From: Flammeovirgaceae bacterium
GTDB lineage: Bacteria > Bacteroidota > Bacteroidia > Cytophagales > Cyclobacteriaceae
Length of the DNA stretch: 56,375 bases
Assembly (NCBI GenBank): GCA_012032815.1
Contig: JAAUQD010000005.1
Location: forward strand, 1-56,375
Direction of reading: 5' to 3'
Positions 1 to 56,375 of the stretch are shown here, in pieces (position 1 is the stretch's first letter; each line of letters begins with the position of its first letter). Made by a program: the position numbers and the translations under genes. The notes below the pieces were generated by a model. It searched no databases, was not told where the DNA came from, and was given only the letters and a program-made list of their open reading frames with translations.

Positions 1-345
1 GATTGCTTGTTTTATCAAGTCGAGAAGAATGGCATCTTTGGGAAGGTCTTTAAGGTTGGTAATCTTACCGAAATGGCCCATAGCACCTTCGCCCAAATTT
101 TTCATTACCCGTTTTGTGTCTGTCATCAAATCTCCTTTCCAAAATCCAAAAGTGCAATGGGCTTTGAAGCCTGCCATGAAACATAACATTCCCTTGTACT
201 CAAAATGAGGAAATCCCCACTTTATGGTTTCTGTTATTGAAGGGTTGGCCTGATGCACCAGAATTCGTAGGTGCTTTAATATCGGTTTTGCAAAAGGCTG
301 TGCTTTGTCAATATAAGCATCAATGCGTGAATCTCTTTTGTCCAA
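1..345 (-). CDS. DUF1801 domain protein, 3' end outside window
   Basis: The minus strand is open from about 345 down to the left edge and reads DSRIDAYIDKAQPFAKP, then IKWGFPHF and CTFGFWKG, which is the pattern of small DUF1801 proteins. Their biochemical role is not established. The C-terminus lies outside the window. No ATG is present in this frame: the nearest candidates are a TTG at 345 and a TTG further upstream near 373, so the start is unsure, and an indel near the start is possible given how many occur in this window. It is divergent from the CotH-like gene at 411. A second, different DUF1801 gene lies at 2692-3102. Confidence 0.7.
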   Translation of the reverse strand, partial: MDKRDSRIDAYIDKAQPFAKPILKHLRILVHQANPSITETIKWGFPHFEYKGMLCFMAGFKAHCTFGFWKGDLMTDTKRVMKNLGEGAMGHFGKITNLKDLPKDAILLDLIKQAI

Positions 346-410
346 GTGGCAATGAATAATTTTATTAGCTAAATTAGTAAGCCTCAAGGATAAAACTAAA
401 ATATAACCCC

Positions 411-1568
411 ATGAAGAAGCTGTTTATTCTTTTGTTTATTCTGTGCTACAGTACGCTTGCGCAGTCACAAAAAGAAGAATCTGCCTTTCCGGAAATTCGA
501 ATTAGCCTCTCCGACAATCAATTCAAGAAATTAGTGAGTAGTCAGGGTATGAAGATGGATTTAAAGGATGCCATCATGCTGATAAACGGGGATACCGTAA
601 GGGTTAAAGAAATCCATAGCCGCGGTAATAACTCATTGAATTACAAGCGGAAATCATTGGCGGTGGATTTATCTGAGAAAGTAACTATCCGTCAAAATGG
701 CGAAAAAATAAAACTTAAAAATTTTGACTTGTTGAATTTGGTGATGGATCATAATCTATGGCATAACCGTTGGGCCTTTTTGAGCATGTCCAAACTTGGA
801 TTATTTCCACTATACAACTCCTTCTGCAAGCTTTGGATTAATGATGTTCATCAGGGTATTTACTTATTAGTCGAAAAACCGTCATCGTTTACGGATGATG
901 TTGGAAGTCCATTTACCATTCGCAGAGGTCCTCAACATAAGGTGGATAAGGAGTACATAAAGACGGATTCGAAAGAGGAAATTAAAAATTACCGGCAGCA
1001 ATATCGGTTGATTTATGAAACGATCAGGGTAGAAACGGGATCTGGTTTGTTTGATCGGCTGGCCGGGATCATTGATCTTCCGCAATATTTTTCATGGCTC
1101 GCGTTCAATTATTTTGTCATGAATGGAGACTACGCAGACGAATTATTTATGTATATCCATCCCGAATCAAAATTATACGCTGTAATTCCATGGGATTATG
1201 ATGACATTATTCGTCCTGCGCCCCATGAAGGCTGGGAGCAAAAGAATGCACTGGCAAAGAATAAATTGATCTTTTCTTCTGAAGAATCGCTGGACGTAGC
1301 CATTGTAAACGATCCCTTTGTCTATAATGAATACTTAAAAAGTTTTAAGAAAGTTTTAGATGCGCTGGATGAAGACCTTGTAAAAAGCCTGGCAGCTAAG
1401 GTGCTGGACGAATTGAAAGTACTTTCTGAAGATCCTGAGGTTTCGGAAGCCACACCTTTTTTGGGGAAAGAACCTTTCGACCTGATTGAGGCCGAGAAAG
1501 ATATAAAAACAACCATCGATTTTATTTTCTCCCGCAGGACTTTAATCTTGAGTCAAATTGACGAGTAA
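411..1568 (+). CDS. Secreted CotH-like (spore-coat-kinase fold) protein
   Basis: This is a 385-residue protein with a clear N-terminal signal peptide (MKKLFILLFILCYSTLAQSQ). After it come the hallmarks of the CotH family: a RGNNSLNYKRKSL segment near residue 65 in the position of the family's RGN..K.S motif, GIYLLVEKP near residue 150, and IPWDYDDIIRP near residue 260, which carries the acidic metal-binding residues. CotH proteins have an atypical protein-kinase fold and phosphorylate surface proteins in Bacillus; in Bacteroidota they are usually secreted proteins of unknown target. The gene is intact and stands alone. It converges with the next gene with no space between the two stops. Family assignment is good; activity here is inference. 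Confidence 0.75.
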   Translation: MKKLFILLFILCYSTLAQSQKEESAFPEIRISLSDNQFKKLVSSQGMKMDLKDAIMLINGDTVRVKEIHSRGNNSLNYKRKSLAVDLSEKVTIRQNGEKIKLKNFDLLNLVMDHNLWHNRWAFLSMSKLGLFPLYNSFCKLWINDVHQGIYLLVEKPSSFTDDVGSPFTIRRGPQHKVDKEYIKTDSKEEIKNYRQQYRLIYETIRVETGSGLFDRLAGIIDLPQYFSWLAFNYFVMNGDYADELFMYIHPESKLYAVIPWDYDDIIRPAPHEGWEQKNALAKNKLIFSSEESLDVAIVNDPFVYNEYLKSFKKVLDALDEDLVKSLAAKVLDELKVLSEDPEVSEATPFLGKEPFDLIEAEKDIKTTIDFIFSRRTLILSQIDE

Positions 1569-2462
1569 TTATTTAACTCGGTGGTAGTAGAAATCATATT
1601 CTGTTGTCCAGGTTTTACCATCGTCATTTGATAGTTCGCTAAACTGTCTTACCTGATCAGGATTCAAGTTGAAAAAGGTAAGTCTTCGGGTAGTCTGATT
1701 CTGATCGGACTTCGTGAAGAAGATCATTTTAGTATCGTCTAAGTATCCATCAACGAACTCAATGACTGCACCTTTGTCGTCAACCCACGTTTGCATCCAT
1801 TTTTCTGTAGTTGCATTATAAAGATTAAAACTTTTTCCGGAATAATCATTGGGTGGTGCAGTTGTCCAATTTTCGTAGATGATGCAATCTCCTAAAATAA
1901 GTTGGATGCTGCTTTTTCCAGCTGGTTGTCCTGCTGCGTTGACAACATTCCACTCGCCAATCCAGAAATCAAACTGCCGGTTTGCTGCATTATAACGGCA
2001 TGGAATGACTGCCTGCTTCAATCGTTCATGAATCGGTTACAAACGCGGATCCTTTTTTAATGGGGTAAGCATGCTATCATTTTCAAATCGGGTGAGTTGT
2101 GCAAAGCCATTGGTCATCGATAAATCTAAGTGCTTAAATGCCATGTCTGGCTCTCCTGATCTGGCATATGCCCTGGCAAGGTGATACAATGGCTGTGCAT
2201 TATTATTACTTAGTTTAACGGACTCTTCCAGTATAGAGATTGCTTTCCTGGTGTTTCCCATTTCGGATAGTGCAACTCCCAGACGATTTTTAGCTTGCCA
2301 ATTTGTTGGTTCGGTTTCACATATTTTTTCATATGCCGTCTTAGCATTACTCCAATCACTGCTGATAAAGAAAGCATTGGCGACTTGACGTTCTTCAGTG
2401 GTGATTTGCCCGATGCATTTCCAATATGAAAAAATGGCAAGAAGAATGATTACTTTTTTCAT
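1569..2462 (-). CDS. Secreted TPR protein with C-terminal DUF1579-like domain, interrupted by an in-frame TAA
   Basis: The frame starts at 2462 with a signal peptide (MKKVIILLAIFSYWKCIGQ), then two to three TPR units (AKTAYEKICETEPTNWQAKN, AISILEESVKLS). It stops at TAA 2037-2039 after LKKDPRL. The same frame resumes at once as PIHERLKQAV and continues as a beta-rich domain (RQFDFWIGEWNV, IQLILGDCIIYENW) to 1569. The two halves are exactly in register, 147 codons from the ATG to the next possible start (TTG 2021), so no frameshift is involved. The resumed text reads naturally as one protein, about 297 codons. I infer a single gene with one substituted codon (for example AAA or CAA to TAA) or a sequencing error. 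DUF1579 is my best domain guess, not a certainty. Confidence 0.7.
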
Positions 2463-2691
2463 GATTTCTGTTTTTCACAATTTACAGTTATTGAGAGTGC
2501 AATTTGATCACGGGAAAGGGGGTATAATTAATAATTGTAAATAATTAATCAGAGTGAATTGTAATTTTTAACTACACGCCTGATCACATGTATGGCAGAA
2601 AATTCTTAATGGTGTCAGTCGTTAGAGAATTGTGTTAGGAGTAATTCTGAGTATGGATAGTAAAGAATAATTCGAAGCCATCATTATTTTT
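2463..2691. other. AT-rich intergenic stretch
   Basis: These 229 bases separate two minus-strand genes. I find no open frame of note, no tRNA and no strong hairpin. It should contain the promoter of the TPR gene that begins at 2462, but I cannot point to a convincing TAnnTTTG element on the minus strand. Confidence 0.4.
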
Positions 2692-3102
2692 TCATTTTTT
2701 TGACAAGGAGACAACCGACTTTTTAATTATTTGATTCAGTACTTTTTTATCAACATCACTGAGTCGCTTTATATAAAGGCAGCTAACTGAAGTTTTGCAC
2801 TTCCCAAGTTTTTTCAAAAGGTCACCGGATTTACTAAATCCGGACATGATATATATCGTCAGGTTTTGTTTGCGAGGGGAGAAACCAGTAAGAGGCCAAT
2901 CACCTTCGCGTCCGCTTTCATACTTGTATCGGTACGAACCGAAACCGATAATGCTTGCTCCCCACATGCTGGGTTCTGATTTGGTTGCCTTCATCATCAT
3001 GTCAAGAATTTCAAACGAATCTATTCGTTTTTGCTCATCCACAATGGAATTGAGAAATTTAGTTACGCTTAATTTATTTTTCTTTGTTTTCAATTCAGCC
3101 AT
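2692..3102 (-). CDS. DUF1801 domain protein
   Basis: This is a 136-residue soluble protein. It has the DUF1801 layout: a helical start (TKFLNSIVDEQKRIDSFEIL), then SEPSMWGASIIGFGSYRYKY, then a central strand segment (NLTIYIMSGF) and a LGKCKTSVSCLYIKRLSDVD tail. The family belongs to the YdhG/YdeI-like group and its biochemical role is unknown. It sits 18 bases downstream of the gene at 3121-3648 on the same strand, so the two may be co-transcribed. It differs in sequence from the DUF1801 gene at the left edge, so this is not a recent duplication. Confidence 0.8.
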   Translation of the reverse strand: MAELKTKKNKLSVTKFLNSIVDEQKRIDSFEILDMMMKATKSEPSMWGASIIGFGSYRYKYESGREGDWPLTGFSPRKQNLTIYIMSGFSKSGDLLKKLGKCKTSVSCLYIKRLSDVDKKVLNQIIKKSVVSLSKK

Positions 3103-3120
3103 ATCTCAAAAATTTTATTT

Positions 3121-3648
3121 TTAGTTTTTTATAATTAATGCCGGAGCAGCCCAGGTAATGGTATCGCCAAGAATTTTGCTAGTGTAATTAACAACTTCCA
3201 ACCGATTGGGGATTACTTTTATGAGTATATAGGAATTTTTTCGGTCGGGATAAAAATCTTTCCACTCCTCCTTCCAACGGTTTGATTTTTCATGGTCTTC
3301 ATTAACCAACTCCGCTTTTCCATTGATCGTTACATATCCGGGTATTGATTGTTCGAAGTAATACATCGAAACGTTTGGATTATTTTTAATGTGAGTTACT
3401 TTCCTGCTTTTTGGATTGGTGGCCAGCCAAACCACAAAATCTTTTTCGGGAAGAAACGGATCCATGGTGCGTGCGTGAGGCCGACCATTATCATCAATGG
3501 TAATCAAAGCACAATATTTTGCTTTTTGTATGATATCCAGTGCGGCCTGTTCAATTTCTAAACGTTGATCTGACTGACTAAAGGAAGAGAAATTGGAAAG
3601 GATTCCAATTGTAAGAATTATTCTGAATTTGAAATGAATCAAACTCAT
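3121..3648 (-). CDS. Pyridoxamine 5'-phosphate oxidase-family protein, exported
   Basis: This 175-residue protein has the split-barrel flavin-binding pattern of the PNPOx-like family: AKYCALITIDDNGRPHARTM near residue 45, FVVWLATNPKSRKVTHIKNN, then VSMYYFEQSIPGYVTINGKAEL. Members bind FMN or F420 or act as general stress proteins. It is unusual in starting with a signal-like segment (IILTIGILSNFSSFSQS), so it may act outside the cytoplasm. The substrate cannot be told. It lies just upstream of the DUF1801 gene and probably shares its transcript. Confidence 0.75.
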   Translation of the reverse strand: MSLIHFKFRIILTIGILSNFSSFSQSDQRLEIEQAALDIIQKAKYCALITIDDNGRPHARTMDPFLPEKDFVVWLATNPKSRKVTHIKNNPNVSMYYFEQSIPGYVTINGKAELVNEDHEKSNRWKEEWKDFYPDRKNSYILIKVIPNRLEVVNYTSKILGDTITWAAPALIIKN

Positions 3649-3747
3649 AACCGAATTTAAATATCGGACGATCCGTTAAATTTGACACGGTTGAAAGCCA
3701 TCGCTTTGATCAACCAGTTTGGAAGAGGTTTGTTTGGTTCTCTTTTT

Positions 3748-4737
3748 CTAAGATTGATATTCCAATTTAATCTTTTTTAATAAGGGTACCTTGTGCGTCT
3801 CAACGAATTCAACTAAAGTGCCATCCGGATCCTCGATATACCCCCAGTGTCCGTTAGCATCACCCATATCAAAAGAGTCATCACTAAGTACCCGAAACGG
3901 AAAACCTTTTTCTTTACACTCCAGGGTTAAGGCATGCATATTTCGGATGTCAAAACAGACGTGGATAAATCCGAGATCACCCCAATAACGGTTTTCGAAA
4001 ATTTTATTCGGTGTACGTGACAGGGATTGAATTAGTTCTATCTGACTATCACCAAAAAGCCGACTAAATCCACCAGTGCGGTCTTTAGCATGTCCTAACA
4101 ACACTCTTCTGAAGTTGCCCTCACCGCCTGGAATTGATGATAAATCTTCAAATGCACCTGTCTTGTCGTAAATGACTTCATCGTAACCAAGTACATCGGC
4201 ATAAAGAACCATGGATTTCTCGATATCCGAAACCCCTAATGTGCAACCAAAAATTCCTCCGGTGTCCATTCTGTTTTTGGCATACCATGAATTGAATTCT
4301 TTAATCTGGAGCAAATTACCATAGGGATCAGTCAGGTAAAACGATTTAAACCCATCAGGATCGGTAACAATTTCTGAAATAATATTAGTCCCTTTTTCTT
4401 TCAGACGATTGAAGCTGTCTGTGACTTTTTTAGTTTTTATTTTGGCGATGTTGATTCCAAAATCACCCAGCAGTATGTCGTTGATTGGAGGCTGAGGTTG
4501 TCGCTCCAGATATTGCCATATTTCATACCCGCTGCCACCTTGCAGGTTAAGCGCTAGTATTGCTCTTTTTTTACGAGGCTTGCCACCCATATACGGGGCC
4601 ATGTAAGTAGCCTCGTTTTTATCATCAAAAACAGAAATGTCTGCACCGAGACGAGTGGCATACCACTCAAAAGCTTCTGTGGCGTTCTCCACACCAACAC
4701 CAATTTGTTGAATGCCATAAATAAGCTTTTGCTTCAT
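3748..4737 (-). CDS. Two-domain VOC (glyoxalase/dioxygenase superfamily) protein
   Basis: This is a 329-residue protein made of two vicinal-oxygen-chelate modules. The first covers roughly residues 8-135 (IQQIGVGVENATEAFEWYAT ... DPYGNLLQIKEF). The second covers roughly 155-315 (GCTLGVSDIEKSMVLYADVLGYDEV ... GFIHVCFDIRN ... EDPDGTLVEFVETHKVP). The arrangement recalls ring-cleaving dioxygenases and 4-hydroxyphenylpyruvate dioxygenase-like proteins. Candidate metal ligands are the H in FIHVCFD and the E in LVEFVE. The substrate is unknown. The gene is intact and ends 99 bases before the start of the 3648 gene. Confidence 0.8.
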   Translation of the reverse strand: MKQKLIYGIQQIGVGVENATEAFEWYATRLGADISVFDDKNEATYMAPYMGGKPRKKRAILALNLQGGSGYEIWQYLERQPQPPINDILLGDFGINIAKIKTKKVTDSFNRLKEKGTNIISEIVTDPDGFKSFYLTDPYGNLLQIKEFNSWYAKNRMDTGGIFGCTLGVSDIEKSMVLYADVLGYDEVIYDKTGAFEDLSSIPGGEGNFRRVLLGHAKDRTGGFSRLFGDSQIELIQSLSRTPNKIFENRYWGDLGFIHVCFDIRNMHALTLECKEKGFPFRVLSDDSFDMGDANGHWGYIEDPDGTLVEFVETHKVPLLKKIKLEYQS

Positions 4738-4855
4738 GGTTTAATTTAGAACAATCGGTAGCTCTTTATCGATAGCTGGCAAGATAAAAAAATCCCCACA
4801 ATCAAGCCCGCTTTTTGGCCAAACGATCGACAAAGGATTTGAAGGGTTCCCGTAA

Positions 4856-5203
4856 TTATTTTTTCTTTTTCTTGTCAGATGCCTTTGCAAACTTATTAAA
4901 CGCCAAAGCGAGGTTAATCCAAGAGGAAAGATCTGCAGCTCGTGAAGTGCCTTCTGAGCTAATAAAAACAAACCCTTTCATAGGCTTTCCTGTAAAATTC
5001 ATTTCGCGGCACCCCCTTTTTTCAAGCGCGGTTTCATACTCTTCTGGAGCAATGCGCGCCATCAAATCATCCTGAAGAATTCCTACGCACATCTTTCCAT
5101 TTACCATAAAGGTTAATCCACCCATCATTTTCTTTTCTTCAACTCTTTTTAACGATGAGAGTTGTTCACGGACACGGTCGGCAAGTTTTTCATTGAACGC
5201 CAT
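4856..5203 (-). CDS. TfoX N-terminal-domain protein
   Basis: This 115-residue protein matches the TfoX/Sxy N-terminal domain: LADRVREQLSSL, then EEKKMMGGLTFMVNGKMCVGI, GCREMNFTGKPMKGFVFI, and a lysine-rich end (KASDKKKKK). Stand-alone TfoX-N proteins are common; in gamma-proteobacteria the full-length protein controls competence, but here only this domain is present and the role is unknown. A 115-base gap to the VOC gene downstream holds nothing recognisable. Confidence 0.85.
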   Translation of the reverse strand: MAFNEKLADRVREQLSSLKRVEEKKMMGGLTFMVNGKMCVGILQDDLMARIAPEEYETALEKRGCREMNFTGKPMKGFVFISSEGTSRAADLSSWINLALAFNKFAKASDKKKKK

Positions 5204-5244
5204 GGTTCAATTTACAAAATTTATGAATTTATGGGTGAGAAATT

Positions 5245-7194
5245 CTAATCCTCTCTTTTAATCGAAACAGAGCTCACGGGACCTACCATAATGGGTACAT
5301 TTTCGACTTCAACATTGGCAAGCTCCAGCCCGTACATCTTTTCAGTAGGAAAACTCAATCGCTTTATAATTCGATAACCTTGAATAACAAGATTATCAAA
5401 CGTTGAGATTTCACTATCTACCGAGGCAAGAGAATGAAGAATGATGAATTTAAAATCGGCTGAGAGGTTGTGTTTTTTAAGGGAATCATAATGGCTGACT
5501 AAATCAATTTCTCCATTATCTGCCATATCATGCAGAATTTTGTTGAACAGCAGATTAACCCGGTGATCGGCCTTGAATCCAAGACTAATTCTGATAAAAA
5601 AACATTTTTTAGGAATTATAGTATCAACTGAATACTTACTTGCAAACGGACTGTTTACGGTATCCACGTGGATAAACCAATACACATCAGCACGTTTTGG
5701 TCTCTTCTTAAAAATTGAATAGATAATGTTGGAGTCAATATACTGATTGCTTTTTGCAACCGCCATATAAACCAGGTTAGTGGCTTCTTTTGGTATGGAA
5801 GTGTCTGATTGCAAATCCTGGATCAGCGGCATGTAGTGCTTGAGATCAACAAACTCGGTATGGCGTTCGCGAAGACCTCTTGCTTTCATCAATACGAACA
5901 TCATAATAAAAAAGGCTGCAGCGATCATGATGGGAAACCATCCGCCATGAGCGAATTTGTTCAGGTTGGATATCAGGAACATTCCTTCCAGCGAAAAGAA
6001 AATCAGAGCAAGAGCAGCAGAGCGTAACATGGACTTCTTTGCGGTAGAGAAGAAAAATACCAGGAGAGTTGTGGTCATTAACATATCGAGGGTAATGGCC
6101 AATCCATAAGCCCCCTCCATGGCTGATGATTCTCTGAAAATCAAAACAACAGCTATTGTTCCTGCCAGCAGTATCCAATTGATTGATGGAATATATATCT
6201 GACCCAGGTTAGTGCTGGGATATCTGACCCGCGTATTTGGCCACAGTTTAAGTTTCATGGCTTCATTCACAAGAGTAAACGTTCCGGAAATCAGAGCCTG
6301 GCTGGCGATGATAGCGGCCATGGATGCAATAACGATGCTGAACAATAAAAATCCATCGGGTACAATAGCGTAAAAAGGAATTTGTCCATTGAGTTGTGTT
6401 CCTTCTTGAGTGAGCAGCCAGGCGGCCTGTCCGAAATAATTAATCAACAAAGAAATTTTAACAAAGCCCCAACCCACACGAATGTTTTCCTTGCCACAGT
6501 GACCCAAATCGGAATAAAGTGCTTCGGCTCCAGTCGTGCAAAGGAAAACCGCGCCTAACAACCAGAACCCACCGGGGTATTGTGTAAGGAGGTTCCACGC
6601 ATAAATGGGATTGATGGCTTTCAGAACGGCCAGGTTATGGATGAGGTGATATCCTCCAAACACAGCAATGGAAGCAAACCAAACTGACATCACCGGACCA
6701 AAGAATTTTCCTACGACACTTGTGCCGGACTGCTGAAAAAAGAAAAGCAGTATCAGTATAATGATCACTACAGGCACTGTTGGGAAGTCTGGATTGTTGA
6801 TCGTCAAACCTTCTATGGCGGAAGTGATACTGATGGCCGGTGTAATGAACCCATCCGAAATCAACATGGCGCATCCGAAAATAGCTGGATAAACAACCCA
6901 CTTGACTTTGTATCTCCTCACCAATGCGTAAAGTGAAAAGATTCCACCTTCACCTTTATTGTCGGCATTCAAGGCGAGGTATACGTATTTGATTGAAGTT
7001 ATTAGTGTCAGCGTCCAGAAAACGCAAGAGACGCCACCTAATATTAATTCTTCGTTGATGACATTTGTTCCAACTATTGCCTTGAATACATAGAGAGGCG
7101 AGGTACCGATATCTCCATAAATGATTCCAAGTGATACGAGAACACCTACCGCTGAAATTTTTTCCCTAAACCCTTCTTTTTTAGAATCACTCAT
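5245..7194 (-). CDS. kup: KUP-type potassium uptake protein
   Basis: This 649-residue polytopic membrane protein is of the KUP/HAK/KT family. The N-terminal signature is clear (GIIYGDIGTSPLYVFKAI near residue 24), followed by about twelve membrane segments up to roughly residue 440 and a C-terminal cytoplasmic part. It imports K+ with protons across the inner membrane. Its start overlaps the stop of ndh (7191-8492) by four bases, so the two form one transcriptional unit and probably share translation coupling. The length matches the family. Confidence 0.95.
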   Translation of the reverse strand: MSDSKKEGFREKISAVGVLVSLGIIYGDIGTSPLYVFKAIVGTNVINEELILGGVSCVFWTLTLITSIKYVYLALNADNKGEGGIFSLYALVRRYKVKWVVYPAIFGCAMLISDGFITPAISITSAIEGLTINNPDFPTVPVVIIILILLFFFQQSGTSVVGKFFGPVMSVWFASIAVFGGYHLIHNLAVLKAINPIYAWNLLTQYPGGFWLLGAVFLCTTGAEALYSDLGHCGKENIRVGWGFVKISLLINYFGQAAWLLTQEGTQLNGQIPFYAIVPDGFLLFSIVIASMAAIIASQALISGTFTLVNEAMKLKLWPNTRVRYPSTNLGQIYIPSINWILLAGTIAVVLIFRESSAMEGAYGLAITLDMLMTTTLLVFFFSTAKKSMLRSAALALIFFSLEGMFLISNLNKFAHGGWFPIMIAAAFFIMMFVLMKARGLRERHTEFVDLKHYMPLIQDLQSDTSIPKEATNLVYMAVAKSNQYIDSNIIYSIFKKRPKRADVYWFIHVDTVNSPFASKYSVDTIIPKKCFFIRISLGFKADHRVNLLFNKILHDMADNGEIDLVSHYDSLKKHNLSADFKFIILHSLASVDSEISTFDNLVIQGYRIIKRLSFPTEKMYGLELANVEVENVPIMVGPVSSVSIKRED

Positions 7195-8492
7195 AGTTTT
7201 TCATCAGGACGACCAATAATGAGTCTATTGCTTCGATCATAAGAAAAGTAACTCCAAAGCCAGCTAAAAAAAGTAAAGACCTTATTCCGGAATCCTATTA
7301 TTGAAATCAAGTGGACAAACATCCATAAGAACCAGGCAAAAAATCCCTGCGTTTTGAATTTGCCAATGTCAACAACAGCACGGTTGCGTCCTATCGTAGC
7401 CATGCTGCCCATATCTTTGTACTTAAAAGGTTTCAAATCTCTTTTCTCAAAGATTCGCTTCAGGTTGTTTGCCAGCAGTCGACCTTGCTGCATTGCGGGC
7501 TGTGCCATCTGGGGATGACCATTTGGAAATTTTACGTCTCCTTCCATTTGTGCTACATCACCGATTGCAAAAATATTGTTGTAGCCTTTTACACGATTGT
7601 AGTGATCAACCATCAATCTTTTTCCTCGTCCCAGACTTTCAGCTTTAATTCCATGGATAGGATTACCCATTACACCTGCTGCCCACATCAATGTTCGTGA
7701 GATCAGTTTTTCTTCATTGGTAAAAGTAACGGTATAACCATCATAAGACTTTACAGCATGATTCAACAGGACTTTAACACCCATATCTTCCAAATACTTT
7801 AGTGCTTTATCCGATGCCTTTTGTGACATGCCATTTAATACACGCGGACCGGCTTCAACCAAGTAAATATCCATCTGGCGAATATCCAGTTCTTTATAAT
7901 CATGCGGGAAGACATGGTTCTTAAGTTCTGCAAGAGCTCCCGCCAATTCAACACCCGTAGGTCCTCCTCCAACAATAACATAATCCATCAGACTGTTCAT
8001 AACCTCATTGTCATCCGTTAGTAAGGCAAATTCAAGATTGCGGATAATTCGGTTGCGAAGAACGATGGAATCGGTAATGGTTTTCATGGAAAAGGCATTT
8101 TGCTGAACTTCTTCCATTCCATAGAAATTTGTGGTTGCACCGGTAGCCAAAATGAGGTAGTCGTAATGAATGCTGCCAATGGACGTTTCAATAATGTTTT
8201 CCTCAGGCTTTATAAGGTTCACTTCGCCTAATCGGAAATAGAAATCAGATCGCCCGCTAAATCGTTTCCTGAATGGGAATACAATTGAATTGGTCTCCAG
8301 CCCCGAAGTTGCCACCTGATATAAAAGGGGTTGAAACGTATGATGATTGTACTTATCGAACAATACCACCTGGGCATTGATTCCTTTCAAGTCTTTTGCT
8401 ACTTCCAGCCCTCCAAAACCTCCTCCTATGATGATAATTCTGGGTTTGCCCTGGTCAGCGATCCTTGCTTTTGTGTAGATCTGTTTGGGCAT
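7191..8492 (-). CDS. ndh: Type II NADH dehydrogenase
   Basis: This 433-residue pyridine nucleotide-disulfide family flavoprotein has an FAD-binding GGGFGGLEVAKDL motif near residue 22, a second nucleotide-binding VIVGGGPTGVELAGAL near residue 172, and the NDH-2-type NIFAIGDVAQMEG segment near 303. A hydrophobic C-terminal region (FFAWFLWMFVHLISIIGF) would attach it to the inner membrane face. It passes electrons from NADH to quinone without pumping. It is the first gene of the ndh-kup pair. The start is an ATG at 8492; the divergent gene begins at 8636. Confidence 0.9.
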   Translation of the reverse strand: MPKQIYTKARIADQGKPRIIIIGGGFGGLEVAKDLKGINAQVVLFDKYNHHTFQPLLYQVATSGLETNSIVFPFRKRFSGRSDFYFRLGEVNLIKPEENIIETSIGSIHYDYLILATGATTNFYGMEEVQQNAFSMKTITDSIVLRNRIIRNLEFALLTDDNEVMNSLMDYVIVGGGPTGVELAGALAELKNHVFPHDYKELDIRQMDIYLVEAGPRVLNGMSQKASDKALKYLEDMGVKVLLNHAVKSYDGYTVTFTNEEKLISRTLMWAAGVMGNPIHGIKAESLGRGKRLMVDHYNRVKGYNNIFAIGDVAQMEGDVKFPNGHPQMAQPAMQQGRLLANNLKRIFEKRDLKPFKYKDMGSMATIGRNRAVVDIGKFKTQGFFAWFLWMFVHLISIIGFRNKVFTFFSWLWSYFSYDRSNRLIIGRPDEKL

Positions 8493-8603
8493 TGTTAATA
8501 CTAATTACTAAAACGGGTGCCAATTTACAGGTTGTAAAGTTATTTCGTAGAAATATGAAACATATTTTATCCCGAGCATGAATAGAATGCAATAATTGAA
8601 TCT

Positions 8604-8611
8604 TAATTTTG
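8604..8611 (+). promoter_or_regulatory. Possible Bacteroidota -7 element (TAATTTTG)
   Basis: TAATTTTG fits the TAnnTTTG -7 consensus of Bacteroidota and lies 25 bases before the ATG of the coiled-coil lipoprotein. No TTG at the usual 17-23 base spacing is visible upstream, so this is a half match only. Confidence 0.4.
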
Positions 8612-8635
8612 CCAAAACGATTAAACCAATTATCC

Positions 8636-9382
8636 ATGAAAAACCTTCTTTTTGGAATAGGAATTACTTCTCTTTTAATGAGTTGTGGTGGCGAAGAAAA
8701 AGCTAAGATGCAAACTCAAATTGATTCATTACGGTCTGAATTACAAACAAGTCAGCAATTTGTAGAAACTCTACAGGAAGTTGGTGTGTTGATGGATTCA
8801 ATTGATGCAAGCCGACAGGTATTACGAGTAAATATGGTAGAGGGAACTACATATGATGACTACACCTCGCGTATGAAAGACCTTAATAATTACGTTAAGG
8901 AAACTCAAAACAGGATTGTTGACCTCGAAAAAGCCCTTAAAAAGTCCAAAGGAAATGTAAATTCCTACGCAGCTACTATTAAAAAGCTCAAGGCTGATTT
9001 GGAAGCAAAAAACAACGAGATCGCTCAACTTCAGGAGCAGGTTGAGAAGTACCGAAACGAAAATCAAAATTTGATTAATGTAGTTGCTCTTCAAGAGGCC
9101 GAGTTAACCGACAAGGAGGCTAAAATTATTACCAAGGAACAGGAGCTTGCTTTGATTGAAGCTCGTATTCAGGAGTTAATGATACAATCGAAGATGACGG
9201 AAGGTGAAGCTTATTATGCTCGTGGTGAAGCCGTGGAAGAGGCAGCCGCCAGAACTAAACTTGCTCCTCGCAAGAAAAAAGAAACGTTGCAAGAAGCATT
9301 GGATTTGTATAAGAAAGCATTGTCATTAGGAAATGATAAAGCCCAGCCCAAAATAACAGAACTGGAGAAGAAGCTTAAATAG
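8636..9382 (+). CDS. Coiled-coil lipoprotein
   Basis: I take the start at ATG 8636, giving about 248 residues with a lipoprotein signal (FGIGITSLLMSCGG, lipid cysteine near residue 18). The rest is almost entirely coiled coil (KMQTQIDSLRSELQTSQQFV, then long runs rich in K, E, N and L). It ends in a charged segment with a TPR-like helix pair (ALDLYKKALSLGND). It is probably anchored in the envelope, facing the periplasm. No enzyme motif is seen. A good terminator follows at 9404. Function unknown. Confidence 0.8.
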   Translation: MKNLLFGIGITSLLMSCGGEEKAKMQTQIDSLRSELQTSQQFVETLQEVGVLMDSIDASRQVLRVNMVEGTTYDDYTSRMKDLNNYVKETQNRIVDLEKALKKSKGNVNSYAATIKKLKADLEAKNNEIAQLQEQVEKYRNENQNLINVVALQEAELTDKEAKIITKEQELALIEARIQELMIQSKMTEGEAYYARGEAVEEAAARTKLAPRKKKETLQEALDLYKKALSLGNDKAQPKITELEKKLK

Positions 9383-9403
9383 GAATTGATCTTACGGATT
9401 AAT

Positions 9404-9438
9404 AGAGGCTACTTTTTTATAAGGTAGTCTCTTTTTTA
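9404..9438 (+). terminator. Rho-independent terminator after the coiled-coil lipoprotein
   Basis: The arms AGAGGCTAC (9404-9412) and GTAGTCTCT (9424-9432) pair with one G.T, around an AT-rich loop, and are followed by a run of T. It sits between two convergent genes and could also serve the minus-strand antiporter gene. Confidence 0.7.
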
Positions 9439-10407
9439 TAGTTTAATATTCTCCGCGCTTATAAGGTACAAGGTATATGAAACATAGCCGATGAGTAGTA
9501 TCGCAGCTTCCCAACGATCCAGTTTTCGTTGTGATAATGTGAACATGAAGATGAGCAGACAAAAAGTTGCCACAGCCATAATTATGACATCAAAGTTAAG
9601 TTCATCAGAGTAGGGCAGAGGCTTAATCACTCCACTAACACCAAGCACAAGGGTCAGGTTAAATATGTTAGATCCTATTACATTGCCAATAGCGATATCT
9701 GTATTTTTTCTGTAAGCAGCCACGGCCGATGTTGCCAGTTCGGGTAATGATGTGCCCATAGCCAGAATTGTAAGGCCGATTAATTTTTTACTTAGTCCAT
9801 ACTTATCGGCTATTGATACTGCATTTTCAACAACAAGGTGCCCGCCACCAATCAACATGATCATACCAAACAAAGCTATTCCTATCGCGATAGGAGTTTT
9901 GTATTCTTTAACGATTGACTCATTTTCAAATTCCGGTTTTCTCTTCATCATGCCATAGACATAAACAAGGAATCCTAAAAAACCGACTAAGAGTATAATG
10001 GCATCCGTTCGCGAAAGCTCGTTTACAGTACCCCAAATACGGTAATCATTGATTAGTATGATGAATAAGGCTATTGCCGCCAGAGAAATCGGAATCTCAT
10101 ATTTCACTGTATTGCGTTGAACAACAAGAGGAAAAATGATTCCTGATACACCCAGGATAAGCATTAAATTAAAGTTGTTGCTCCCAATCACATTTCCAAA
10201 TGCCGCATCATTGTATCCTTTTAATGATGACATGATGTTGACCAGCAATTCAGGAGAAGAGGTTCCAAAAGCAACGATTGTCAGCCCGATAGCCAGATCC
10301 GAGATCTTCATTTTTTTGGCTATGGAAGATGACCCACTCACCAGGAAATCGGCCCCCTTAATAAGGACAAAGAATCCGGTAATTAGCAGGAATATATTAA
10401 GCAGCAT
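9436..10407 (-). CDS. CaCA-family sodium/calcium antiporter (YrbG-like)
   Basis: This 323-residue inner-membrane protein has the internal duplication typical of the Ca2+:cation antiporter family. Repeat one carries VAFGTSSPELLVNI and GNVIGSNNFNL; repeat two carries LAMGTSLPELATSA and GNVIGSNIFNLTLVLGVSG. The two E residues and the GTS/GS motifs form the ion site. About ten membrane segments are evident. The physiological ion (Ca2+ or other) cannot be read from sequence. The gene is intact, with its stop 25 bases ahead of the right arm of the neighbouring terminator's loop region, facing the lipoprotein gene. Confidence 0.9.
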   Translation of the reverse strand: MLLNIFLLITGFFVLIKGADFLVSGSSSIAKKMKISDLAIGLTIVAFGTSSPELLVNIMSSLKGYNDAAFGNVIGSNNFNLMLILGVSGIIFPLVVQRNTVKYEIPISLAAIALFIILINDYRIWGTVNELSRTDAIILLVGFLGFLVYVYGMMKRKPEFENESIVKEYKTPIAIGIALFGMIMLIGGGHLVVENAVSIADKYGLSKKLIGLTILAMGTSLPELATSAVAAYRKNTDIAIGNVIGSNIFNLTLVLGVSGVIKPLPYSDELNFDVIIMAVATFCLLIFMFTLSQRKLDRWEAAILLIGYVSYTLYLISAENIKL

Positions 10408-10431
10408 GTGGGGTGTTTGGGTCTCCCTAAA

Positions 10432-11471
10432 TTAAAACCATTTTCTGAATTTAAAATACCATAGCATGGCTAATACTATAGTAATCATGACGAGCCATGT
10501 CAGCGGGTATCCGTATTCGTAGCCAATTTCGGGCATGTATTAAAATTCATTCCATAAATTCCAACGATAAAAGTTAATGGAATGAAAATAGTTGAAATAA
10601 CCGTCAATACTTTGATTACCTCATTCATCCGGGTATTCAATGTATTGATGTGAATATCCATTAAACTTGAGGTCAGATCTTTATAGGTATCCATCGAGTC
10701 AATCAGATGAACCACATGATCATACACATCAGCAAAATAACGGATTGTGCTGGGTTGAATAAATCCGGATTCGTCTTTTATTATTTTACTTAATGCATCT
10801 CTTAATGGGTGCAATGCCTTGCGCAAATAAATAAGTTCTTTCTTTAGTCGTTGAATTTCATAAAACTCTTTTTCCGAAGGGTTGGTATAAATATCATCTT
10901 CAATTTGCTCAATCTGCTGGCCCACCGCATCCAATACCACGTAATAATTATCTACAATCACATCAATTAATCGATACAACAGGTAGTCAGCACTTTGCTT
11001 TCTTACTTTTCCCTGGTGTTGTCGAATTCGATCCCGGAAAGGATTGAAAAGATCGCCTTCTTTATCTTGAAATGATAACAGGTAATCCTTACCCAGGACA
11101 AAACTTATTTGTTCATATTCAATTTTGCTAAATTCTATCCGATACAACATTTTTAGAGTAAAAAAATAATATTCCTCGTACTCCTCAGCTTTGGGCTGAT
11201 GATCACTGGTGATATCATCCAGAAGAAGAGAATGCAATGAAAATTTTTTTGCTAAAGCTTTTATAATGGTGTGGTCATGCAACCCGTCAACATTTATCCA
11301 GTTTACCAGAACGGGATTTAGTTTTTCAAGGAGTTCTTTAATCGGGAGATTATTCACCATTTCATACTCATTGTCATTGTATTGAATGAGCTCAAGAATC
11401 ACAGCAGGTAACTGCTTTGGATTCAAAAATTGAGAAGTAGTTGATTTTTTGCGTGTCATTAAATCAGGCAT
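10432..11471 (-). CDS. corA: CorA-type magnesium/cobalt transporter, one frame break near the C-terminus
   Basis: The protein has a long cytoplasmic N-terminal domain and a first membrane segment (TVISTIFIPLTFIVGIYGMNF) with the GMN ion-selectivity motif near residue 313. The frame then goes wrong. If the T pair at 10540-10541 (plus strand) is read as three, the sequence continues KYMPEIGYEYGYPLTWLVMI through the second membrane segment and a basic end (WYFKFRKWF) to a TAA at 10432. That restores a normal CorA of about 346 residues. As printed it would lose the second membrane helix. It mediates Mg2+ uptake as a pentamer. I take this as a missing base in a homopolymer. Confidence 0.85.
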
Positions 11472-11666
11472 TGAGTTTACTATAACTTTTCAGTACAAAC
11501 CAGCCCAACGCTCATACTATATAAATACTTCCGCCAAGTAGTACAATGTTCGGGTACTGATTCACAAAATTACAGGCCGAAATTAACAAAAGCATCCATT
11601 GGTTTGCTATTCATTATAAAATTGAGTCCTCCTGATTTCTTAGGGGCAATTTGTATACTTGTAATT

Positions 11667-12641
11667 ATGTCGATGCGAATAGCTGATATCAAGGCTCCTG
11701 TGGCAAAAGAAATGGAGGAATTTGAAAATAAATTCAGAGACTCCATGAAAACACACGTGCTGCTTCTTGATAAGATTATGACGTATATCGTTAAGCGAAA
11801 GGGAAAGCAAATGAGGCCTCTTTTTGTTTTTCTTAGTGCGGGAACGTGTGGACAAATATCGGAGTCTACCTTCCGTGGGGCTTCACTCATTGAACTTTTA
11901 CATACCGCTACGCTGGTACATGATGATGTCGTTGATGATGCCAATTATCGCAGAGGATTTTTTTCCATTAATGCGTTATGGAAAACAAAATAGCAGTACT
12001 CGTAGGTGATTTTTTATTGAGCAGAGGATTGATTCTGTCTGTTGAGCATAAAGAATTTGACCTTTTGGGAATTGTGAGCAAAGCGGTAAAAGATATGAGT
12101 GAAGGAGAACTTCTTCAATTTGAAAAAGCAAGAAACCTGGACATTACCGAGGAGATATATTTCGAGATAATCCGGCAGAAGACAGCCTCACTGATTGCTT
12201 CCTGTTGTGCGGTTGGCGCCTGTTCGGTTGGTGCGGATGAAAGTCAGATCTATAAAATGAAAGTTTTTGGTGAGAAAGTAGGATTGGCGTTTCAAATTAA
12301 GGATGACCTCTTTGACTACAGTGAAGATGAGATTGGAAAGCCAGTAGGTATTGATATCAAAGAAAAAGAAAATGACGCTGCCATTGATTCACGCGCTCTC
12401 CAAAGCATCCTGGATGGATAAACGCAGGGTAATAAATATCATTAAGAATAATAGTAATGAGTCTGCGAAAGTGAAGGAGGTAATTGAATTTGTTAAAAAT
12501 TCTGGTGGAATTGCGTACGCGAAAGAAGTGATGATGAAATTCTATCAGGAGTCTCTAGACCTGCTCAATGAATTCAAAGAATCACCATACAAGAGTTCAC
12601 TCAGAGACCTTGTTCAGTTCACAATTGAACGAAAAAGTTAA
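11667..12641 (+). CDS. ispB: Polyprenyl (octaprenyl-type) diphosphate synthase, two frame breaks
   Basis: Three consecutive frames join into one trans-isoprenyl diphosphate synthase of about 325 residues. Start ATG 11667 (MSMRIADI). The first aspartate-rich motif is VHDDVVDDA; the second is IKDDLFDYSEDE. Break one lies in the A run 11982-11985: with one more A the text becomes NALWKNKIAVLVGDFLLSRG. Break two lies in the A run 12363-12367: with one A fewer it becomes DIKEKKMTLPLIHALSK, the family's usual wording. The enzyme makes the isoprenoid side chain of menaquinone. The chain length cannot be fixed from sequence. Both breaks are best explained as base-calling errors because the gene is normally essential. 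Confidence 0.9.
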
Positions 12642-12649
12642 GAGGTTAA

Positions 12650-13118
12650 TCAGCTCACTTTTTTGATTACTCGATCGCGTGCTGCTTCAAGAACCGCGTA
12701 ATTTTTCCACTTGGTAAATTCGCCCGTTTCCATTTTGACTTTTGCCGGTCCGGTATTGGTCGGTTGAAATTCGCCCTCATGACTCCACCACTCCAATGCA
12801 TTTTTTTTTGAAGTTTCTTTGTCGATATCAAAATAATCAATCACTGAATCTGAGACGATCCATGGATTTTCAATACTCGCGTATTTATCAAAAATCAAGC
12901 TGCGCATTTGGGTACCACTGGCCTGACTTTTAAAATGTGAAATGGTGTACGAGAGTGTATCCGGTTCGGACATAACCATATCCCAATATTTCTTTGATGC
13001 AATGATATCAGAGGTTGTCAGTAAATACCCATAACCATTTTCTAATGGCTCATTTGTGATAGCACAATGAGCTTTTGAATTCTTTTTTCTTTGAGAATAA
13101 ACGATTGAGGAGTGTCAT
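12650..13118 (-). CDS. Conserved hypothetical protein, one frame break
   Basis: The intact part (12979 down to 12650) reads DTLSYTISHFKSQASGTQMR ... ALEWWSHEGEFQPTNTGPAK. The same frame continues upstream as NSKAHCAITNEPLENGYGYL. If the A6 run (plus strand T 13083-13088) is one base shorter, it joins MTLLNRLFSKK starting at ATG 13118, giving about 155 residues. The upstream text in that frame (YLPPAEYLIVVNHAH) also looks coding, so the true start may be the ATG at 13170 with another one-base error. No family is recognised. There is no signal peptide or membrane segment. It is convergent with ispB, stops nine bases apart. Confidence 0.55.
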
Positions 13119-13221
13119 GTGAGCATGGTTTACAACTATTAGATACTCGGCAGGGGGTAAATAGTTGCATGAACAGGGAAATTTTTAACGATAACGCTCA
13201 TTTTGACTGAAAAAAAAGAAA

Positions 13222-14654
13222 TTACCTGGTGCCTTCTGAATTGGATTTCAGGAATTTTTCGTGTTTTTCGAAAAAATCACTGAGTTGGCCGACCGGTAAT
13301 TTTTTAGCAATAATCTTTTTTCGGTTGTCAATAATATAAATGGTGGGGGTTGTAGGTGCATCATACAGTTTACTGTATGGCCCAACATAACTACGAGGTC
13401 CGTTTACTGTTATCCACGGAGTGGCCATCTCCTTAATAAACGCTTTCATTTTCTGAAGTGAACTGTCTGTGCACACTGCATAGATCTCCATATTAAGTTT
13501 TGTCTTACTGGCATTATAAAATTCGACAAGCTTTGGGGTTTCAGCCCGGCAGTGACCGCAGTCCGGTGAGAAAAATAAATCATCGTGTATTTCCTGTTTA
13601 TATCATACAGTGCCTTGGGTTGAAGATCTTTGTCCTGCATGATCAAATTGGGTGCTTTGTTTCCGATCAAACTTAAGCGCATTCGGTCAGCGTTTTCTTT
13701 TAGGTTTTTCTTTACCGCTTCAGAGATCCAGAAATCCATTTCCTTGCTGGCAAAGTAGGTATCGAATAAATGAACATAAATCGCATCAAGTCCCATGATA
13801 TCATGGTTTTGATATTTCACAATGCACATCCATACCAAATACTTATAGCATTCCTTATTCTCTTTTACAGAATTAGCCAGTCGGTCTATTTCTCGCGACA
13901 ATGTATCCGGGTGTTGAATAAAAAGTTTGTCCAGATATTCACCGAGTTTCTCCTGGTATAGCGGCCGTGGTAAACGAATCATGGCGTCATCGGCCAGATT
14001 GAAATTGTCGAAGAAATGATTTCTATAGTAATGAAATTGAAATGCAGAATCGATTGATCCATTGGGTAAGACAGGAGGATCTAGCATTTTTACGGGCATG
14101 GTTGATTTTAAAACACGGGCTGTCATAGTTGACGGGTTCTTGTCAATTAAGTTTTGCTGATGGGCTACGACTTTTTCATTGATTAGATTGAAAGACTCCC
14201 GCGCATCTTTTTTTTGATCAGGGGTTAGAAGAGAATCGCGAAGGACCTTTATCAGGGGTTCAGCTTCCTTGTTTCTTTCAATATTGAAAAAAATATTTTC
14301 AAAGAACAGTTTATTATCAATGTCTCCCTTAACAACCATGTTGCGCACATAATCGGACTGGTTGGTTTCAAGTGTGAATTGCTGATCATCGCTAATGACA
14401 AATTCAAACATTCTGGTTTTGTTCAAAACAAGGAAGTAGACTCCATGAGGGAGTTTTTTAGGATTGTCGAATGTAAAAGCGCCCAGGTTATTCACCTGTG
14501 CTGTGTCCGTCAGTAAAGTGCTTTCACCATAATAAACACCTAAATAGGCTGTAGTATCTTTTAATCCCTTAATCTTAAAATCAATTTTATACCCCGTCTG
14601 GCTGAAAGAGAACGAACTGATCAATAGGGCAATTACTAAAAAGAAAAATCTCAT
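13222..14654 (-). CDS. Exported thiol-disulfide oxidoreductase (DUF4369 + thioredoxin fold), one frame break
   Basis: The protein starts with a signal peptide (MRFFFLVIALLISSFSFSQ) and a DUF4369-like beta domain (YKIDFKIKGLKDTTAYLGVY, ATG 14654). A long helical middle follows. The C-terminal AhpC/TSA-thioredoxin fold begins at NKAPNLIMQDKD. The frame breaks at the A5 run 13571-13575 (plus strand). With one more base the text reads MIYFFSPDCGHCRAETPKL, an active-site CGHC pair, and runs on through MEIYAVCTDSSL and APTTPTIYIIDN to 13222. Total about 477 residues. It is a periplasmic ResA/TlpA-like reductase of the large Bacteroidota type. As printed the active site would be lost. Confidence 0.85.
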
Positions 14655-14815
14655 TGGTAAGTTTTATGAATTTCAAAGTTCTTAATTCCTTGAAACATAG
14701 CAAGGCAATTATTATACCGATAACCCGTTCATATATATTAATTACTCCCGGTAACCTGCTTTAATATGTCATTTTATTTCATTTTTTACTTTCGCCTCTT
14801 ATTATATAGCAACTC

Positions 14816-15748
14816 TTGTCATTAGAAGTAAAAAATCTCACCAAAACGTTTGCCGGGCAAAAGGCTGTTGACAATATATCTTTTACTGTACAGCCCGGTG
14901 AGATTGTTGGCTTTCTTGGCCCCAATGGTGCTGGAAAGTCGACCACTATGAAAATCCTAACAACCTTTTTGCCGCCTACTGAAGGCAAGGTACAGGTGGG
15001 CGGATTTGATGTGGCGGACCAGTCGGTTCAGGTGAGAGAAATAATCGGTTATCTGCCTGAGCACAATCCGCTCTATCTCGAAATGTATGTAAAAGAGTAC
15101 TTAACCTTTATTGGCAAATTGTATGACGTAAAGGGCAACTTGCTTTTAAGCCGGGTTGATGAAATGATCAGACTGTGCGGATTAGGGGTTGAGCAGCATA
15201 AGAAATTGGAATCGCTATCAAAAGGGTATAGACAGCGTGTAGGATTAGCTCAGGCGCTTTTGCATGATCCACAGATTTTAATTTTGGATGAGCCTACTTC
15301 AGGTCTTGATCCAAATCAAATAGTGGAAATTCGTAAACTCATTAAGCAAGTTAGTCAGCATAAGACGGTGCTTTTTTCTACCCATATTATGCAGGAAGTT
15401 CAGACCTTATGTAGTCGGGTAATAATTATTCATAAAGGAAAAATTGTAGCCGACTGTCAGTTAGATGAGTTACTTAAGAGCAGAGGGATGAAGTCACTAT
15501 TTATAGAATTTGATCAGGAGGTTGATCTGTTAAAGATAAAAGCGTTACCCGGTGTGCAATCTATTGATCAATCCGGGCCGAACCAATTCAGAATATTCTC
15601 GGTAGAGAATGCGGATGTCCGATCAATTATGTTTGACTTTGTCAGGCAACAAAATATTTCATTAATGGAAATGCGTGTTGAAGAGTCATCACTGGAAGAA
15701 GTATTCAGAGAATTGACCACACCGGATGGCGAAAAGATAAGACTATGA
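14816..15748 (+). CDS. gldA: Gliding-motility ABC transporter ATPase GldA
   Basis: This 310-residue ABC ATPase has Walker A GPNGAGKST at residues 35-43, a signature LSKGYRQRVGLAQAL near 132, Walker B ILILDEPTSGLDPNQ near 150, and an H-loop FSTHIMQEV. The C-terminal part is the GldA-type regulatory domain. The start is a TTG at 14816; no ATG is available in frame. It overlaps gldF by four bases. GldA with GldF and GldG forms an ABC transporter needed for gliding in Flavobacterium; other Bacteroidota carry it without proof of the same role. The cargo is unknown. Confidence 0.9.
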   Translation: MSLEVKNLTKTFAGQKAVDNISFTVQPGEIVGFLGPNGAGKSTTMKILTTFLPPTEGKVQVGGFDVADQSVQVREIIGYLPEHNPLYLEMYVKEYLTFIGKLYDVKGNLLLSRVDEMIRLCGLGVEQHKKLESLSKGYRQRVGLAQALLHDPQILILDEPTSGLDPNQIVEIRKLIKQVSQHKTVLFSTHIMQEVQTLCSRVIIIHKGKIVADCQLDELLKSRGMKSLFIEFDQEVDLLKIKALPGVQSIDQSGPNQFRIFSVENADVRSIMFDFVRQQNISLMEMRVEESSLEEVFRELTTPDGEKIRL

Positions 15749-16474
15749 TTCACATTCTTTCACGTGAGTTTCGAAATTTTCTTGATTCCCTCATTGCCTA
15801 CATAATTATTGGTGTGTTCTTAACCGCTATGGGTTTGATTGTGTGGGTCTTTCCCGAAACCTCTGTGATGGAGTATGGTTATGCCGATCTTGACCCCCTG
15901 TTTTCATTGGGGCCTTATGTTTTGATTTTTTTAGTCCCGGCTATCACCATGCGGAGTTTTGCAGAAGAAAAAAAATTAGGAACTATTGAATTGCTATTAA
16001 CCAAACCGTTGCACGATTGGGAAATTATAATGGGTAAGTACCTGGCTGTGGTTGGATTGCTGATCTTCTCGCTTTCGCCAACACTATTATATTATTTTTC
16101 GATATATCAACTTGGGAGTCCCGTGGGCAACATTGACACGCCCGGTGTAATCGGTTCCTATATTGGCCTCTTCCTATTGGGGGCAACATTTTGTGCAGTT
16201 GGAATTTTTACTTCTTCCATAACATCAAATCAAATCATTGCTTTTATCGGAGCCACTTTTTTTTTGTTTCATTTTGTATTCAGGGTTTGATTCCCTGTCA
16301 ACCTTGTGGAGCGGGGGTAGAGGTATACTTTCTATCAAGCAAGCCGGAATTCTATATCATTATGAATCACTAAGCCGAGGATTAATCGATAGCCGGGATT
16401 TGATATACTTTTTTTCTTTGATTGGGATTTTTTTGCTGGCTACCAAAATTATAACCGGGAGCAGACGATGGTAA
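15745..16474 (+). CDS. gldF: GldF, ABC transporter permease, one frame break
   Basis: The permease begins FRNFLDSLIAYIIIGVFLTA and has six membrane segments, with MRSFAEEKKLGTIELLLTKP after the second, typical of GldF and related ABC-2 permeases. The frame breaks at a run of nine T (16257-16265). With eight, FIGATFF continues as CFILYSGFDSLSTLWSGGRG and IYFFSLIGIFLLATKIITG to the stop at 16472-16474, giving about 242 residues. The stop overlaps the gldG start (ATGGTAA). The gene sits in the order gldA-gldF-gldG, so the three share one transcript. Confidence 0.9.
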
Positions 16475-18149
16475 TACCGTACAGCAAAAAATCAGGAGAC
16501 CTTTTATTATTGGCTAACGGCCTGGTATTTTTTATCCTGCTCAACTTAGTAACCTCCAATTTATTTTTTCGGTGGGATTTAACGGAAGAAAACAGGTATA
16601 CACTCAATCAGCCCACCAAAGATTTGCTTAAAGATTTGCATGATGTTGTATACATAGAGGTTTACCTGGATGGTGATTTGAACGCGGGGTTTACCAGGCT
16701 TCAGAAATCCATTCGTGAAACACTGGAGGAGTTCAGGATCTATTCGGGCAACAAAGTAAAATTCCGGTTTGTCGATCCCTCCACTGCTACCGATCAAAGG
16801 GCTCGCAATGAATTCATGCGGAGTATCGTTGAAAAGGGAATTACTCCCATGAACATCATTGACACTAAAGATGGACAGCGAAGCGAAAAGGTTGTCTTTC
16901 CGGGAGCGTTGATATCTTATGGGGGGTTTGAAACGGGTGTGATGTTACTGAAAGGGAATCGATCGGAAACCAGCCAGGAAGTCCTAAATCAATCTATTGA
17001 AGGGATAGAATATGAACTGGCCAATGCAATTCATAAACTTACCAATACCGAAAGACCCCGTATAGGAATTGTTTATGGTCATGGTGAAATAGACAGTCTT
17101 GCGTTTGCAAGCTTCAAAAATTCTCTCATGCAGGCATATGATGTTTTCCGGATTCACCTTTCAGATCATCAACAGACTGATCATTATGATGCCATCCTCG
17201 TTACAAAACCCAAGAGTGCTTTTACTGAATCGGAAAAGTACAAGCTGGATCAATTTATTATGCGAGGAGGAAAAGTTTTATTTCTTCTCGACAGGCTTGA
17301 TGCGGAAATGGACAGTGCGTCAAGCAATAGTTACTTTGCTTTTCCATTTCAGCATAATCTTGAAGATCAGCTCTTTCGATATGGAGTACGCATGAATTAT
17401 GATCTGGTTCAGGATCGGGTTGCGGCTAAATATCCGATTGTAACGGGCCAGGTTGGCAATCAATCACAGCTCATGCAAATCGACTGGCCCTTTTTTCCTT
17501 TGATTACACAATTTGCTGATCACGCCATAACCAGGAATTTGGATGCAGTGATTTTGAAGTTTGCAAGTTCATTAGATACGGTAAAAGCAGTAGGCATAAC
17601 CAAGACTCCTCTGTTCTTTACATCCCCTTATTCAAAAAAATAGGGGCGCCTGTACGGGTTGCTGTTGAGGATTTGCGTAATCAACCAAGCCCTGAATCAT
17701 TCAATCAGGGTAGAATTCCCTTATCGTATCTTCTGGAAGGTGAATTTACTTCCCTGTATAAAAATAGGATTGTACCAAAAGATGCAGATCAGAAAACCTT
17801 TGTTGATAAAAGTACGCCCACGAAAATAATTGTGGTTGCTGACGGGGATCTTGCGCGGAATGAAATTAATTCTAAAACAGGACAGCCTCAACAATTGGGA
17901 AACGACCCGATCACTGGGTACACTTTTGCAAATGAGGATTTGTTAATGAATATGGTAGCTTATCTGATCGATGAAGAAGGGTTAATTAAAATTCGAAATA
18001 AAGAGTTGATGATCAGGCCCCTGGACAAATCTAAGATTAAAGATCAGCGCCTTTTTTGGCAAACTGCAAATCTTACGGTTCCTATTGTACTGATATTAGT
18101 TTTTGGAATTGCGAGAAGTTACTGGAGAAAGAAAAAATATGGAAATTGA
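16468..18149 (+). CDS. gldG: GldG, periplasmic ABC auxiliary protein, one frame break
   Basis: The protein has an N-terminal membrane anchor (LLLLANGLVFFILLNLVTS) followed by FFRWDLTEENRYTLNQPTKD, the GldG opening. A large periplasmic GIFT-like domain comes next (IGIVYGHGEIDSL, GKVLFLLDRLD). It ends with a second membrane segment (LTVPIVLILVFGIA) and a basic tail. The frame breaks in the A7 run 17634-17640; with eight A the text reads SPYSKKIGAPVRVAVEDLRN. The repaired length is about 561 residues. GldG is required with GldF for gliding in Flavobacterium. The break falls in the middle of the conserved domain, so a natural split is unlikely. Confidence 0.9.
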
Positions 18150-19073
18150 AATGAACCAGCAAAAGAAGAATGGTTTTCTGATTATCTCCCTGCTTGTTTT
18201 AAGTGTGGCTACCGTTCTTGCCTTTTACTTTCAATGGGATGCTTCATCACCTTTAAGTCGTAAGATCGTATCACAAGAAGACATTCAGAAAATTGATCGC
18301 GTTGTTTTAGAGTCAACTAATGGGAAAATCGATCTCACTTTTGACGGAAGGAGGTGGAGGGTAAATAATAATTTTGATGCCGATAATCAAATGATTACAC
18401 TCCTCTTTGCAAGTCTTGAGTCGGTTGAGATTAAAAGAGCCGTAGCGATTTCGATTGCCGACTCAATTAAAATCAGATGAGACAATCGGGTATAAACGTG
18501 AGCTTGTATTCAGAAGGCGAAGTGATAACCAATTTTGTTGCGATTGGAAATCCCGGTAAAACCGAATCGTACATTATGGAAGTTGATGTACCCGAAGTGG
18601 TTGTGATTCCTGGCTATAGGGTTTATGTGAACTATGTTTTTGAATTACCTGAATATGCCTGGAAGCAAAAAAGGATTTTTGATTTTAATTGGAGAAATTT
18701 TAAATCCTTGCAGGTTTCATTTTCGGAAATGAATAATGACGGGTTTACTATAGAACTTGATGGAGGATATTTCGATATAACCGGATCAATAGAGACTGAC
18801 ACAACACGGTTAAATGATTTTTTGGATGCGGTTAGCCTGTTGGAGGCAGATGAAGCAGTATCCGAGCAGGTCTTGAATCCCGACCTGGCCCTAATGGATT
18901 TGACCGTGCAGGATATTTCGGGTCGCACACTTTACCTTCACGTGCAGAGAACAGATAATCCGCAGATTTTGATTGGTCATGATGGACGAGGGAATTTCTA
19001 TCGGTTTCGCAAAGTGAAGATTGATGCAATCAATCACCCAAAAAAATACTTTGAGCGGAATACGCAGAAGTAA
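18139..19073 (+). CDS. DUF4340 membrane-anchored protein, one frame break
   Basis: Start at ATG 18139 (or ATG 18151, MNQQKKNGF), overlapping the end of gldG. One N-terminal membrane segment (GFLIISLLVLSVATVLAFYF) anchors a periplasmic DUF4340 domain with the typical IDRVVLESTNGKIDLTFDGRRW opening. The frame breaks at the A run 18469-18472. With five A the text is SIKNQMRQSGINVSLYSEGE, and the C-terminal part follows (GNPGKTESYIMEVD, RIFDFNWRNFKSLQVSF). Total about 312 residues. DUF4340 proteins regularly follow GldG-like ABC auxiliary genes, so it is probably a partner of this transporter. Confidence 0.8.
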
Positions 19074-19177
19074 ATTTAGGCCCCTGACGGACAGGCTATT
19101 CCACTAAATTGGTGATTTCCATAATTAGTTTTTCTTTCTAACTTTACCGCGATTACAACCAAAACCACTGACCTTCG

Positions 19178-20303
19178 ATGAAGTTTATTGTTAACTCAAG
19201 CTACCTGCTGAAACAGCTTTCACAAATCAACGGGGTAATTACAACCAACCCTGTTGTTCCTATTCTTGAAAACTTCCTTTTTGAGATTGATAAAAATACG
19301 TTGACCGTTACAGCATCGGATTTGCAAACTTCAATGATTACTGAAATTACGATTGAATCAAAGGAGAAAGGGAATATTGCTGTCCCAGCCCGCATTTTGC
19401 TAGACACACTAAAAAATCTACCAGATCAGCCAGTTACTTTTTCCATTGACGACTCAACCTACAGCATCGAACTAAGTTCTGACAACGGGCGGTATAAACT
19501 GGCAGGTGAAAACGCTACCGACTTTCCTAAAGTCCCCAGTGTGTCCAATGATTTTTCGGCTATGGTTTCTTCAGATGTTCTGGCCCGGGCAGTGAACAAC
19601 ACGATTTTTGCAACGAGCAGCGATGAACTAAGACCTGCTATGACGGGTGTATATGTAAATCTGAGTGAGAAGAATGCCACTTTTGTTGCAACAGATGGAT
19701 GCACCGGCTTGTTCGGTATATTCGTACCGATGTAAAATCCGACAATGGAAATGCCATAATTATTCCTCGCAAGGCATTGAACCTCCTGAAAACAACACTT
19801 CCCACAGAGAATACTGATGTTAGTATTGACTTTAACATGTCAAATGCATTTTCAAGTTCAACAGTATAAAAATGATTTGTCGGCTTATCGATGAACGTTT
19901 TCCGGACTACGAAAATGTAATACCTTCCGGCAACAACATCAAAATGAGTATTAACCGCTCTGAGTTTTTAGGTTCACTGAAGAGGATTTCTATCTATGCT
20001 AACAAAACCACGCATCAGGTACGTTTGAAAATTACCGGTAGTGAATTACTGGTTTCTGCAGAAGATCTTGATTTCAGCAATGAAGCGAATGAACGATTGT
20101 CTTGCGAGCATGAAGGTAGTGATATTGAAATTGGTTTTAATGCCAAGTTTTTGATTGAGATGCTAACTAACATAGATACCGAGCAAGTAAAACTCACCAT
20201 GTCGGCACCCAATAAAGCAGGTGTGATCTTGCCTGCAGACAAGGATAAAGATGAAGATATTTTGATGCTGGTAATGCCGGTGATGTTAAACCAATACGTT
20301 TGA
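19178..20303 (+). CDS. dnaN: DNA polymerase III sliding clamp, two frame breaks
   Basis: The beta clamp (about 374 residues) starts MKFIVNSSYLLKQLSQING. Text is normal to FVATDG, then breaks near 19700: the expected HRLVRYIRTDVKSDNGNAI is present one frame over. This break is not in a base run; it needs two bases removed or one added. A second break is in the T4 run 19849-19852: with five T the text is NAFFKFNSIKMICRLIDERF. It then continues normally to PNKAGVILPAD and VMPVMLNQYV. The clamp tethers DNA polymerase. It follows DUF4340 by 104 bases. An essential protein with two breaks points strongly to sequence error. Confidence 0.9.
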
Positions 20304-20318
20304 TTTTAACGATCAAAA

Positions 20319-20351
20319 CAAAAAAAGGCCAGTTCAACTGGCCTTTTTTGT
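20319..20351. terminator. Bidirectional terminator between dnaN and accC
   Basis: A perfect hairpin, GGCCAGT-TCA-ACTGGCC, is flanked by A6 on the left and T6 on the right. It ends dnaN on the plus strand and, read the other way, accC on the minus strand. Confidence 0.9.
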
Positions 20352-20356
20352 TTAAA

Positions 20357-21706
20357 CTATTTCAGTGAAGAGAAATCAAAGGATGTTTCCAGAAATTTCG
20401 TGGTAAACTTACCCGATCTGAAAATAGCATTATCCATGAGTTTCAGGTGGAAAGGAATGGTTGTTTTAATACCGTCAATTACAAATTCACTCAATGCTCT
20501 TTTCATTCTGGTAATGACTTCTTCCCGTGATTGACCGCTTACAATAAGTTTGGCAATCATGGAGTCATAATTGGGAGGGATCGTATACCCCGCGTACACA
20601 TGACTATCAACGCGCACTCCGTGCCCACCCGGCAAATGAAGATTAATTATTTTTCCAGGAGATGGACGGAAACCATTAGCAGGATCTTCTGCATTTATGC
20701 GACACTCCATCGAGAACAGATTTGGATAATAGTTTTTTCCGGAAATAGGTACCCCGGCTGCCACCTTAATTTGCTCCTTTATTAAATCATAATCCGTAAC
20801 TTCTTCAGTGATAGGATGCTCTACCTGGATTCTGGTATTCATTTCCATGAAATAGAAATCGCCATGCTTATCAACAAGAAACTCAATCGTGCCTGCCCCT
20901 TCATACTTAATTGCACTTGCACCCTTTATGGCGGCTGCACCCATTTTTTCTCGTAACTCCTGACTCACGATAGGTGAGGGAGTTTCTTCTACTAATTTTT
21001 GATGTCTGCGTTGAACGGAGCAGTCCCGTTCAGAAAGGTGACAAACTTTGCCATATTGATCACCGACAATTTGAATTTCAATGTGCCTGGGCTCTTCAAC
21101 AAATTTTTCAAGATATAACCCGTCATTGCCGAACGATGCCCCTGCTTCTCTTTTAGCATCATCCCAAGCTTTCTTAAATTCAGACTCATCATTAATGATT
21201 CTCATCCCCTTTCCACCACCACCGGCAGTTGCCTTTACAATTACGGGATACTTTATTTTTTTGGCCAGTTTGGCACCTTCTTCAATAGAGTCTATAAGAC
21301 CATCAGATCCCGGAATAGTGGGCACCCCCGCAGCTTTCATGGTTGCCTTTGCAGTGGCTTTATCGCCCATTGATTTGATCATATCCGGTGATGGGCCAAT
21401 AAACTTGATTCCGTATTCATGGCAAACGGCAGAAAACTCAGCGTTTTCAGATAAGAATCCATACCCCGGATGAATGGCATCTGCATTTGTAATTTCTGCT
21501 GCAGAGATTATTCTGGGAATATTCAGATACGATGATTTGCTGGGAGCATCGCCAATACATACTGCTTCATCTGCAAATCGTACATGAAGGCTTTCCCGGT
21601 CAGCGGTTGAATAAACAGCTACCGTTTTAATATCCATTTCTTTGCAAGTCCGGATTACACGAAGTGCAATTTCCCCACGATTTGCAATTAATATTTTTTT
21701 AAACAT
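20357..21706 (-). CDS. accC: Acetyl-CoA carboxylase, biotin carboxylase subunit
   Basis: The 449 residues match the family length. ATP-grasp features are visible: [11 protein letters not shown] near residue 160, [19 protein letters not shown] near 226, and [14 protein letters not shown] near 287. The N-terminal [20 protein letters not shown] is typical. It carboxylates biotin on AccB using ATP and bicarbonate, the first step of fatty-acid synthesis. It is the last gene of the run efp-accB-accC, 32 bases after accB, and ends at the terminator at 20319. Confidence 0.95.
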
Positions 21707-21738
21707 AGAATTAGGCTCGAATATTTTTTTCTAAACGA

Positions 21739-22284
21739 TTAATCCGGGTCAATCTGAAATAGAATTTGATCATATTCTACCGGTGATGAATTTTCAACCA
21801 TGGCCTTAACCAGGGTACCAGAAACTTCTGATTCGATCTCGTTAAACAGTTTCATGGCTTCGATTATGCAAATGGTTTGACCTTTAGTGATTTTATCTCC
21901 TACTGAAACTAATGGAGGCGAATCCGGATTTGACGACCTATAGAACGTTCCTATCATGGGCGATTTGATATCGATTAACTTACTAGTCTGAGCTTGAGGT
22001 GTGGCTTCGGATTTTACAAGTGGCTGAGGGGCTGATGGAGAGGCAACTACCGGGTGAGTTGGCGGGGTCATGGCAACCGTGGTTGCAGGTGCAACATGAG
22101 ATTTAAAAACCTTTTGGTCGGGTTCTCGCTTTACATGTAATTTAAGCTCGCTGGTTTCAATATTAACTTCATTAAGACCCGAATTGGAAATGAAATCTAT
22201 CAGATCTCTGATTTCAGATGTTTTCATGTTAAGGTTATTTTTACTTGAATCTTTTGGAGTCTTATTTATTTTTCTAGTTGCCAT
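21739..22284 (-). CDS. accB: Acetyl-CoA carboxylase biotin carboxyl carrier protein
   Basis: The C-terminal biotinyl domain carries IIEAMKLFNEIESEVSGTL with the biotinylated lysine in EAMKL; before it is a Pro/Ala/Thr-rich hinge (TPPTHPVVASPSAPQP). The N-terminal helix (IRDLIDFISNSGLNEVNIET) is the usual AccB start. Three starts are possible: TTG 22293, ATG 22284 (MATRKINK) and ATG 22227 (MKTSEIRDL). The last matches the usual family start, but the 22284 ATG fits closely behind efp. About 160-182 residues. It carries CO2 from AccC to the transferase. Confidence 0.9.
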   Translation of the reverse strand: MATRKINKTPKDSSKNNLNMKTSEIRDLIDFISNSGLNEVNIETSELKLHVKREPDQKVFKSHVAPATTVAMTPPTHPVVASPSAPQPLVKSEATPQAQTSKLIDIKSPMIGTFYRSSNPDSPPLVSVGDKITKGQTICIIEAMKLFNEIESEVSGTLVKAMVENSSPVEYDQILFQIDPD

Positions 22285-22294
22285 TTCAATCAAT

Positions 22295-22858
22295 TTATTT
22301 TACACGCTCAATATAAGCACCCGTTGCTGTATCAACCTTAACGGTATCTCCGGTATTAATAAAAAGAGGAACACGAATTTCAGCTCCTGTTTCTATAGTA
22401 GCTGCTTTTAACGTACGGGTTGCTGTATCGCCCGCAATTCCAGGCTCGGTATACGTGATGTTCAGCTCTACATTAGCCGGAGGTTCAGCTGTGATGGGTT
22501 GGGTACCGTCTTCAAAGGCAATGATTAATGTTATGCCTTCTTTCAGGTATTGAACCGTATTACCCAGTAAGGTCTTGTCCAGATAAATTTGTTCAAACGT
22601 CTGGTTATCCATACACACCAGACTTTCGCCATCCTGATAAAGATATTGGTACTCTTTGGTTTCTACTCTCAATTGATCAACGGAATCTCCAGGGCGAAAT
22701 CTGTTTTCTGCAATTTTACCGGTTCTTACACTTCTCATCTTTACCTGATAAAAAGCTCTTAAGTTTCCAGGTGTACGGTGAAGAAGCTCTTCTATCCTCA
22801 TAATTTCTCCATTGTACCTGATAAAATTTCCTTTACTTAAATCTGAAACATTCGCCAT
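22295..22858 (-). CDS. efp: Translation elongation factor P
   Basis: The 187-residue three-domain EF-P starts KGNFIRYNGEIMRIEELLHR and ends AEIRVPLFINTGDTVKVDTA. The loop of domain I that in other bacteria holds the modified lysine (PGKGQ in E. coli) reads TPGNLRAF here. By alignment the tip residue is asparagine, so neither the beta-lysylation lysine nor a rhamnosylated arginine sits at that point. EF-P helps ribosomes through polyproline stretches. It precedes accB by two bases from its stop to the first possible accB start, so efp, accB and accC are an operon. Confidence 0.93.
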   Translation of the reverse strand: MANVSDLSKGNFIRYNGEIMRIEELLHRTPGNLRAFYQVKMRSVRTGKIAENRFRPGDSVDQLRVETKEYQYLYQDGESLVCMDNQTFEQIYLDKTLLGNTVQYLKEGITLIIAFEDGTQPITAEPPANVELNITYTEPGIAGDTATRTLKAATIETGAEIRVPLFINTGDTVKVDTATGAYIERVK

Positions 22859-22924
22859 AAAAAACTAACGCTTTAATTTACAAACCTATGATCAAAATCC
22901 AGTACACAAAATTACTAAGCGGTC

Positions 22925-23923
22925 TTATGATGCGTTGTATGCCCATTTTACATACACCGCACCCCAGGTAAAACCACCACCAAAAGCCGCAAAAATCAGA
23001 TTGTCTCCTTTTTTGAATTTCTTTTCAAAATCCCATAATAAGAGGGGAATAGTTCCTGCTGTAGTATTGCCATATCGCTCAATGTTCATTAATACTTTAT
23101 CATCACTTAAGCCCATACGGCTTGCTGTTGCATCGATTATTCTTTTATTGGCCTGATGGGGAAGCAGAAAAGCTACATCCTCAGAGCTGAGATTATTTTT
23201 CTCCATAATCTGAGCGGATACATCCGCCATATTGGTTACGGCAAATTTAAATACGGCCGATCCCTCCTGATACACGAAATGCTGTCTCTTGTCTACCGAA
23301 TCATGGCTGGCTGGTATCTTACTGCCGCCTGCTTTCATGTGGAGATAATTAACTCCTGATCCGTCAGATCGGAGGATGGTATCGATGATGCCAACCTCTT
23401 CGTGGGTAGGCTCAAGCATAACACAACCCGCACCATCCCCAAAAATTATACAGGTTGTACGGTCAGTGTAATCTACGATGGCCGACATTTTGTCTCCACC
23501 GACAACAATCACTTTCTTATACCTTCCGGATTCTATATGATTTGCACCTGCATTAAGAGCAAATAAGAAACCTGAGCATGCCGCAGAAACGTCATAACTA
23601 AAAGCGTTGGTTGCACCCACTTCCGTTGCAACTAGATTGGCAGTGGCGGGGAAAGTCATGTCTGGCGTTACCGTAGCGAAAATCAAAGCATCTATTTCCT
23701 TGGGGTCGGTTTTAGTTTTAGCCAGCATATTTTTCACCGCCTGAATTCCCATTACTGAAACCCCGGCATTTTCGCCTTTCAAGATTCTTCGCTCTTTGAT
23801 TCCGGTTCTTGTTGTTATCCACTCGTCATTCGTATCAACCATGGTCGCCAATTCATCATTGGTTAGTACATAGTCAGGTACATAGCCTCCAACACCTGTT
23901 ATTGCCGCTTTAAGCTTGGTCAT
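22925..23923 (-). CDS. fabH: Beta-ketoacyl-ACP synthase III
   Basis: This is a 332-residue condensing enzyme. The catalytic triad is visible: the cysteine in [13 protein letters not shown], the histidine in [13 protein letters not shown] and the asparagine in [12 protein letters not shown]. The [16 protein letters not shown]-terminal motif is typical of FabH. It joins acetyl-CoA to malonyl-ACP and starts each fatty acid. It lies in the rpmF-fabH-efp-accBC neighbourhood common in many bacteria, but a terminator-like hairpin at 23951-23983 separates it from rpmF. Confidence 0.95.
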
Positions 23924-23950
23924 GGTAATGGTTTGTCAATTTTTAATAAT

Positions 23951-23983
23951 TAAAAAAGCCCGATAAGTTAGTAACCGGGCTAT
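23951..23983 (-). terminator. Terminator downstream of rpmF
   Basis: On the minus strand AGCCCG (81-76 side) pairs with CGGGCT around a 13-base loop and is followed by TTTTTTAATTATT. It is placed between rpmF and fabH, which suggests that fabH transcription can be uncoupled from rpmF. Confidence 0.65.
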
Positions 23984-24067
23984 GAAAGAGTTCACCAAAA
24001 CATCATGAATAAACATCAATGAATTGATAGAAACAAGATTCCGTAAAATTTTACAATCCATGCAGGA

Positions 24068-24256
24068 CTAAGCCGCTTCCGACTCCATTACTACATTTCC
24101 TTTGTAGTAAAGCTTGCCCTCATGCCAGAAAGCACGATGTGGCAAATGGTTTTCACCGGTAGTAGGGCACGTAACAAATTGTCTTGCTTCCGCTTTGTAA
24201 TGTGTTCTTCTTTTATCTCGTCTGGTTCTGGATAATTTTCGTTTGGGATGTGGCAT
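24068..24256 (-). CDS. rpmF: 50S ribosomal protein L32
   Basis: The 62 residues begin [20 protein letters not shown] and continue as a short basic zinc-ribbon-like protein ([18 protein letters not shown]). Only one cysteine is visible, so the four-cysteine zinc form of L32 is not present here. It follows DUF177 by ten bases, the standard pairing. Confidence 0.95.
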
Positions 24257-24266
24257 AACTAATAAT

Positions 24267-24770
24267 TTATTTTAGGTTCTTTAATTTTTCCCATCGTGGG
24301 TCTATAGTCTTTTTCTCTCCTTCCGGAGTAGATTGATAGATAACTCTATTATTCTCTCCGTCTTCTTCATACCGGGGATGCAGTCGTTTTATTGGAATAT
24401 TCAATCCAATAAATTCGTACATGTATTGCCCCAGGTCAATGTATTGGCGTTTGTGATTGATGACAACAACTTCTTCATCGACTTCCATATCTTCCTCCCC
24501 GAATTTGAAAAGTATTCGCTTGTCCAGTTTTAGTGGGAACATGAATAAGTCAAGGCTCCGGTCACAAACAAGTTCGACTTCACCTTTAATCACAAAATTT
24601 ACTTCAATAAACGTCTCGTGCTTTTCCAGCACAACATCCACATTCAGATCTCCTTTTGAGACAATGCTATCTCCATACTTTTCAAAAAACTCATTGTTGA
24701 TTTTATAATCAAAACGATGAGCTTTATTACTCAGCCCGGCAATATTCACTCTAAATGCATTCTCCGCCAT
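24267..24770 (-). CDS. DUF177 / YceD-family ribosome-biogenesis protein
   Basis: This 167-residue protein has the DUF177 pattern: [20 protein letters not shown] at the start, [19 protein letters not shown] in the middle and a tail containing [10 protein letters not shown]. In other bacteria YceD is linked to 23S rRNA accumulation. It precedes rpmF as in most genomes, so it probably shares its transcript. Confidence 0.88.
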
Positions 24771-24869
24771 GGGTCTGAAAATGAGCGGGCAAATTTATCA
24801 GCTTTTGATGGAATTTCCTGAAAAAGGACAGTTTTTTCCTTGTCTTATTTGGGATATTGAGATGGATAC

Positions 24870-25254
24870 TTACGCGTATTCGGCAAAAACCCTTGATTTC
24901 AGAGTTTCTATGCCTTTTTCGTGATTGGAGACCAGAAAGTCAACCACATTTTTATTAAAACCCAGCTTAATGGCAATGTTCTGACAGAAACGAATCTCAC
25001 TATCGAATACTTTTTTATCAGCCAACAGGAGATCAATACAAGAAATCAGGTATTCAAATTTTTTTGACGTAGTTAGGGCGCCAAGCGAACTAATGGGTTG
25101 TGGGTTTCGAATAAGTGAAAACACGGATTCTTCCGGGAAATTGCGGTCACGGGCAATCTTGAAAATCATTTCACGCTCTTCTTTAGCAAAATGCTTGTCA
25201 ACTTGCGCAAGCTGAATGAGAATGTTTAATTGACTTTTTTGTGACGATGTCCAT
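24870..25254 (-). CDS. TerB-like small helical protein, one frame break
   Basis: The second part reads MIFKIARDRNFPEESVFSLI ... CIDLLLADKKVFDSEIRFCQ, a helical pattern like the TerB (tellurite/DUF533-like) fold with paired acidic turns (ADKKVFDSE). Upstream, if the A6 run (plus strand T 25235-25240) is one base shorter, the frame extends to ATG 25254 as MDIVTKSQLNILIQLAQVDK and HFAKEERE, giving about 128 residues. TerB family is my best match; no function is known. It lies between pdxA and DUF177 on the same strand. Confidence 0.65.
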
Positions 25255-25342
25255 AACCTTTACATTAGGCATCAAGTAAATTAACTTTTGGGTGAATGAA
25301 AATCCGAAAGGGTTAAACCGTATTTTGGGTTGCCAGAGGTTC

Positions 25343-26367
25343 TTATTTCTCTACCAACCGCTGTCTCTGCTGACTAAAAATATCAGAAGCAAGGTAAATA
25401 GCTGAGCGTAACGAGCCCTCATCGGCAACATTTTTACCAGCTATTGCATAGGCAGTTCCATGATCGGGTGATGTTCGGATAATTGGCAAACCCGCGGTGT
25501 AGTTAACCCCGCTATCAAAGGCTAGGGTCTTAAAAGGAATAAGCCCCTGATCGTGATACATCGCTAAAATTCCATCAAACTTTGCATATTGGCCGGAAGC
25601 AAAAAATCCATCAGCCGGATACGGGCCAGCTATTAGTTTGCCCTTGTTCTTTAATTCATGAATAACAGGCGTGATCACCTCTTGCTCTTCTTTTCCCAGT
25701 AATCCACCATCTCCCCCATGGGGTTAAGTCCAAGAATTGCAATTTTTGGTTTTGAAATTCCAAAGTCCTTCTTTAATGTCAATTCTAAAATCCGGGCTTT
25801 TAATTCTACACGCTCGGGTGTAATATGTTGGCAAATATCCTTTAATGGTACATGCTCTGTAACAAGCCCAACTTTCAGAGAGGGACTTACCATCAACATC
25901 AGGCACTCGGTTGCGTTAAACTCTTTAGTCAGGTATTCCGTGTGTCCGCGGTATGGAAATTCTGCAGAATGTATCATGTTCTTATCAATGGGTGCGGTGA
26001 CCATCGCATCAATTATACCTGCCTTGGCATCCTCAACACATTTTTTTAGGCTAACTAGTGCAGCTTCAGCTGTTTCTTTAGATGCCCTGCCCGGATTGAC
26101 TTCAATCACATGCTCCCAGCAGTTAACGATATTGACGGTCTTTTGATAGAACTGCCCGGGATTTTTCACCTGACTATAACTAAAGTCCTCAATGTTGAGA
26201 TGCTTCTTATAGAAGCTAATAACCTTGGCGTTGCCATAGATAATGGGTGTGATTGAACTCAGGATCCGATTGTCCTGAAGTGCTTTGATGATAACCTCGG
26301 GGCCGATTCCATTTATATCGCCCATGGTTATTCCTATACGTGGCTTCTCTTGATTCCCCTGATTCAT
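25343..26367 (-). CDS. pdxA: 4-hydroxythreonine-4-phosphate dehydrogenase, one frame break
   Basis: Start at ATG 26367 (MNQGNQEKPRIGITMGDING); a longer start at 26460 would only add a non-homologous leader. The family signatures are KPRIGITMGDINGIGPEVII, VTAPIDKNMI, and YRGHTEYLTKEF. The frame breaks at the G4 run 25720-25723 (plus strand). With five the text reads LNPHGGDGGLLGKEEQEVIT, a strongly conserved stretch, then ILAMYHDQGLIPFKTL and SPDHGTAYAIAG to 25343. The total is about 341 residues. It makes a precursor of pyridoxal phosphate. The active-site histidines (H in GHTEY and NPHGG) are intact after repair. Confidence 0.9.
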
Positions 26368-26458
26368 CTTTATTTTCTTGTCGAAGTTGCAAATTAGTAG
26401 AAAAGAAATAATTTCAGCTACATGAACCTCGTTACTGACCACGTTTCTACATTTGCTC

Positions 26459-27225
26459 ATGATTCGTCCAAAAAAATACTTAGGTCAGCATTTTTTACAG
26501 GACCAGAATATTGCTAAAAAAATTGTTGGCGCTCTTGAGTTATCTGAAGACAGAGAAACAGTAATTGAAGTTGGACCCGGTACCGGAGTTCTCACCCAAT
26601 ATCTTGTTGAAAACCCTTGTGTTAATTTGACTGTTGTTGAGATTGATGAGGAATCCATTATTTACTTGAATAAATCGTTTAAGAATCTGAAAATTGTTTC
26701 CGGAGATTTTCTTGAAATTGATTTGGATGATTTAATTCCTCATCGTGGAATTGTCATAGGAAATTTTCCATACAATATTTCATCTCAAATTTTTTTTAAA
26801 ATCCTGGAATCGAAGAACAAGGTTTTCCGGCTGGTGGGGATGCTTCAAAAGGAAGTGGCACAACGGATTGCTTCTGGACCGGGCAATAAAACCTATGGTA
26901 TTTTAAGCGTTCTGCTTCAGGCGTATTATGATATAGAGCTATTGTTCAGCGTTCCTCCTGGCGTCTTTTTCCACCCCCTAAGGTACACTCAGCTGTAATC
27001 CGGCTAAAAAGAAATTCAAGGGAAAAATTGGAAGTTGATGAGGCTTTATTCAAACGAGTAGTTAAGCAGTCTTTTCAAAACAGGCGGAAGATGTTGCGCA
27101 ACGCATTGAAACCTTTAAGTCTGACTACAGAAATTTTGGCTCAGAAAATTATGGAAAAGCGAGCTGAGCAACTTTCGGTCAATGATTTTATTGAGCTTAC
27201 CCGCCAAATTGAAAACAGCAAGTAA
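26459..27225 (+). CDS. rsmA: 16S rRNA dimethyladenosine transferase (KsgA/RsmA), one frame break
   Basis: Start ATG 26459 (MIRPKKYLGQHFLQDQNIAK). The SAM-binding motif VIEVGPGTGVLTQYL and motif IV IGNFPYNISSQI are both visible. The frame breaks at the T5 run 26966-26970. With six T the text is FSVPPGVFFPPPKVHSAVIR, a standard end of the catalytic domain, and then RVVKQSFQNRRKMLRNALK to 27225. About 256 residues. It dimethylates two adenines near the 3' end of 16S rRNA. It is divergent from pdxA with 91 bases between starts. Confidence 0.92.
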
Positions 27226-27310
27226 CGGACGTTTTGTTGCTGTTAGCCATTTACTTTAGCCATCAAAGCAGACAGATGTAAGAAACGATGTCATTTTTAC
27301 CGAAAGCGAG

Positions 27311-28177
27311 ATGGGTAATCGATTAGATTTGAGCGCAATGTTTAAAAAGTTAGCTGATACTATCCGGGATAAATTCCATGAAATTGTTGAACGACCACTG
27401 TTGACAACTTCTTTGGTGCTCATAATGGTATCTGTTTTAGTGATCTCATTGTCATTGCGCTATTACATTACTGATTTTGATTCGTTTTGGGGTCAAATTC
27501 TGGCGGAGGCACATGGGATGATTTTTGATGTGGCTGTTATTGGTATATTATTGTTTTGGTTAAATCAAAGTGGAGAGACGCGTCAGCGCATTCGAATGTA
27601 CAAGGACGAGATTGATGACTTTCGATTGTGGGAATCCGATGAAGCTGCTTTTCGAACAGTTGGAAACATAAAGCGCCTGAACCGTCATAAGATTTACGAA
27701 ATCAATTTGGTGAATTGCTATCTGGCCCGGGCTAATCTCAATTATGTAAACCTTAAAGGCTCTAACCTCAACTCTGCAAACATTACCAATTCATCATTGA
27801 TTGAAACAAATCTTGAAAACAGCAGATTGAATCAAACCAGCCTGGAAAATTCGAATTTAAATCAGGCTAACTTAAGTGGTGCTTATGCAAGCGGGGCAAA
27901 TTTTCGTGATGCTTTTCTGATCAAGTCGCTATTCAAGGGTGCATTTTTGATCAAGACAAATTTTACTAATGCATTTTTGATGGAAGCAGATTTAAGGAAC
28001 AGTTATTTAATGGGTGCTGATTTTACCAATGCCAGTCTTTATAAAGCCGATTTACGTGGTGCCAAAGGCTTAACCATTGAACAATTGATGCTCGCAAAGA
28101 CGCTTTATCTTGCGAAGTTTGATGATTCGCTTCAAGCAGAGGTTCAGCAAATTCTTCCTGAATTGGTGGATGCTTGA
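27311..28177 (+). CDS. Membrane pentapeptide-repeat protein
   Basis: The 288-residue protein has two N-terminal membrane segments (LLTTSLVLIMVSVLVISLSL and MIFDVAVIGILLFWL), then a helix (ETRQRIRMYKDEIDDFRLW). It ends in a long pentapeptide-repeat block from about residue 135 to 270 (ANLNYVNLKGSNLNSANITN ... ADFTNASLYKADLRGAKG). Pentapeptide blocks form a right-handed square beta helix. In other bacteria such proteins appear in several roles, including gyrase protection, but the membrane anchor here does not suggest that. Function unknown. It has its own short leader and no obvious operon partner. Confidence 0.75.
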   Translation: MGNRLDLSAMFKKLADTIRDKFHEIVERPLLTTSLVLIMVSVLVISLSLRYYITDFDSFWGQILAEAHGMIFDVAVIGILLFWLNQSGETRQRIRMYKDEIDDFRLWESDEAAFRTVGNIKRLNRHKIYEINLVNCYLARANLNYVNLKGSNLNSANITNSSLIETNLENSRLNQTSLENSNLNQANLSGAYASGANFRDAFLIKSLFKGAFLIKTNFTNAFLMEADLRNSYLMGADFTNASLYKADLRGAKGLTIEQLMLAKTLYLAKFDDSLQAEVQQILPELVDA

Positions 28178-28179
28178 TT

Positions 28180-28210
28180 TTGATCGGAGTAATAAATTCC
28201 GTTATTTTTG
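28180..28210 (+). promoter_or_regulatory. Bacteroidota-type promoter for greA (TTG - 20 - TATTTTTG)
   Basis: A TTG at 28180-28182 is followed after 20 bases by TATTTTTG at 28203-28210, matching the -33 TTG and -7 TAnnTTTG consensus of the group. It lies about 50 bases upstream of greA, just after the pentapeptide gene. Confidence 0.55.
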
Positions 28211-28220
28211 TCACATGATT

Positions 28221-28254
28221 TTAACGGTTTCAATGAGGCCGTTTTTTATTTTTA
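28221..28254 (+). terminator. Weak hairpin with T tract just before greA
   Basis: AACGG (28223-28227) and CCGTT (28239-28243) form a short stem with an 11-base loop, and are followed by a T-rich tract. Because it lies downstream of the putative greA promoter it could be a leader attenuator or merely the terminator of the pentapeptide gene. The stem has only five pairs. Confidence 0.3.
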
Positions 28255-28260
28255 GTAGAG

Positions 28261-28737
28261 ATGAGCAAGAAAATTTCATATTATACCAAGGATGGATTAG
28301 AGAAACTCAAAAAAGAATTGAGTGATTTAAAAGGTAAGGGGCGATCTAGTATTGCCAAACAAATTGCCGAGGCCCGTGACAAGGGTGACCTAAGCGAAAA
28401 TGCAGAGTATGACGCTGCAAAAGATGCCCAGGGTTTATTGGAAGCTAAAATAGCTCAGCTGGAAGATTTAATGAGTAGCGCCCGCTTGGTAGATGAAAGC
28501 AAAATCGACACATCTGCTGTCTCCATCCTCTCAAAAGTTACCATCAAAAACAAGAAGAATGGAGCAACAGTTACCTATCAGCTGGTATCAGAAGAGGAAG
28601 CGGATTTAAAAGAAATGAAAATTTCTACTGATTCTCCGATTGGTAAAGGTTTGCTGGGAAAGAAGAAAGGGGATGTGGCTAAAATTAAAACTCCCGCTGG
28701 CGAAATGGAATTCGAAATAATGAAAATCGCCATTTAA
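28261..28737 (+). CDS. greA: Transcription elongation factor GreA
   Basis: The 158-residue protein starts with the coiled-coil domain (YYTKDGLEKLKKELSDLKGK), has the acidic tip region GDLSENAEYDAAKDAQGLLE, and ends in the FKBP-like domain (SPIGKGLLGKKKGDVAKIKT). It rescues backtracked RNA polymerase by stimulating transcript cleavage. The gene is intact. The HIT gene follows four bases later, and the aldolase-like gene five bases after that. Confidence 0.95.
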   Translation: MSKKISYYTKDGLEKLKKELSDLKGKGRSSIAKQIAEARDKGDLSENAEYDAAKDAQGLLEAKIAQLEDLMSSARLVDESKIDTSAVSILSKVTIKNKKNGATVTYQLVSEEEADLKEMKISTDSPIGKGLLGKKKGDVAKIKTPAGEMEFEIMKIAI

Positions 28738-28740
28738 GTA

Positions 28741-29133
28741 ATGGCATCAATATTTACGCGGATAATTAATCGCGAGATACCCGGTTACATCGTTGCTGAG
28801 GATGAACAGTTCATTGCGTTTTTAGATATTATGCCACTGGTAATGGGGCATACCCTTGTCGTTCCTAAAAAGGAAGTAGATTATATTTTTGACCTTGACG
28901 ATGCTACCCTCTCCGCAATGCAATTGTTTTCAAAGAAGGTAGCCATTGCCTTGAAGAAGTCCGTCACGTGTAAACGAATTGGCGTAGCAGTGATTGGTCT
29001 GGAGGTGCCTCACACACACGTACACTTAGTGCCGATGAACTCGATGGGAGATATTAATTTTACAAAACCCAAACTTTCTCCGGGCAAAGAGGAGCTGGCG
29101 GCTATGGCTCAAAAAATTAAAGATTCCTTTTAA
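28741..29133 (+). CDS. HIT-family protein
   Basis: The 130-residue protein begins MASIFTRIINREIPGYIVAE and carries the histidine-triad motif in GLEVPHTHVHLVPM near residue 88-100, where the middle histidine is the nucleophile for nucleotide phosphoramide or dinucleotide hydrolysis. It fits Hint-like enzymes. It lies directly after greA and probably in the same transcript. Confidence 0.92.
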   Translation: MASIFTRIINREIPGYIVAEDEQFIAFLDIMPLVMGHTLVVPKKEVDYIFDLDDATLSAMQLFSKKVAIALKKSVTCKRIGVAVIGLEVPHTHVHLVPMNSMGDINFTKPKLSPGKEELAAMAQKIKDSF

Positions 29134-29138
29134 CACAC

Positions 29139-30241
29139 ATGATCAGAATTTTGAGGCCGACACTTTTGATCGATGAAGAAAAGTGCAGGCAAAAGATCAG
29201 GTTGATGGCTTCGAAGGCTGCTGTACAAGGAATTACCTTTCGCCCGCATTTTAAAACTCACCAATCTATCGAAATAGGGCAGTGGTTTAGAGAGGAAGGT
29301 GTCCGATCAATCACTGTTTCGTCAATTAAAATGGCTGAATTTTTGCAGCTGACGGTTGGGATGACATCACGGTAGCATTTCCACTTAACCCTCTGGAAGT
29401 TTCAAACATCAATGAACTCGCATCTTCAATAACGCTGAACCTCTGTGTCGTTAATAGCGAATCTATGAGATTGTTACAATCAAAAATAAAATCGTTCATC
29501 AATGTATTTATTGAGATTGATAATGGGTACCATCGTACAGGTGTTCGGCCTGACCAAGACAGCCTTATTCATGGCATACTTGCCGTAATAAAGGAATCAA
29601 ACTTTGTGACATTTGCGGGGTTTCTGTCACATGCAGGTCACGCCTATAAGGCTCGGTCTACATCGGAGATTTTAAATGTTCATGACACAACAAAGCGGTT
29701 GATGGTCGAATTAGGAAATCGTTATAGGCATGAGTTTCCAAACCTGAAACTTAGTATTGGTGATACACCCACGTGCAGTGTTGCCAATGATTTTGATGGG
29801 GTGGATGAAATTCGCCCAGGTAATTTTATTTTCTATGACTTAACACAAAAAGAGATTGGGTCCTGTGAGTTATCGGATGTTTCAGTTTGTATGGCTTGCC
29901 CAATTGTTGCGGTATATCCGGAACGAGGTGAGATGATTATCCATGGTGGTGCCGTCCATTTTTCTAAAGACAGCCTGACTACTATGGGGAAAACTGTTTT
30001 ATTTGGTCAGGCTGTTCAACTGACAACCAACGGGTGGAACAGGCCATTAGAGAATGTTTATCTCAAATCTCTTTCGCAGGAACATGGGATTCTTCATTGT
30101 CCTGATGAAATGATTGCACACTTTAAAGTTGGTGACATTATCGGAGTGATTCCTGTGCATTCCTGCCTGACTGCCGATTCCATGGGATGCTATCAACGGT
30201 TAACTGGAGAAAAAATTGACATGATGAAAAAAGGTTCTTAA
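29139..30241 (+). CDS. D-threonine-aldolase / DSD1-like PLP enzyme, one frame break
   Basis: The alanine-racemase-type barrel has its PLP lysine in FRPHFKTHQSIEIGQWFREE. The frame breaks at the T5 run 29340-29344. With six T the text reads MAEFFAADGWDDITVAFPLN, then VFIEIDNGYHRTGVRPDQDS, FAGFLSHAGHAY and the C-terminal D-serine-dehydratase-like metal domain (GIIGVIPVHSCLTADSMGCY, with a histidine and a cysteine as metal ligands). About 368 residues after repair. Such enzymes cleave or dehydrate D-hydroxy amino acids. The exact substrate is not clear. Confidence 0.85.
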
Positions 30242-31263
30242 AGAAAATCAATATCAACATTAAGAGGATAGCGCATCAGGTATTGAAGTCCCTCCTGAAC
30301 TGTCAAATCAGCAAAGAGCACTTTGTATAAAGTCTCGGTAATCATTGCTCTTACTTTATAATGATCGGCACATTTCTTAACGATCTTGATCGTGTTAACA
30401 CCTTCCGCTACTTCACCCATACTCTCAAGAATTTCATCGAGCTTTTCACCCTGTGCCAGTCGGTAACCAACGGTAAAATTGCGGCTTTTAGGGCTTGAGC
30501 ACGTTGCTACAAGATCCCCAATGCCAGCAACACCAAGAAACGCTTTTATATCACCCCCCAATGCTTTACCAAGATAAACCATCTCAACTGCACCACGGCT
30601 GATCAACAGCCCTCTTGCGTTTTCTCCATAGCCCAGCCCACTTAGCGCACCCGAAGCAATAGCAATGATGTTTTTGAGTACTCCGGCAATTTCAATTCCG
30701 AGCAGGTCATTGTTTTCATACACCTGAAATCGCTCGTTTCGCAATAACCGTTTGCCTGTTTGAATTACTTCACGATAATGACTCGCGACCACTGTGGCTC
30801 CAAGTTGTCCCTGTGCAAGCTCTTTCGAAAGGTTTGGACCGGCTAAACAACCCACCCGTACCACCACGCTTTCTTCCTGAATAACTTCGCTCATGGTTTT
30901 AACCTGTTCTCGGCTTAGCGACTCAACCGATTCAATTGTTTCACCGGGTGGTAAAATAATATCGAATCCTTTTGTGCCGTGAATCAGGATGTGAAAAGGG
31001 TGAAGGTGTGGCGATAACATCTTCATCATACTTCTGAAGTGCGCAGAGGGCACAATTGGAAATATGACATCACAAGAGCCGGCCAGCATGGCCAAATCAT
31101 TGGTCGGTGTTATCCGTTCATGAATTTTGTGATCCCGATTAATTCTGGTCGCTTTGATTTGCTCAACTACAACAGGGTTACGGGCATAAAGAAGAACCGG
31201 ACGATGAATGGCTAGTATATTGGCTATGACCGTTCCAAAATTTCCAGCACCAACTACCCCCAA
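30238..31263 (-). CDS. gpsA: NAD(P)-dependent glycerol-3-phosphate dehydrogenase
   Basis: The 341-residue protein has the Rossmann motif GVVGAGNFGTVIANIL at the very start, then THGTKGF-like IHGTKGFDI, VRVGCLAGPNLSKELAQGQ, and GLGYGENARGLLISRGAVEM with the conserved N-R. It makes sn-glycerol-3-phosphate for phospholipids. No ATG is available: the first choice is TTG 31263, or a CTG at 31275 that overlaps the stop of the acyltransferase gene by two bases and gives LTNQLGVV. An ATG to CTG error is possible. It is co-transcribed with the acyltransferase upstream (31272-32962), its metabolic partner. Confidence 0.9.
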   Translation of the reverse strand: MGVVGAGNFGTVIANILAIHRPVLLYARNPVVVEQIKATRINRDHKIHERITPTNDLAMLAGSCDVIFPIVPSAHFRSMMKMLSPHLHPFHILIHGTKGFDIILPPGETIESVESLSREQVKTMSEVIQEESVVVRVGCLAGPNLSKELAQGQLGATVVASHYREVIQTGKRLLRNERFQVYENNDLLGIEIAGVLKNIIAIASGALSGLGYGENARGLLISRGAVEMVYLGKALGGDIKAFLGVAGIGDLVATCSSPKSRNFTVGYRLAQGEKLDEILESMGEVAEGVNTIKIVKKCADHYKVRAMITETLYKVLFADLTVQEGLQYLMRYPLNVDIDFL

Positions 31264-31271
31264 CTGGTTTG

Positions 31272-32962
31272 TCAGATGAATCTTTCAAGGTCATATCCGG
31301 TCAGTCGATTGTGATAGTAGTAAAGTGTGGTGAGATCCTGAGTTATGATATTTCCTTTTTTGTTGAGAAGTATGGGTCTTTTTAAATGAAAAATACCAAC
31401 ATTCTCAAGACCATGATGGATGACCGTATCCAGCTCTCCTTCCAGGTGGGTAGCTGTATGAACCTTATCCTCATCTTCAAGAACGAAAATCTGTTTGCGA
31501 AGGCGCTCAAAGGTTTCTCTAAAATTCTGATAGTTTAGTTCCATGTCATCTTCAGGGAGTCGCAAAAAACTAAATAAATCGAGTTTGGGATGTTTCTTTA
31601 GCCACATTTCAAACGCAATAAAGGCAACCAAATGACTGGCAAAGACTCGATTTATGCGATGGTACTCTTTCACAATTTTTTGACCGAGCATTCGTGTGTA
31701 CTCATTTTCCCGTTGATAATCAATTGAAATTTTCCCGTTTGTTAGAAAATAGTCACGCACATTTATAACCCGACCATGATTATCCAAACTGTTTCCTTCG
31801 TTATCAACGTAATTACCAAAAACATCCAAGCCGGGTCCAATGGAAACGGAAATATTTGAGCCTTTTGTAAAAAATTTGAACATGAATTTCAGCAACTGAA
31901 AGCTCCCATAATTGTCCTGCTCAGCAAAATATCGGTCTTGTCCCTTTGAATGTAAATAATCTTCAATAAGGTCTGGAGCTTCTAAGACAAAGTGGTAGTT
32001 GAGTGTTACAGGAACAATGAATACCTTTCGAACAGGTGAACCGCTGTTGTCTAGGTAAGCATTTCGCTGAGCTTCTACAGCTGTACTGAGTAATCCCAAT
32101 TTTACATTCTTTTCAATTGCACCCGATCGAGATCGAGTACCTCCGGGAAAAAAAAGGCTGTGTGCTCCTTTTTGGATGGCCAGTGTTGAATACATTTTAA
32201 GCGTCTCCAGGTATGGCAGGTTTTTTTTCCTTCGGTCTACCTTGTATGCACCGAGGCTGTTCATAAAATAGGCAAAGATTTTAATGTTAAATAAGTTAAG
32301 CCCTGCACCATAAATAAACGCGGGTAATCCAATAGAGTGAATCACCCATCCTATAAGAATCGAATCCAGATTACTAAAATGTGTTGGTACCATTACAACG
32401 GTTCCCTTCTTTGCCAGTTTTCTCAGCGGCTTTACTTTACCTATAATCTGAATCTTGTCTTGAAGTTTGTATTTATTTCTAAAAATGGCGCCAAATTTTT
32501 TAACACGGGCACCATTCAGGAGACGTGCAAATCCAAATGTAGTGGCACTTCGTGCAAACCGATACGAACTTGGTTTGAAATTCCCTGCAATTTCGTTGGT
32601 ATAACGAAAAACAATCTGCCGAAGTAAATCATCAGCGATGGCGTCAACTTCTTCGCTTGGTTTATTTCCAAGATCAACTAACTCATTCTTAATTTTGGAC
32701 CAAACGTAGATTCGTCAGCAGGATCTACCCGCCAACGATTTCTTTTCATTCGGTTTTGTTCCCGATAGACGGTAGCTTCCAGATCATCGATGAGTTGCTT
32801 GCGGGTTGAGCGAATTTCCTTTATTCGTTTAATAGATTCTTCCGCAACCTGTTCAATAAACTCAGTCCGGTTTTTACTTAATTGATAAACCGGCCAGTCC
32901 GGAATTCCATCTAAGATTGGCTTGTATTTCTTGGTCTTATTTTTCTTTTCTACAACCTCCAT
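31272..32962 (-). CDS. Glycerol-3-phosphate-type acyltransferase (PlsB/PlsC superfamily), one frame break
   Basis: The acyltransferase motifs are visible: VPTHFSNLDSILIG (HX4D), YKVDRRKKNLPYL, and FFPGGTRSRSGAIE (the FPEGTRS block). A long C-terminal part follows. Upstream, if the A4 run (plus strand T 32693-32696) has one more base, the frame links to MEVVEKKNKTKKYKPILDGI and PDWPVYQLSKN starting at ATG 32962. Total about 563 residues. It acylates glycerol-3-phosphate or lysophosphatidate at the membrane. Placement beside gpsA supports phospholipid synthesis; the exact acceptor is inferred only. The size is larger than a simple PlsC. Confidence 0.85.
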
Positions 32963-32996
32963 TATTCAAAGAGTGTCAAATTTAAAAATATTCCGG

Positions 32997-33236
32997 TTAT
33001 AGTGATTTAAGTGATTCCTGTAAGGAAAGACTCATTCCCTGAAAACGAGTCATGGCATCGTTCATAAATTTTGGATTGAGGATTTTATCCAACTCAGATT
33101 CATCGGTAAGATCATATTGGTTTATTTTATAAGTCTGCTCCATCCAATCCATCTCCAACTTGATCAAATACCGGTTGTTCCAATGATAGATTGAAACTTT
33201 ACAATTGTCTAGAATAAGCTCCTTAATGACACGCAT
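32997..33236 (-). CDS. Small conserved hypothetical protein
   Basis: A 79-residue intact protein, MRVIKELILDNCKVSIYHWN, with a mainly beta start and a helical acidic end (YDLTDESELDKILNPKFMND). No signal peptide, membrane segment or known motif. It ends 34 bases before the acyltransferase gene on the same strand and may be in its transcript. Codon use looks like that of its neighbours. Function unknown. Confidence 0.55.
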   Translation of the reverse strand: MRVIKELILDNCKVSIYHWNNRYLIKLEMDWMEQTYKINQYDLTDESELDKILNPKFMNDAMTRFQGMSLSLQESLKSL

Positions 33237-33454
33237 AGTTAAATAGTATTAAAGTATTGAACCAAGATTTATCTAAAGAAAGACGGTTACCGCTTGATGG
33301 GGTAGTTGCAATGGTAAGTTAAATAATTGAACGACTAAAATATCAATCCATCCTTAGCGTTTTGAAGACGTGCCCGAAAAACCTCATTTATTTATTGATC
33401 AAAACTTTTCAACCGTCTGAATGTTGTATTTTTACGATAATTTGCGTGGTCAGG

Positions 33455-36332
33455 ATGAGTAGATTAAAGTTATTAATACCGGTCGTATTGCTGATATGCC
33501 TCTCTTTTTTTTGAGGCTGGAGCAACTCACCTGAGGGCAGGGGAAATTACTGTGACCCGAGTAAGTTGCACAAGCTTGACTTTCAGGATCACGATCACGG
33601 TGTATACCGACCGGGGCTCCGAAATTAATTTTGGTGATGGCACTTTAGACTTTGGAGATGGAAGCGATCCTCATATCACGCCTACTGTTGAAGAAACGAA
33701 TCGTCCTGACTTAGGCCCTGAAATTGGTATTGTGGTGTATACAATTGAACACACTTATGCTGGCCCCGGTAAATACATCATCAGTTATCTGGAGCCAAAT
33801 AGAAACGCAGGCATTCTCAACATGTTCAATTCGGTGGACACACGATTTTATGTTGAATCAGAGATTAACATTGATCCATTTCTTGGTTGCAATAATTCAC
33901 CCGTATTACTGGTGCCTCCGATTGATAAAGCATGTTCAGGAGTTGCATGGTTTCACAATGCGGGAGCGTATGATCCGGATGGAGATAGTTTATCCTATGA
34001 GTTGACGATCCCAAAAAAAGAAAAGAACCAGAACGTTGATGGATACAAAAATCCAAACCATAAAGATTATTACGATCTGGTTGGAATTAATTACAATACT
34101 GCTAACGAAGACGGAAATGGTCAACCTGAATTTACCATTCATCCAAGTGACGGAACAGTGGTTTGGGATGCGCCCGGTGCAAAAGGTGAATACAATATCG
34201 CATTTGTAATCAAGGAGTGGAGAAAGATAAATGACGTCTGGGTTTTTTTAGGATACGTCACGCGCGATATGCAAATAATAGTTGACGAGTGTACTAATGA
34301 CAGACCTGAGTTACTTGTGCCACCCGATATTTGTGTAGAAGCCGGAACCACCATTTCATTTGATATTTTTGCAAGTGACCAGAATTTTGATCCTGTTCAG
34401 ATAGAAGTCTTTTCAGAAGTACTCGGCATTCAACCCTCTCCCGCATCGTATACTCCTAATCCTCCGGTTTTTCAAAATACAGCTCCCGGTGTGGATGGCC
34501 TGCTTACGTTTACCTGGGCTACCAAATGTGAGCATGTAAAAGATCAGTCCTACCAGGTTGTTTTCAAAGTAACAGATAAGCCAGCATCAGGGGGCACTAA
34601 GTTGGTTGATTTCAAAACCTGGAATATTACTGTGGTTGGCCCACCTCCGCAGTGGAATGATGTAAGTGTAGATTTAGGAACCCGCTCCGCTACACTTCAA
34701 TGGGACAACTATGTTTGCTCAAATGCAGAAACTATGCAGGTGTGGAGGCGTGTGGATCAATTTACATTTACGCCTCCCGAGTGCGTAACCGGAATGCCAC
34801 AATTTCTTGGGTTTACTAAAATAGCAGAAGTGCCTATTTCAACATCAACCTATATGGACAATAACGGTGGTAAGGGATTGGCCGCTGGAGCCCGATACTG
34901 CTATCGACTCGTTGCCGTTTTTCCAAGTCCTGCCGGAGGTGAGAGTTACGTATCGAGCGATACCTGCATTGCACCTATTCTTGCTGATGCACCGGTAATA
35001 ACAAATGTTAGCGTAACGAAAACAAACAATACAAATGGAGAAATAACAGTAAAGTGGAGGTCCCCATTTGACATCAGTAAAATTCAGTTTCCACCACCAT
35101 ATTCTTATGAAGTCTATCGTTCTGAAGGATTTTCCGGGACAATAAAGATTACCAAGCCGCATCCGGGTCGTCTGTCAGATTCAACCTATGTTGATACCGG
35201 ACTTAATTCGGAAAATGTCGTTTATAATTATAGAATCGTTGCTTATGATAATATTGGTACCCCAATTGACACCAGTTCTTCAGCTTCATCAGTTCGGTTA
35301 GATACAAAGGCAGAAGTGAAGAAGATTGAGCTATCCTGGAATGCGGATGTTCCCTGGTCAAATTTTGCACAGGATTATCCTTACCACCGGATTTACAGAG
35401 GTCCGGAAGGAGCAACAGAAAGCCAATTAGTGTTGATCGACAGTGTGAATGTTACGGAGAAGTTTTATAACTATGTTGACTCCGGTCAGTATAACAATAC
35501 TCCACTTGTGGAGACCGAGGTGTATTGTTATCGGGTAATGACTAGAGGAGTTTATGGAAACCCTGATATTTTAGAACCTCTTATAAATTTCTCACAGATT
35601 ATCTGTGCCCAACCAAATGATCAGGAGCCTCCGTGTTCACCGGTAATTAATGTGACAGGATTAAGCTGTGCGGATTATTTTATGACGGAATCCTGTTCGC
35701 CAAATACATTTTCAAATACCCTGACATGGGATAGACCAGAAGATGTCATATGCCGCGCTGATATTAAAGCATACAATATTTATGTTGCTTTTGAAGTGGG
35801 ATCTGAATTTGAACTCTATGTTCAAAATGTTACAGACACGTTTTATATAGACTCCAATCTGCCTTCGTATGCGCGATGTTATAAGGTTTCAGCCTTAGAC
35901 CGATCAGGAAATGAAAGTGAATTGAGTGAAGCGTATTGTTTTGACAATTGCCCGTATTACGAATTGCCCAATGTGTTTACTCCAAATGGTGATTTATGCA
36001 ATGACCTTTTCAGCGCGTTTAGTGATCGAATTATTCTAGATGAAAACGGGGAAGGACCTTGTGGTACTGTGGATTTGCCGAGCATCCGTGCTCATTGTGC
36101 CCGGTTTGTAACCAAAGTACAATTTTCTGTTTTAAACCGCTGGGGAAAAGAGATTTACAGTTATGAATCTGGAGGTGAACGATCAATTTATATTGATTGG
36201 GATGGAAGGGATAATAATGGAAATGATCTTGCAGCCGCTGTTTATTATTATGTTGCAGATGTCACCTTTGACGTAGTTGACCCCGCCAATAGAAGTCAAA
36301 CCATTAAGGGATGGGTTCAACTGATCAGGTAA
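33455..36332 (+). CDS. Secreted gliding/type IX-type surface protein with C-terminal sorting domain, one frame break
   Basis: About 958 residues. ATG 33455 opens a signal peptide (MSRLKLLIPVVLLICLSFF), then breaks at the T8 run 33505-33512. With seven T, it continues as EAGATHLRAGEITVTRVSCT, an N-terminal motif common in gliding-associated surface proteins of this group. The body has PKD/cadherin-like and fibronectin type III-like repeats (ITVKWRSPFD, YEVYRSEGFSG, YCYRLVAVF). It ends with the gliding-motility-associated C-terminal domain (YELPNVFTPNGDLCNDLFSA ... LNRWGKEIYSYESGG ... WDGRDNNGN), the type B signal for the type IX secretion system. Likely a large exported adhesin or structural protein. 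Confidence 0.85.
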
Positions 36333-36729
36333 CAATTCCAAGTGTTGTATTATTTGATGGTGTGTGTAACCTGTGTAATGGATGGGTTAAATTTATTATT
36401 TCCCGGGATAACAAAAGACAGTTTGGTTTTGCAGCATTGCAATCTGAATATGCCCGAAAACAGCTAACTCAATTTGGGAATGATCCATCCAGAATTTACA
36501 GTATCATTTTAATTCATCAGAATACATTGCTTCATAAAAGCGATGCAGTATTAGAAATTTTCTTTCTCCTCGGGGGTTTTTGGAAGTTATTCTATGTGTT
36601 TAAAATCCTTCCAACTTTTTTAGAAATTGGGTATATGATGTTGTCGCACATTACCGCTATGGAATTTTTGGCAAGCAGGAGTCTTGCATGATTCCAACCA
36701 ATGACATAAGAAGTCGTTTTTTGGATTGA
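36311..36729 (+). CDS. DCC-family thiol-disulfide oxidoreductase-like protein, one frame break
   Basis: The DCC motif is in VLFDGVCNLCNGWVKFIISR (DGVCNLC). ATG 36311 overlaps the end of the surface-protein gene by 22 bases. The frame breaks at the T6 run 36616-36621: with seven T the text is PTFFRNWVYDVVAHYRYGIF, then GKQESCMIPTNDIRSRFLD to a TGA at 36727-36729. Total about 139 residues, the usual length. DCC proteins are thought to have redox activity; no partner is evident. As printed, the C-terminal cysteine is lost. Confidence 0.8.
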
Positions 36730-36755
36730 CCATTATTGATTAATCCCTATTTTTG
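36726..36755 (+). promoter_or_regulatory. Bacteroidota-type promoter for fabD (TTG - 19 - TATTTTTG)
   Basis: TTG at 36726-36728 and TATTTTTG at 36748-36755 are 19 bases apart, the preferred spacing. The -7 element ends 17 bases before the fabD ATG. The TTG overlaps the stop of the DCC gene. Confidence 0.65.
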
Positions 36756-36772
36756 GCTAAACAGCATCGCAT

Positions 36773-37645
36773 ATGAAGGCATATATTTTTCCGGGTCAGG
36801 GTTCCCAGTTTTCAGGAATGGGAAAAGAATTGTATGACACTAATCCGAAAGCCAAAGAAATTTTTATCCATGCCAATAAAATTCTGGGTTTTAACATAAC
36901 TAAAATAATGTTTGAGGGTACGGCCGATGAGCTAAAGCGTACTGACGTAACCCAACCGGCAGTTTTTATTCATTCTGTTGCCATTGCTAAAGCAAGTGCT
37001 GACTTTCGACCTGATATGGTGGCAGGTCATTCTCTTGGCGAATTTTCATCGCTGGTTTGTAACCAAACTCTTTCCTTTGAAGATGGATTGAAGTTGGTCT
37101 CTGCCCGGGCAAAAGCCATGCAGCGGGCTTGTGAAATAAATCCCTCAACAATGGCGGCCATTTTAGGTCTGGATGACCATAAGGTCGAAGAAGTTCTAAA
37201 AACTATCGAAGAAGTAGTGGTAGCCGCAAACTATAATTGTCCGGGTCAGCTTGTCATTTCAGGTTCGATGAAAGGAATTGAGATTGCCTGCGAAAAGCTA
37301 AAGGAAGCAGGAGCAAAAAGAGCTTTGCCGTTACAGGTGGGAGGAGCATTTCATTCACCATTAATGGAGCCGGCACGCGAAGAATTGGCAACAGCGATAG
37401 AGAAAACTAATTTCCAAAAACCAAACTGCCCGGTCTATCAAAATGTAAATGCAAGACCCTCATCCGATATTGAGGAGATTAAGAAAAATCTGATAGATCA
37501 GCTTACGGCACCAGTCCGTTGGACACAATCGGTACAGGCCATGGTTGCCGATGGAAGTAAAACGTTTCTTGAATGCGGACCTGGAAAGGTTCTTCAAGGG
37601 TTGGTTAAAAAAATTGCCCCCTCCGTGGAAGCAACCAGTTTATAA
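36773..37645 (+). CDS. fabD: Malonyl-CoA:ACP transacylase
   Basis: The 290-residue protein has the N-terminal GQGSQ at residues 8-12, the active-site serine in VAGHSLGEFSSLV, the conserved RAKAMQRA and the catalytic histidine in GGAFHSPLMEPA. It transfers malonyl groups to ACP for fatty-acid synthesis. It is intact and preceded by a good promoter match. Its last six bases overlap the convergent folK gene. Confidence 0.95.
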   Translation: MKAYIFPGQGSQFSGMGKELYDTNPKAKEIFIHANKILGFNITKIMFEGTADELKRTDVTQPAVFIHSVAIAKASADFRPDMVAGHSLGEFSSLVCNQTLSFEDGLKLVSARAKAMQRACEINPSTMAAILGLDDHKVEEVLKTIEEVVVAANYNCPGQLVISGSMKGIEIACEKLKEAGAKRALPLQVGGAFHSPLMEPAREELATAIEKTNFQKPNCPVYQNVNARPSSDIEEIKKNLIDQLTAPVRWTQSVQAMVADGSKTFLECGPGKVLQGLVKKIAPSVEATSL

Positions 37646-38126
37646 ATAGTAAGGTGTCACACTGAGTTTGTCTTTACATTCTTGAAGAAGTTCCCGTATG
37701 GTTTTGTTTAACACGGGATGAACCAGATCACCGGCAATTTCTTCCAGTGGGGTTAAAACAAATCGTCTGTATTCGATACCCGGATGTGGTAAAACAAGAT
37801 GTTCAGACGAAGAAATTTCATTTCCATAGAAGAGAATATCAATATCAATAAATTCGGGATCCCCATTTTTCGATCTTTACCCTGCCTGATTTGACTTCCA
37901 CATCTTGAAGGAAACTCAATAGCTCCACAGCTGGTAATGCTGATGATACTTCAATCGCCTGGTTTAAGAACTCCGGTTGGTCACGTTTACCCCAAGGCTC
38001 CGAACTATACACTTGAGATTCGTTCACGATCGTAGCCGATTTGGCAATTTGAAGTTTTGTCGATTGTAAATTATTAAATCGATTGCCAAGGTTTGAACCT
38101 AAAAGCAGGAAGATTCCGTTCATCAT
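37640..38126 (-). CDS. folK: 2-amino-4-hydroxy-6-hydroxymethyldihydropteridine pyrophosphokinase, one frame break
   Basis: Start at ATG 38126 (MMNGIFLLLGSNLGNRFNNL). The motifs SSEPWGKRDQPEFLNQAIEV and the substrate-binding loop are present. The frame breaks near 37851-37854 where AATTT reads one base too long. With one base fewer the text is WGSRFIDIDILFYGNEISSS, the active-site DIDI motif, then LVLPHPGIEYRRFVLTPLEE and the C-terminus to TAA 37640-37642. About 161 residues. It commits to folate synthesis. Its 3' end overlaps fabD by six bases. Confidence 0.88.
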
Positions 38127-38166
38127 ACTGTCCGTAAGATAATGGCTTATTGTTGACAGGAATAAG

Positions 38167-38174
38167 TATTTTTG
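38167..38174 (+). promoter_or_regulatory. Possible sppA -7 element (TATTTTTG)
   Basis: TATTTTTG matches TAnnTTTG and lies 17 bases before the sppA ATG at 38192. The nearest TTG candidates upstream are only 11-14 bases away, shorter than usual, so the -33 part is not supported. It also lies in the gap shared with the divergent folK gene. Confidence 0.4.
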
Positions 38175-38191
38175 TAGCCAAATTTCAAAAT

Positions 38192-39940
38192 ATGAGTTTT
38201 CTCCGAAGTTTTTTCGCCTCCTGCCTTGGATCACTGGTGGGCTTGGTATTATTTTTTTTCATTGCTTTTAGCTTTTTCTCGGTGATAACCGCTTTCGGAA
38301 TCCGAGGTTGTAGTCAAAGAAAATTCTGTGTTGTACTTGAATTTGGATGGGCCAATCAATGAACTGGAAATTGATGATCCCTTCGTTGAATTATTGCCAG
38401 GCGCTGGAAATCAAAACATAGGACTATTGCAATTGAAACAGGTTATTTCAGCTGCGAAAGATGATCCGAAAATTGAAGGTATTTTCCTTGCTAATCAAGA
38501 TCTGTACACTGGATTTGCATCCCTAGAAGAAATACGCGAATCACTTATAGATTTTAAAGCAAGTGGGAAATGGGTTGTAGCCTATGCTGATAATTTTTCT
38601 GAAAGCGCATTCTACCTGGCTTCTGTTGCAGATAAAATTTATTTGAATCCAGAGGGACAGGTTGAATTCAATGGTCTTCGGCCGAAGTAACATTTTTCAA
38701 AAAGCTGTTTGATAAGTTGGACATAAAGCCACAGGTATTCAGAGTTGGTGATTTTAAAGGTGCTGTCGAGCCTTTTATCCGTGAAGACTTAAGTACTGAA
38801 AACAAACTTCAATTGGATGAGTTGATTCAGGGGATATACAAGGAGGTTGTAACCCAGATCTCAGCATCGCGCGGAATAGATTATTCAGAATTGAGAAATA
38901 CATCGGATAAAATGCTGGTAAGAAATGCGAAACTGGCCAAAGAGTATGGGTTGATTGATTCATTGGTTTATGAAGATGAGATGAAAGACGAATTGCGAAA
39001 TCGGTTAGGTTTGGAGACTGATGAAGAGATTCCCTTTATAAAGTATTCGAAGTACAAAAAGACGGTCTCCTTCTATAAAAATTCACCAAATGAAATTGCC
39101 GTTATCGTTGCAGAGGGAACGATTTTACCGGGTGAGTCAGATCAGGGTGTTGTTGGCGCAGAGACTATCATTGATGAGCTTACTAAGGCACGATTGAACA
39201 AGAAGGTAAAAGCTGTTGTATTACGCATTAACAGCCCAGGTGGTGCATTCCAATCAGCGGATCAGATGTGGAGAGAAATCGTATTGACTGGTCAGGAGAA
39301 ACCAGTTATTGCTTCCATGGGGGACTATGCCGCATCGGGCGGTTATTACCTGGCAATGGCGTGCGATACTATCATAGCCAGACCTACAACCATTACGGGT
39401 TCGATTGGTGTATTCAGTGTTTTATTTGACTTGAGCGGTTTTATGGGCAACAAACTTGGGCTTACTTCCGAGCATGTTCAAACCGGTGAAGTCGGGGATA
39501 TGATCACATTAACGCGATCACTAACCGACCTGGAGAAAAGCATATGGCAAAAACAAACCGATGAAATTTATGAAACCTTTACAGGTAAAGCAGCCACAGG
39601 AAGGAATATGTCTCAAGCTGATATTAAGAAAGTAGCTTCAGGACGAGTTTGGACCGGCACACAGGGAGCAGAAAAGGGATTAGTTGATAATTTGGGTGGA
39701 TTTAATGATGCAGTTTTAGCCGCAGCTTACAAAGCTGGAATTGATGACTATCGGTTACGTTATTATCCAAAACAAAAGACCTATATAGAAAAGTTGATGG
39801 GCACACTGGAGGAGAGCGCCAAAGTCCGGATTTTACAATGGGAAATGGGAGAGTTTTACCCGGCCTACAACCAATGGAAGCAAATCAAATCATATCAAGG
39901 CACTCAGGCGCGAATACCCGTTGATTTTGAAATTCATTAA
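38192..39940 (+). CDS. sppA: Signal peptide peptidase SppA (protease IV, 67 kDa type), two frame breaks
   Basis: ATG 38192 begins a membrane anchor (GLVLFFFIAFSFFSVITAFG). Break one is at the CC pair 38302-38303: with one C it reads GIEVVVKENSVLYLNLDGPI. Break two is at the TT pair 38677-38678: with three T it reads FNGLSAEVTFFKKLFDKLDI. The catalytic lysine is in YLASVADKIYLNPEG and the serine in MGDYAASGGYYLAMACD. About 583 residues, the long two-domain form. It cleaves leftover signal peptides in the inner membrane. The second half (38717 onward) is intact. Confidence 0.9.
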
Positions 39941-40445
39941 TTAGTAGGGTACACTGTACTATAGTTCTTTAGAATTATCACCTTCAAGCAAAATAGGTGT
40001 AAGGTTTTGGTTAAATTTTAACATATTAATGCCTTTCGGTCATTGAATCATGCCTAAAGTACCCATAGAAGAGGGGACTCAATTTTTTGGAGCTTACCAT
40101 TCTTTATTGCACCGAGTGTAATTGGTGATCGTTTAGATGGAAATGCTCAACATTTTAATATCGCTAAACTCTTTTGTGTCGTATGTAATAAGGTCAGGTT
40201 TCGGTTAGGTTCTAACATTTAATCTTTTCAATTGTCTTAGCTAAATCATTAGCACCCTGAGAAGGATGGTCATTTGATAATCATTTTATAATACCAAGCC
40301 CTTCTAGTTTATTGGTTCCAGTTTGATTAAGGCCATATTCAATTGACAATTGTTGTTGTCTTATTGTTCTAATGAGTAATATGCCTTATGCAGTCTGTTA
40401 GCGAGTTACTCTAGCATCTGGCTATTACATCAATAAATGGAGTGT
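39941..40445. other. Gene-poor stretch, possible decayed coding remnants
   Basis: These 505 bases hold no open frame of useful length on either strand. Short stretches look coding but cannot be joined. On the plus strand from 40049, MPKVPIEEGTQFFGAYHSLL is followed by stops. On the minus strand around 40130-40330 there are pieces such as ANDLAKTIEKIK and ITYDTKEFSDIKMLSI with intervening stops. I cannot name a source. It ends at the strong terminator at 40446. It is either true intergenic DNA or a decayed gene. Confidence 0.4.
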
Positions 40446-40488
40446 AGATAAAAAAACCGGAACGAGTAATCGTTCCGGTTTTTATCTA
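40446..40488. terminator. Strong hairpin terminator
   Basis: The arms AAAAACCGGAACGA (40452-40465) and TCGTTCCGGTTTTT (40470-40483) are perfectly complementary around a GTAA loop and extend by an outer AGATA/TATCT pair. It can serve the small minus-strand genes at 40501-40838, and also acts on the plus strand. Confidence 0.85.
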
Positions 40489-40500
40489 ATGTGTTGATTC

Positions 40501-40668
40501 TCAGTTGAACTGATTACGATCTTCCATCATGATTCCTTCATGCGAATCAACTCGCTCATTGGCTACTGGTTCTGTAACTTCAGGCTTTTCATTTACAGCC
40601 TGGCTGGCCAGGGTAAAGGAAAACAAAGTTATTACAGCGGCTATAAGTATGATTAATTTCGTTTTCAT
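40501..40668 (-). CDS. Tiny exported protein
   Basis: Start at ATG 40668 gives 55 residues: a signal peptide (MKTKLIILIAAVITLFSFTL) followed by a short acidic tail with repeated Glu/Pro (NEKPEVTEPVANERVD). Its ATG overlaps the stop of the preceding reading frame as ATGA, as the sequence stands. A Shine-Dalgarno-like AAAGGA lies almost against the ATG. Mature product would be about 31 residues. No family recognised. It is followed 12 bases later by the terminator at 40446-40488. Confidence 0.55.
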   Translation of the reverse strand: MKTKLIILIAAVITLFSFTLASQAVNEKPEVTEPVANERVDSHEGIMMEDRNQFN

Positions 40669-40838
40669 TCCTTTAAGGGATTTGTTGATAAATTGATTAA
40701 GGGCAACCAGTTCCACCTAACGCACAGCGATCTTTTATTGTCATCTCCAGTTTGTGGTTTAATATCCTCATCGGAACAAGCTGAGATGGCAAATGAAGTT
40801 ACCAGGGCAAACATGATGGTGTAGAAAAACTTTTTCAT
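40665..40838 (-). CDS. Tiny lipoprotein, probable frame break near the C-terminus
   Basis: ATG 40838 starts a lipoprotein signal: MKKFFYTIMFALVTSFAISA then C, with SDEDIKPQTGDDN after it. As written the frame runs 57 residues to TGA 40665-40667. If the A4 run (plus strand T 40733-40736) is one base shorter, it would end as NKDRCALGGTGCP with a TAA at 40697-40699. That glycine-cysteine ending looks more natural, so I suspect an error. About 45-57 residues. It is divergent from the sensor kinase at 40911, 72 bases between starts. Confidence 0.5.
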   Translation of the reverse strand: MKKFFYTIMFALVTSFAISACSDEDIKPQTGDDNKRSLCVRWNWLPLINLSTNPLKE

Positions 40839-40910
40839 AATGGTTAATGGTTTAAAGGGTTATAATTTGTTTTATTTTGTTTTACTTGTTGTCGTATTGA
40901 CGGGTCAAAT

Positions 40911-43190
40911 ATGATATTAGGAATAAACCTAAGTGATGTAAGATTAAGGGTGAAAATACCCGTGTACTCTTTACTTCAAGGAATATGCAGTCTTGGTCTT
41001 ATTACCACCCTTTTGATTTTTGGGAATAGCGATGCTTTCGGACAGGGAGGTAAAAATGAAATTGATTCATTAAAAAATTTAGCAAAGAATAGCAGAGATT
41101 CAGTTCAGTTCGAAGTCTATTTTGAACTATTAAGAAGAACGGTACAATCCGACAAAAACCAAGCCTTTGGTTTTGCAGAGATGGCACTCGAAAATTCGAG
41201 ATATCGGGGAGATAGCTTAGGTATGGTTAGAAGTTATTCAGCTATGGGTATTATTAAAAGGTCAACTGCCGAACTCAAACTCGCAATAGGTTACTTAAAA
41301 TCAGGCCTTGAAATAACTTCAAGAAACAAGTATATCAGTAGCAAATACGTCAATCAACAAAAATATATTTTAAATGCGCTAGCAGGAACTTATACCGACA
41401 TGGCGAACTATGATAAGGCACTTGAATATCATTTTGAGTCACTGGCTATACGAGAACTAGAGAGAAATCTTGAAGACCTTGGTGTAGCGTATAACAACAT
41501 AGGAGTTGTTTACCTGGCCATGAAGGATTATGAAAATGGTCTCATTTATTTTCAAAAGTCGAAAGCAGCCAAAGATGAGGGAAAAGTAAATTACGATTAT
41601 GTTGTACCCTTAGTAAATATTGGACATTGCTACAATGGATTGAATCGGTTTTCAGATGCCATTCAGAGTTTTCTGGAAGTGTTTGAATTGTGTAAAACCC
41701 GTGACTGTTCAAAAGATAACTTGATGATCGTTCACAAGGCGTTGGGTGAGGCATATATCGGTGCGGGATATCTTGATAAAGCTTTTTCAGAGATAGCAAC
41801 AGCGCTTGAATTGTCCAAAACTTTAAATGAGCCCAAATATGAAAGTTCTAGTCTTTATCACTTAGCAAGAATTTATAAGATCAGAAAGAATTACTCCGAA
41901 GCAATTAAAATGCTTGATGAAAGTCAGATTGTCGCAACTGATAAAACCGAGTTGCGGAATCAGGTTCTAATTAATTATCAGCTTTATTCCGAGATCAGTT
42001 CAGATCAGGGTAATTTCAAAGCATCCAATGACTATCAGAAAAAGTATATAGATCTGAATGAAGCTATTTACAATGCGGATTTGATTAAAAATATTGCTCG
42101 CGTACAATCGGTATTTGAAGAGCGGGAGAACCTCAAAATTATTGCCGACAAAGATCAGATACTTGAACTAAAGGAACAGGTTATTGCCAATCAACGGGCA
42201 ATGAGTATTTTCATCGGAGTCATTACTCTTCTCGTTTTTGGTCTTGCATTTGTTTTGTATACGAGCAATCGTTTGCAACATAAAGCCAACCGGGCCCTGG
42301 AAGCGGCTAAGACCACCATAGAAGAACAGAATATTAAATTATCCAGCCAAAACGTTTTGCTGGAGGATCAAGTAAATGCCAGAACCCAGGAACTGAACGA
42401 TACCAATGCATCGTTGACCAAAGTTGTAGATGAACTTGATCATTTCATTTATAAGACATCCCACGATATCCGTGGCCCGTTAGCAAGCCTCAAGGGGATT
42501 TGCAATGTAGCCATGATTGATGTTACGGATAAAATGGCTCTCGAATATTTATCTAAGTTAGACGTATCTGCCGATAAGCTGAATTCCATTCTTACCCGGT
42601 TGTTGATTATTAACAAGATCAACCACGCCACGCTAACATCAGCCCCTATAGATTTTGCGCCTATAATTGATGAGATTTTGATTCAGGAAAAGAAAAAGGG
42701 TATTCCGGAAAATCTGGTTATTAATAGGCAAGTCAATGTTGATGTTGATTTAAAGTCTGACAACGAATTAGTGGCTATCATTCTTGAGAACCTGATTGAC
42801 AATGCCATTAAATTCCATAATGAATCGCCACGGGTTACACCTTTTGTTAACATCAGGATAGAAACGGAGGGAAATAAAGTGGCAATACGCGTTATCGATA
42901 ATGGTATAGGAATCAAACACATTGATAAAGAAAAGATTTTCCAAATGTTTGTCAGGGCTTCACAACGTTCAGACACAGGAGGGATTGGATTGTACCTTTC
43001 CAAGTTGGCAACTGAAAAGCTTGACGGTGTGATTGATCTAAGAACAACCAAGGAAGGTTATACAGAATTTATAGTCAAGCTTCCTGCTGACCTTGGACCA
43101 ATATTGGCCAAACGAATTGAAGTGGAAAAGAAAAAAGAAATTGAAAGGCTGGCAAAATTGGAAAAACAAAAACAGCTTCAGGATACATAA
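40911..43190 (+). CDS. TPR-repeat sensor histidine kinase
   Basis: 759 residues. An N-terminal membrane segment or signal (VYSLLQGICSLGLITTLLIF) is followed by six or so TPR units (residues 90-390, for example ALEYHFESLAIRELERNLED, GLIYFQKSKAAKD). A membrane segment near 431-453 (MSIFIGVITLLVFGLAFVLY) leads to a coiled coil, then the HisKA phosphoacceptor H518 in YKTSHDIRGPLASLKG. The ATPase domain has ILENLIDNAIKFHN and DNGIGIKHIDKEKIFQMF, then GGIGLYLSKL. The TPRs face the periplasm, so the signal is probably a protein or peptide. No response regulator gene is adjacent. Such kinases are common in Bacteroidota. Confidence 0.88.
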   Translation: MILGINLSDVRLRVKIPVYSLLQGICSLGLITTLLIFGNSDAFGQGGKNEIDSLKNLAKNSRDSVQFEVYFELLRRTVQSDKNQAFGFAEMALENSRYRGDSLGMVRSYSAMGIIKRSTAELKLAIGYLKSGLEITSRNKYISSKYVNQQKYILNALAGTYTDMANYDKALEYHFESLAIRELERNLEDLGVAYNNIGVVYLAMKDYENGLIYFQKSKAAKDEGKVNYDYVVPLVNIGHCYNGLNRFSDAIQSFLEVFELCKTRDCSKDNLMIVHKALGEAYIGAGYLDKAFSEIATALELSKTLNEPKYESSSLYHLARIYKIRKNYSEAIKMLDESQIVATDKTELRNQVLINYQLYSEISSDQGNFKASNDYQKKYIDLNEAIYNADLIKNIARVQSVFEERENLKIIADKDQILELKEQVIANQRAMSIFIGVITLLVFGLAFVLYTSNRLQHKANRALEAAKTTIEEQNIKLSSQNVLLEDQVNARTQELNDTNASLTKVVDELDHFIYKTSHDIRGPLASLKGICNVAMIDVTDKMALEYLSKLDVSADKLNSILTRLLIINKINHATLTSAPIDFAPIIDEILIQEKKKGIPENLVINRQVNVDVDLKSDNELVAIILENLIDNAIKFHNESPRVTPFVNIRIETEGNKVAIRVIDNGIGIKHIDKEKIFQMFVRASQRSDTGGIGLYLSKLATEKLDGVIDLRTTKEGYTEFIVKLPADLGPILAKRIEVEKKKEIERLAKLEKQKQLQDT

Positions 43191-43230
43191 ATAGCGCTCA
43201 CCTTAGCATCTTTGCACCTGAATATTTTTA

Positions 43231-45333
43231 ATGGCTCGCTCAAAATCAACAAAACGATATACGGTTACATCGGCATTGCCTTATGCCAATGGACCTAAGC
43301 ACATTGGGCATCTGGCTGGGGCATACATACCAGCCGATGTTTATGTACGGTATTTAAGATCAAATGGAGAGGATGTGGTTTTTGTGTGTGGAAGTGATGA
43401 ACATGGAACAGCCATTCCCAATCAGGCATTAAAGGAAAACACTACCCCACAGGCAATAATTGATAAGTACCATGCGCTCATGCGCGATTGTTTCTACAAG
43501 CTGGGTATGACGTTTGATGTGTATCACCGTACCAGTGACCCACTTCATCACAAGACTTCACAGGAATTATTTCTTGACTTACACAAAAAAGGACTGCTCA
43601 AAGAGGAGATCTCTGATCAATACTTCGATGATGAAGCAAAAGTATTTTTAGCTGATCGATACATTGTTGGCACTTGTCCAAAATGTGGCCATGATAACGC
43701 CTATGGAGATCAGTGTGAGAAATGTGGTTCATCGCTTAGTCCAACAGAACTAATCAATCCAAAATCTACACTTACGGGAAAGGCTCCTGTTCTACGGCCT
43801 ACGAAACATTGGTATCTTCCTCTTGATCATTACGAACCCTGGTTGAAGGAGTGGATCCTAAAATCCCATAAAGACGATTGGAAAGTGAATGTGTATGGCC
43901 AATGCAAATCCTGGATTGACGCGGGGTTGCAGCCGAGAGCAATGACCCGTGATCTGGATTGGGGAATTAAAGTACCGTTAGAGGGGGCCGAAGGAAAAGT
44001 GCTATATGTATGGTTTGACGCGCCAATCGGATATATCTCAGCAACGAGAGCACTTTTTAATGAGCTAAGCAGTAACAAACAGAACTACGCTACTCCACAA
44101 TCAGAATTTAAGAATGTTAAGGAGGATGATTGGAAAAAATACTGGCAGGATGATGAAACGAAGCTTGTTCATTTTATTGGTAAAGACAATATTGTTTTTC
44201 ATTGCATAATTTTTCCAATTATGCTGCATGCTCAGGGCGAATTCATTATGCCTGATAATGTTCCGGCAAATGAATTTATGAACCTGGAGGGAGATAAGAT
44301 GAGTACGAGCAGAGGATGGTCAATTGAAATGCATGAGTATCTGGAGGACTTTCCGGATAAGCCTGATGTACTTCGGTATGCCTTGCTCACTAATTTACCT
44401 GAAGCGAAAGACAGTGAGTTTACATGGAAAGATTTTCAATCCAAGAATAACAATGAATTGGTTGCTATTCTTGGGAATTTTGTAAACAGGGCAATCGTCT
44501 TAACTCAAAAGTATTTTGACAACAAAATACCAGCACGGGGTGAGTTGATGCCATTGGATAAAAAATTAATTGATCATCTTAGCACGTTTCCAAATCTAAT
44601 TGGCGAATCCATTGAGACTTTTAAGTTTCGTGAAGCCACGTCACAGTTGATGGACGTAGCAAGGATGGGTAATAAGTACTTTGCAGATACAGAACCATGG
44701 AAAGTTTTTTCCCAAAATCCCGACCGGGTGGCCACCATCTTGAATCTTGCATTACAGATTGGCGCTAATTTATCGATTTTGATGGAACCGTTTTTACCAT
44801 TTTCAGCTGAGAAACTCAGAAGTATTTTGGGTATTGATAAACTAAATTGGGACTCAGCCGGTTCGGCTGATATTCTTACTACAGGGCATTCATTGGGAAC
44901 AACAACTCTGCTGTTTGAAAAAATTGAAGATGATATTGTAGAAAAACAAATCAAAAAACTAATGGAGAAAAAAGAAAACGTGTCTGACGAAAATACGATC
45001 AATGCTATAAAAGCAGAAATAAGCTACGATGAATTCGCAAAAATGGATATGCGTACCGCTAAGGTGATTGCCGCTGAACGCGTAGAAAAATCAAAAAAAC
45101 TTTTAAAACTAACAGTAGATACGGGGTTGGATAAGCGAACTGTCATGAGCGGGATTGCCGAACATTTTTCGCCAGAGGAAATGATTGGAAAGCAAGTGAC
45201 GGTTCTGGTTAATCTTGTCCCAAGAAAAATTATGGGTGTTGAATCGCAGGGAATGATTCTTATGGCCAGCGATGTGAATGGCTCTTTGCGCCTGTTGCAA
45301 GCTGACGCTGAGCCGGGATCAGCGATCAGCTGA
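43231..45333 (+). CDS. metG: Methionyl-tRNA synthetase
   Basis: The 700-residue protein has HIGH at residues 24-27, a zinc-binding knuckle CPKCGHDNAYGDQCEKCG near 149-166, and the KMSKS-like DKMSTSRGW near 351. The C-terminal part carries an EMAP-type tRNA-binding domain (FAKMDMRTAKVIAAERVEKS). It charges tRNA-Met. It is intact and convergent with pth, with no gap between the stops. Confidence 0.97.
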   Translation: MARSKSTKRYTVTSALPYANGPKHIGHLAGAYIPADVYVRYLRSNGEDVVFVCGSDEHGTAIPNQALKENTTPQAIIDKYHALMRDCFYKLGMTFDVYHRTSDPLHHKTSQELFLDLHKKGLLKEEISDQYFDDEAKVFLADRYIVGTCPKCGHDNAYGDQCEKCGSSLSPTELINPKSTLTGKAPVLRPTKHWYLPLDHYEPWLKEWILKSHKDDWKVNVYGQCKSWIDAGLQPRAMTRDLDWGIKVPLEGAEGKVLYVWFDAPIGYISATRALFNELSSNKQNYATPQSEFKNVKEDDWKKYWQDDETKLVHFIGKDNIVFHCIIFPIMLHAQGEFIMPDNVPANEFMNLEGDKMSTSRGWSIEMHEYLEDFPDKPDVLRYALLTNLPEAKDSEFTWKDFQSKNNNELVAILGNFVNRAIVLTQKYFDNKIPARGELMPLDKKLIDHLSTFPNLIGESIETFKFREATSQLMDVARMGNKYFADTEPWKVFSQNPDRVATILNLALQIGANLSILMEPFLPFSAEKLRSILGIDKLNWDSAGSADILTTGHSLGTTTLLFEKIEDDIVEKQIKKLMEKKENVSDENTINAIKAEISYDEFAKMDMRTAKVIAAERVEKSKKLLKLTVDTGLDKRTVMSGIAEHFSPEEMIGKQVTVLVNLVPRKIMGVESQGMILMASDVNGSLRLLQADAEPGSAIS

Positions 45334-45894
45334 TTAATCGTTAAATAAATTCATTGTTCTTTCAATCCCGATTGTGCAAAAGGAAAGGATCATATCCTTT
45401 GCTTTGTCCATTGCTTCAGGTAGTTGTTTAAATTCTTCATCAGTAAAGCGGCTAAGCACAAAATCTGCCTGTTGACCTTTCGGGAAATTGTTACCTACAC
45501 CAAATCGCAACCGGGAATAGTTTTGCGTGTTGAGTAACAATTCAATATTACCTAATCCATTATGACCTGCAGAACTTCCACGACTCCTCATTCTGAGTTT
45601 GCCAAAAGGCAGGGCAACATCATCGGAAACAATTAAAAGATTTTCTAATGGTATTTTCAATTCCTGCAGCCAGTAGTGTACGGCTTTGCCGCTGAGGTTC
45701 ATAAAGGTAGTGGGCTTAATCAGATGCAGCTGACGCCCTTTGTACTTTACTTCAGCTTTCTCAGCATGCCGATTTAACGAAAAGCTTACCTTCTGGGCGT
45801 CAGCAACTCGATCCAGAGTAAGAAATCCGATGTTATGACGGGTCAGTTCATATTCTAAGCCTGGATTACCCAATCCTACAATAAGGTATTTCAT
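45334..45894 (-). CDS. pth: Peptidyl-tRNA hydrolase
   Basis: The 186-residue enzyme begins [20 protein letters not shown] and has the catalytic histidine in [10 protein letters not shown], the substrate-binding [12 protein letters not shown] and [15 protein letters not shown]. It releases tRNA from stalled peptidyl-tRNA. It is in the order prs-rplY-pth, a common Bacteroidota arrangement, but a terminator-like hairpin lies between it and rplY. Confidence 0.95.
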
Positions 45895-45910
45895 GAATTC
45901 AAATAAAAAT

Positions 45911-45942
45911 AAAATCCCGGCCTATGCAGCCGGGATTTAAAA
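45911..45942 (-). terminator. Terminator-like hairpin between rplY and pth
   Basis: AAATCCCGGC and GCCGGGATTT pair perfectly with a seven-base loop, followed on the minus strand by a T-rich tract. It may reduce read-through into pth. Confidence 0.75.
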
Positions 45943-45943
45943 A

Positions 45944-46669
45944 TTAAATTTCAAGCTGAATATTATTTTTTACCTGCATCCTTTTGGGAGCATCACCAGC
46001 TTTCTTTTCACCTTCAGCAGGAGCGCCCGCAGCAGGAGCACCCTCAGCAGGAGCAGCTCCGGGAACTGCAGCAGCTGCCGCAGCCGCTTCAGCCGCTTTT
46101 GCTTCTTCTTCAGCAGCCATCTTGGCGGCACGAGGAATTTCAACAACAGCTAATGAAGCTTTAGGTGGATCCAGCAATTGCAGGTTATCAAGTTTCATAT
46201 CTGAAACTTTCACCGCATGATGAAAATCTAGTTCTGAACAATCAACATCAATATGGTCTGGCATATCTTTCGGGAAGCCATAAACTTTCAATGTAGCCTT
46301 TTTACGTACTAATGTACCTCCATTGGCTACCCCAGGTGCTTGACCAACAAGACGAATTGGAATATCCATTTTAATTTTTCTATCCTCACTGATTTTTAGA
46401 AAATCGGCATGCAATAAGATCTCACTTACAGGATGGAATTGTACCTCCTGTAAAATAGCCTGATGTTCGTCACCCTCAATGTTAAGGTGAACAAAGTGAG
46501 CTTCATTGGTATAAACCAATTCGCGAAACAAAATCATGGGACTATGAAAGTGAATTTGTTTTTCACCTCCATAAAGAACGCAAGGCACACTGCCTTCTTC
46601 TCTGATTCTGCGGGATTCGGTTTTGCCGAGATTTGCTCTTTTATACCCTATAATCTCAACGGTTTTCAT
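45944..46669 (-). CDS. rplY: 50S ribosomal protein L25 (TL5/Ctc type)
   Basis: The 241 residues have the L25 N-terminal 5S-RNA-binding part (KTVEIIGYKRANLGKTESRR, EGSVPCVLYGGEKQIHFH) and the longer C-terminal beta domain of the Ctc form. The tail is rich in Ala, Pro, Gly and Glu (AEAAAAAAAVPGAAPAEG), likely a disordered extension. It lies 28 bases after prs on the same strand and is intact. Confidence 0.92.
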   Translation of the reverse strand: MKTVEIIGYKRANLGKTESRRIREEGSVPCVLYGGEKQIHFHSPMILFRELVYTNEAHFVHLNIEGDEHQAILQEVQFHPVSEILLHADFLKISEDRKIKMDIPIRLVGQAPGVANGGTLVRKKATLKVYGFPKDMPDHIDVDCSELDFHHAVKVSDMKLDNLQLLDPPKASLAVVEIPRAAKMAAEEEAKAAEAAAAAAAVPGAAPAEGAPAAGAPAEGEKKAGDAPKRMQVKNNIQLEI

Positions 46670-46697
46670 AAAGTGTATTTATTTAAGTTAAACATAT

Positions 46698-47626
46698 TTA
46701 CAAGCGAATGAACAATGAACTGATTGATTCGTGATCATGAATCTTACGAATGGCTTTCGCAAAAAGATCAGATACTGTAAGTACTTTAATTTTTTCGGTT
46801 TCCTGACGCAATGGTATGGTATCAGTAACCACGATTTCTTCAATAACAGAATTACTTATATTGTCGTAGGCTTTTCCGGATAGAACGGGATGTGTACAAA
46901 CAGCCCTGACCGAACTCGCGCCCTTTTCTTTAAGAAGCGCGGCTGCACGGCAAATCGTTCCTGCGGTATCTACAAGATCATCCACGAGTATAACGTCTTT
47001 GTTTTCAACCTCACCGATTAATCGCATTGATTCGATTTGGTTGGCCTCTTTACGATACTTATCACAAACAGCGAGCTCTGCATTAAAAAATTTAGCAAAA
47101 CTCCTCGCTCTCTTTATGCCACCAACATCCGGTGATGCGAACATGATGTTCTTTAAATTCAATGATTTCAGATAGGGAACAAAAATGTACGCTCCATCAA
47201 GGTGATCAACCGGGATATCAAAAATCCCTGAATTTGATCGGCATGCAAATCACAGGTAATGATCCTGGAAGCTCCTGCCGCTGAAATTAAATTGGCGAAT
47301 AGTTTTGCTGCTATGGAAACCCTGGGGCGATCTTTTCTATCCTGGCGGGCATATCCAAAGTATGGGATAATTACATTGACCGTTTGTGCGCTTGCTCTTT
47401 TTGCACCATCGATCATTAACAATAACTCCAGAAAATTATCGGCAGGCGCAAACGTGGACTGAACGATGAAAACGTCATGCCCGCGAACTGATTCTTTAAG
47501 GAAGGGGGACATTTCGCCATCACTGAACTGCTGGTAGTCAACAGCACCCAGAATATCTCCATATGAGTCGGCAATCTTCTCAGCTAAGTAAGTCGATGCT
47601 CTACCAGAAAAAATTTTGACAGCCAT
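46698..47626 (-). CDS. prs: Ribose-phosphate pyrophosphokinase, one frame break
   Basis: ATG 47626 (MAVKIFSGRASTYLAEKIAD). The first half carries NVIIPYFGYARQDRKDRPRV and ITCDLHADQIQGF. The frame breaks at the A5 run 47221-47225 (plus strand). With six the text is QGFFDIPVDHLDGAYIFVPY, and the second half carries KDVILVDDLVDTAGTICRAA, the PRPP-binding motif, then ends at 46698. About 310 residues. It makes PRPP for nucleotides. As written the enzyme would be split in two. It follows tRNA-Gln, and rplY and pth follow it. Confidence 0.93.
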
Positions 47627-47664
47627 TTTTTAAAACTAAGCCCCTGTTGTATCGTGGATATTTG

Positions 47665-47737
47665 TTGCCCGACCAGGGCTCGAACCTGGACTTTTCTGAA
47701 TCAAAATCAGACGTGTTGCCAATTACACCATCGGGCA
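47665..47737 (-). tRNA. tRNA-Gln (TTG anticodon)
   Basis: On the minus strand the sequence folds as a cloverleaf: acceptor TGCCCGA/TCGGGCA with an A discriminator, D arm, anticodon stem TCTGA/TCAGA around loop TTTTGAT giving anticodon TTG for CAA codons, and T arm CCAGG/CCTGG with GTTCGAG loop. CCA is not encoded. It sits 38 bases upstream of prs, which is a frequent Bacteroidota order. Confidence 0.93.
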
Positions 47738-47764
47738 AGTCAAAACCCCCTTATTTTGGGTGTG

Positions 47765-47772
47765 CAAAGGTA
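47765..47772 (-). promoter_or_regulatory. Possible -7 element for tRNA-Gln / prs (TACCTTTG)
   Basis: On the minus strand TACCTTTG matches TAnnTTTG and lies about 28 bases before the tRNA. A TTG is present only 11 bases further up, shorter than usual, so the -33 part is weak. Confidence 0.4.
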
Positions 47773-47831
47773 GACGAAATATTCAAAAATTAAACCCTGA
47801 AATAGAATTAAAAACCACCTCTGGTAGCGAA

Positions 47832-48407
47832 TTACTCGATGTCTGTTTCGGGAGTCGGTGGCTTGCCTTCAATAAATCCATCGGCCCAAAAACGGTATTT
47901 GTCCAGGATAGAAATCACCGCATTTCGCAGGTGCCGCTGATTGTTGAAGTCAATTGAGCCATATAGGGTAGTAGCATAACCTTGCCAAATCGACCGGTTT
48001 TGTCTTCGATCATAAAACTGAATTAAAAGTGTCCCGGTTTTCAGGTTATATTTTTGAGGGTTATAGTCTACTTTATCCGATTGGAATTTAACCCATTCCT
48101 CAATTTCGGGTTGATTATAGCCGTTAAACACAAGGCTATCGTAAAACATCTTAAAGCCAATTATTAAATGTGGCCGGTTGTCGGTCTGACGATACCCAAG
48201 AAATTTCATTCTGGAGATAATGGAACTTTCGATCAAACCATTAATCATGCTGCTATCATTTGATCCCATCGGGCGCATAATTTCAAACGACCTGTATTTC
48301 TTGAAATTTCCATGATAACTGTAATCGTACTCTACAGGAAGCTCTTTATACCCAAGACAGGAGGATAAAAGAATTAAGAGCGTTCCAAATAAGATCCACT
48401 TACTCAT
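47832..48407 (-). CDS. DUF4136 lipoprotein
   Basis: This 191-residue lipoprotein has lipobox LLSSC (MSKWILFGTLLILLSSC) and a DUF4136-like body (VEYDYSYHGNFKKYRSFEIM, RPHLIIGFKMFYDSL, GTLLIQFYDRRQNRSIWQGY). The family is found in outer-membrane lipoproteins of unknown role. It is intact, with an acidic end. It lies alone between the tRNA and purL, both transcribed the same way, separated by 94 and 112 bases. Confidence 0.8.
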   Translation of the reverse strand: MSKWILFGTLLILLSSCLGYKELPVEYDYSYHGNFKKYRSFEIMRPMGSNDSSMINGLIESSIISRMKFLGYRQTDNRPHLIIGFKMFYDSLVFNGYNQPEIEEWVKFQSDKVDYNPQKYNLKTGTLLIQFYDRRQNRSIWQGYATTLYGSIDFNNQRHLRNAVISILDKYRFWADGFIEGKPPTPETDIE

Positions 48408-48519
48408 AGTCTTTGGATTACTTCTGAAATGTAATCCAATTTGGCTGGATTACAATCAATTATTGTTTAAACAAACACTCGAAACGAGCAATTGGTTTCA
48501 AGTCACGGAAATTGGGTTA

Positions 48520-51500
48520 CTATTTTTTTGTTTTCATCCAGCTCAACGCACTTGCAAACGCGGCTATCCATGGTGAAACTTCATGCTTGTAATGATTTGG
48601 GTAATACGGCCAATTCCACGGAAATAAAGACCGTTCTAAATGAGGCATAATGGCTAAATGCCGGCCATCTGAAGAACACAATGCAGCAACAGAGTTGTCG
48701 GACCCGTTTGGATTTCCAGGGTATTCTGAATAGCTATAAGAAGCAGCCACTTCATAGGATCCGTCAGGTGGTAAAATAAATCGACCTTCACCATGTGCAA
48801 CCCAAACGCCAAGACGTGTGCCAATCAGGGATTGAAACATAATCGCCTTTGTTTGAGGAATGGAAATAGTAATAAACGAAGATTCAAATTTTCCAGATTC
48901 ATTGTGATGCATTTTAGGATGATTTGATGAATCCGGATATACAAGACCCAACTCCATCATGAGTTGACAACCATTACAACACCAAGACTTAATGTGTCGG
49001 ATCGTTTATAAAAATTGTCTAGTGCAGTCTTGGCTTTTTCATTATACTTAAATGCGCCTGCCCATCCTTTTGCCGACCCGAGTACATCAGAATTAGAAAA
49101 TCCCCCTACGAAAACAATCATTTGAACGTCCGATAAATTTTCCCTTCCGGAAATCAGGTCAGTCATGTGAATGTCTTTAACATCCATTCCGGCCAGGTAG
49201 AGTGAGTACGCCATTTCCCGATCACCGTTAACACCTTTTTCTCTGATGATGGCCGCTTTAACTCCTGAAGATTTTCTAACCGGGTTTATATTGAATTGCT
49301 CCAACGTACCTTTAAATGTCTTTGGAAATTCGAATTTTAATTCCTGGGATTTGTAGTTTTTGAAGCGTTGTGCTGCGGCCTTTTCTGAACGCTGGATTTG
49401 GTCGAGGAAGAAAGAAGTTGTAAACCAGGAATCACGAATTTTATCAATGTCCAGGTTGAGGGTCTGATTGAGATGTTCAATTTGGAGAGTTCTGTTTAAT
49501 GTAACTTGACCAAGTTCAAAACATCTAACGCCCTTACCAATAAGTGAAGAAAGCACCTCTGAATTAGTTAATTGGACCAGGACACCGGGGTTTTCATTAA
49601 AAAGAATTTTTACCAGGTCATCTCCCAGACCATTGAGCTTCACATTGAGGCCAAAGTCCGGTTGAGGAAAGCACATTTCCAATATAGCGGTTACTAAACC
49701 ACCCGACCCTATATCATGTCCTGACAGGATTTGATTTTTCTTAATCAAACTTTGAATTCCATCAAAACAGGATTTTAAGTATTGGGCTTCAACATCCGGA
49801 GTAGTTGATCCAGCCTTATTCAAAATTTGAGCGAAAGAACTGCCACCCAACTCCTTTGGATAATTCGAAAAGTCAATAAAAAAAAGTTTTGATCCTTCAA
49901 TGGGCTTCAGTGATGGCGAAATTGTTTTTGTAATATCCGCGACTTCGGCTACCGCTGACACGATGACTGTACCGGGAGAAATTACAGATTTCTTATCCGG
50001 ATATTTTTGAGTCATACTCAATGAATCTTTACCGGTAGGGATGTTGATGCCCAGTTGAATGGCAAACGTGCTGATTGCTTCAACCGCGTTGTATAATCGG
50101 GCATCTTCACCCGTATTTTTACACGGCCACATCCAATTTGCACTTAACGAAACTCCTTTTAGTCCATGGGTTAAATCTGCCCACACCAAATTAGTAAGTG
50201 CTTCAGCTACAGCTAGCCGGCTTCCGGCTGCAGGATTTATAAGTGCAACTCCCGGAGCATGGCCAATGGAGGTAGCCACACCTTTATTGCTTTGAAAATC
50301 CAGGGCCATAACTGCCACATTATTCAACGGCAATTGAATGGGTCCGCAGGTTTGCTGAGTTGCTACTTTACCGGTCACCGACCGATCTACCTTATTAGTT
50401 AACCAGTCCTTGCACGCAACGGCTTCCAGCTGAAGCAAAAGTTCAAGGTATTGTTCAATATTTTCGGAGGAATATTTTAGCTCAGAGAAATTTGATTCTT
50501 CTGCCTGATCAAAAATCACAGTCCTGGGCGAGGACCCAAACAAGTGCTTGACTGATAGATCAACAGGTTTTTGAGAATGATCTTCCCGGGTGAAAATTAA
50601 TCGCTGATCTCCGGAAGCTTCACCGATTTCATAAAAGGGAGCCCGTTCGCGTTCAGAAACTTTTTTAAGCAATTCTACATCAGACTGTCCAATAGAAAGG
50701 CCCATCCTTTCTTGAGATTCGTTGCTGATAATCTCTTTATCAGAAAGGGTAGGGTCTCCGATGGGTAATTTGTCGATATGAATTGTTCCTCCTGTCTCTT
50801 CAAGAAGTTCCGACAGGCAATTCAAATGTCCACCCGCTCCATGATCGTGAATTGAGACAATGGGGTTTTCATTTGCTTCGACCATCGCCCGAATTGCATT
50901 CATTACTCTTTTTTGCATTTCAGGATTTGATCGCTGAATAGCATTTAATTCGATCGTGTTGTCAAATTCTCCTGTCGCTACGGATGATACCGCTCCGCCC
51001 CCCAAACCAATGCGGTAATTGTCGCCTCCAAGTAAAACGATTTTATCCCCTTTTTGAAGATGACCTTTCTGACTGTCCTTCAATTTCCCAAATCCAACGC
51101 CACCCGCAAGCATTATCACCTTATCATAACCTAAGGCTTTTTCATTCTCAAAATGTTCATAGGTTAGTATGCTGCCACAGATTAAAGGTTGACCAAACTT
51201 GTTGCCGAAATCTGAAGCGCCATCAGAAGCCTTAATCAAAATTTCTTCTGGTGATTGATATAGCCATTTTCGTTCTGAGAACTTTTTTTCCCAATCCCTG
51301 CCTCCGTTTAATCTTGGATACGATGTCATGTATACTGCAGTTCCAGCCAGAGGAAGCGATCCCTTTCCACCCGCCAACCGATCTCTGATTTCACCGCCTG
51401 AACCTGTTGCTGCTCCGTTGAACGGTTCTACCGTGGTGGGAAAATTGTGAGTCTCCGCTTTTAGTGATATAACCGAATCGATATCAGAGACTTCAAAAAA

Positions 51501-52189
51501 ATCAGCAATATCCTGTCGCCCGGGTGCAAATTGTTTTATAGATGGCCCTTGTACAAAGGCCACATTGTCTTTGTATGCAGAAACTAAAAAATTAGGATTC
51601 TCTTTAGCTGTTTTTTTAATTAGCTCAAAAAGTGAAGCTTCTTTCTCGTTTCCATTAATTACGAAAGTTCCATTAAAAATTTTATGCCTGCAATGTTCAG
51701 AGTTCACCTGTGAAAATCCGAATACTTCACTATCAGTAAGAGGTCTTCCAAGCTCTGCACTGACTTCAGTCAGATAAGCCACCTCTTCGCTGCTTAAAGC
51801 AAGGCCATGTGTTTGATTGTATTCGCTAATATTTCTTACTTCTAAAATGGGTTGAGGAGCTCGATCAATAGTGAAAATATCCTGGCCTAACTCAGGGTAA
51901 AGTACCTGAAGCATTTTATCGTAAGCGGGATTTTTCTCTGGGGATATTTCAAATTCCTCAATGCGGAAAATATCTGAAATTCCCATGGTTTGAGCAATCT
52001 CCACTGCGTTGGTAGCCCATGGAGTAATCATTTCTTTTCGCGGTCCTATGAAATTGCCTTTTACAGTTTCTTCTTGTAGAAGTTTCGCACCATTGAACAG
52101 CCAAACCAATTTTTCAATATCCCTTTTTGTAAAGGGTGAGACGTCCCAACAACAAAAAGCATGGGGTCTTGACGAAAAAATAGAATCAT
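48520..52189 (-). CDS. purL: Phosphoribosylformylglycinamidine synthase (single-chain), two frame breaks
   Basis: A single-chain FGAM synthase of about 1,220 residues. I put the start at ATG 52189 (MILFFRQDPMLFVVGTSHP). Break one is at the A3 run 52131-52133 (plus strand): with one more base the text is SHPFTKRDIEKLVWLFNGAK. The ATP-grasp-like core is visible (SEVFGFSQVNSEHCRHKIFN, LKAETHNFPTTVEPFNGAAT, CGPIQLPLNN). Break two is at the A pair 48978-48979: with one more base the text is SLGVCNGCQLMMELGLVYPD, restoring the glutaminase cysteine. It then ends with SDGRHLAIMPHLERSLFPWN. It performs the fourth step of purine synthesis. As written, the glutaminase end would be separate. Confidence 0.93.
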
Positions 52190-52236
52190 CCGGAAGGAGA
52201 AAATTAGAGATTCAAAACTACACGGATTTGCTTTAA

Positions 52237-53057
52237 TTATACTTTTTTCCCGAGATAATTTCCGATTCGGCCAAGACTTTGTTCTATGAGTGTAGTATGA
52301 CCAACATCCAATGTATCATGCCTGAATCGCTGGAGCCGCTTTGTCAGTCGATTCATAAAATGTGGAGGGATCATTCGGTCGTATTTTCCAGTTATACAAA
52401 GTACTTCCGTTTTATTCTGGTTCAGAGTTTTGGCTAACAGATTAACATCGAAGGATAGTGATCGAAAAACTACCCACGAATGGTAAACCTGGTTTCGTTT
52501 TGATTCGGTGTTCATTTGAGACTCCACAAACCGTAAAAGACTATTATCTATCAAACCTATTTTATGGATAGCTTTTGAAACGCGATGGAATCTGTTGGGG
52601 TGCAAAACCATGCTTTTGAATAATTTTCTGACCAACACTGAAGAGGTTGCCAATGTGTACCAAAAATTTGTTTGAATCCCGTCAGATGCCAACAATATGA
52701 TGTGATCTACTTTTTTGGTGAAGCCATATAAGAAGCCAAAACAAATTTGCCTCCCATACTAAAACCAATCAGACTGTATTTTTCAATTTGGGTTTGTGCC
52801 AAAAACTCTACCCATAGGTTATTCCAGAACTCTTTTTTTAGTAGCTGTTCTCCTTTATTCCATTTGCTTTCGCCATGAAAGAAAATATCAAAACTATAGA
52901 TTGTGTAATCAGCAGGGACAAAGCCCACCAATTTCTCAAAAGTTTGATGGTTTTGTCCAAACCCATGGAAAACCAGAATAGTCTTAGGGCCATGACCGGC
53001 TTTTACGTAATGAAGTTGACAGGCGTCATATGTAAGGAAGTTGTGAGAAACCTGCAT
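52237..53057 (-). CDS. Alpha/beta hydrolase, one frame break
   Basis: ATG 53057 (MQVSHNFLTYDACQLHYVKA). The oxyanion segment is VFHGFGQNHQTFEKLV and the nucleophile serine is in SLIGFSMGGKFVLASY. The frame breaks at the run of six at 52711-52716. With seven the text reads ASPKKVDHIILLASDGIQTN and continues to the acid and histidine (CITGKYDRMIPPHFMN, LDVGHTTLIEQS) at the C-terminus. About 273 residues. The substrate is unknown. It is divergent from the sigma-factor gene at 53146. Confidence 0.85.
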
Positions 53058-53145
53058 GCTTGCAAAGATGCATGGATGGTTAGTATTGAAAAAATTTTAT
53101 TTTGTTATGCAATAAAAAGAATCCTTCATCCGACTTACTTGTTGT

Positions 53146-53727
53146 ATGGGGCGGGCCTTTGAATTATCAGCTGTGGACAAATTAAAACAAACTACGTTTC
53201 TTAATGAGAAAGACGGCCTATTAGCTTTTATACAGCGCAGGGTTTCATCACTGGAAGAAGCTGAGGATATACTTCAGGATGTATTTTATCAGTTTGTCAG
53301 TGGTTTTGAAACGATTGAATCGCTCGACAAGATTACGTCCTGGCTATACCGTGTAGCGAGAAATAAGATTATTGATCGGTATCGCTATAACGCTATTCGC
53401 CCAAAGCGGTTCAATCCGGCTAAATCGGGAGATGATGAGCCCCTTATGTTAGAAGATATTCTGCCTGACCTGGACAACACGCCTGAATCTGCTTTTTTGA
53501 AGGAAGCGATTTGGGATGAAATAATGGGAGCACTTGATGAACTACCAGGCGAACAACGGGAAATATTTATCCAACATGAGCTGGAAGAAAAGAGTTTTCG
53601 TGAAATCGCTGAAGAATCAGGAGTATCAATTAATACGCTGTTGTCGAGGAAGAGATACGCAGTAATTGCTATGCGACATCGACTGCAGGTGTTTTACAAT
53701 GAGGTTTTTAATTCTAAAAATATATAG
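53146..53727 (+). CDS. ECF-type RNA polymerase sigma factor
   Basis: The 193-residue protein has region 2 (RRVSSLEEAEDILQDVFYQF, SWLYRVARNKIIDRYRYNAI) and region 4 (DELPGEQREIFIQHELEEKS, FREIAEESGVSINTLLSRKR). No anti-sigma factor of a known type follows, but a small membrane protein starts two bases after its stop, a likely partner. The start is the ATG 53146. A GTG at codon 10 is possible. Confidence 0.9.
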   Translation: MGRAFELSAVDKLKQTTFLNEKDGLLAFIQRRVSSLEEAEDILQDVFYQFVSGFETIESLDKITSWLYRVARNKIIDRYRYNAIRPKRFNPAKSGDDEPLMLEDILPDLDNTPESAFLKEAIWDEIMGALDELPGEQREIFIQHELEEKSFREIAEESGVSINTLLSRKRYAVIAMRHRLQVFYNEVFNSKNI

Positions 53728-53729
53728 TT

Positions 53730-54083
53730 ATGAAAAGAGGATGGTGGATTTTGAAATTTTCTGTGATCGCGACTATTGTGTTGCTGGGCATTACATTAAT
53801 TACACAATATTTATGGAATTGGTTAATTCCAGACTTATTTGAAGGCCCGATTTTATCATTTTGGCAAACCGCAGGCCTTCTAATTCTTGTCAAAATATTG
53901 ACTTGGGGATTCGGAGGTAGGCGCTACAGATCAGGTGGATGGGGGAAATGGAGACAGGGTTGGAAAGATAAGTGGAATGCCATGAGCGAAGAAGAGCGTG
54001 AGAAATTTAGAGTAAGAATGAAAGAAAAATGTGGCTGGAATTATACAAGTCAGCCCCACAAAGTCACGGATACAAACAGTTAG
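53730..54083 (+). CDS. Small membrane protein, sigma-factor neighbour
   Basis: The 117-residue protein has two membrane segments (WWILKFSVIATIVLLGITLI and ILSFWQTAGLLILVKILTWG), then a Gly/Arg/Trp-rich basic segment (GGRRYRSGGWGKWRQGWKDK) and a helical, charged end (MSEEEREKFRVRMKEKCGW). It starts two bases after the sigma factor and shares its transcript. I do not recognise a family. A membrane-bound regulator or partner of the sigma factor would fit its place, but this is inference. Confidence 0.65.
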   Translation: MKRGWWILKFSVIATIVLLGITLITQYLWNWLIPDLFEGPILSFWQTAGLLILVKILTWGFGGRRYRSGGWGKWRQGWKDKWNAMSEEEREKFRVRMKEKCGWNYTSQPHKVTDTNS

Positions 54084-54139
54084 AGAGCCATTTTAACTTG
54101 AGGTAAACAATAGTTGACGTATTGCGTTTAAGATATTGA

Positions 54140-54183
54140 AAAACTAAGGAAACTTTGGAAAATATTAAAGTTTCCTTAGTTTT
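54140..54183. promoter_or_regulatory. Perfect 17-base-arm inverted repeat, likely TetR operator
   Basis: AAAACTAAGGAAACTTT (54140-54156) is the exact reverse complement of AAAGTTTCCTTAGTTTT (54167-54183), with a 10-base spacer. The spacer is AT-rich. The arms overlap both promoter elements of the tetR gene (TTG 54155-54157, TAGTTTTG 54177-54184), so binding would block RNA polymerase. I infer that the TetR protein encoded at 54192 autoregulates here. It could also act as a terminator for the preceding small membrane gene, as it is followed by a short T run. Confidence 0.75.
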
Positions 54184-54184
54184 G
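54155..54184 (+). promoter_or_regulatory. Bacteroidota-type promoter for the tetR operon (TTG - 19 - TAGTTTTG)
   Basis: TTG at 54155-54157 and TAGTTTTG at 54177-54184 are separated by 19 bases, the best match to the group's consensus in this window. The -7 ends eight bases before the ATG at 54192, so the leader is very short. Both elements are inside the inverted repeat at 54140-54183. Confidence 0.7.
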
Positions 54185-54191
54185 CGACCCC

Positions 54192-54833
54192 ATGGAAAAT
54201 ATCGATCTAAAAGAACGCATTACTAAGGGAGCTGAAGAACTGTTTATGAAATACGGCATTCGCAGTGTTTCTATGGATGACATTTCGCATCGTCTTTCAG
54301 TTTCTAAAAAAACAATTTATCAGTATTTCAGAGACAAAGATGAAGTTGTAAGTGTCGTTACCAGACTTCACCTTGAACAGGAGGAAGCCGAAATGGAACA
54401 AATTTTCACAAGTTCCAGAAATGTAATTGAGGAATTAGTAAATATATCGATTTGCTTGCGCAAAAATGTTAGTCAGATTAATCCTTCTCTTCTTTTGGAT
54501 TTAAGAAAGTACCATCCTGACGGATGGAGTCGATGGGTTGATTTTAAAAATAACTATATCAGAAAGGCCGTAATTCGGAATGTCGAAAACGGAATTAAAG
54601 AAGGGTACTTCAGACCGGAACTAAATGTTGAAATCGTGGCTACAATTCGGCTTGAGCATGTTCAAATGGGATTTGATGATCAGCTTTTCCCAAAAGAGCG
54701 GTTTACGTTAGCCGAAGTGCATACTCAACTGTTTGATCTATTTGCCTACGGCCTTCTTACTGAGAAAGGAAGAAATGCATTTGAGCAGTACAAGAAGAAA
54801 TTAGAAAAAGAAAATAAAGTAAATCAAGAATGA
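54192..54833 (+). CDS. TetR/AcrR-family transcriptional regulator
   Basis: The 213-residue protein has the N-terminal helix-turn-helix (RITKGAEELFMKYGIRSVSM, then DDISHRLSVSKKTIYQYFRD) of the family. The ligand domain has no recognisable specificity. Its stop overlaps the ATG of the TolC-like gene as ATGA, so the regulator and the efflux genes are one operon. It probably senses a toxic compound or membrane stress and binds the palindrome upstream. Confidence 0.92.
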   Translation: MENIDLKERITKGAEELFMKYGIRSVSMDDISHRLSVSKKTIYQYFRDKDEVVSVVTRLHLEQEEAEMEQIFTSSRNVIEELVNISICLRKNVSQINPSLLLDLRKYHPDGWSRWVDFKNNYIRKAVIRNVENGIKEGYFRPELNVEIVATIRLEHVQMGFDDQLFPKERFTLAEVHTQLFDLFAYGLLTEKGRNAFEQYKKKLEKENKVNQE

Positions 54834-56228
54834 ATAGAGTAGTTACCCTTACCGTTTTGGTTGCCGCGTTAATTTTTTGCATTGCCATTGCAGGCGCAAA
54901 AAAAGATGAGTCTGCAGGAGTGTATTGATTATACTCTTGCCAATAATCTTCAGGTAAAAAATAAAGAACTGGAATATCATTCCTCCAAAGCAAAGGTGGG
55001 TGAGTTTCTTTCATTGGGATATCCGCAGATTTCCGGAAATGTTGATTTTGCTTACAATTATATTATTCCCACCACGTTCATTCAGGATTTTGTCAGCCCG
55101 GCAGTCTATGGAGTTTTGTTTACAGAAAATGTGATTCCATCGAAGCCTTTACCTCCGGCCGAATTTTTCCCAGTGCAGTTTGGAACGAAGTACACCGGAA
55201 GGATGACGCTTGATTTTACCCAAATGGTTTTTGATGGATCATTCTTTGTTGGCTTGAAAGCATCGCAAACATACACCGAGCTTTCAAGAAAAGATCTGAT
55301 TAAGTCTAAGACGGATGCCGTCACCGCCATAAAAAAAGCCTATTACTCAGTAATGGTAAATAAAGAACGCTTGGCCCTGGTAGAAAAAAATTTAGGGCGG
55401 TTAGATAGTTTATTACGAGATACAAAGTCCATGTACGAAAATGGATTTGTTGAAAAAATTGATGTTAACAGAATTCAGGTTCAGTTCAACAACATTAAAG
55501 TGGCCTTGCAGAACGCTGCCTTTGGACTTAAAGTAAGCATGGATCTGTTAAAATTTCAGATGGGAATGTCCATTGAAGAAAAACTGGATGTTTCAGATGA
55601 TTTGAATACGTTGAAGTTTCAGGTGCTGGCTGATGATTTTAAGGAAGGTTTTGAATACGAAGATCGGATTGAATACAGTGTGTTGATGACCAATCATGAT
55701 TTGGTTGGAATCGATATTAAGAATACCAAAGTTCAATACATGCCTAAAATTGATTTGTACGGAAACTACGGAGGAAGTTATGGTACCAGTGGATTCAACA
55801 ATCTCTTTGCATTTGGGGAGAACTGGTTTGAATTAGGAACCTTAGGAGTGCGCATGAGTATTCCAATATTTGATGGGATGCAAAAGAGCTATATGATCAA
55901 ACAAAAGAAATTTAAACTCGAGCAGGTAGAGAACAGCATGGAATTGCTTAAAAATCAAATTGATATGGAAAAAGAGCAAGCCAGCTCAACTTTTAATACA
56001 AGTCTTGAAAATTTGAGAGCCCAACAAGAAAATATGGCATTAGCCGAGGAAGTTTATCGTGTAACCAAGATCAAATATGAACAGGGGGTGGGTGCAAATA
56101 TTGAGGTAATTGATGCAGATGCCTCTTATAAAGAAGCCCAAACTAATTACTACAGCGCCTTATACGATGCGCTCATTGCAACGGTAGATATGGAAAAAGC
56201 TTACGGAAAATTAGGCATCACAGAATAA
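54830..56228 (+). CDS. TolC-family outer-membrane efflux protein, one frame break
   Basis: ATG 54830 begins a signal peptide (MNRVVTLTVLVAALIFCIAI). The frame breaks at the A7 run 54898-54904; with six A it reads AGAKKMSLQECIDYTLANNL, the normal mature start of an outer-membrane efflux protein. The body has the long helical repeats (AIKKAYYSVMVNKERLALVE, TSLENLRAQQENMALAEEVY) and ends with KIKYEQGVGANIEVIDADAS. About 465 residues. It forms the outer channel of a tripartite efflux pump. The stop is at 56226-56228. Confidence 0.88.
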
Positions 56229-56246
56229 ATTGAAATAACAATAACT

Positions 56247-56375
56247 ATGAAACATACTTTTTTACTCGCACTTATTACAGGAATACTTGGTATATCATGT
56301 TCATCAACTGAAGTGTCTGATGTAGATGTGAAAAATCTGAACTTGAGAATGCACGAGCACAAATGGATGAACTTA
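56247..56375 (+). CDS. Membrane fusion protein of the efflux pump, 3' end outside window, one frame break
   Basis: ATG 56247 opens a lipoprotein signal (MKHTFLLALITGILGISC, lipid cysteine at residue 18). After VSDVDVK the text is off-frame. If the A5 run 56331-56335 has one more base it reads DVKKSELENARAQMDEL, a typical start of the helical hairpin of RND membrane fusion proteins. It follows the TolC-like gene by 18 bases. The rest of the gene and the inner pump lie beyond the window. Confidence 0.65.
   Translation, partial: MKHTFLLALITGILGISCSSTEVSDVDVKNLNLRMHEHKWMNL

Follow-up and report, generated by a model that had tools for sequence, protein, structure and literature searches.

The single-step frame breaks that interrupt genes of the window, by which we mean the whole 56,375-nucleotide stretch analyzed here, are confirmed, and they are almost certainly consensus errors of a draft assembly whose source is an uncultured Cytophagales-like bacterium. 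Single bases would have been lost or gained as reads became consensus, often within homopolymer runs and more commonly in runs of four or five than in runs of two or three; the printed frame would slip although the gene itself is whole. The probable cause is low read depth or a run-prone sequencing method. The strongest evidence for an artefact is that contig ends of this assembly contradict one another where they overlap. The breaks are single steps enriched at runs, they are specific to this assembly and spread over it, and copies of the same DNA disagree about them. They are not a biological feature, and the finding is an ordinary one. The preliminary description had ascribed them to an artefact and not to gene decay, a reading borne out by the overlap contradictions, by the occurrence of breaks in other contigs but not in relatives, and by the lack of nonsense codons in the aligned regions. 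It also fits the two hits to dnaN, of which this incomplete assembly has one copy, and the higher rate of breaks in runs of four or five than of two or three. The phrase "uncorrected assembly" is supported as regards consensus errors, and we have cut it back to "insufficiently corrected".

Frame breaks of the window and their support

The window was compared with the translated open reading frames of relatives, using a protein-to-DNA aligner in which frame steps are permitted. This frameshift-aware alignment gave 60 event clusters, of which 26 were carried forward and localized and 34 were dropped. Several references represent the same genome via overlapping loci, and a recount takes each genome once. 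By either count, 23 of the 26 localized breaks are shown by at least four reference proteins or genomes, and the spanning genomes are unanimous at 22 of these 23 sites. The exception is the gene at 12650, where five of seven genomes agree. All 23 sites come out of the alignment as single frame steps, the only kind that the aligner offers, with a net loss of bases at 16 and a net gain at seven.

The leftmost of these sites lies in corA (PF01544; 10540..10541, minus strand, 6/6 genomes). The ispB-like gene, whose name is that of the preliminary description and has no family search behind it, is broken at 11982..11986 and 12362..12371 (plus strand, 7/7 genomes at both). On the minus strand, the gene at 12650, which has no Pfam match, is broken near its start (13067..13073), and the gene previously called thioredoxin-fold, assigned by Pfam to DUF4369/DUF5106, is broken at 13573..13574 (7/7 genomes). 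The next five sites are all on the plus strand. They comprise gldF, an ABC-2 permease gene (PF12679; 16255..16264, 6/6 genomes); gldG (17632..17642, 6/6 genomes), whose first fragment matches PF09822 as far as position 195 of 288; a DUF4340 gene (18469..18476, 7/7 genomes), which matches PF14238 below its cut-off; and dnaN, broken at 19697..19701, where no run longer than two bases is touched, and at 19849..19853 (6/6 genomes at both). One of the dnaN sites could equally be a two-base gain.

The TerB-like gene, again an earlier name and without a Pfam match, is broken near its start (25230..25233, minus strand, 6/6 genomes). In pdxA (25718..25725, minus strand, 8/8 genomes) the fragments cover positions 3-175 and 190-286 of the 286 in PF04166, and in rsmA (26969..26970, plus strand, 6/6 genomes) the first fragment covers PF00398 only to 175 of 263. 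A break near the start of gpsA (PF01210/PF07479; 31255..31264, minus strand, 4/4 genomes) was absent from the earlier list. The breaks in gpsA and the TerB-like gene fall within the first residues, and their support leans on short N-terminal stretches. An acyltransferase gene (PF01553) follows at 32703..32707 (minus strand, 7/7 genomes), then a DCC1-like gene (PF04134), with its break adjoining a T run, at 36614..36615 (plus strand, 7/7 genomes), and folK, with PF01288 covered to 84 of 116, at 37850..37853 (minus strand, 8/8 genomes). The sppA gene is broken at 38291..38297 and 38676..38683 (plus strand, 9/9 genomes at both), with PF01343 in the downstream fragment. The remaining sites of this group are on the minus strand: prs (47220..47224, 10/10 genomes), with PF13793 in its first fragment; purL, in its C-terminal part (NF003672; 48979..48980) and its N-terminal part (52122..52126), 10/10 genomes at both; and an alpha/beta hydrolase gene (PF00561; 52723..52733, 14/14 genomes).

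The preliminary description had listed 27 sites in 23 genes, its own count varying between 27 in the list and 28 in its last field. Twenty-two of the 27 are among the 23 multi-genome sites, the twenty-third of these being gpsA, and one more, in a gene that it named a fusion protein (a label with no family search behind it), is confirmed by an overlapping contig. For the remaining four the evidence is thin. The break in the "aldolase-like" gene, which resembles D-serine dehydratase and alanine racemase (29337..29341, plus strand), is shown by the one spanning genome; the second fragment carries PF14031 and the end of PF01168. A signal-peptide break in a surface protein with a T9SS type B sorting domain (TIGR04131 below its cut-off) is likewise shown by 1/1 genome (33491..33494, plus strand), its exact place being uncertain. 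A probable signal-peptide break in the gene for a tolC-like outer-membrane efflux protein (PF02321; 54896..54908, plus strand) is shown by one of two genomes. A probable tail break in the tiny lipoprotein gene (40660..40838, minus strand) is suggested by the lengths and tails of relatives' proteins, two of them closely; these proteins have 41-47 amino acids, and the second frame ends like those of loci L033 and L032.

Among the rejected candidates, an event at 16472 (2/2 references) is the junction of gldF and gldG, which are fused in two relatives. Events at 54183 (2/2 references), inside a palindrome ahead of a TetR gene, at 45904 (one reference), ahead of a start codon, and at 22297 (2/5 references, both belonging to a single genome), antisense to two intact genes, were dropped. 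The other dropped events either mirror a better-scoring gene on the opposite strand or have just one or two supporting references.

Homopolymer runs at the break sites

A run of at least four bases is touched by 13 of the 23 sites, against 4.6 ± 1.9 expected from random intervals; with the interval widened by two bases the figures are 16 of 23 against 6.4 ± 2.1. The break rate per 1,000 runs is 1.0, 1.5, 7.2, and 28 for lengths of two, three, four, and five. For lengths six to nine the proportions broken (0/75, 1/31, 0/9, and 1/2) are too small in number for a trend to be judged. A/T runs are found at 19 of the 23 sites, in a sequence with 60% A+T. The enrichment at runs of four or more is thus real, but the claim that nearly all breaks lie in runs was overstated, as the longest run touched by 10 of the 23 sites is of two or three bases. 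Seven sites still touch no run longer than three when the interval is extended by two bases. Because runs of two or three occur everywhere, so that random intervals touch them anyway, the argument from runs is weaker than had been stated. These ten sites count against the error reading, as do the possible two-base change at one dnaN site and a slightly, though not significantly, lower conservation of the broken genes.

It is possible to imagine that the genes are truly interrupted and that either programmed ribosomal frameshifting or transcriptional slippage at runs still yields their products. Bacteria are known to rescue genes by slippage in this way, and four sites, in gldF, gldG, tolC, and the surface protein gene, touch or may touch runs of seven to nine. 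Nevertheless, 21 of the 23 sites are at runs of five or fewer, ten of them at three or fewer, and the corresponding stretches of relatives have open frames at these places. Neither long runs at the sites in general nor a shared signal kept in relatives, judged by eye, was found. At such places the disagreement between two contigs of this genome is in the DNA itself, which rescue at the level of RNA does not explain, and we give this explanation virtually no credence. A narrower proposal is that the few breaks at the longest runs, those of the same four genes, are real variable runs, most breaks being errors. If so, the variable runs would act as on/off switches for gliding, surface, or efflux genes within the population; we regard this as very unlikely, and favor consensus error at these sites too.

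Overlapping contig ends, other contigs, and relatives

The contig ends of the same assembly were compared for 62 of its 202 contigs, several in part. Contigs C2, C47, and C179 were chosen since earlier searches had pointed to them, and the other pairs came from contigs picked by number. Nine pairs overlapped at 85% identity or more, and seven were counted. The pair C145/C47 was left out (89%, 38 substitutions and one indel in 345 columns), being probably a diverged relative or paralogue, as was C150/C32 (56 columns, one substitution, no indel); C100/C110 was counted although it is more diverged (95%). The left end of the window (1..222) is identical to the end of C2 at 220 of 222 positions, with two silent substitutions and no indel. 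The right end (56161..56375) overlaps the end of C179, from which it differs by one silent base and in the length of two runs; the fusion-protein gene has an open frame in C179 and a break in the window. This is the only one of the 27 previously listed sites that falls in an overlap; when positions 36500-56375 were searched against the genome itself, an overlap was found only at the right end.

The seven overlaps hold eight single-base indels in 1,404 columns. Seven of the eight are inside genes, spread over five overlaps, and in each of these five one printed version keeps the longer open frame. The open frames through the site, version versus version, are 321 and 167, 766 and 244, 285 and 207, 345 and 287, and 531 and 242-288 codons; this test swapped the whole overlap between the printed versions and took the indels of one overlap together. 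Without C100/C110, which holds three of the eight indels, six overlaps remain with five indels (four coding) and with seven of eight substitutions silent. Contig ends are usually low in depth, and so errors inside contigs may be less frequent than the overlaps suggest.

The same comparison bears on whether the breaks are real variation in a mixture of strains, some of which carry these frameshifts. The overlapping ends do differ by substitutions as well, and 11 of the 15 are silent, a strain-like pattern indicating that selection has acted on ordinary strain variation in the overlaps. The indels behave otherwise: they appear unfiltered by selection, seven of eight lying in genes and shortening the frame of one version. 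A frameshift in dnaN, prs, or purL would kill the cell or carry a cost. That the breaks are strain variation is therefore extremely improbable, and consensus error accounts for the indels.

We next consider the density of breaks under a single rule, in which at least three genomes span the site, at least 80% of them agree, and each genome is counted once. The window has 20 breaks in 45,487 covered bases, about one per 2.3 kb, and the other contigs have 12 in 56,849 covered bases; this sample consists of 61 of 201 contigs, several in part, of which 47 have any match to the references. Among 23 stretches from six relatives, no break was found in 233,545 covered bases by the same rule, and six were found in 290,856 bases by the loosest one (two genomes, 60%). 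The limits of 10432-56375 once given for the effect are thus not borne out, since other contigs carry breaks too. Breaks may be denser in the window, at about twice the density of the other sampled contigs (P = 0.05 with three genomes and 0.01 with four). To the left of 10432 the homology coverage amounts to 4,911 bases, and the absence of breaks there is not significant (P = 0.09). Homology coverage is almost nil over the first 5.2 kb, yet their genes match Pfam families. A model-free measure, the median open frame, gives 312 codons for the window and 334 for 40 other contigs, versus 409-577 for stretches of eight relatives, which with few or no exceptions have a higher G+C content.

Real decay, in a lineage that is losing genes by frameshift mutations, would account for breaks that do stand in the printed sequence, and the assembly is small, at 2.78 Mb versus 2.9-4.8 Mb in 12 congeneric relatives. 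Some of that shortfall comes from incompleteness, since completeness is only 84.8%. Across 45 gene regions, not one of the 15,478 aligned codons is an in-frame stop, a count in which a local alignment can end ahead of a stop and which leaves larger lesions outside. Identity to relatives has a median of 65% in 19 broken regions and 73% in 26 intact ones, a difference that is not significant (P = 0.11), and no significant loss of conservation thus accompanies the frameshifts. The dnaN gene is broken twice, all three of its frame pieces are 86-93% identical to a relative, and no other copy was found in this incomplete assembly. Overlapping contigs print an open version of the same gene, C179 doing so at one listed site. 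The probability of decay is negligible, and errors of the consensus are the preferred explanation.

Consequences and published error profiles

Gene counts and pseudogene calls for this genome are affected, and its estimated completeness may be as well. Findings that rest on truncated or split genes here need a prior check. Comparing contig overlaps offers an inexpensive check from within the assembly, for which reads are not required: in overlaps, silent substitutions mark true strain variation and frame-breaking indels mark errors.

The profile can be set beside that of one nanopore assembly (Kastor), for which the published account gives errors at less than 0.05% of the assembly, indels that are mostly false deletions, and a majority of indels after runs of four to five, A/T most often (PMC12007338). 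The density of breaks in the window is near that "less than 0.05%", a figure that includes substitutions, and losses likewise exceed gains, with runs of four to five prominent and A/T runs most frequent. Unlike that assembly, which comes from an isolate with known reads, the present one consists of 202 contigs, and only genic frame-breaking indels are visible in it. In a study of artefactual pseudogenes in public bacterial genomes, the assembler, platform, and coverage are named as likely causes (PMC11017572). That study draws its evidence from reassembly and from counting pseudogenes across many genomes, and ours is that contigs within a single assembly contradict one another. In both cases apparent pseudogenes arise from assembly, and broken genes gather in particular assemblies.

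Frame breaks in the window and in the rest of the assembly

The window is one complete contig, C111, of an assembly whose 202 contigs total 2,782,616 bases, with a completeness of 84.8% and a contamination of 3.62%; the contigs examined range in length from 3 to 68 kb. Judged by purL, the nearest named records come mostly from the Cytophagales, the best being Pseudochryseolinea flava (71%), and the remaining matches are labelled Cyclobacteriaceae, Flammeovirgaceae or Bacteroidetes. Twelve further genomes of the same genus formed the comparison set. The relatives' matching places were located by DNA search of the window against the genus, and those stretches, together with named records, supplied 7,166 reference ORFs whose matches span 48,054 of the 56,375 window bases. 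Of the 1,407 reference proteins scoring more than 45 bits, 821 (at most 10 per window bin) were aligned to the DNA by a frameshift-aware protein-to-DNA program. Gene names come mostly from Pfam and NCBIfam scans; those of ispB, the TerB-like gene, the gene at 12650 and the fusion protein were retained from the preliminary description.

We localised 26 candidate sites of frame breakage. At least four references show the break at 23 of them, and the same 23 have the support of at least four genomes when each genome is counted once. The spanning genomes are unanimous at 22 of the 23 sites, the gene at 12650 being supported by five of seven. The preliminary description had placed 27 sites in 23 genes; 22 of these fall within the 23-site set and the fusion-protein site is separately confirmed by an overlapping contig, so that list is nearly all correct. 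Four of its sites are thinly supported: the D-serine-dehydratase/alanine-racemase-like gene and the T9SS type B surface protein (one of one genome each, the latter with uncertain position), the tolC-like efflux gene (one of two genomes) and the tiny lipoprotein, where the basis is the tails of the relatives' proteins. A break in gpsA is additional to the list.

The same procedure was applied to the other contigs of the genome that were examined and to 23 stretches from six relatives, with references always taken from other genomes and no genome counted more than once. The main rule requires at least three genomes, 80% of them in agreement; under it there are 20 breaks in 45,487 covered bases of the window, 12 in 56,849 of the other contigs, and none in 233,545 of the relatives' stretches. 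The loosest rule (two genomes, 60%) gives 22 in 45,764, including the gldF/gldG junction, 21 in 91,626 and 6 in 290,856, respectively. Since breaks occur in the other contigs and, under the main rule, not in the relatives' stretches, they are a property of this assembly and not only of the window. Their density may be uneven across the assembly: compared with the other contigs it is about twofold higher in the window (P = 0.05 when three genomes are required, 0.01 when four are). In 1-10432, where only 4,911 bases are covered, no breaks were found (P = 0.09).

Contig overlaps and the case against gene decay

Some contig ends overlap within the assembly, and therefore the same DNA has been printed twice. 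Among 62 contigs examined whole or partly (765,792 bases), nine pairs overlap with at least 85% identity. Seven overlaps were counted (1,404 columns), containing 15 substitutions and 8 single-base indels. Most of the substitutions (11 of 15) are silent, so the overlaps include real strain variation under selection. If the indels were also real variation, selection should act on them even harder than on substitutions, but seven of the eight are genic, spread over five overlaps, and the eighth is intergenic. Depending on which printed version of the overlap is used, the reading frame that is open across the site is 167 or 321, 244 or 766, 207 or 285, 287 or 345, and 242-288 or 531 codons long in the five overlaps.

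The right end of the window (56161-56375) overlaps contig C179, with two differing run lengths, and the membrane fusion protein is open in C179 over the same DNA. For this one site, then, another contig of the assembly directly contradicts the base count printed in the window; the preliminary description had called the gene broken. The left-end overlap with contig C2 has no indels and two substitutions, both silent. The overlap between the end of contig C47 and the start of C145 (345 columns) is only 89% identical, as might be expected if the bin held another, diverged strain or a paralogue.

Real decay of these genes is unlikely. Across 45 gene regions, the best-scoring alignments show no in-frame stop in 15,478 aligned codons. 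In this assembly dnaN is single-copy, and its three frame pieces share 93, 90 and 86% identity with a relative. Median identity to relatives is lower in broken than in intact regions (65%, n = 19, versus 73%, n = 26), but not significantly so (P = 0.11). The assembly artefact proposed initially is supported by the breaks in other contigs, the clean relatives under the main rule and the contradictory overlapping contigs; the best reading of the breaks is consensus error, and they do not belong to the organism itself. A shortage of reads, or reads prone to error in runs, would have caused bases to be lost or gained in the consensus.

Other sequence features

In the window, gldF and gldG (15745-18149) are separate and overlap slightly; in two relatives they are fused into one ORF (806 and 837 aa; stretches L139 and L150). 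The tiny lipoprotein gene has at least two similar adjacent copies in relatives, of about 41-45 aa each (L160, about 13030-13209; L168, about 6501-6939; L157, about 5695-6299). In contig C112 of the assembly (stretch L193, 2798-4945), a sequence of about 100 bases occurs as three direct copies, 89-95% alike. A long palindrome at 54140-54183, immediately before the TetR-family gene (54192), resembles DNA preceding the homologue of that gene in the relatives' stretches L032 and L034 and is probably the regulator's own operator. Another palindrome (40445-40488), flanked on both sides by A and T runs, is probably a bidirectional transcription terminator.

Homopolymer runs and published error profiles

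Equal-length random intervals from the same sequence (all of 10432-56300, genic or not) served as the control for runs. Runs of at least four bases are touched by 13 of the 23 sites versus 4.6 ± 1.9 expected, and runs of at least five by 8 versus 1.7. Breaks per 1,000 runs number 1.0, 1.5, 7.2 and 28 at lengths 2, 3, 4 and 5; among longer runs, a break is present in 0/75 of length 6, 1/31 of length 7, 0/9 of length 8 and 1/2 of length 9. The association of breaks with runs is genuine, though at ten sites the longest run touched is at most three bases. The claim that nearly all breaks lie in runs is overstated, and the statement that all but one lie at runs of two to nine conveys little because random intervals touch runs of two or three too. 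Net losses (16 sites) and gains (7 sites) are near the original estimate of about 17 missing and 9 extra bases.

These results are of use as a caution, and they illustrate on a small scale how an overlap test within one assembly works. Assembly-made pseudogenes are known to be common; they are put down to platform, assembler and coverage (PMC11017572). For a nanopore assembly, PMC12007338 puts the errors at less than 0.05% of the genome, the indels being mainly false deletions and falling mostly after runs of four or five, with A/T the commonest. This published profile is similar to that of the breaks found here.
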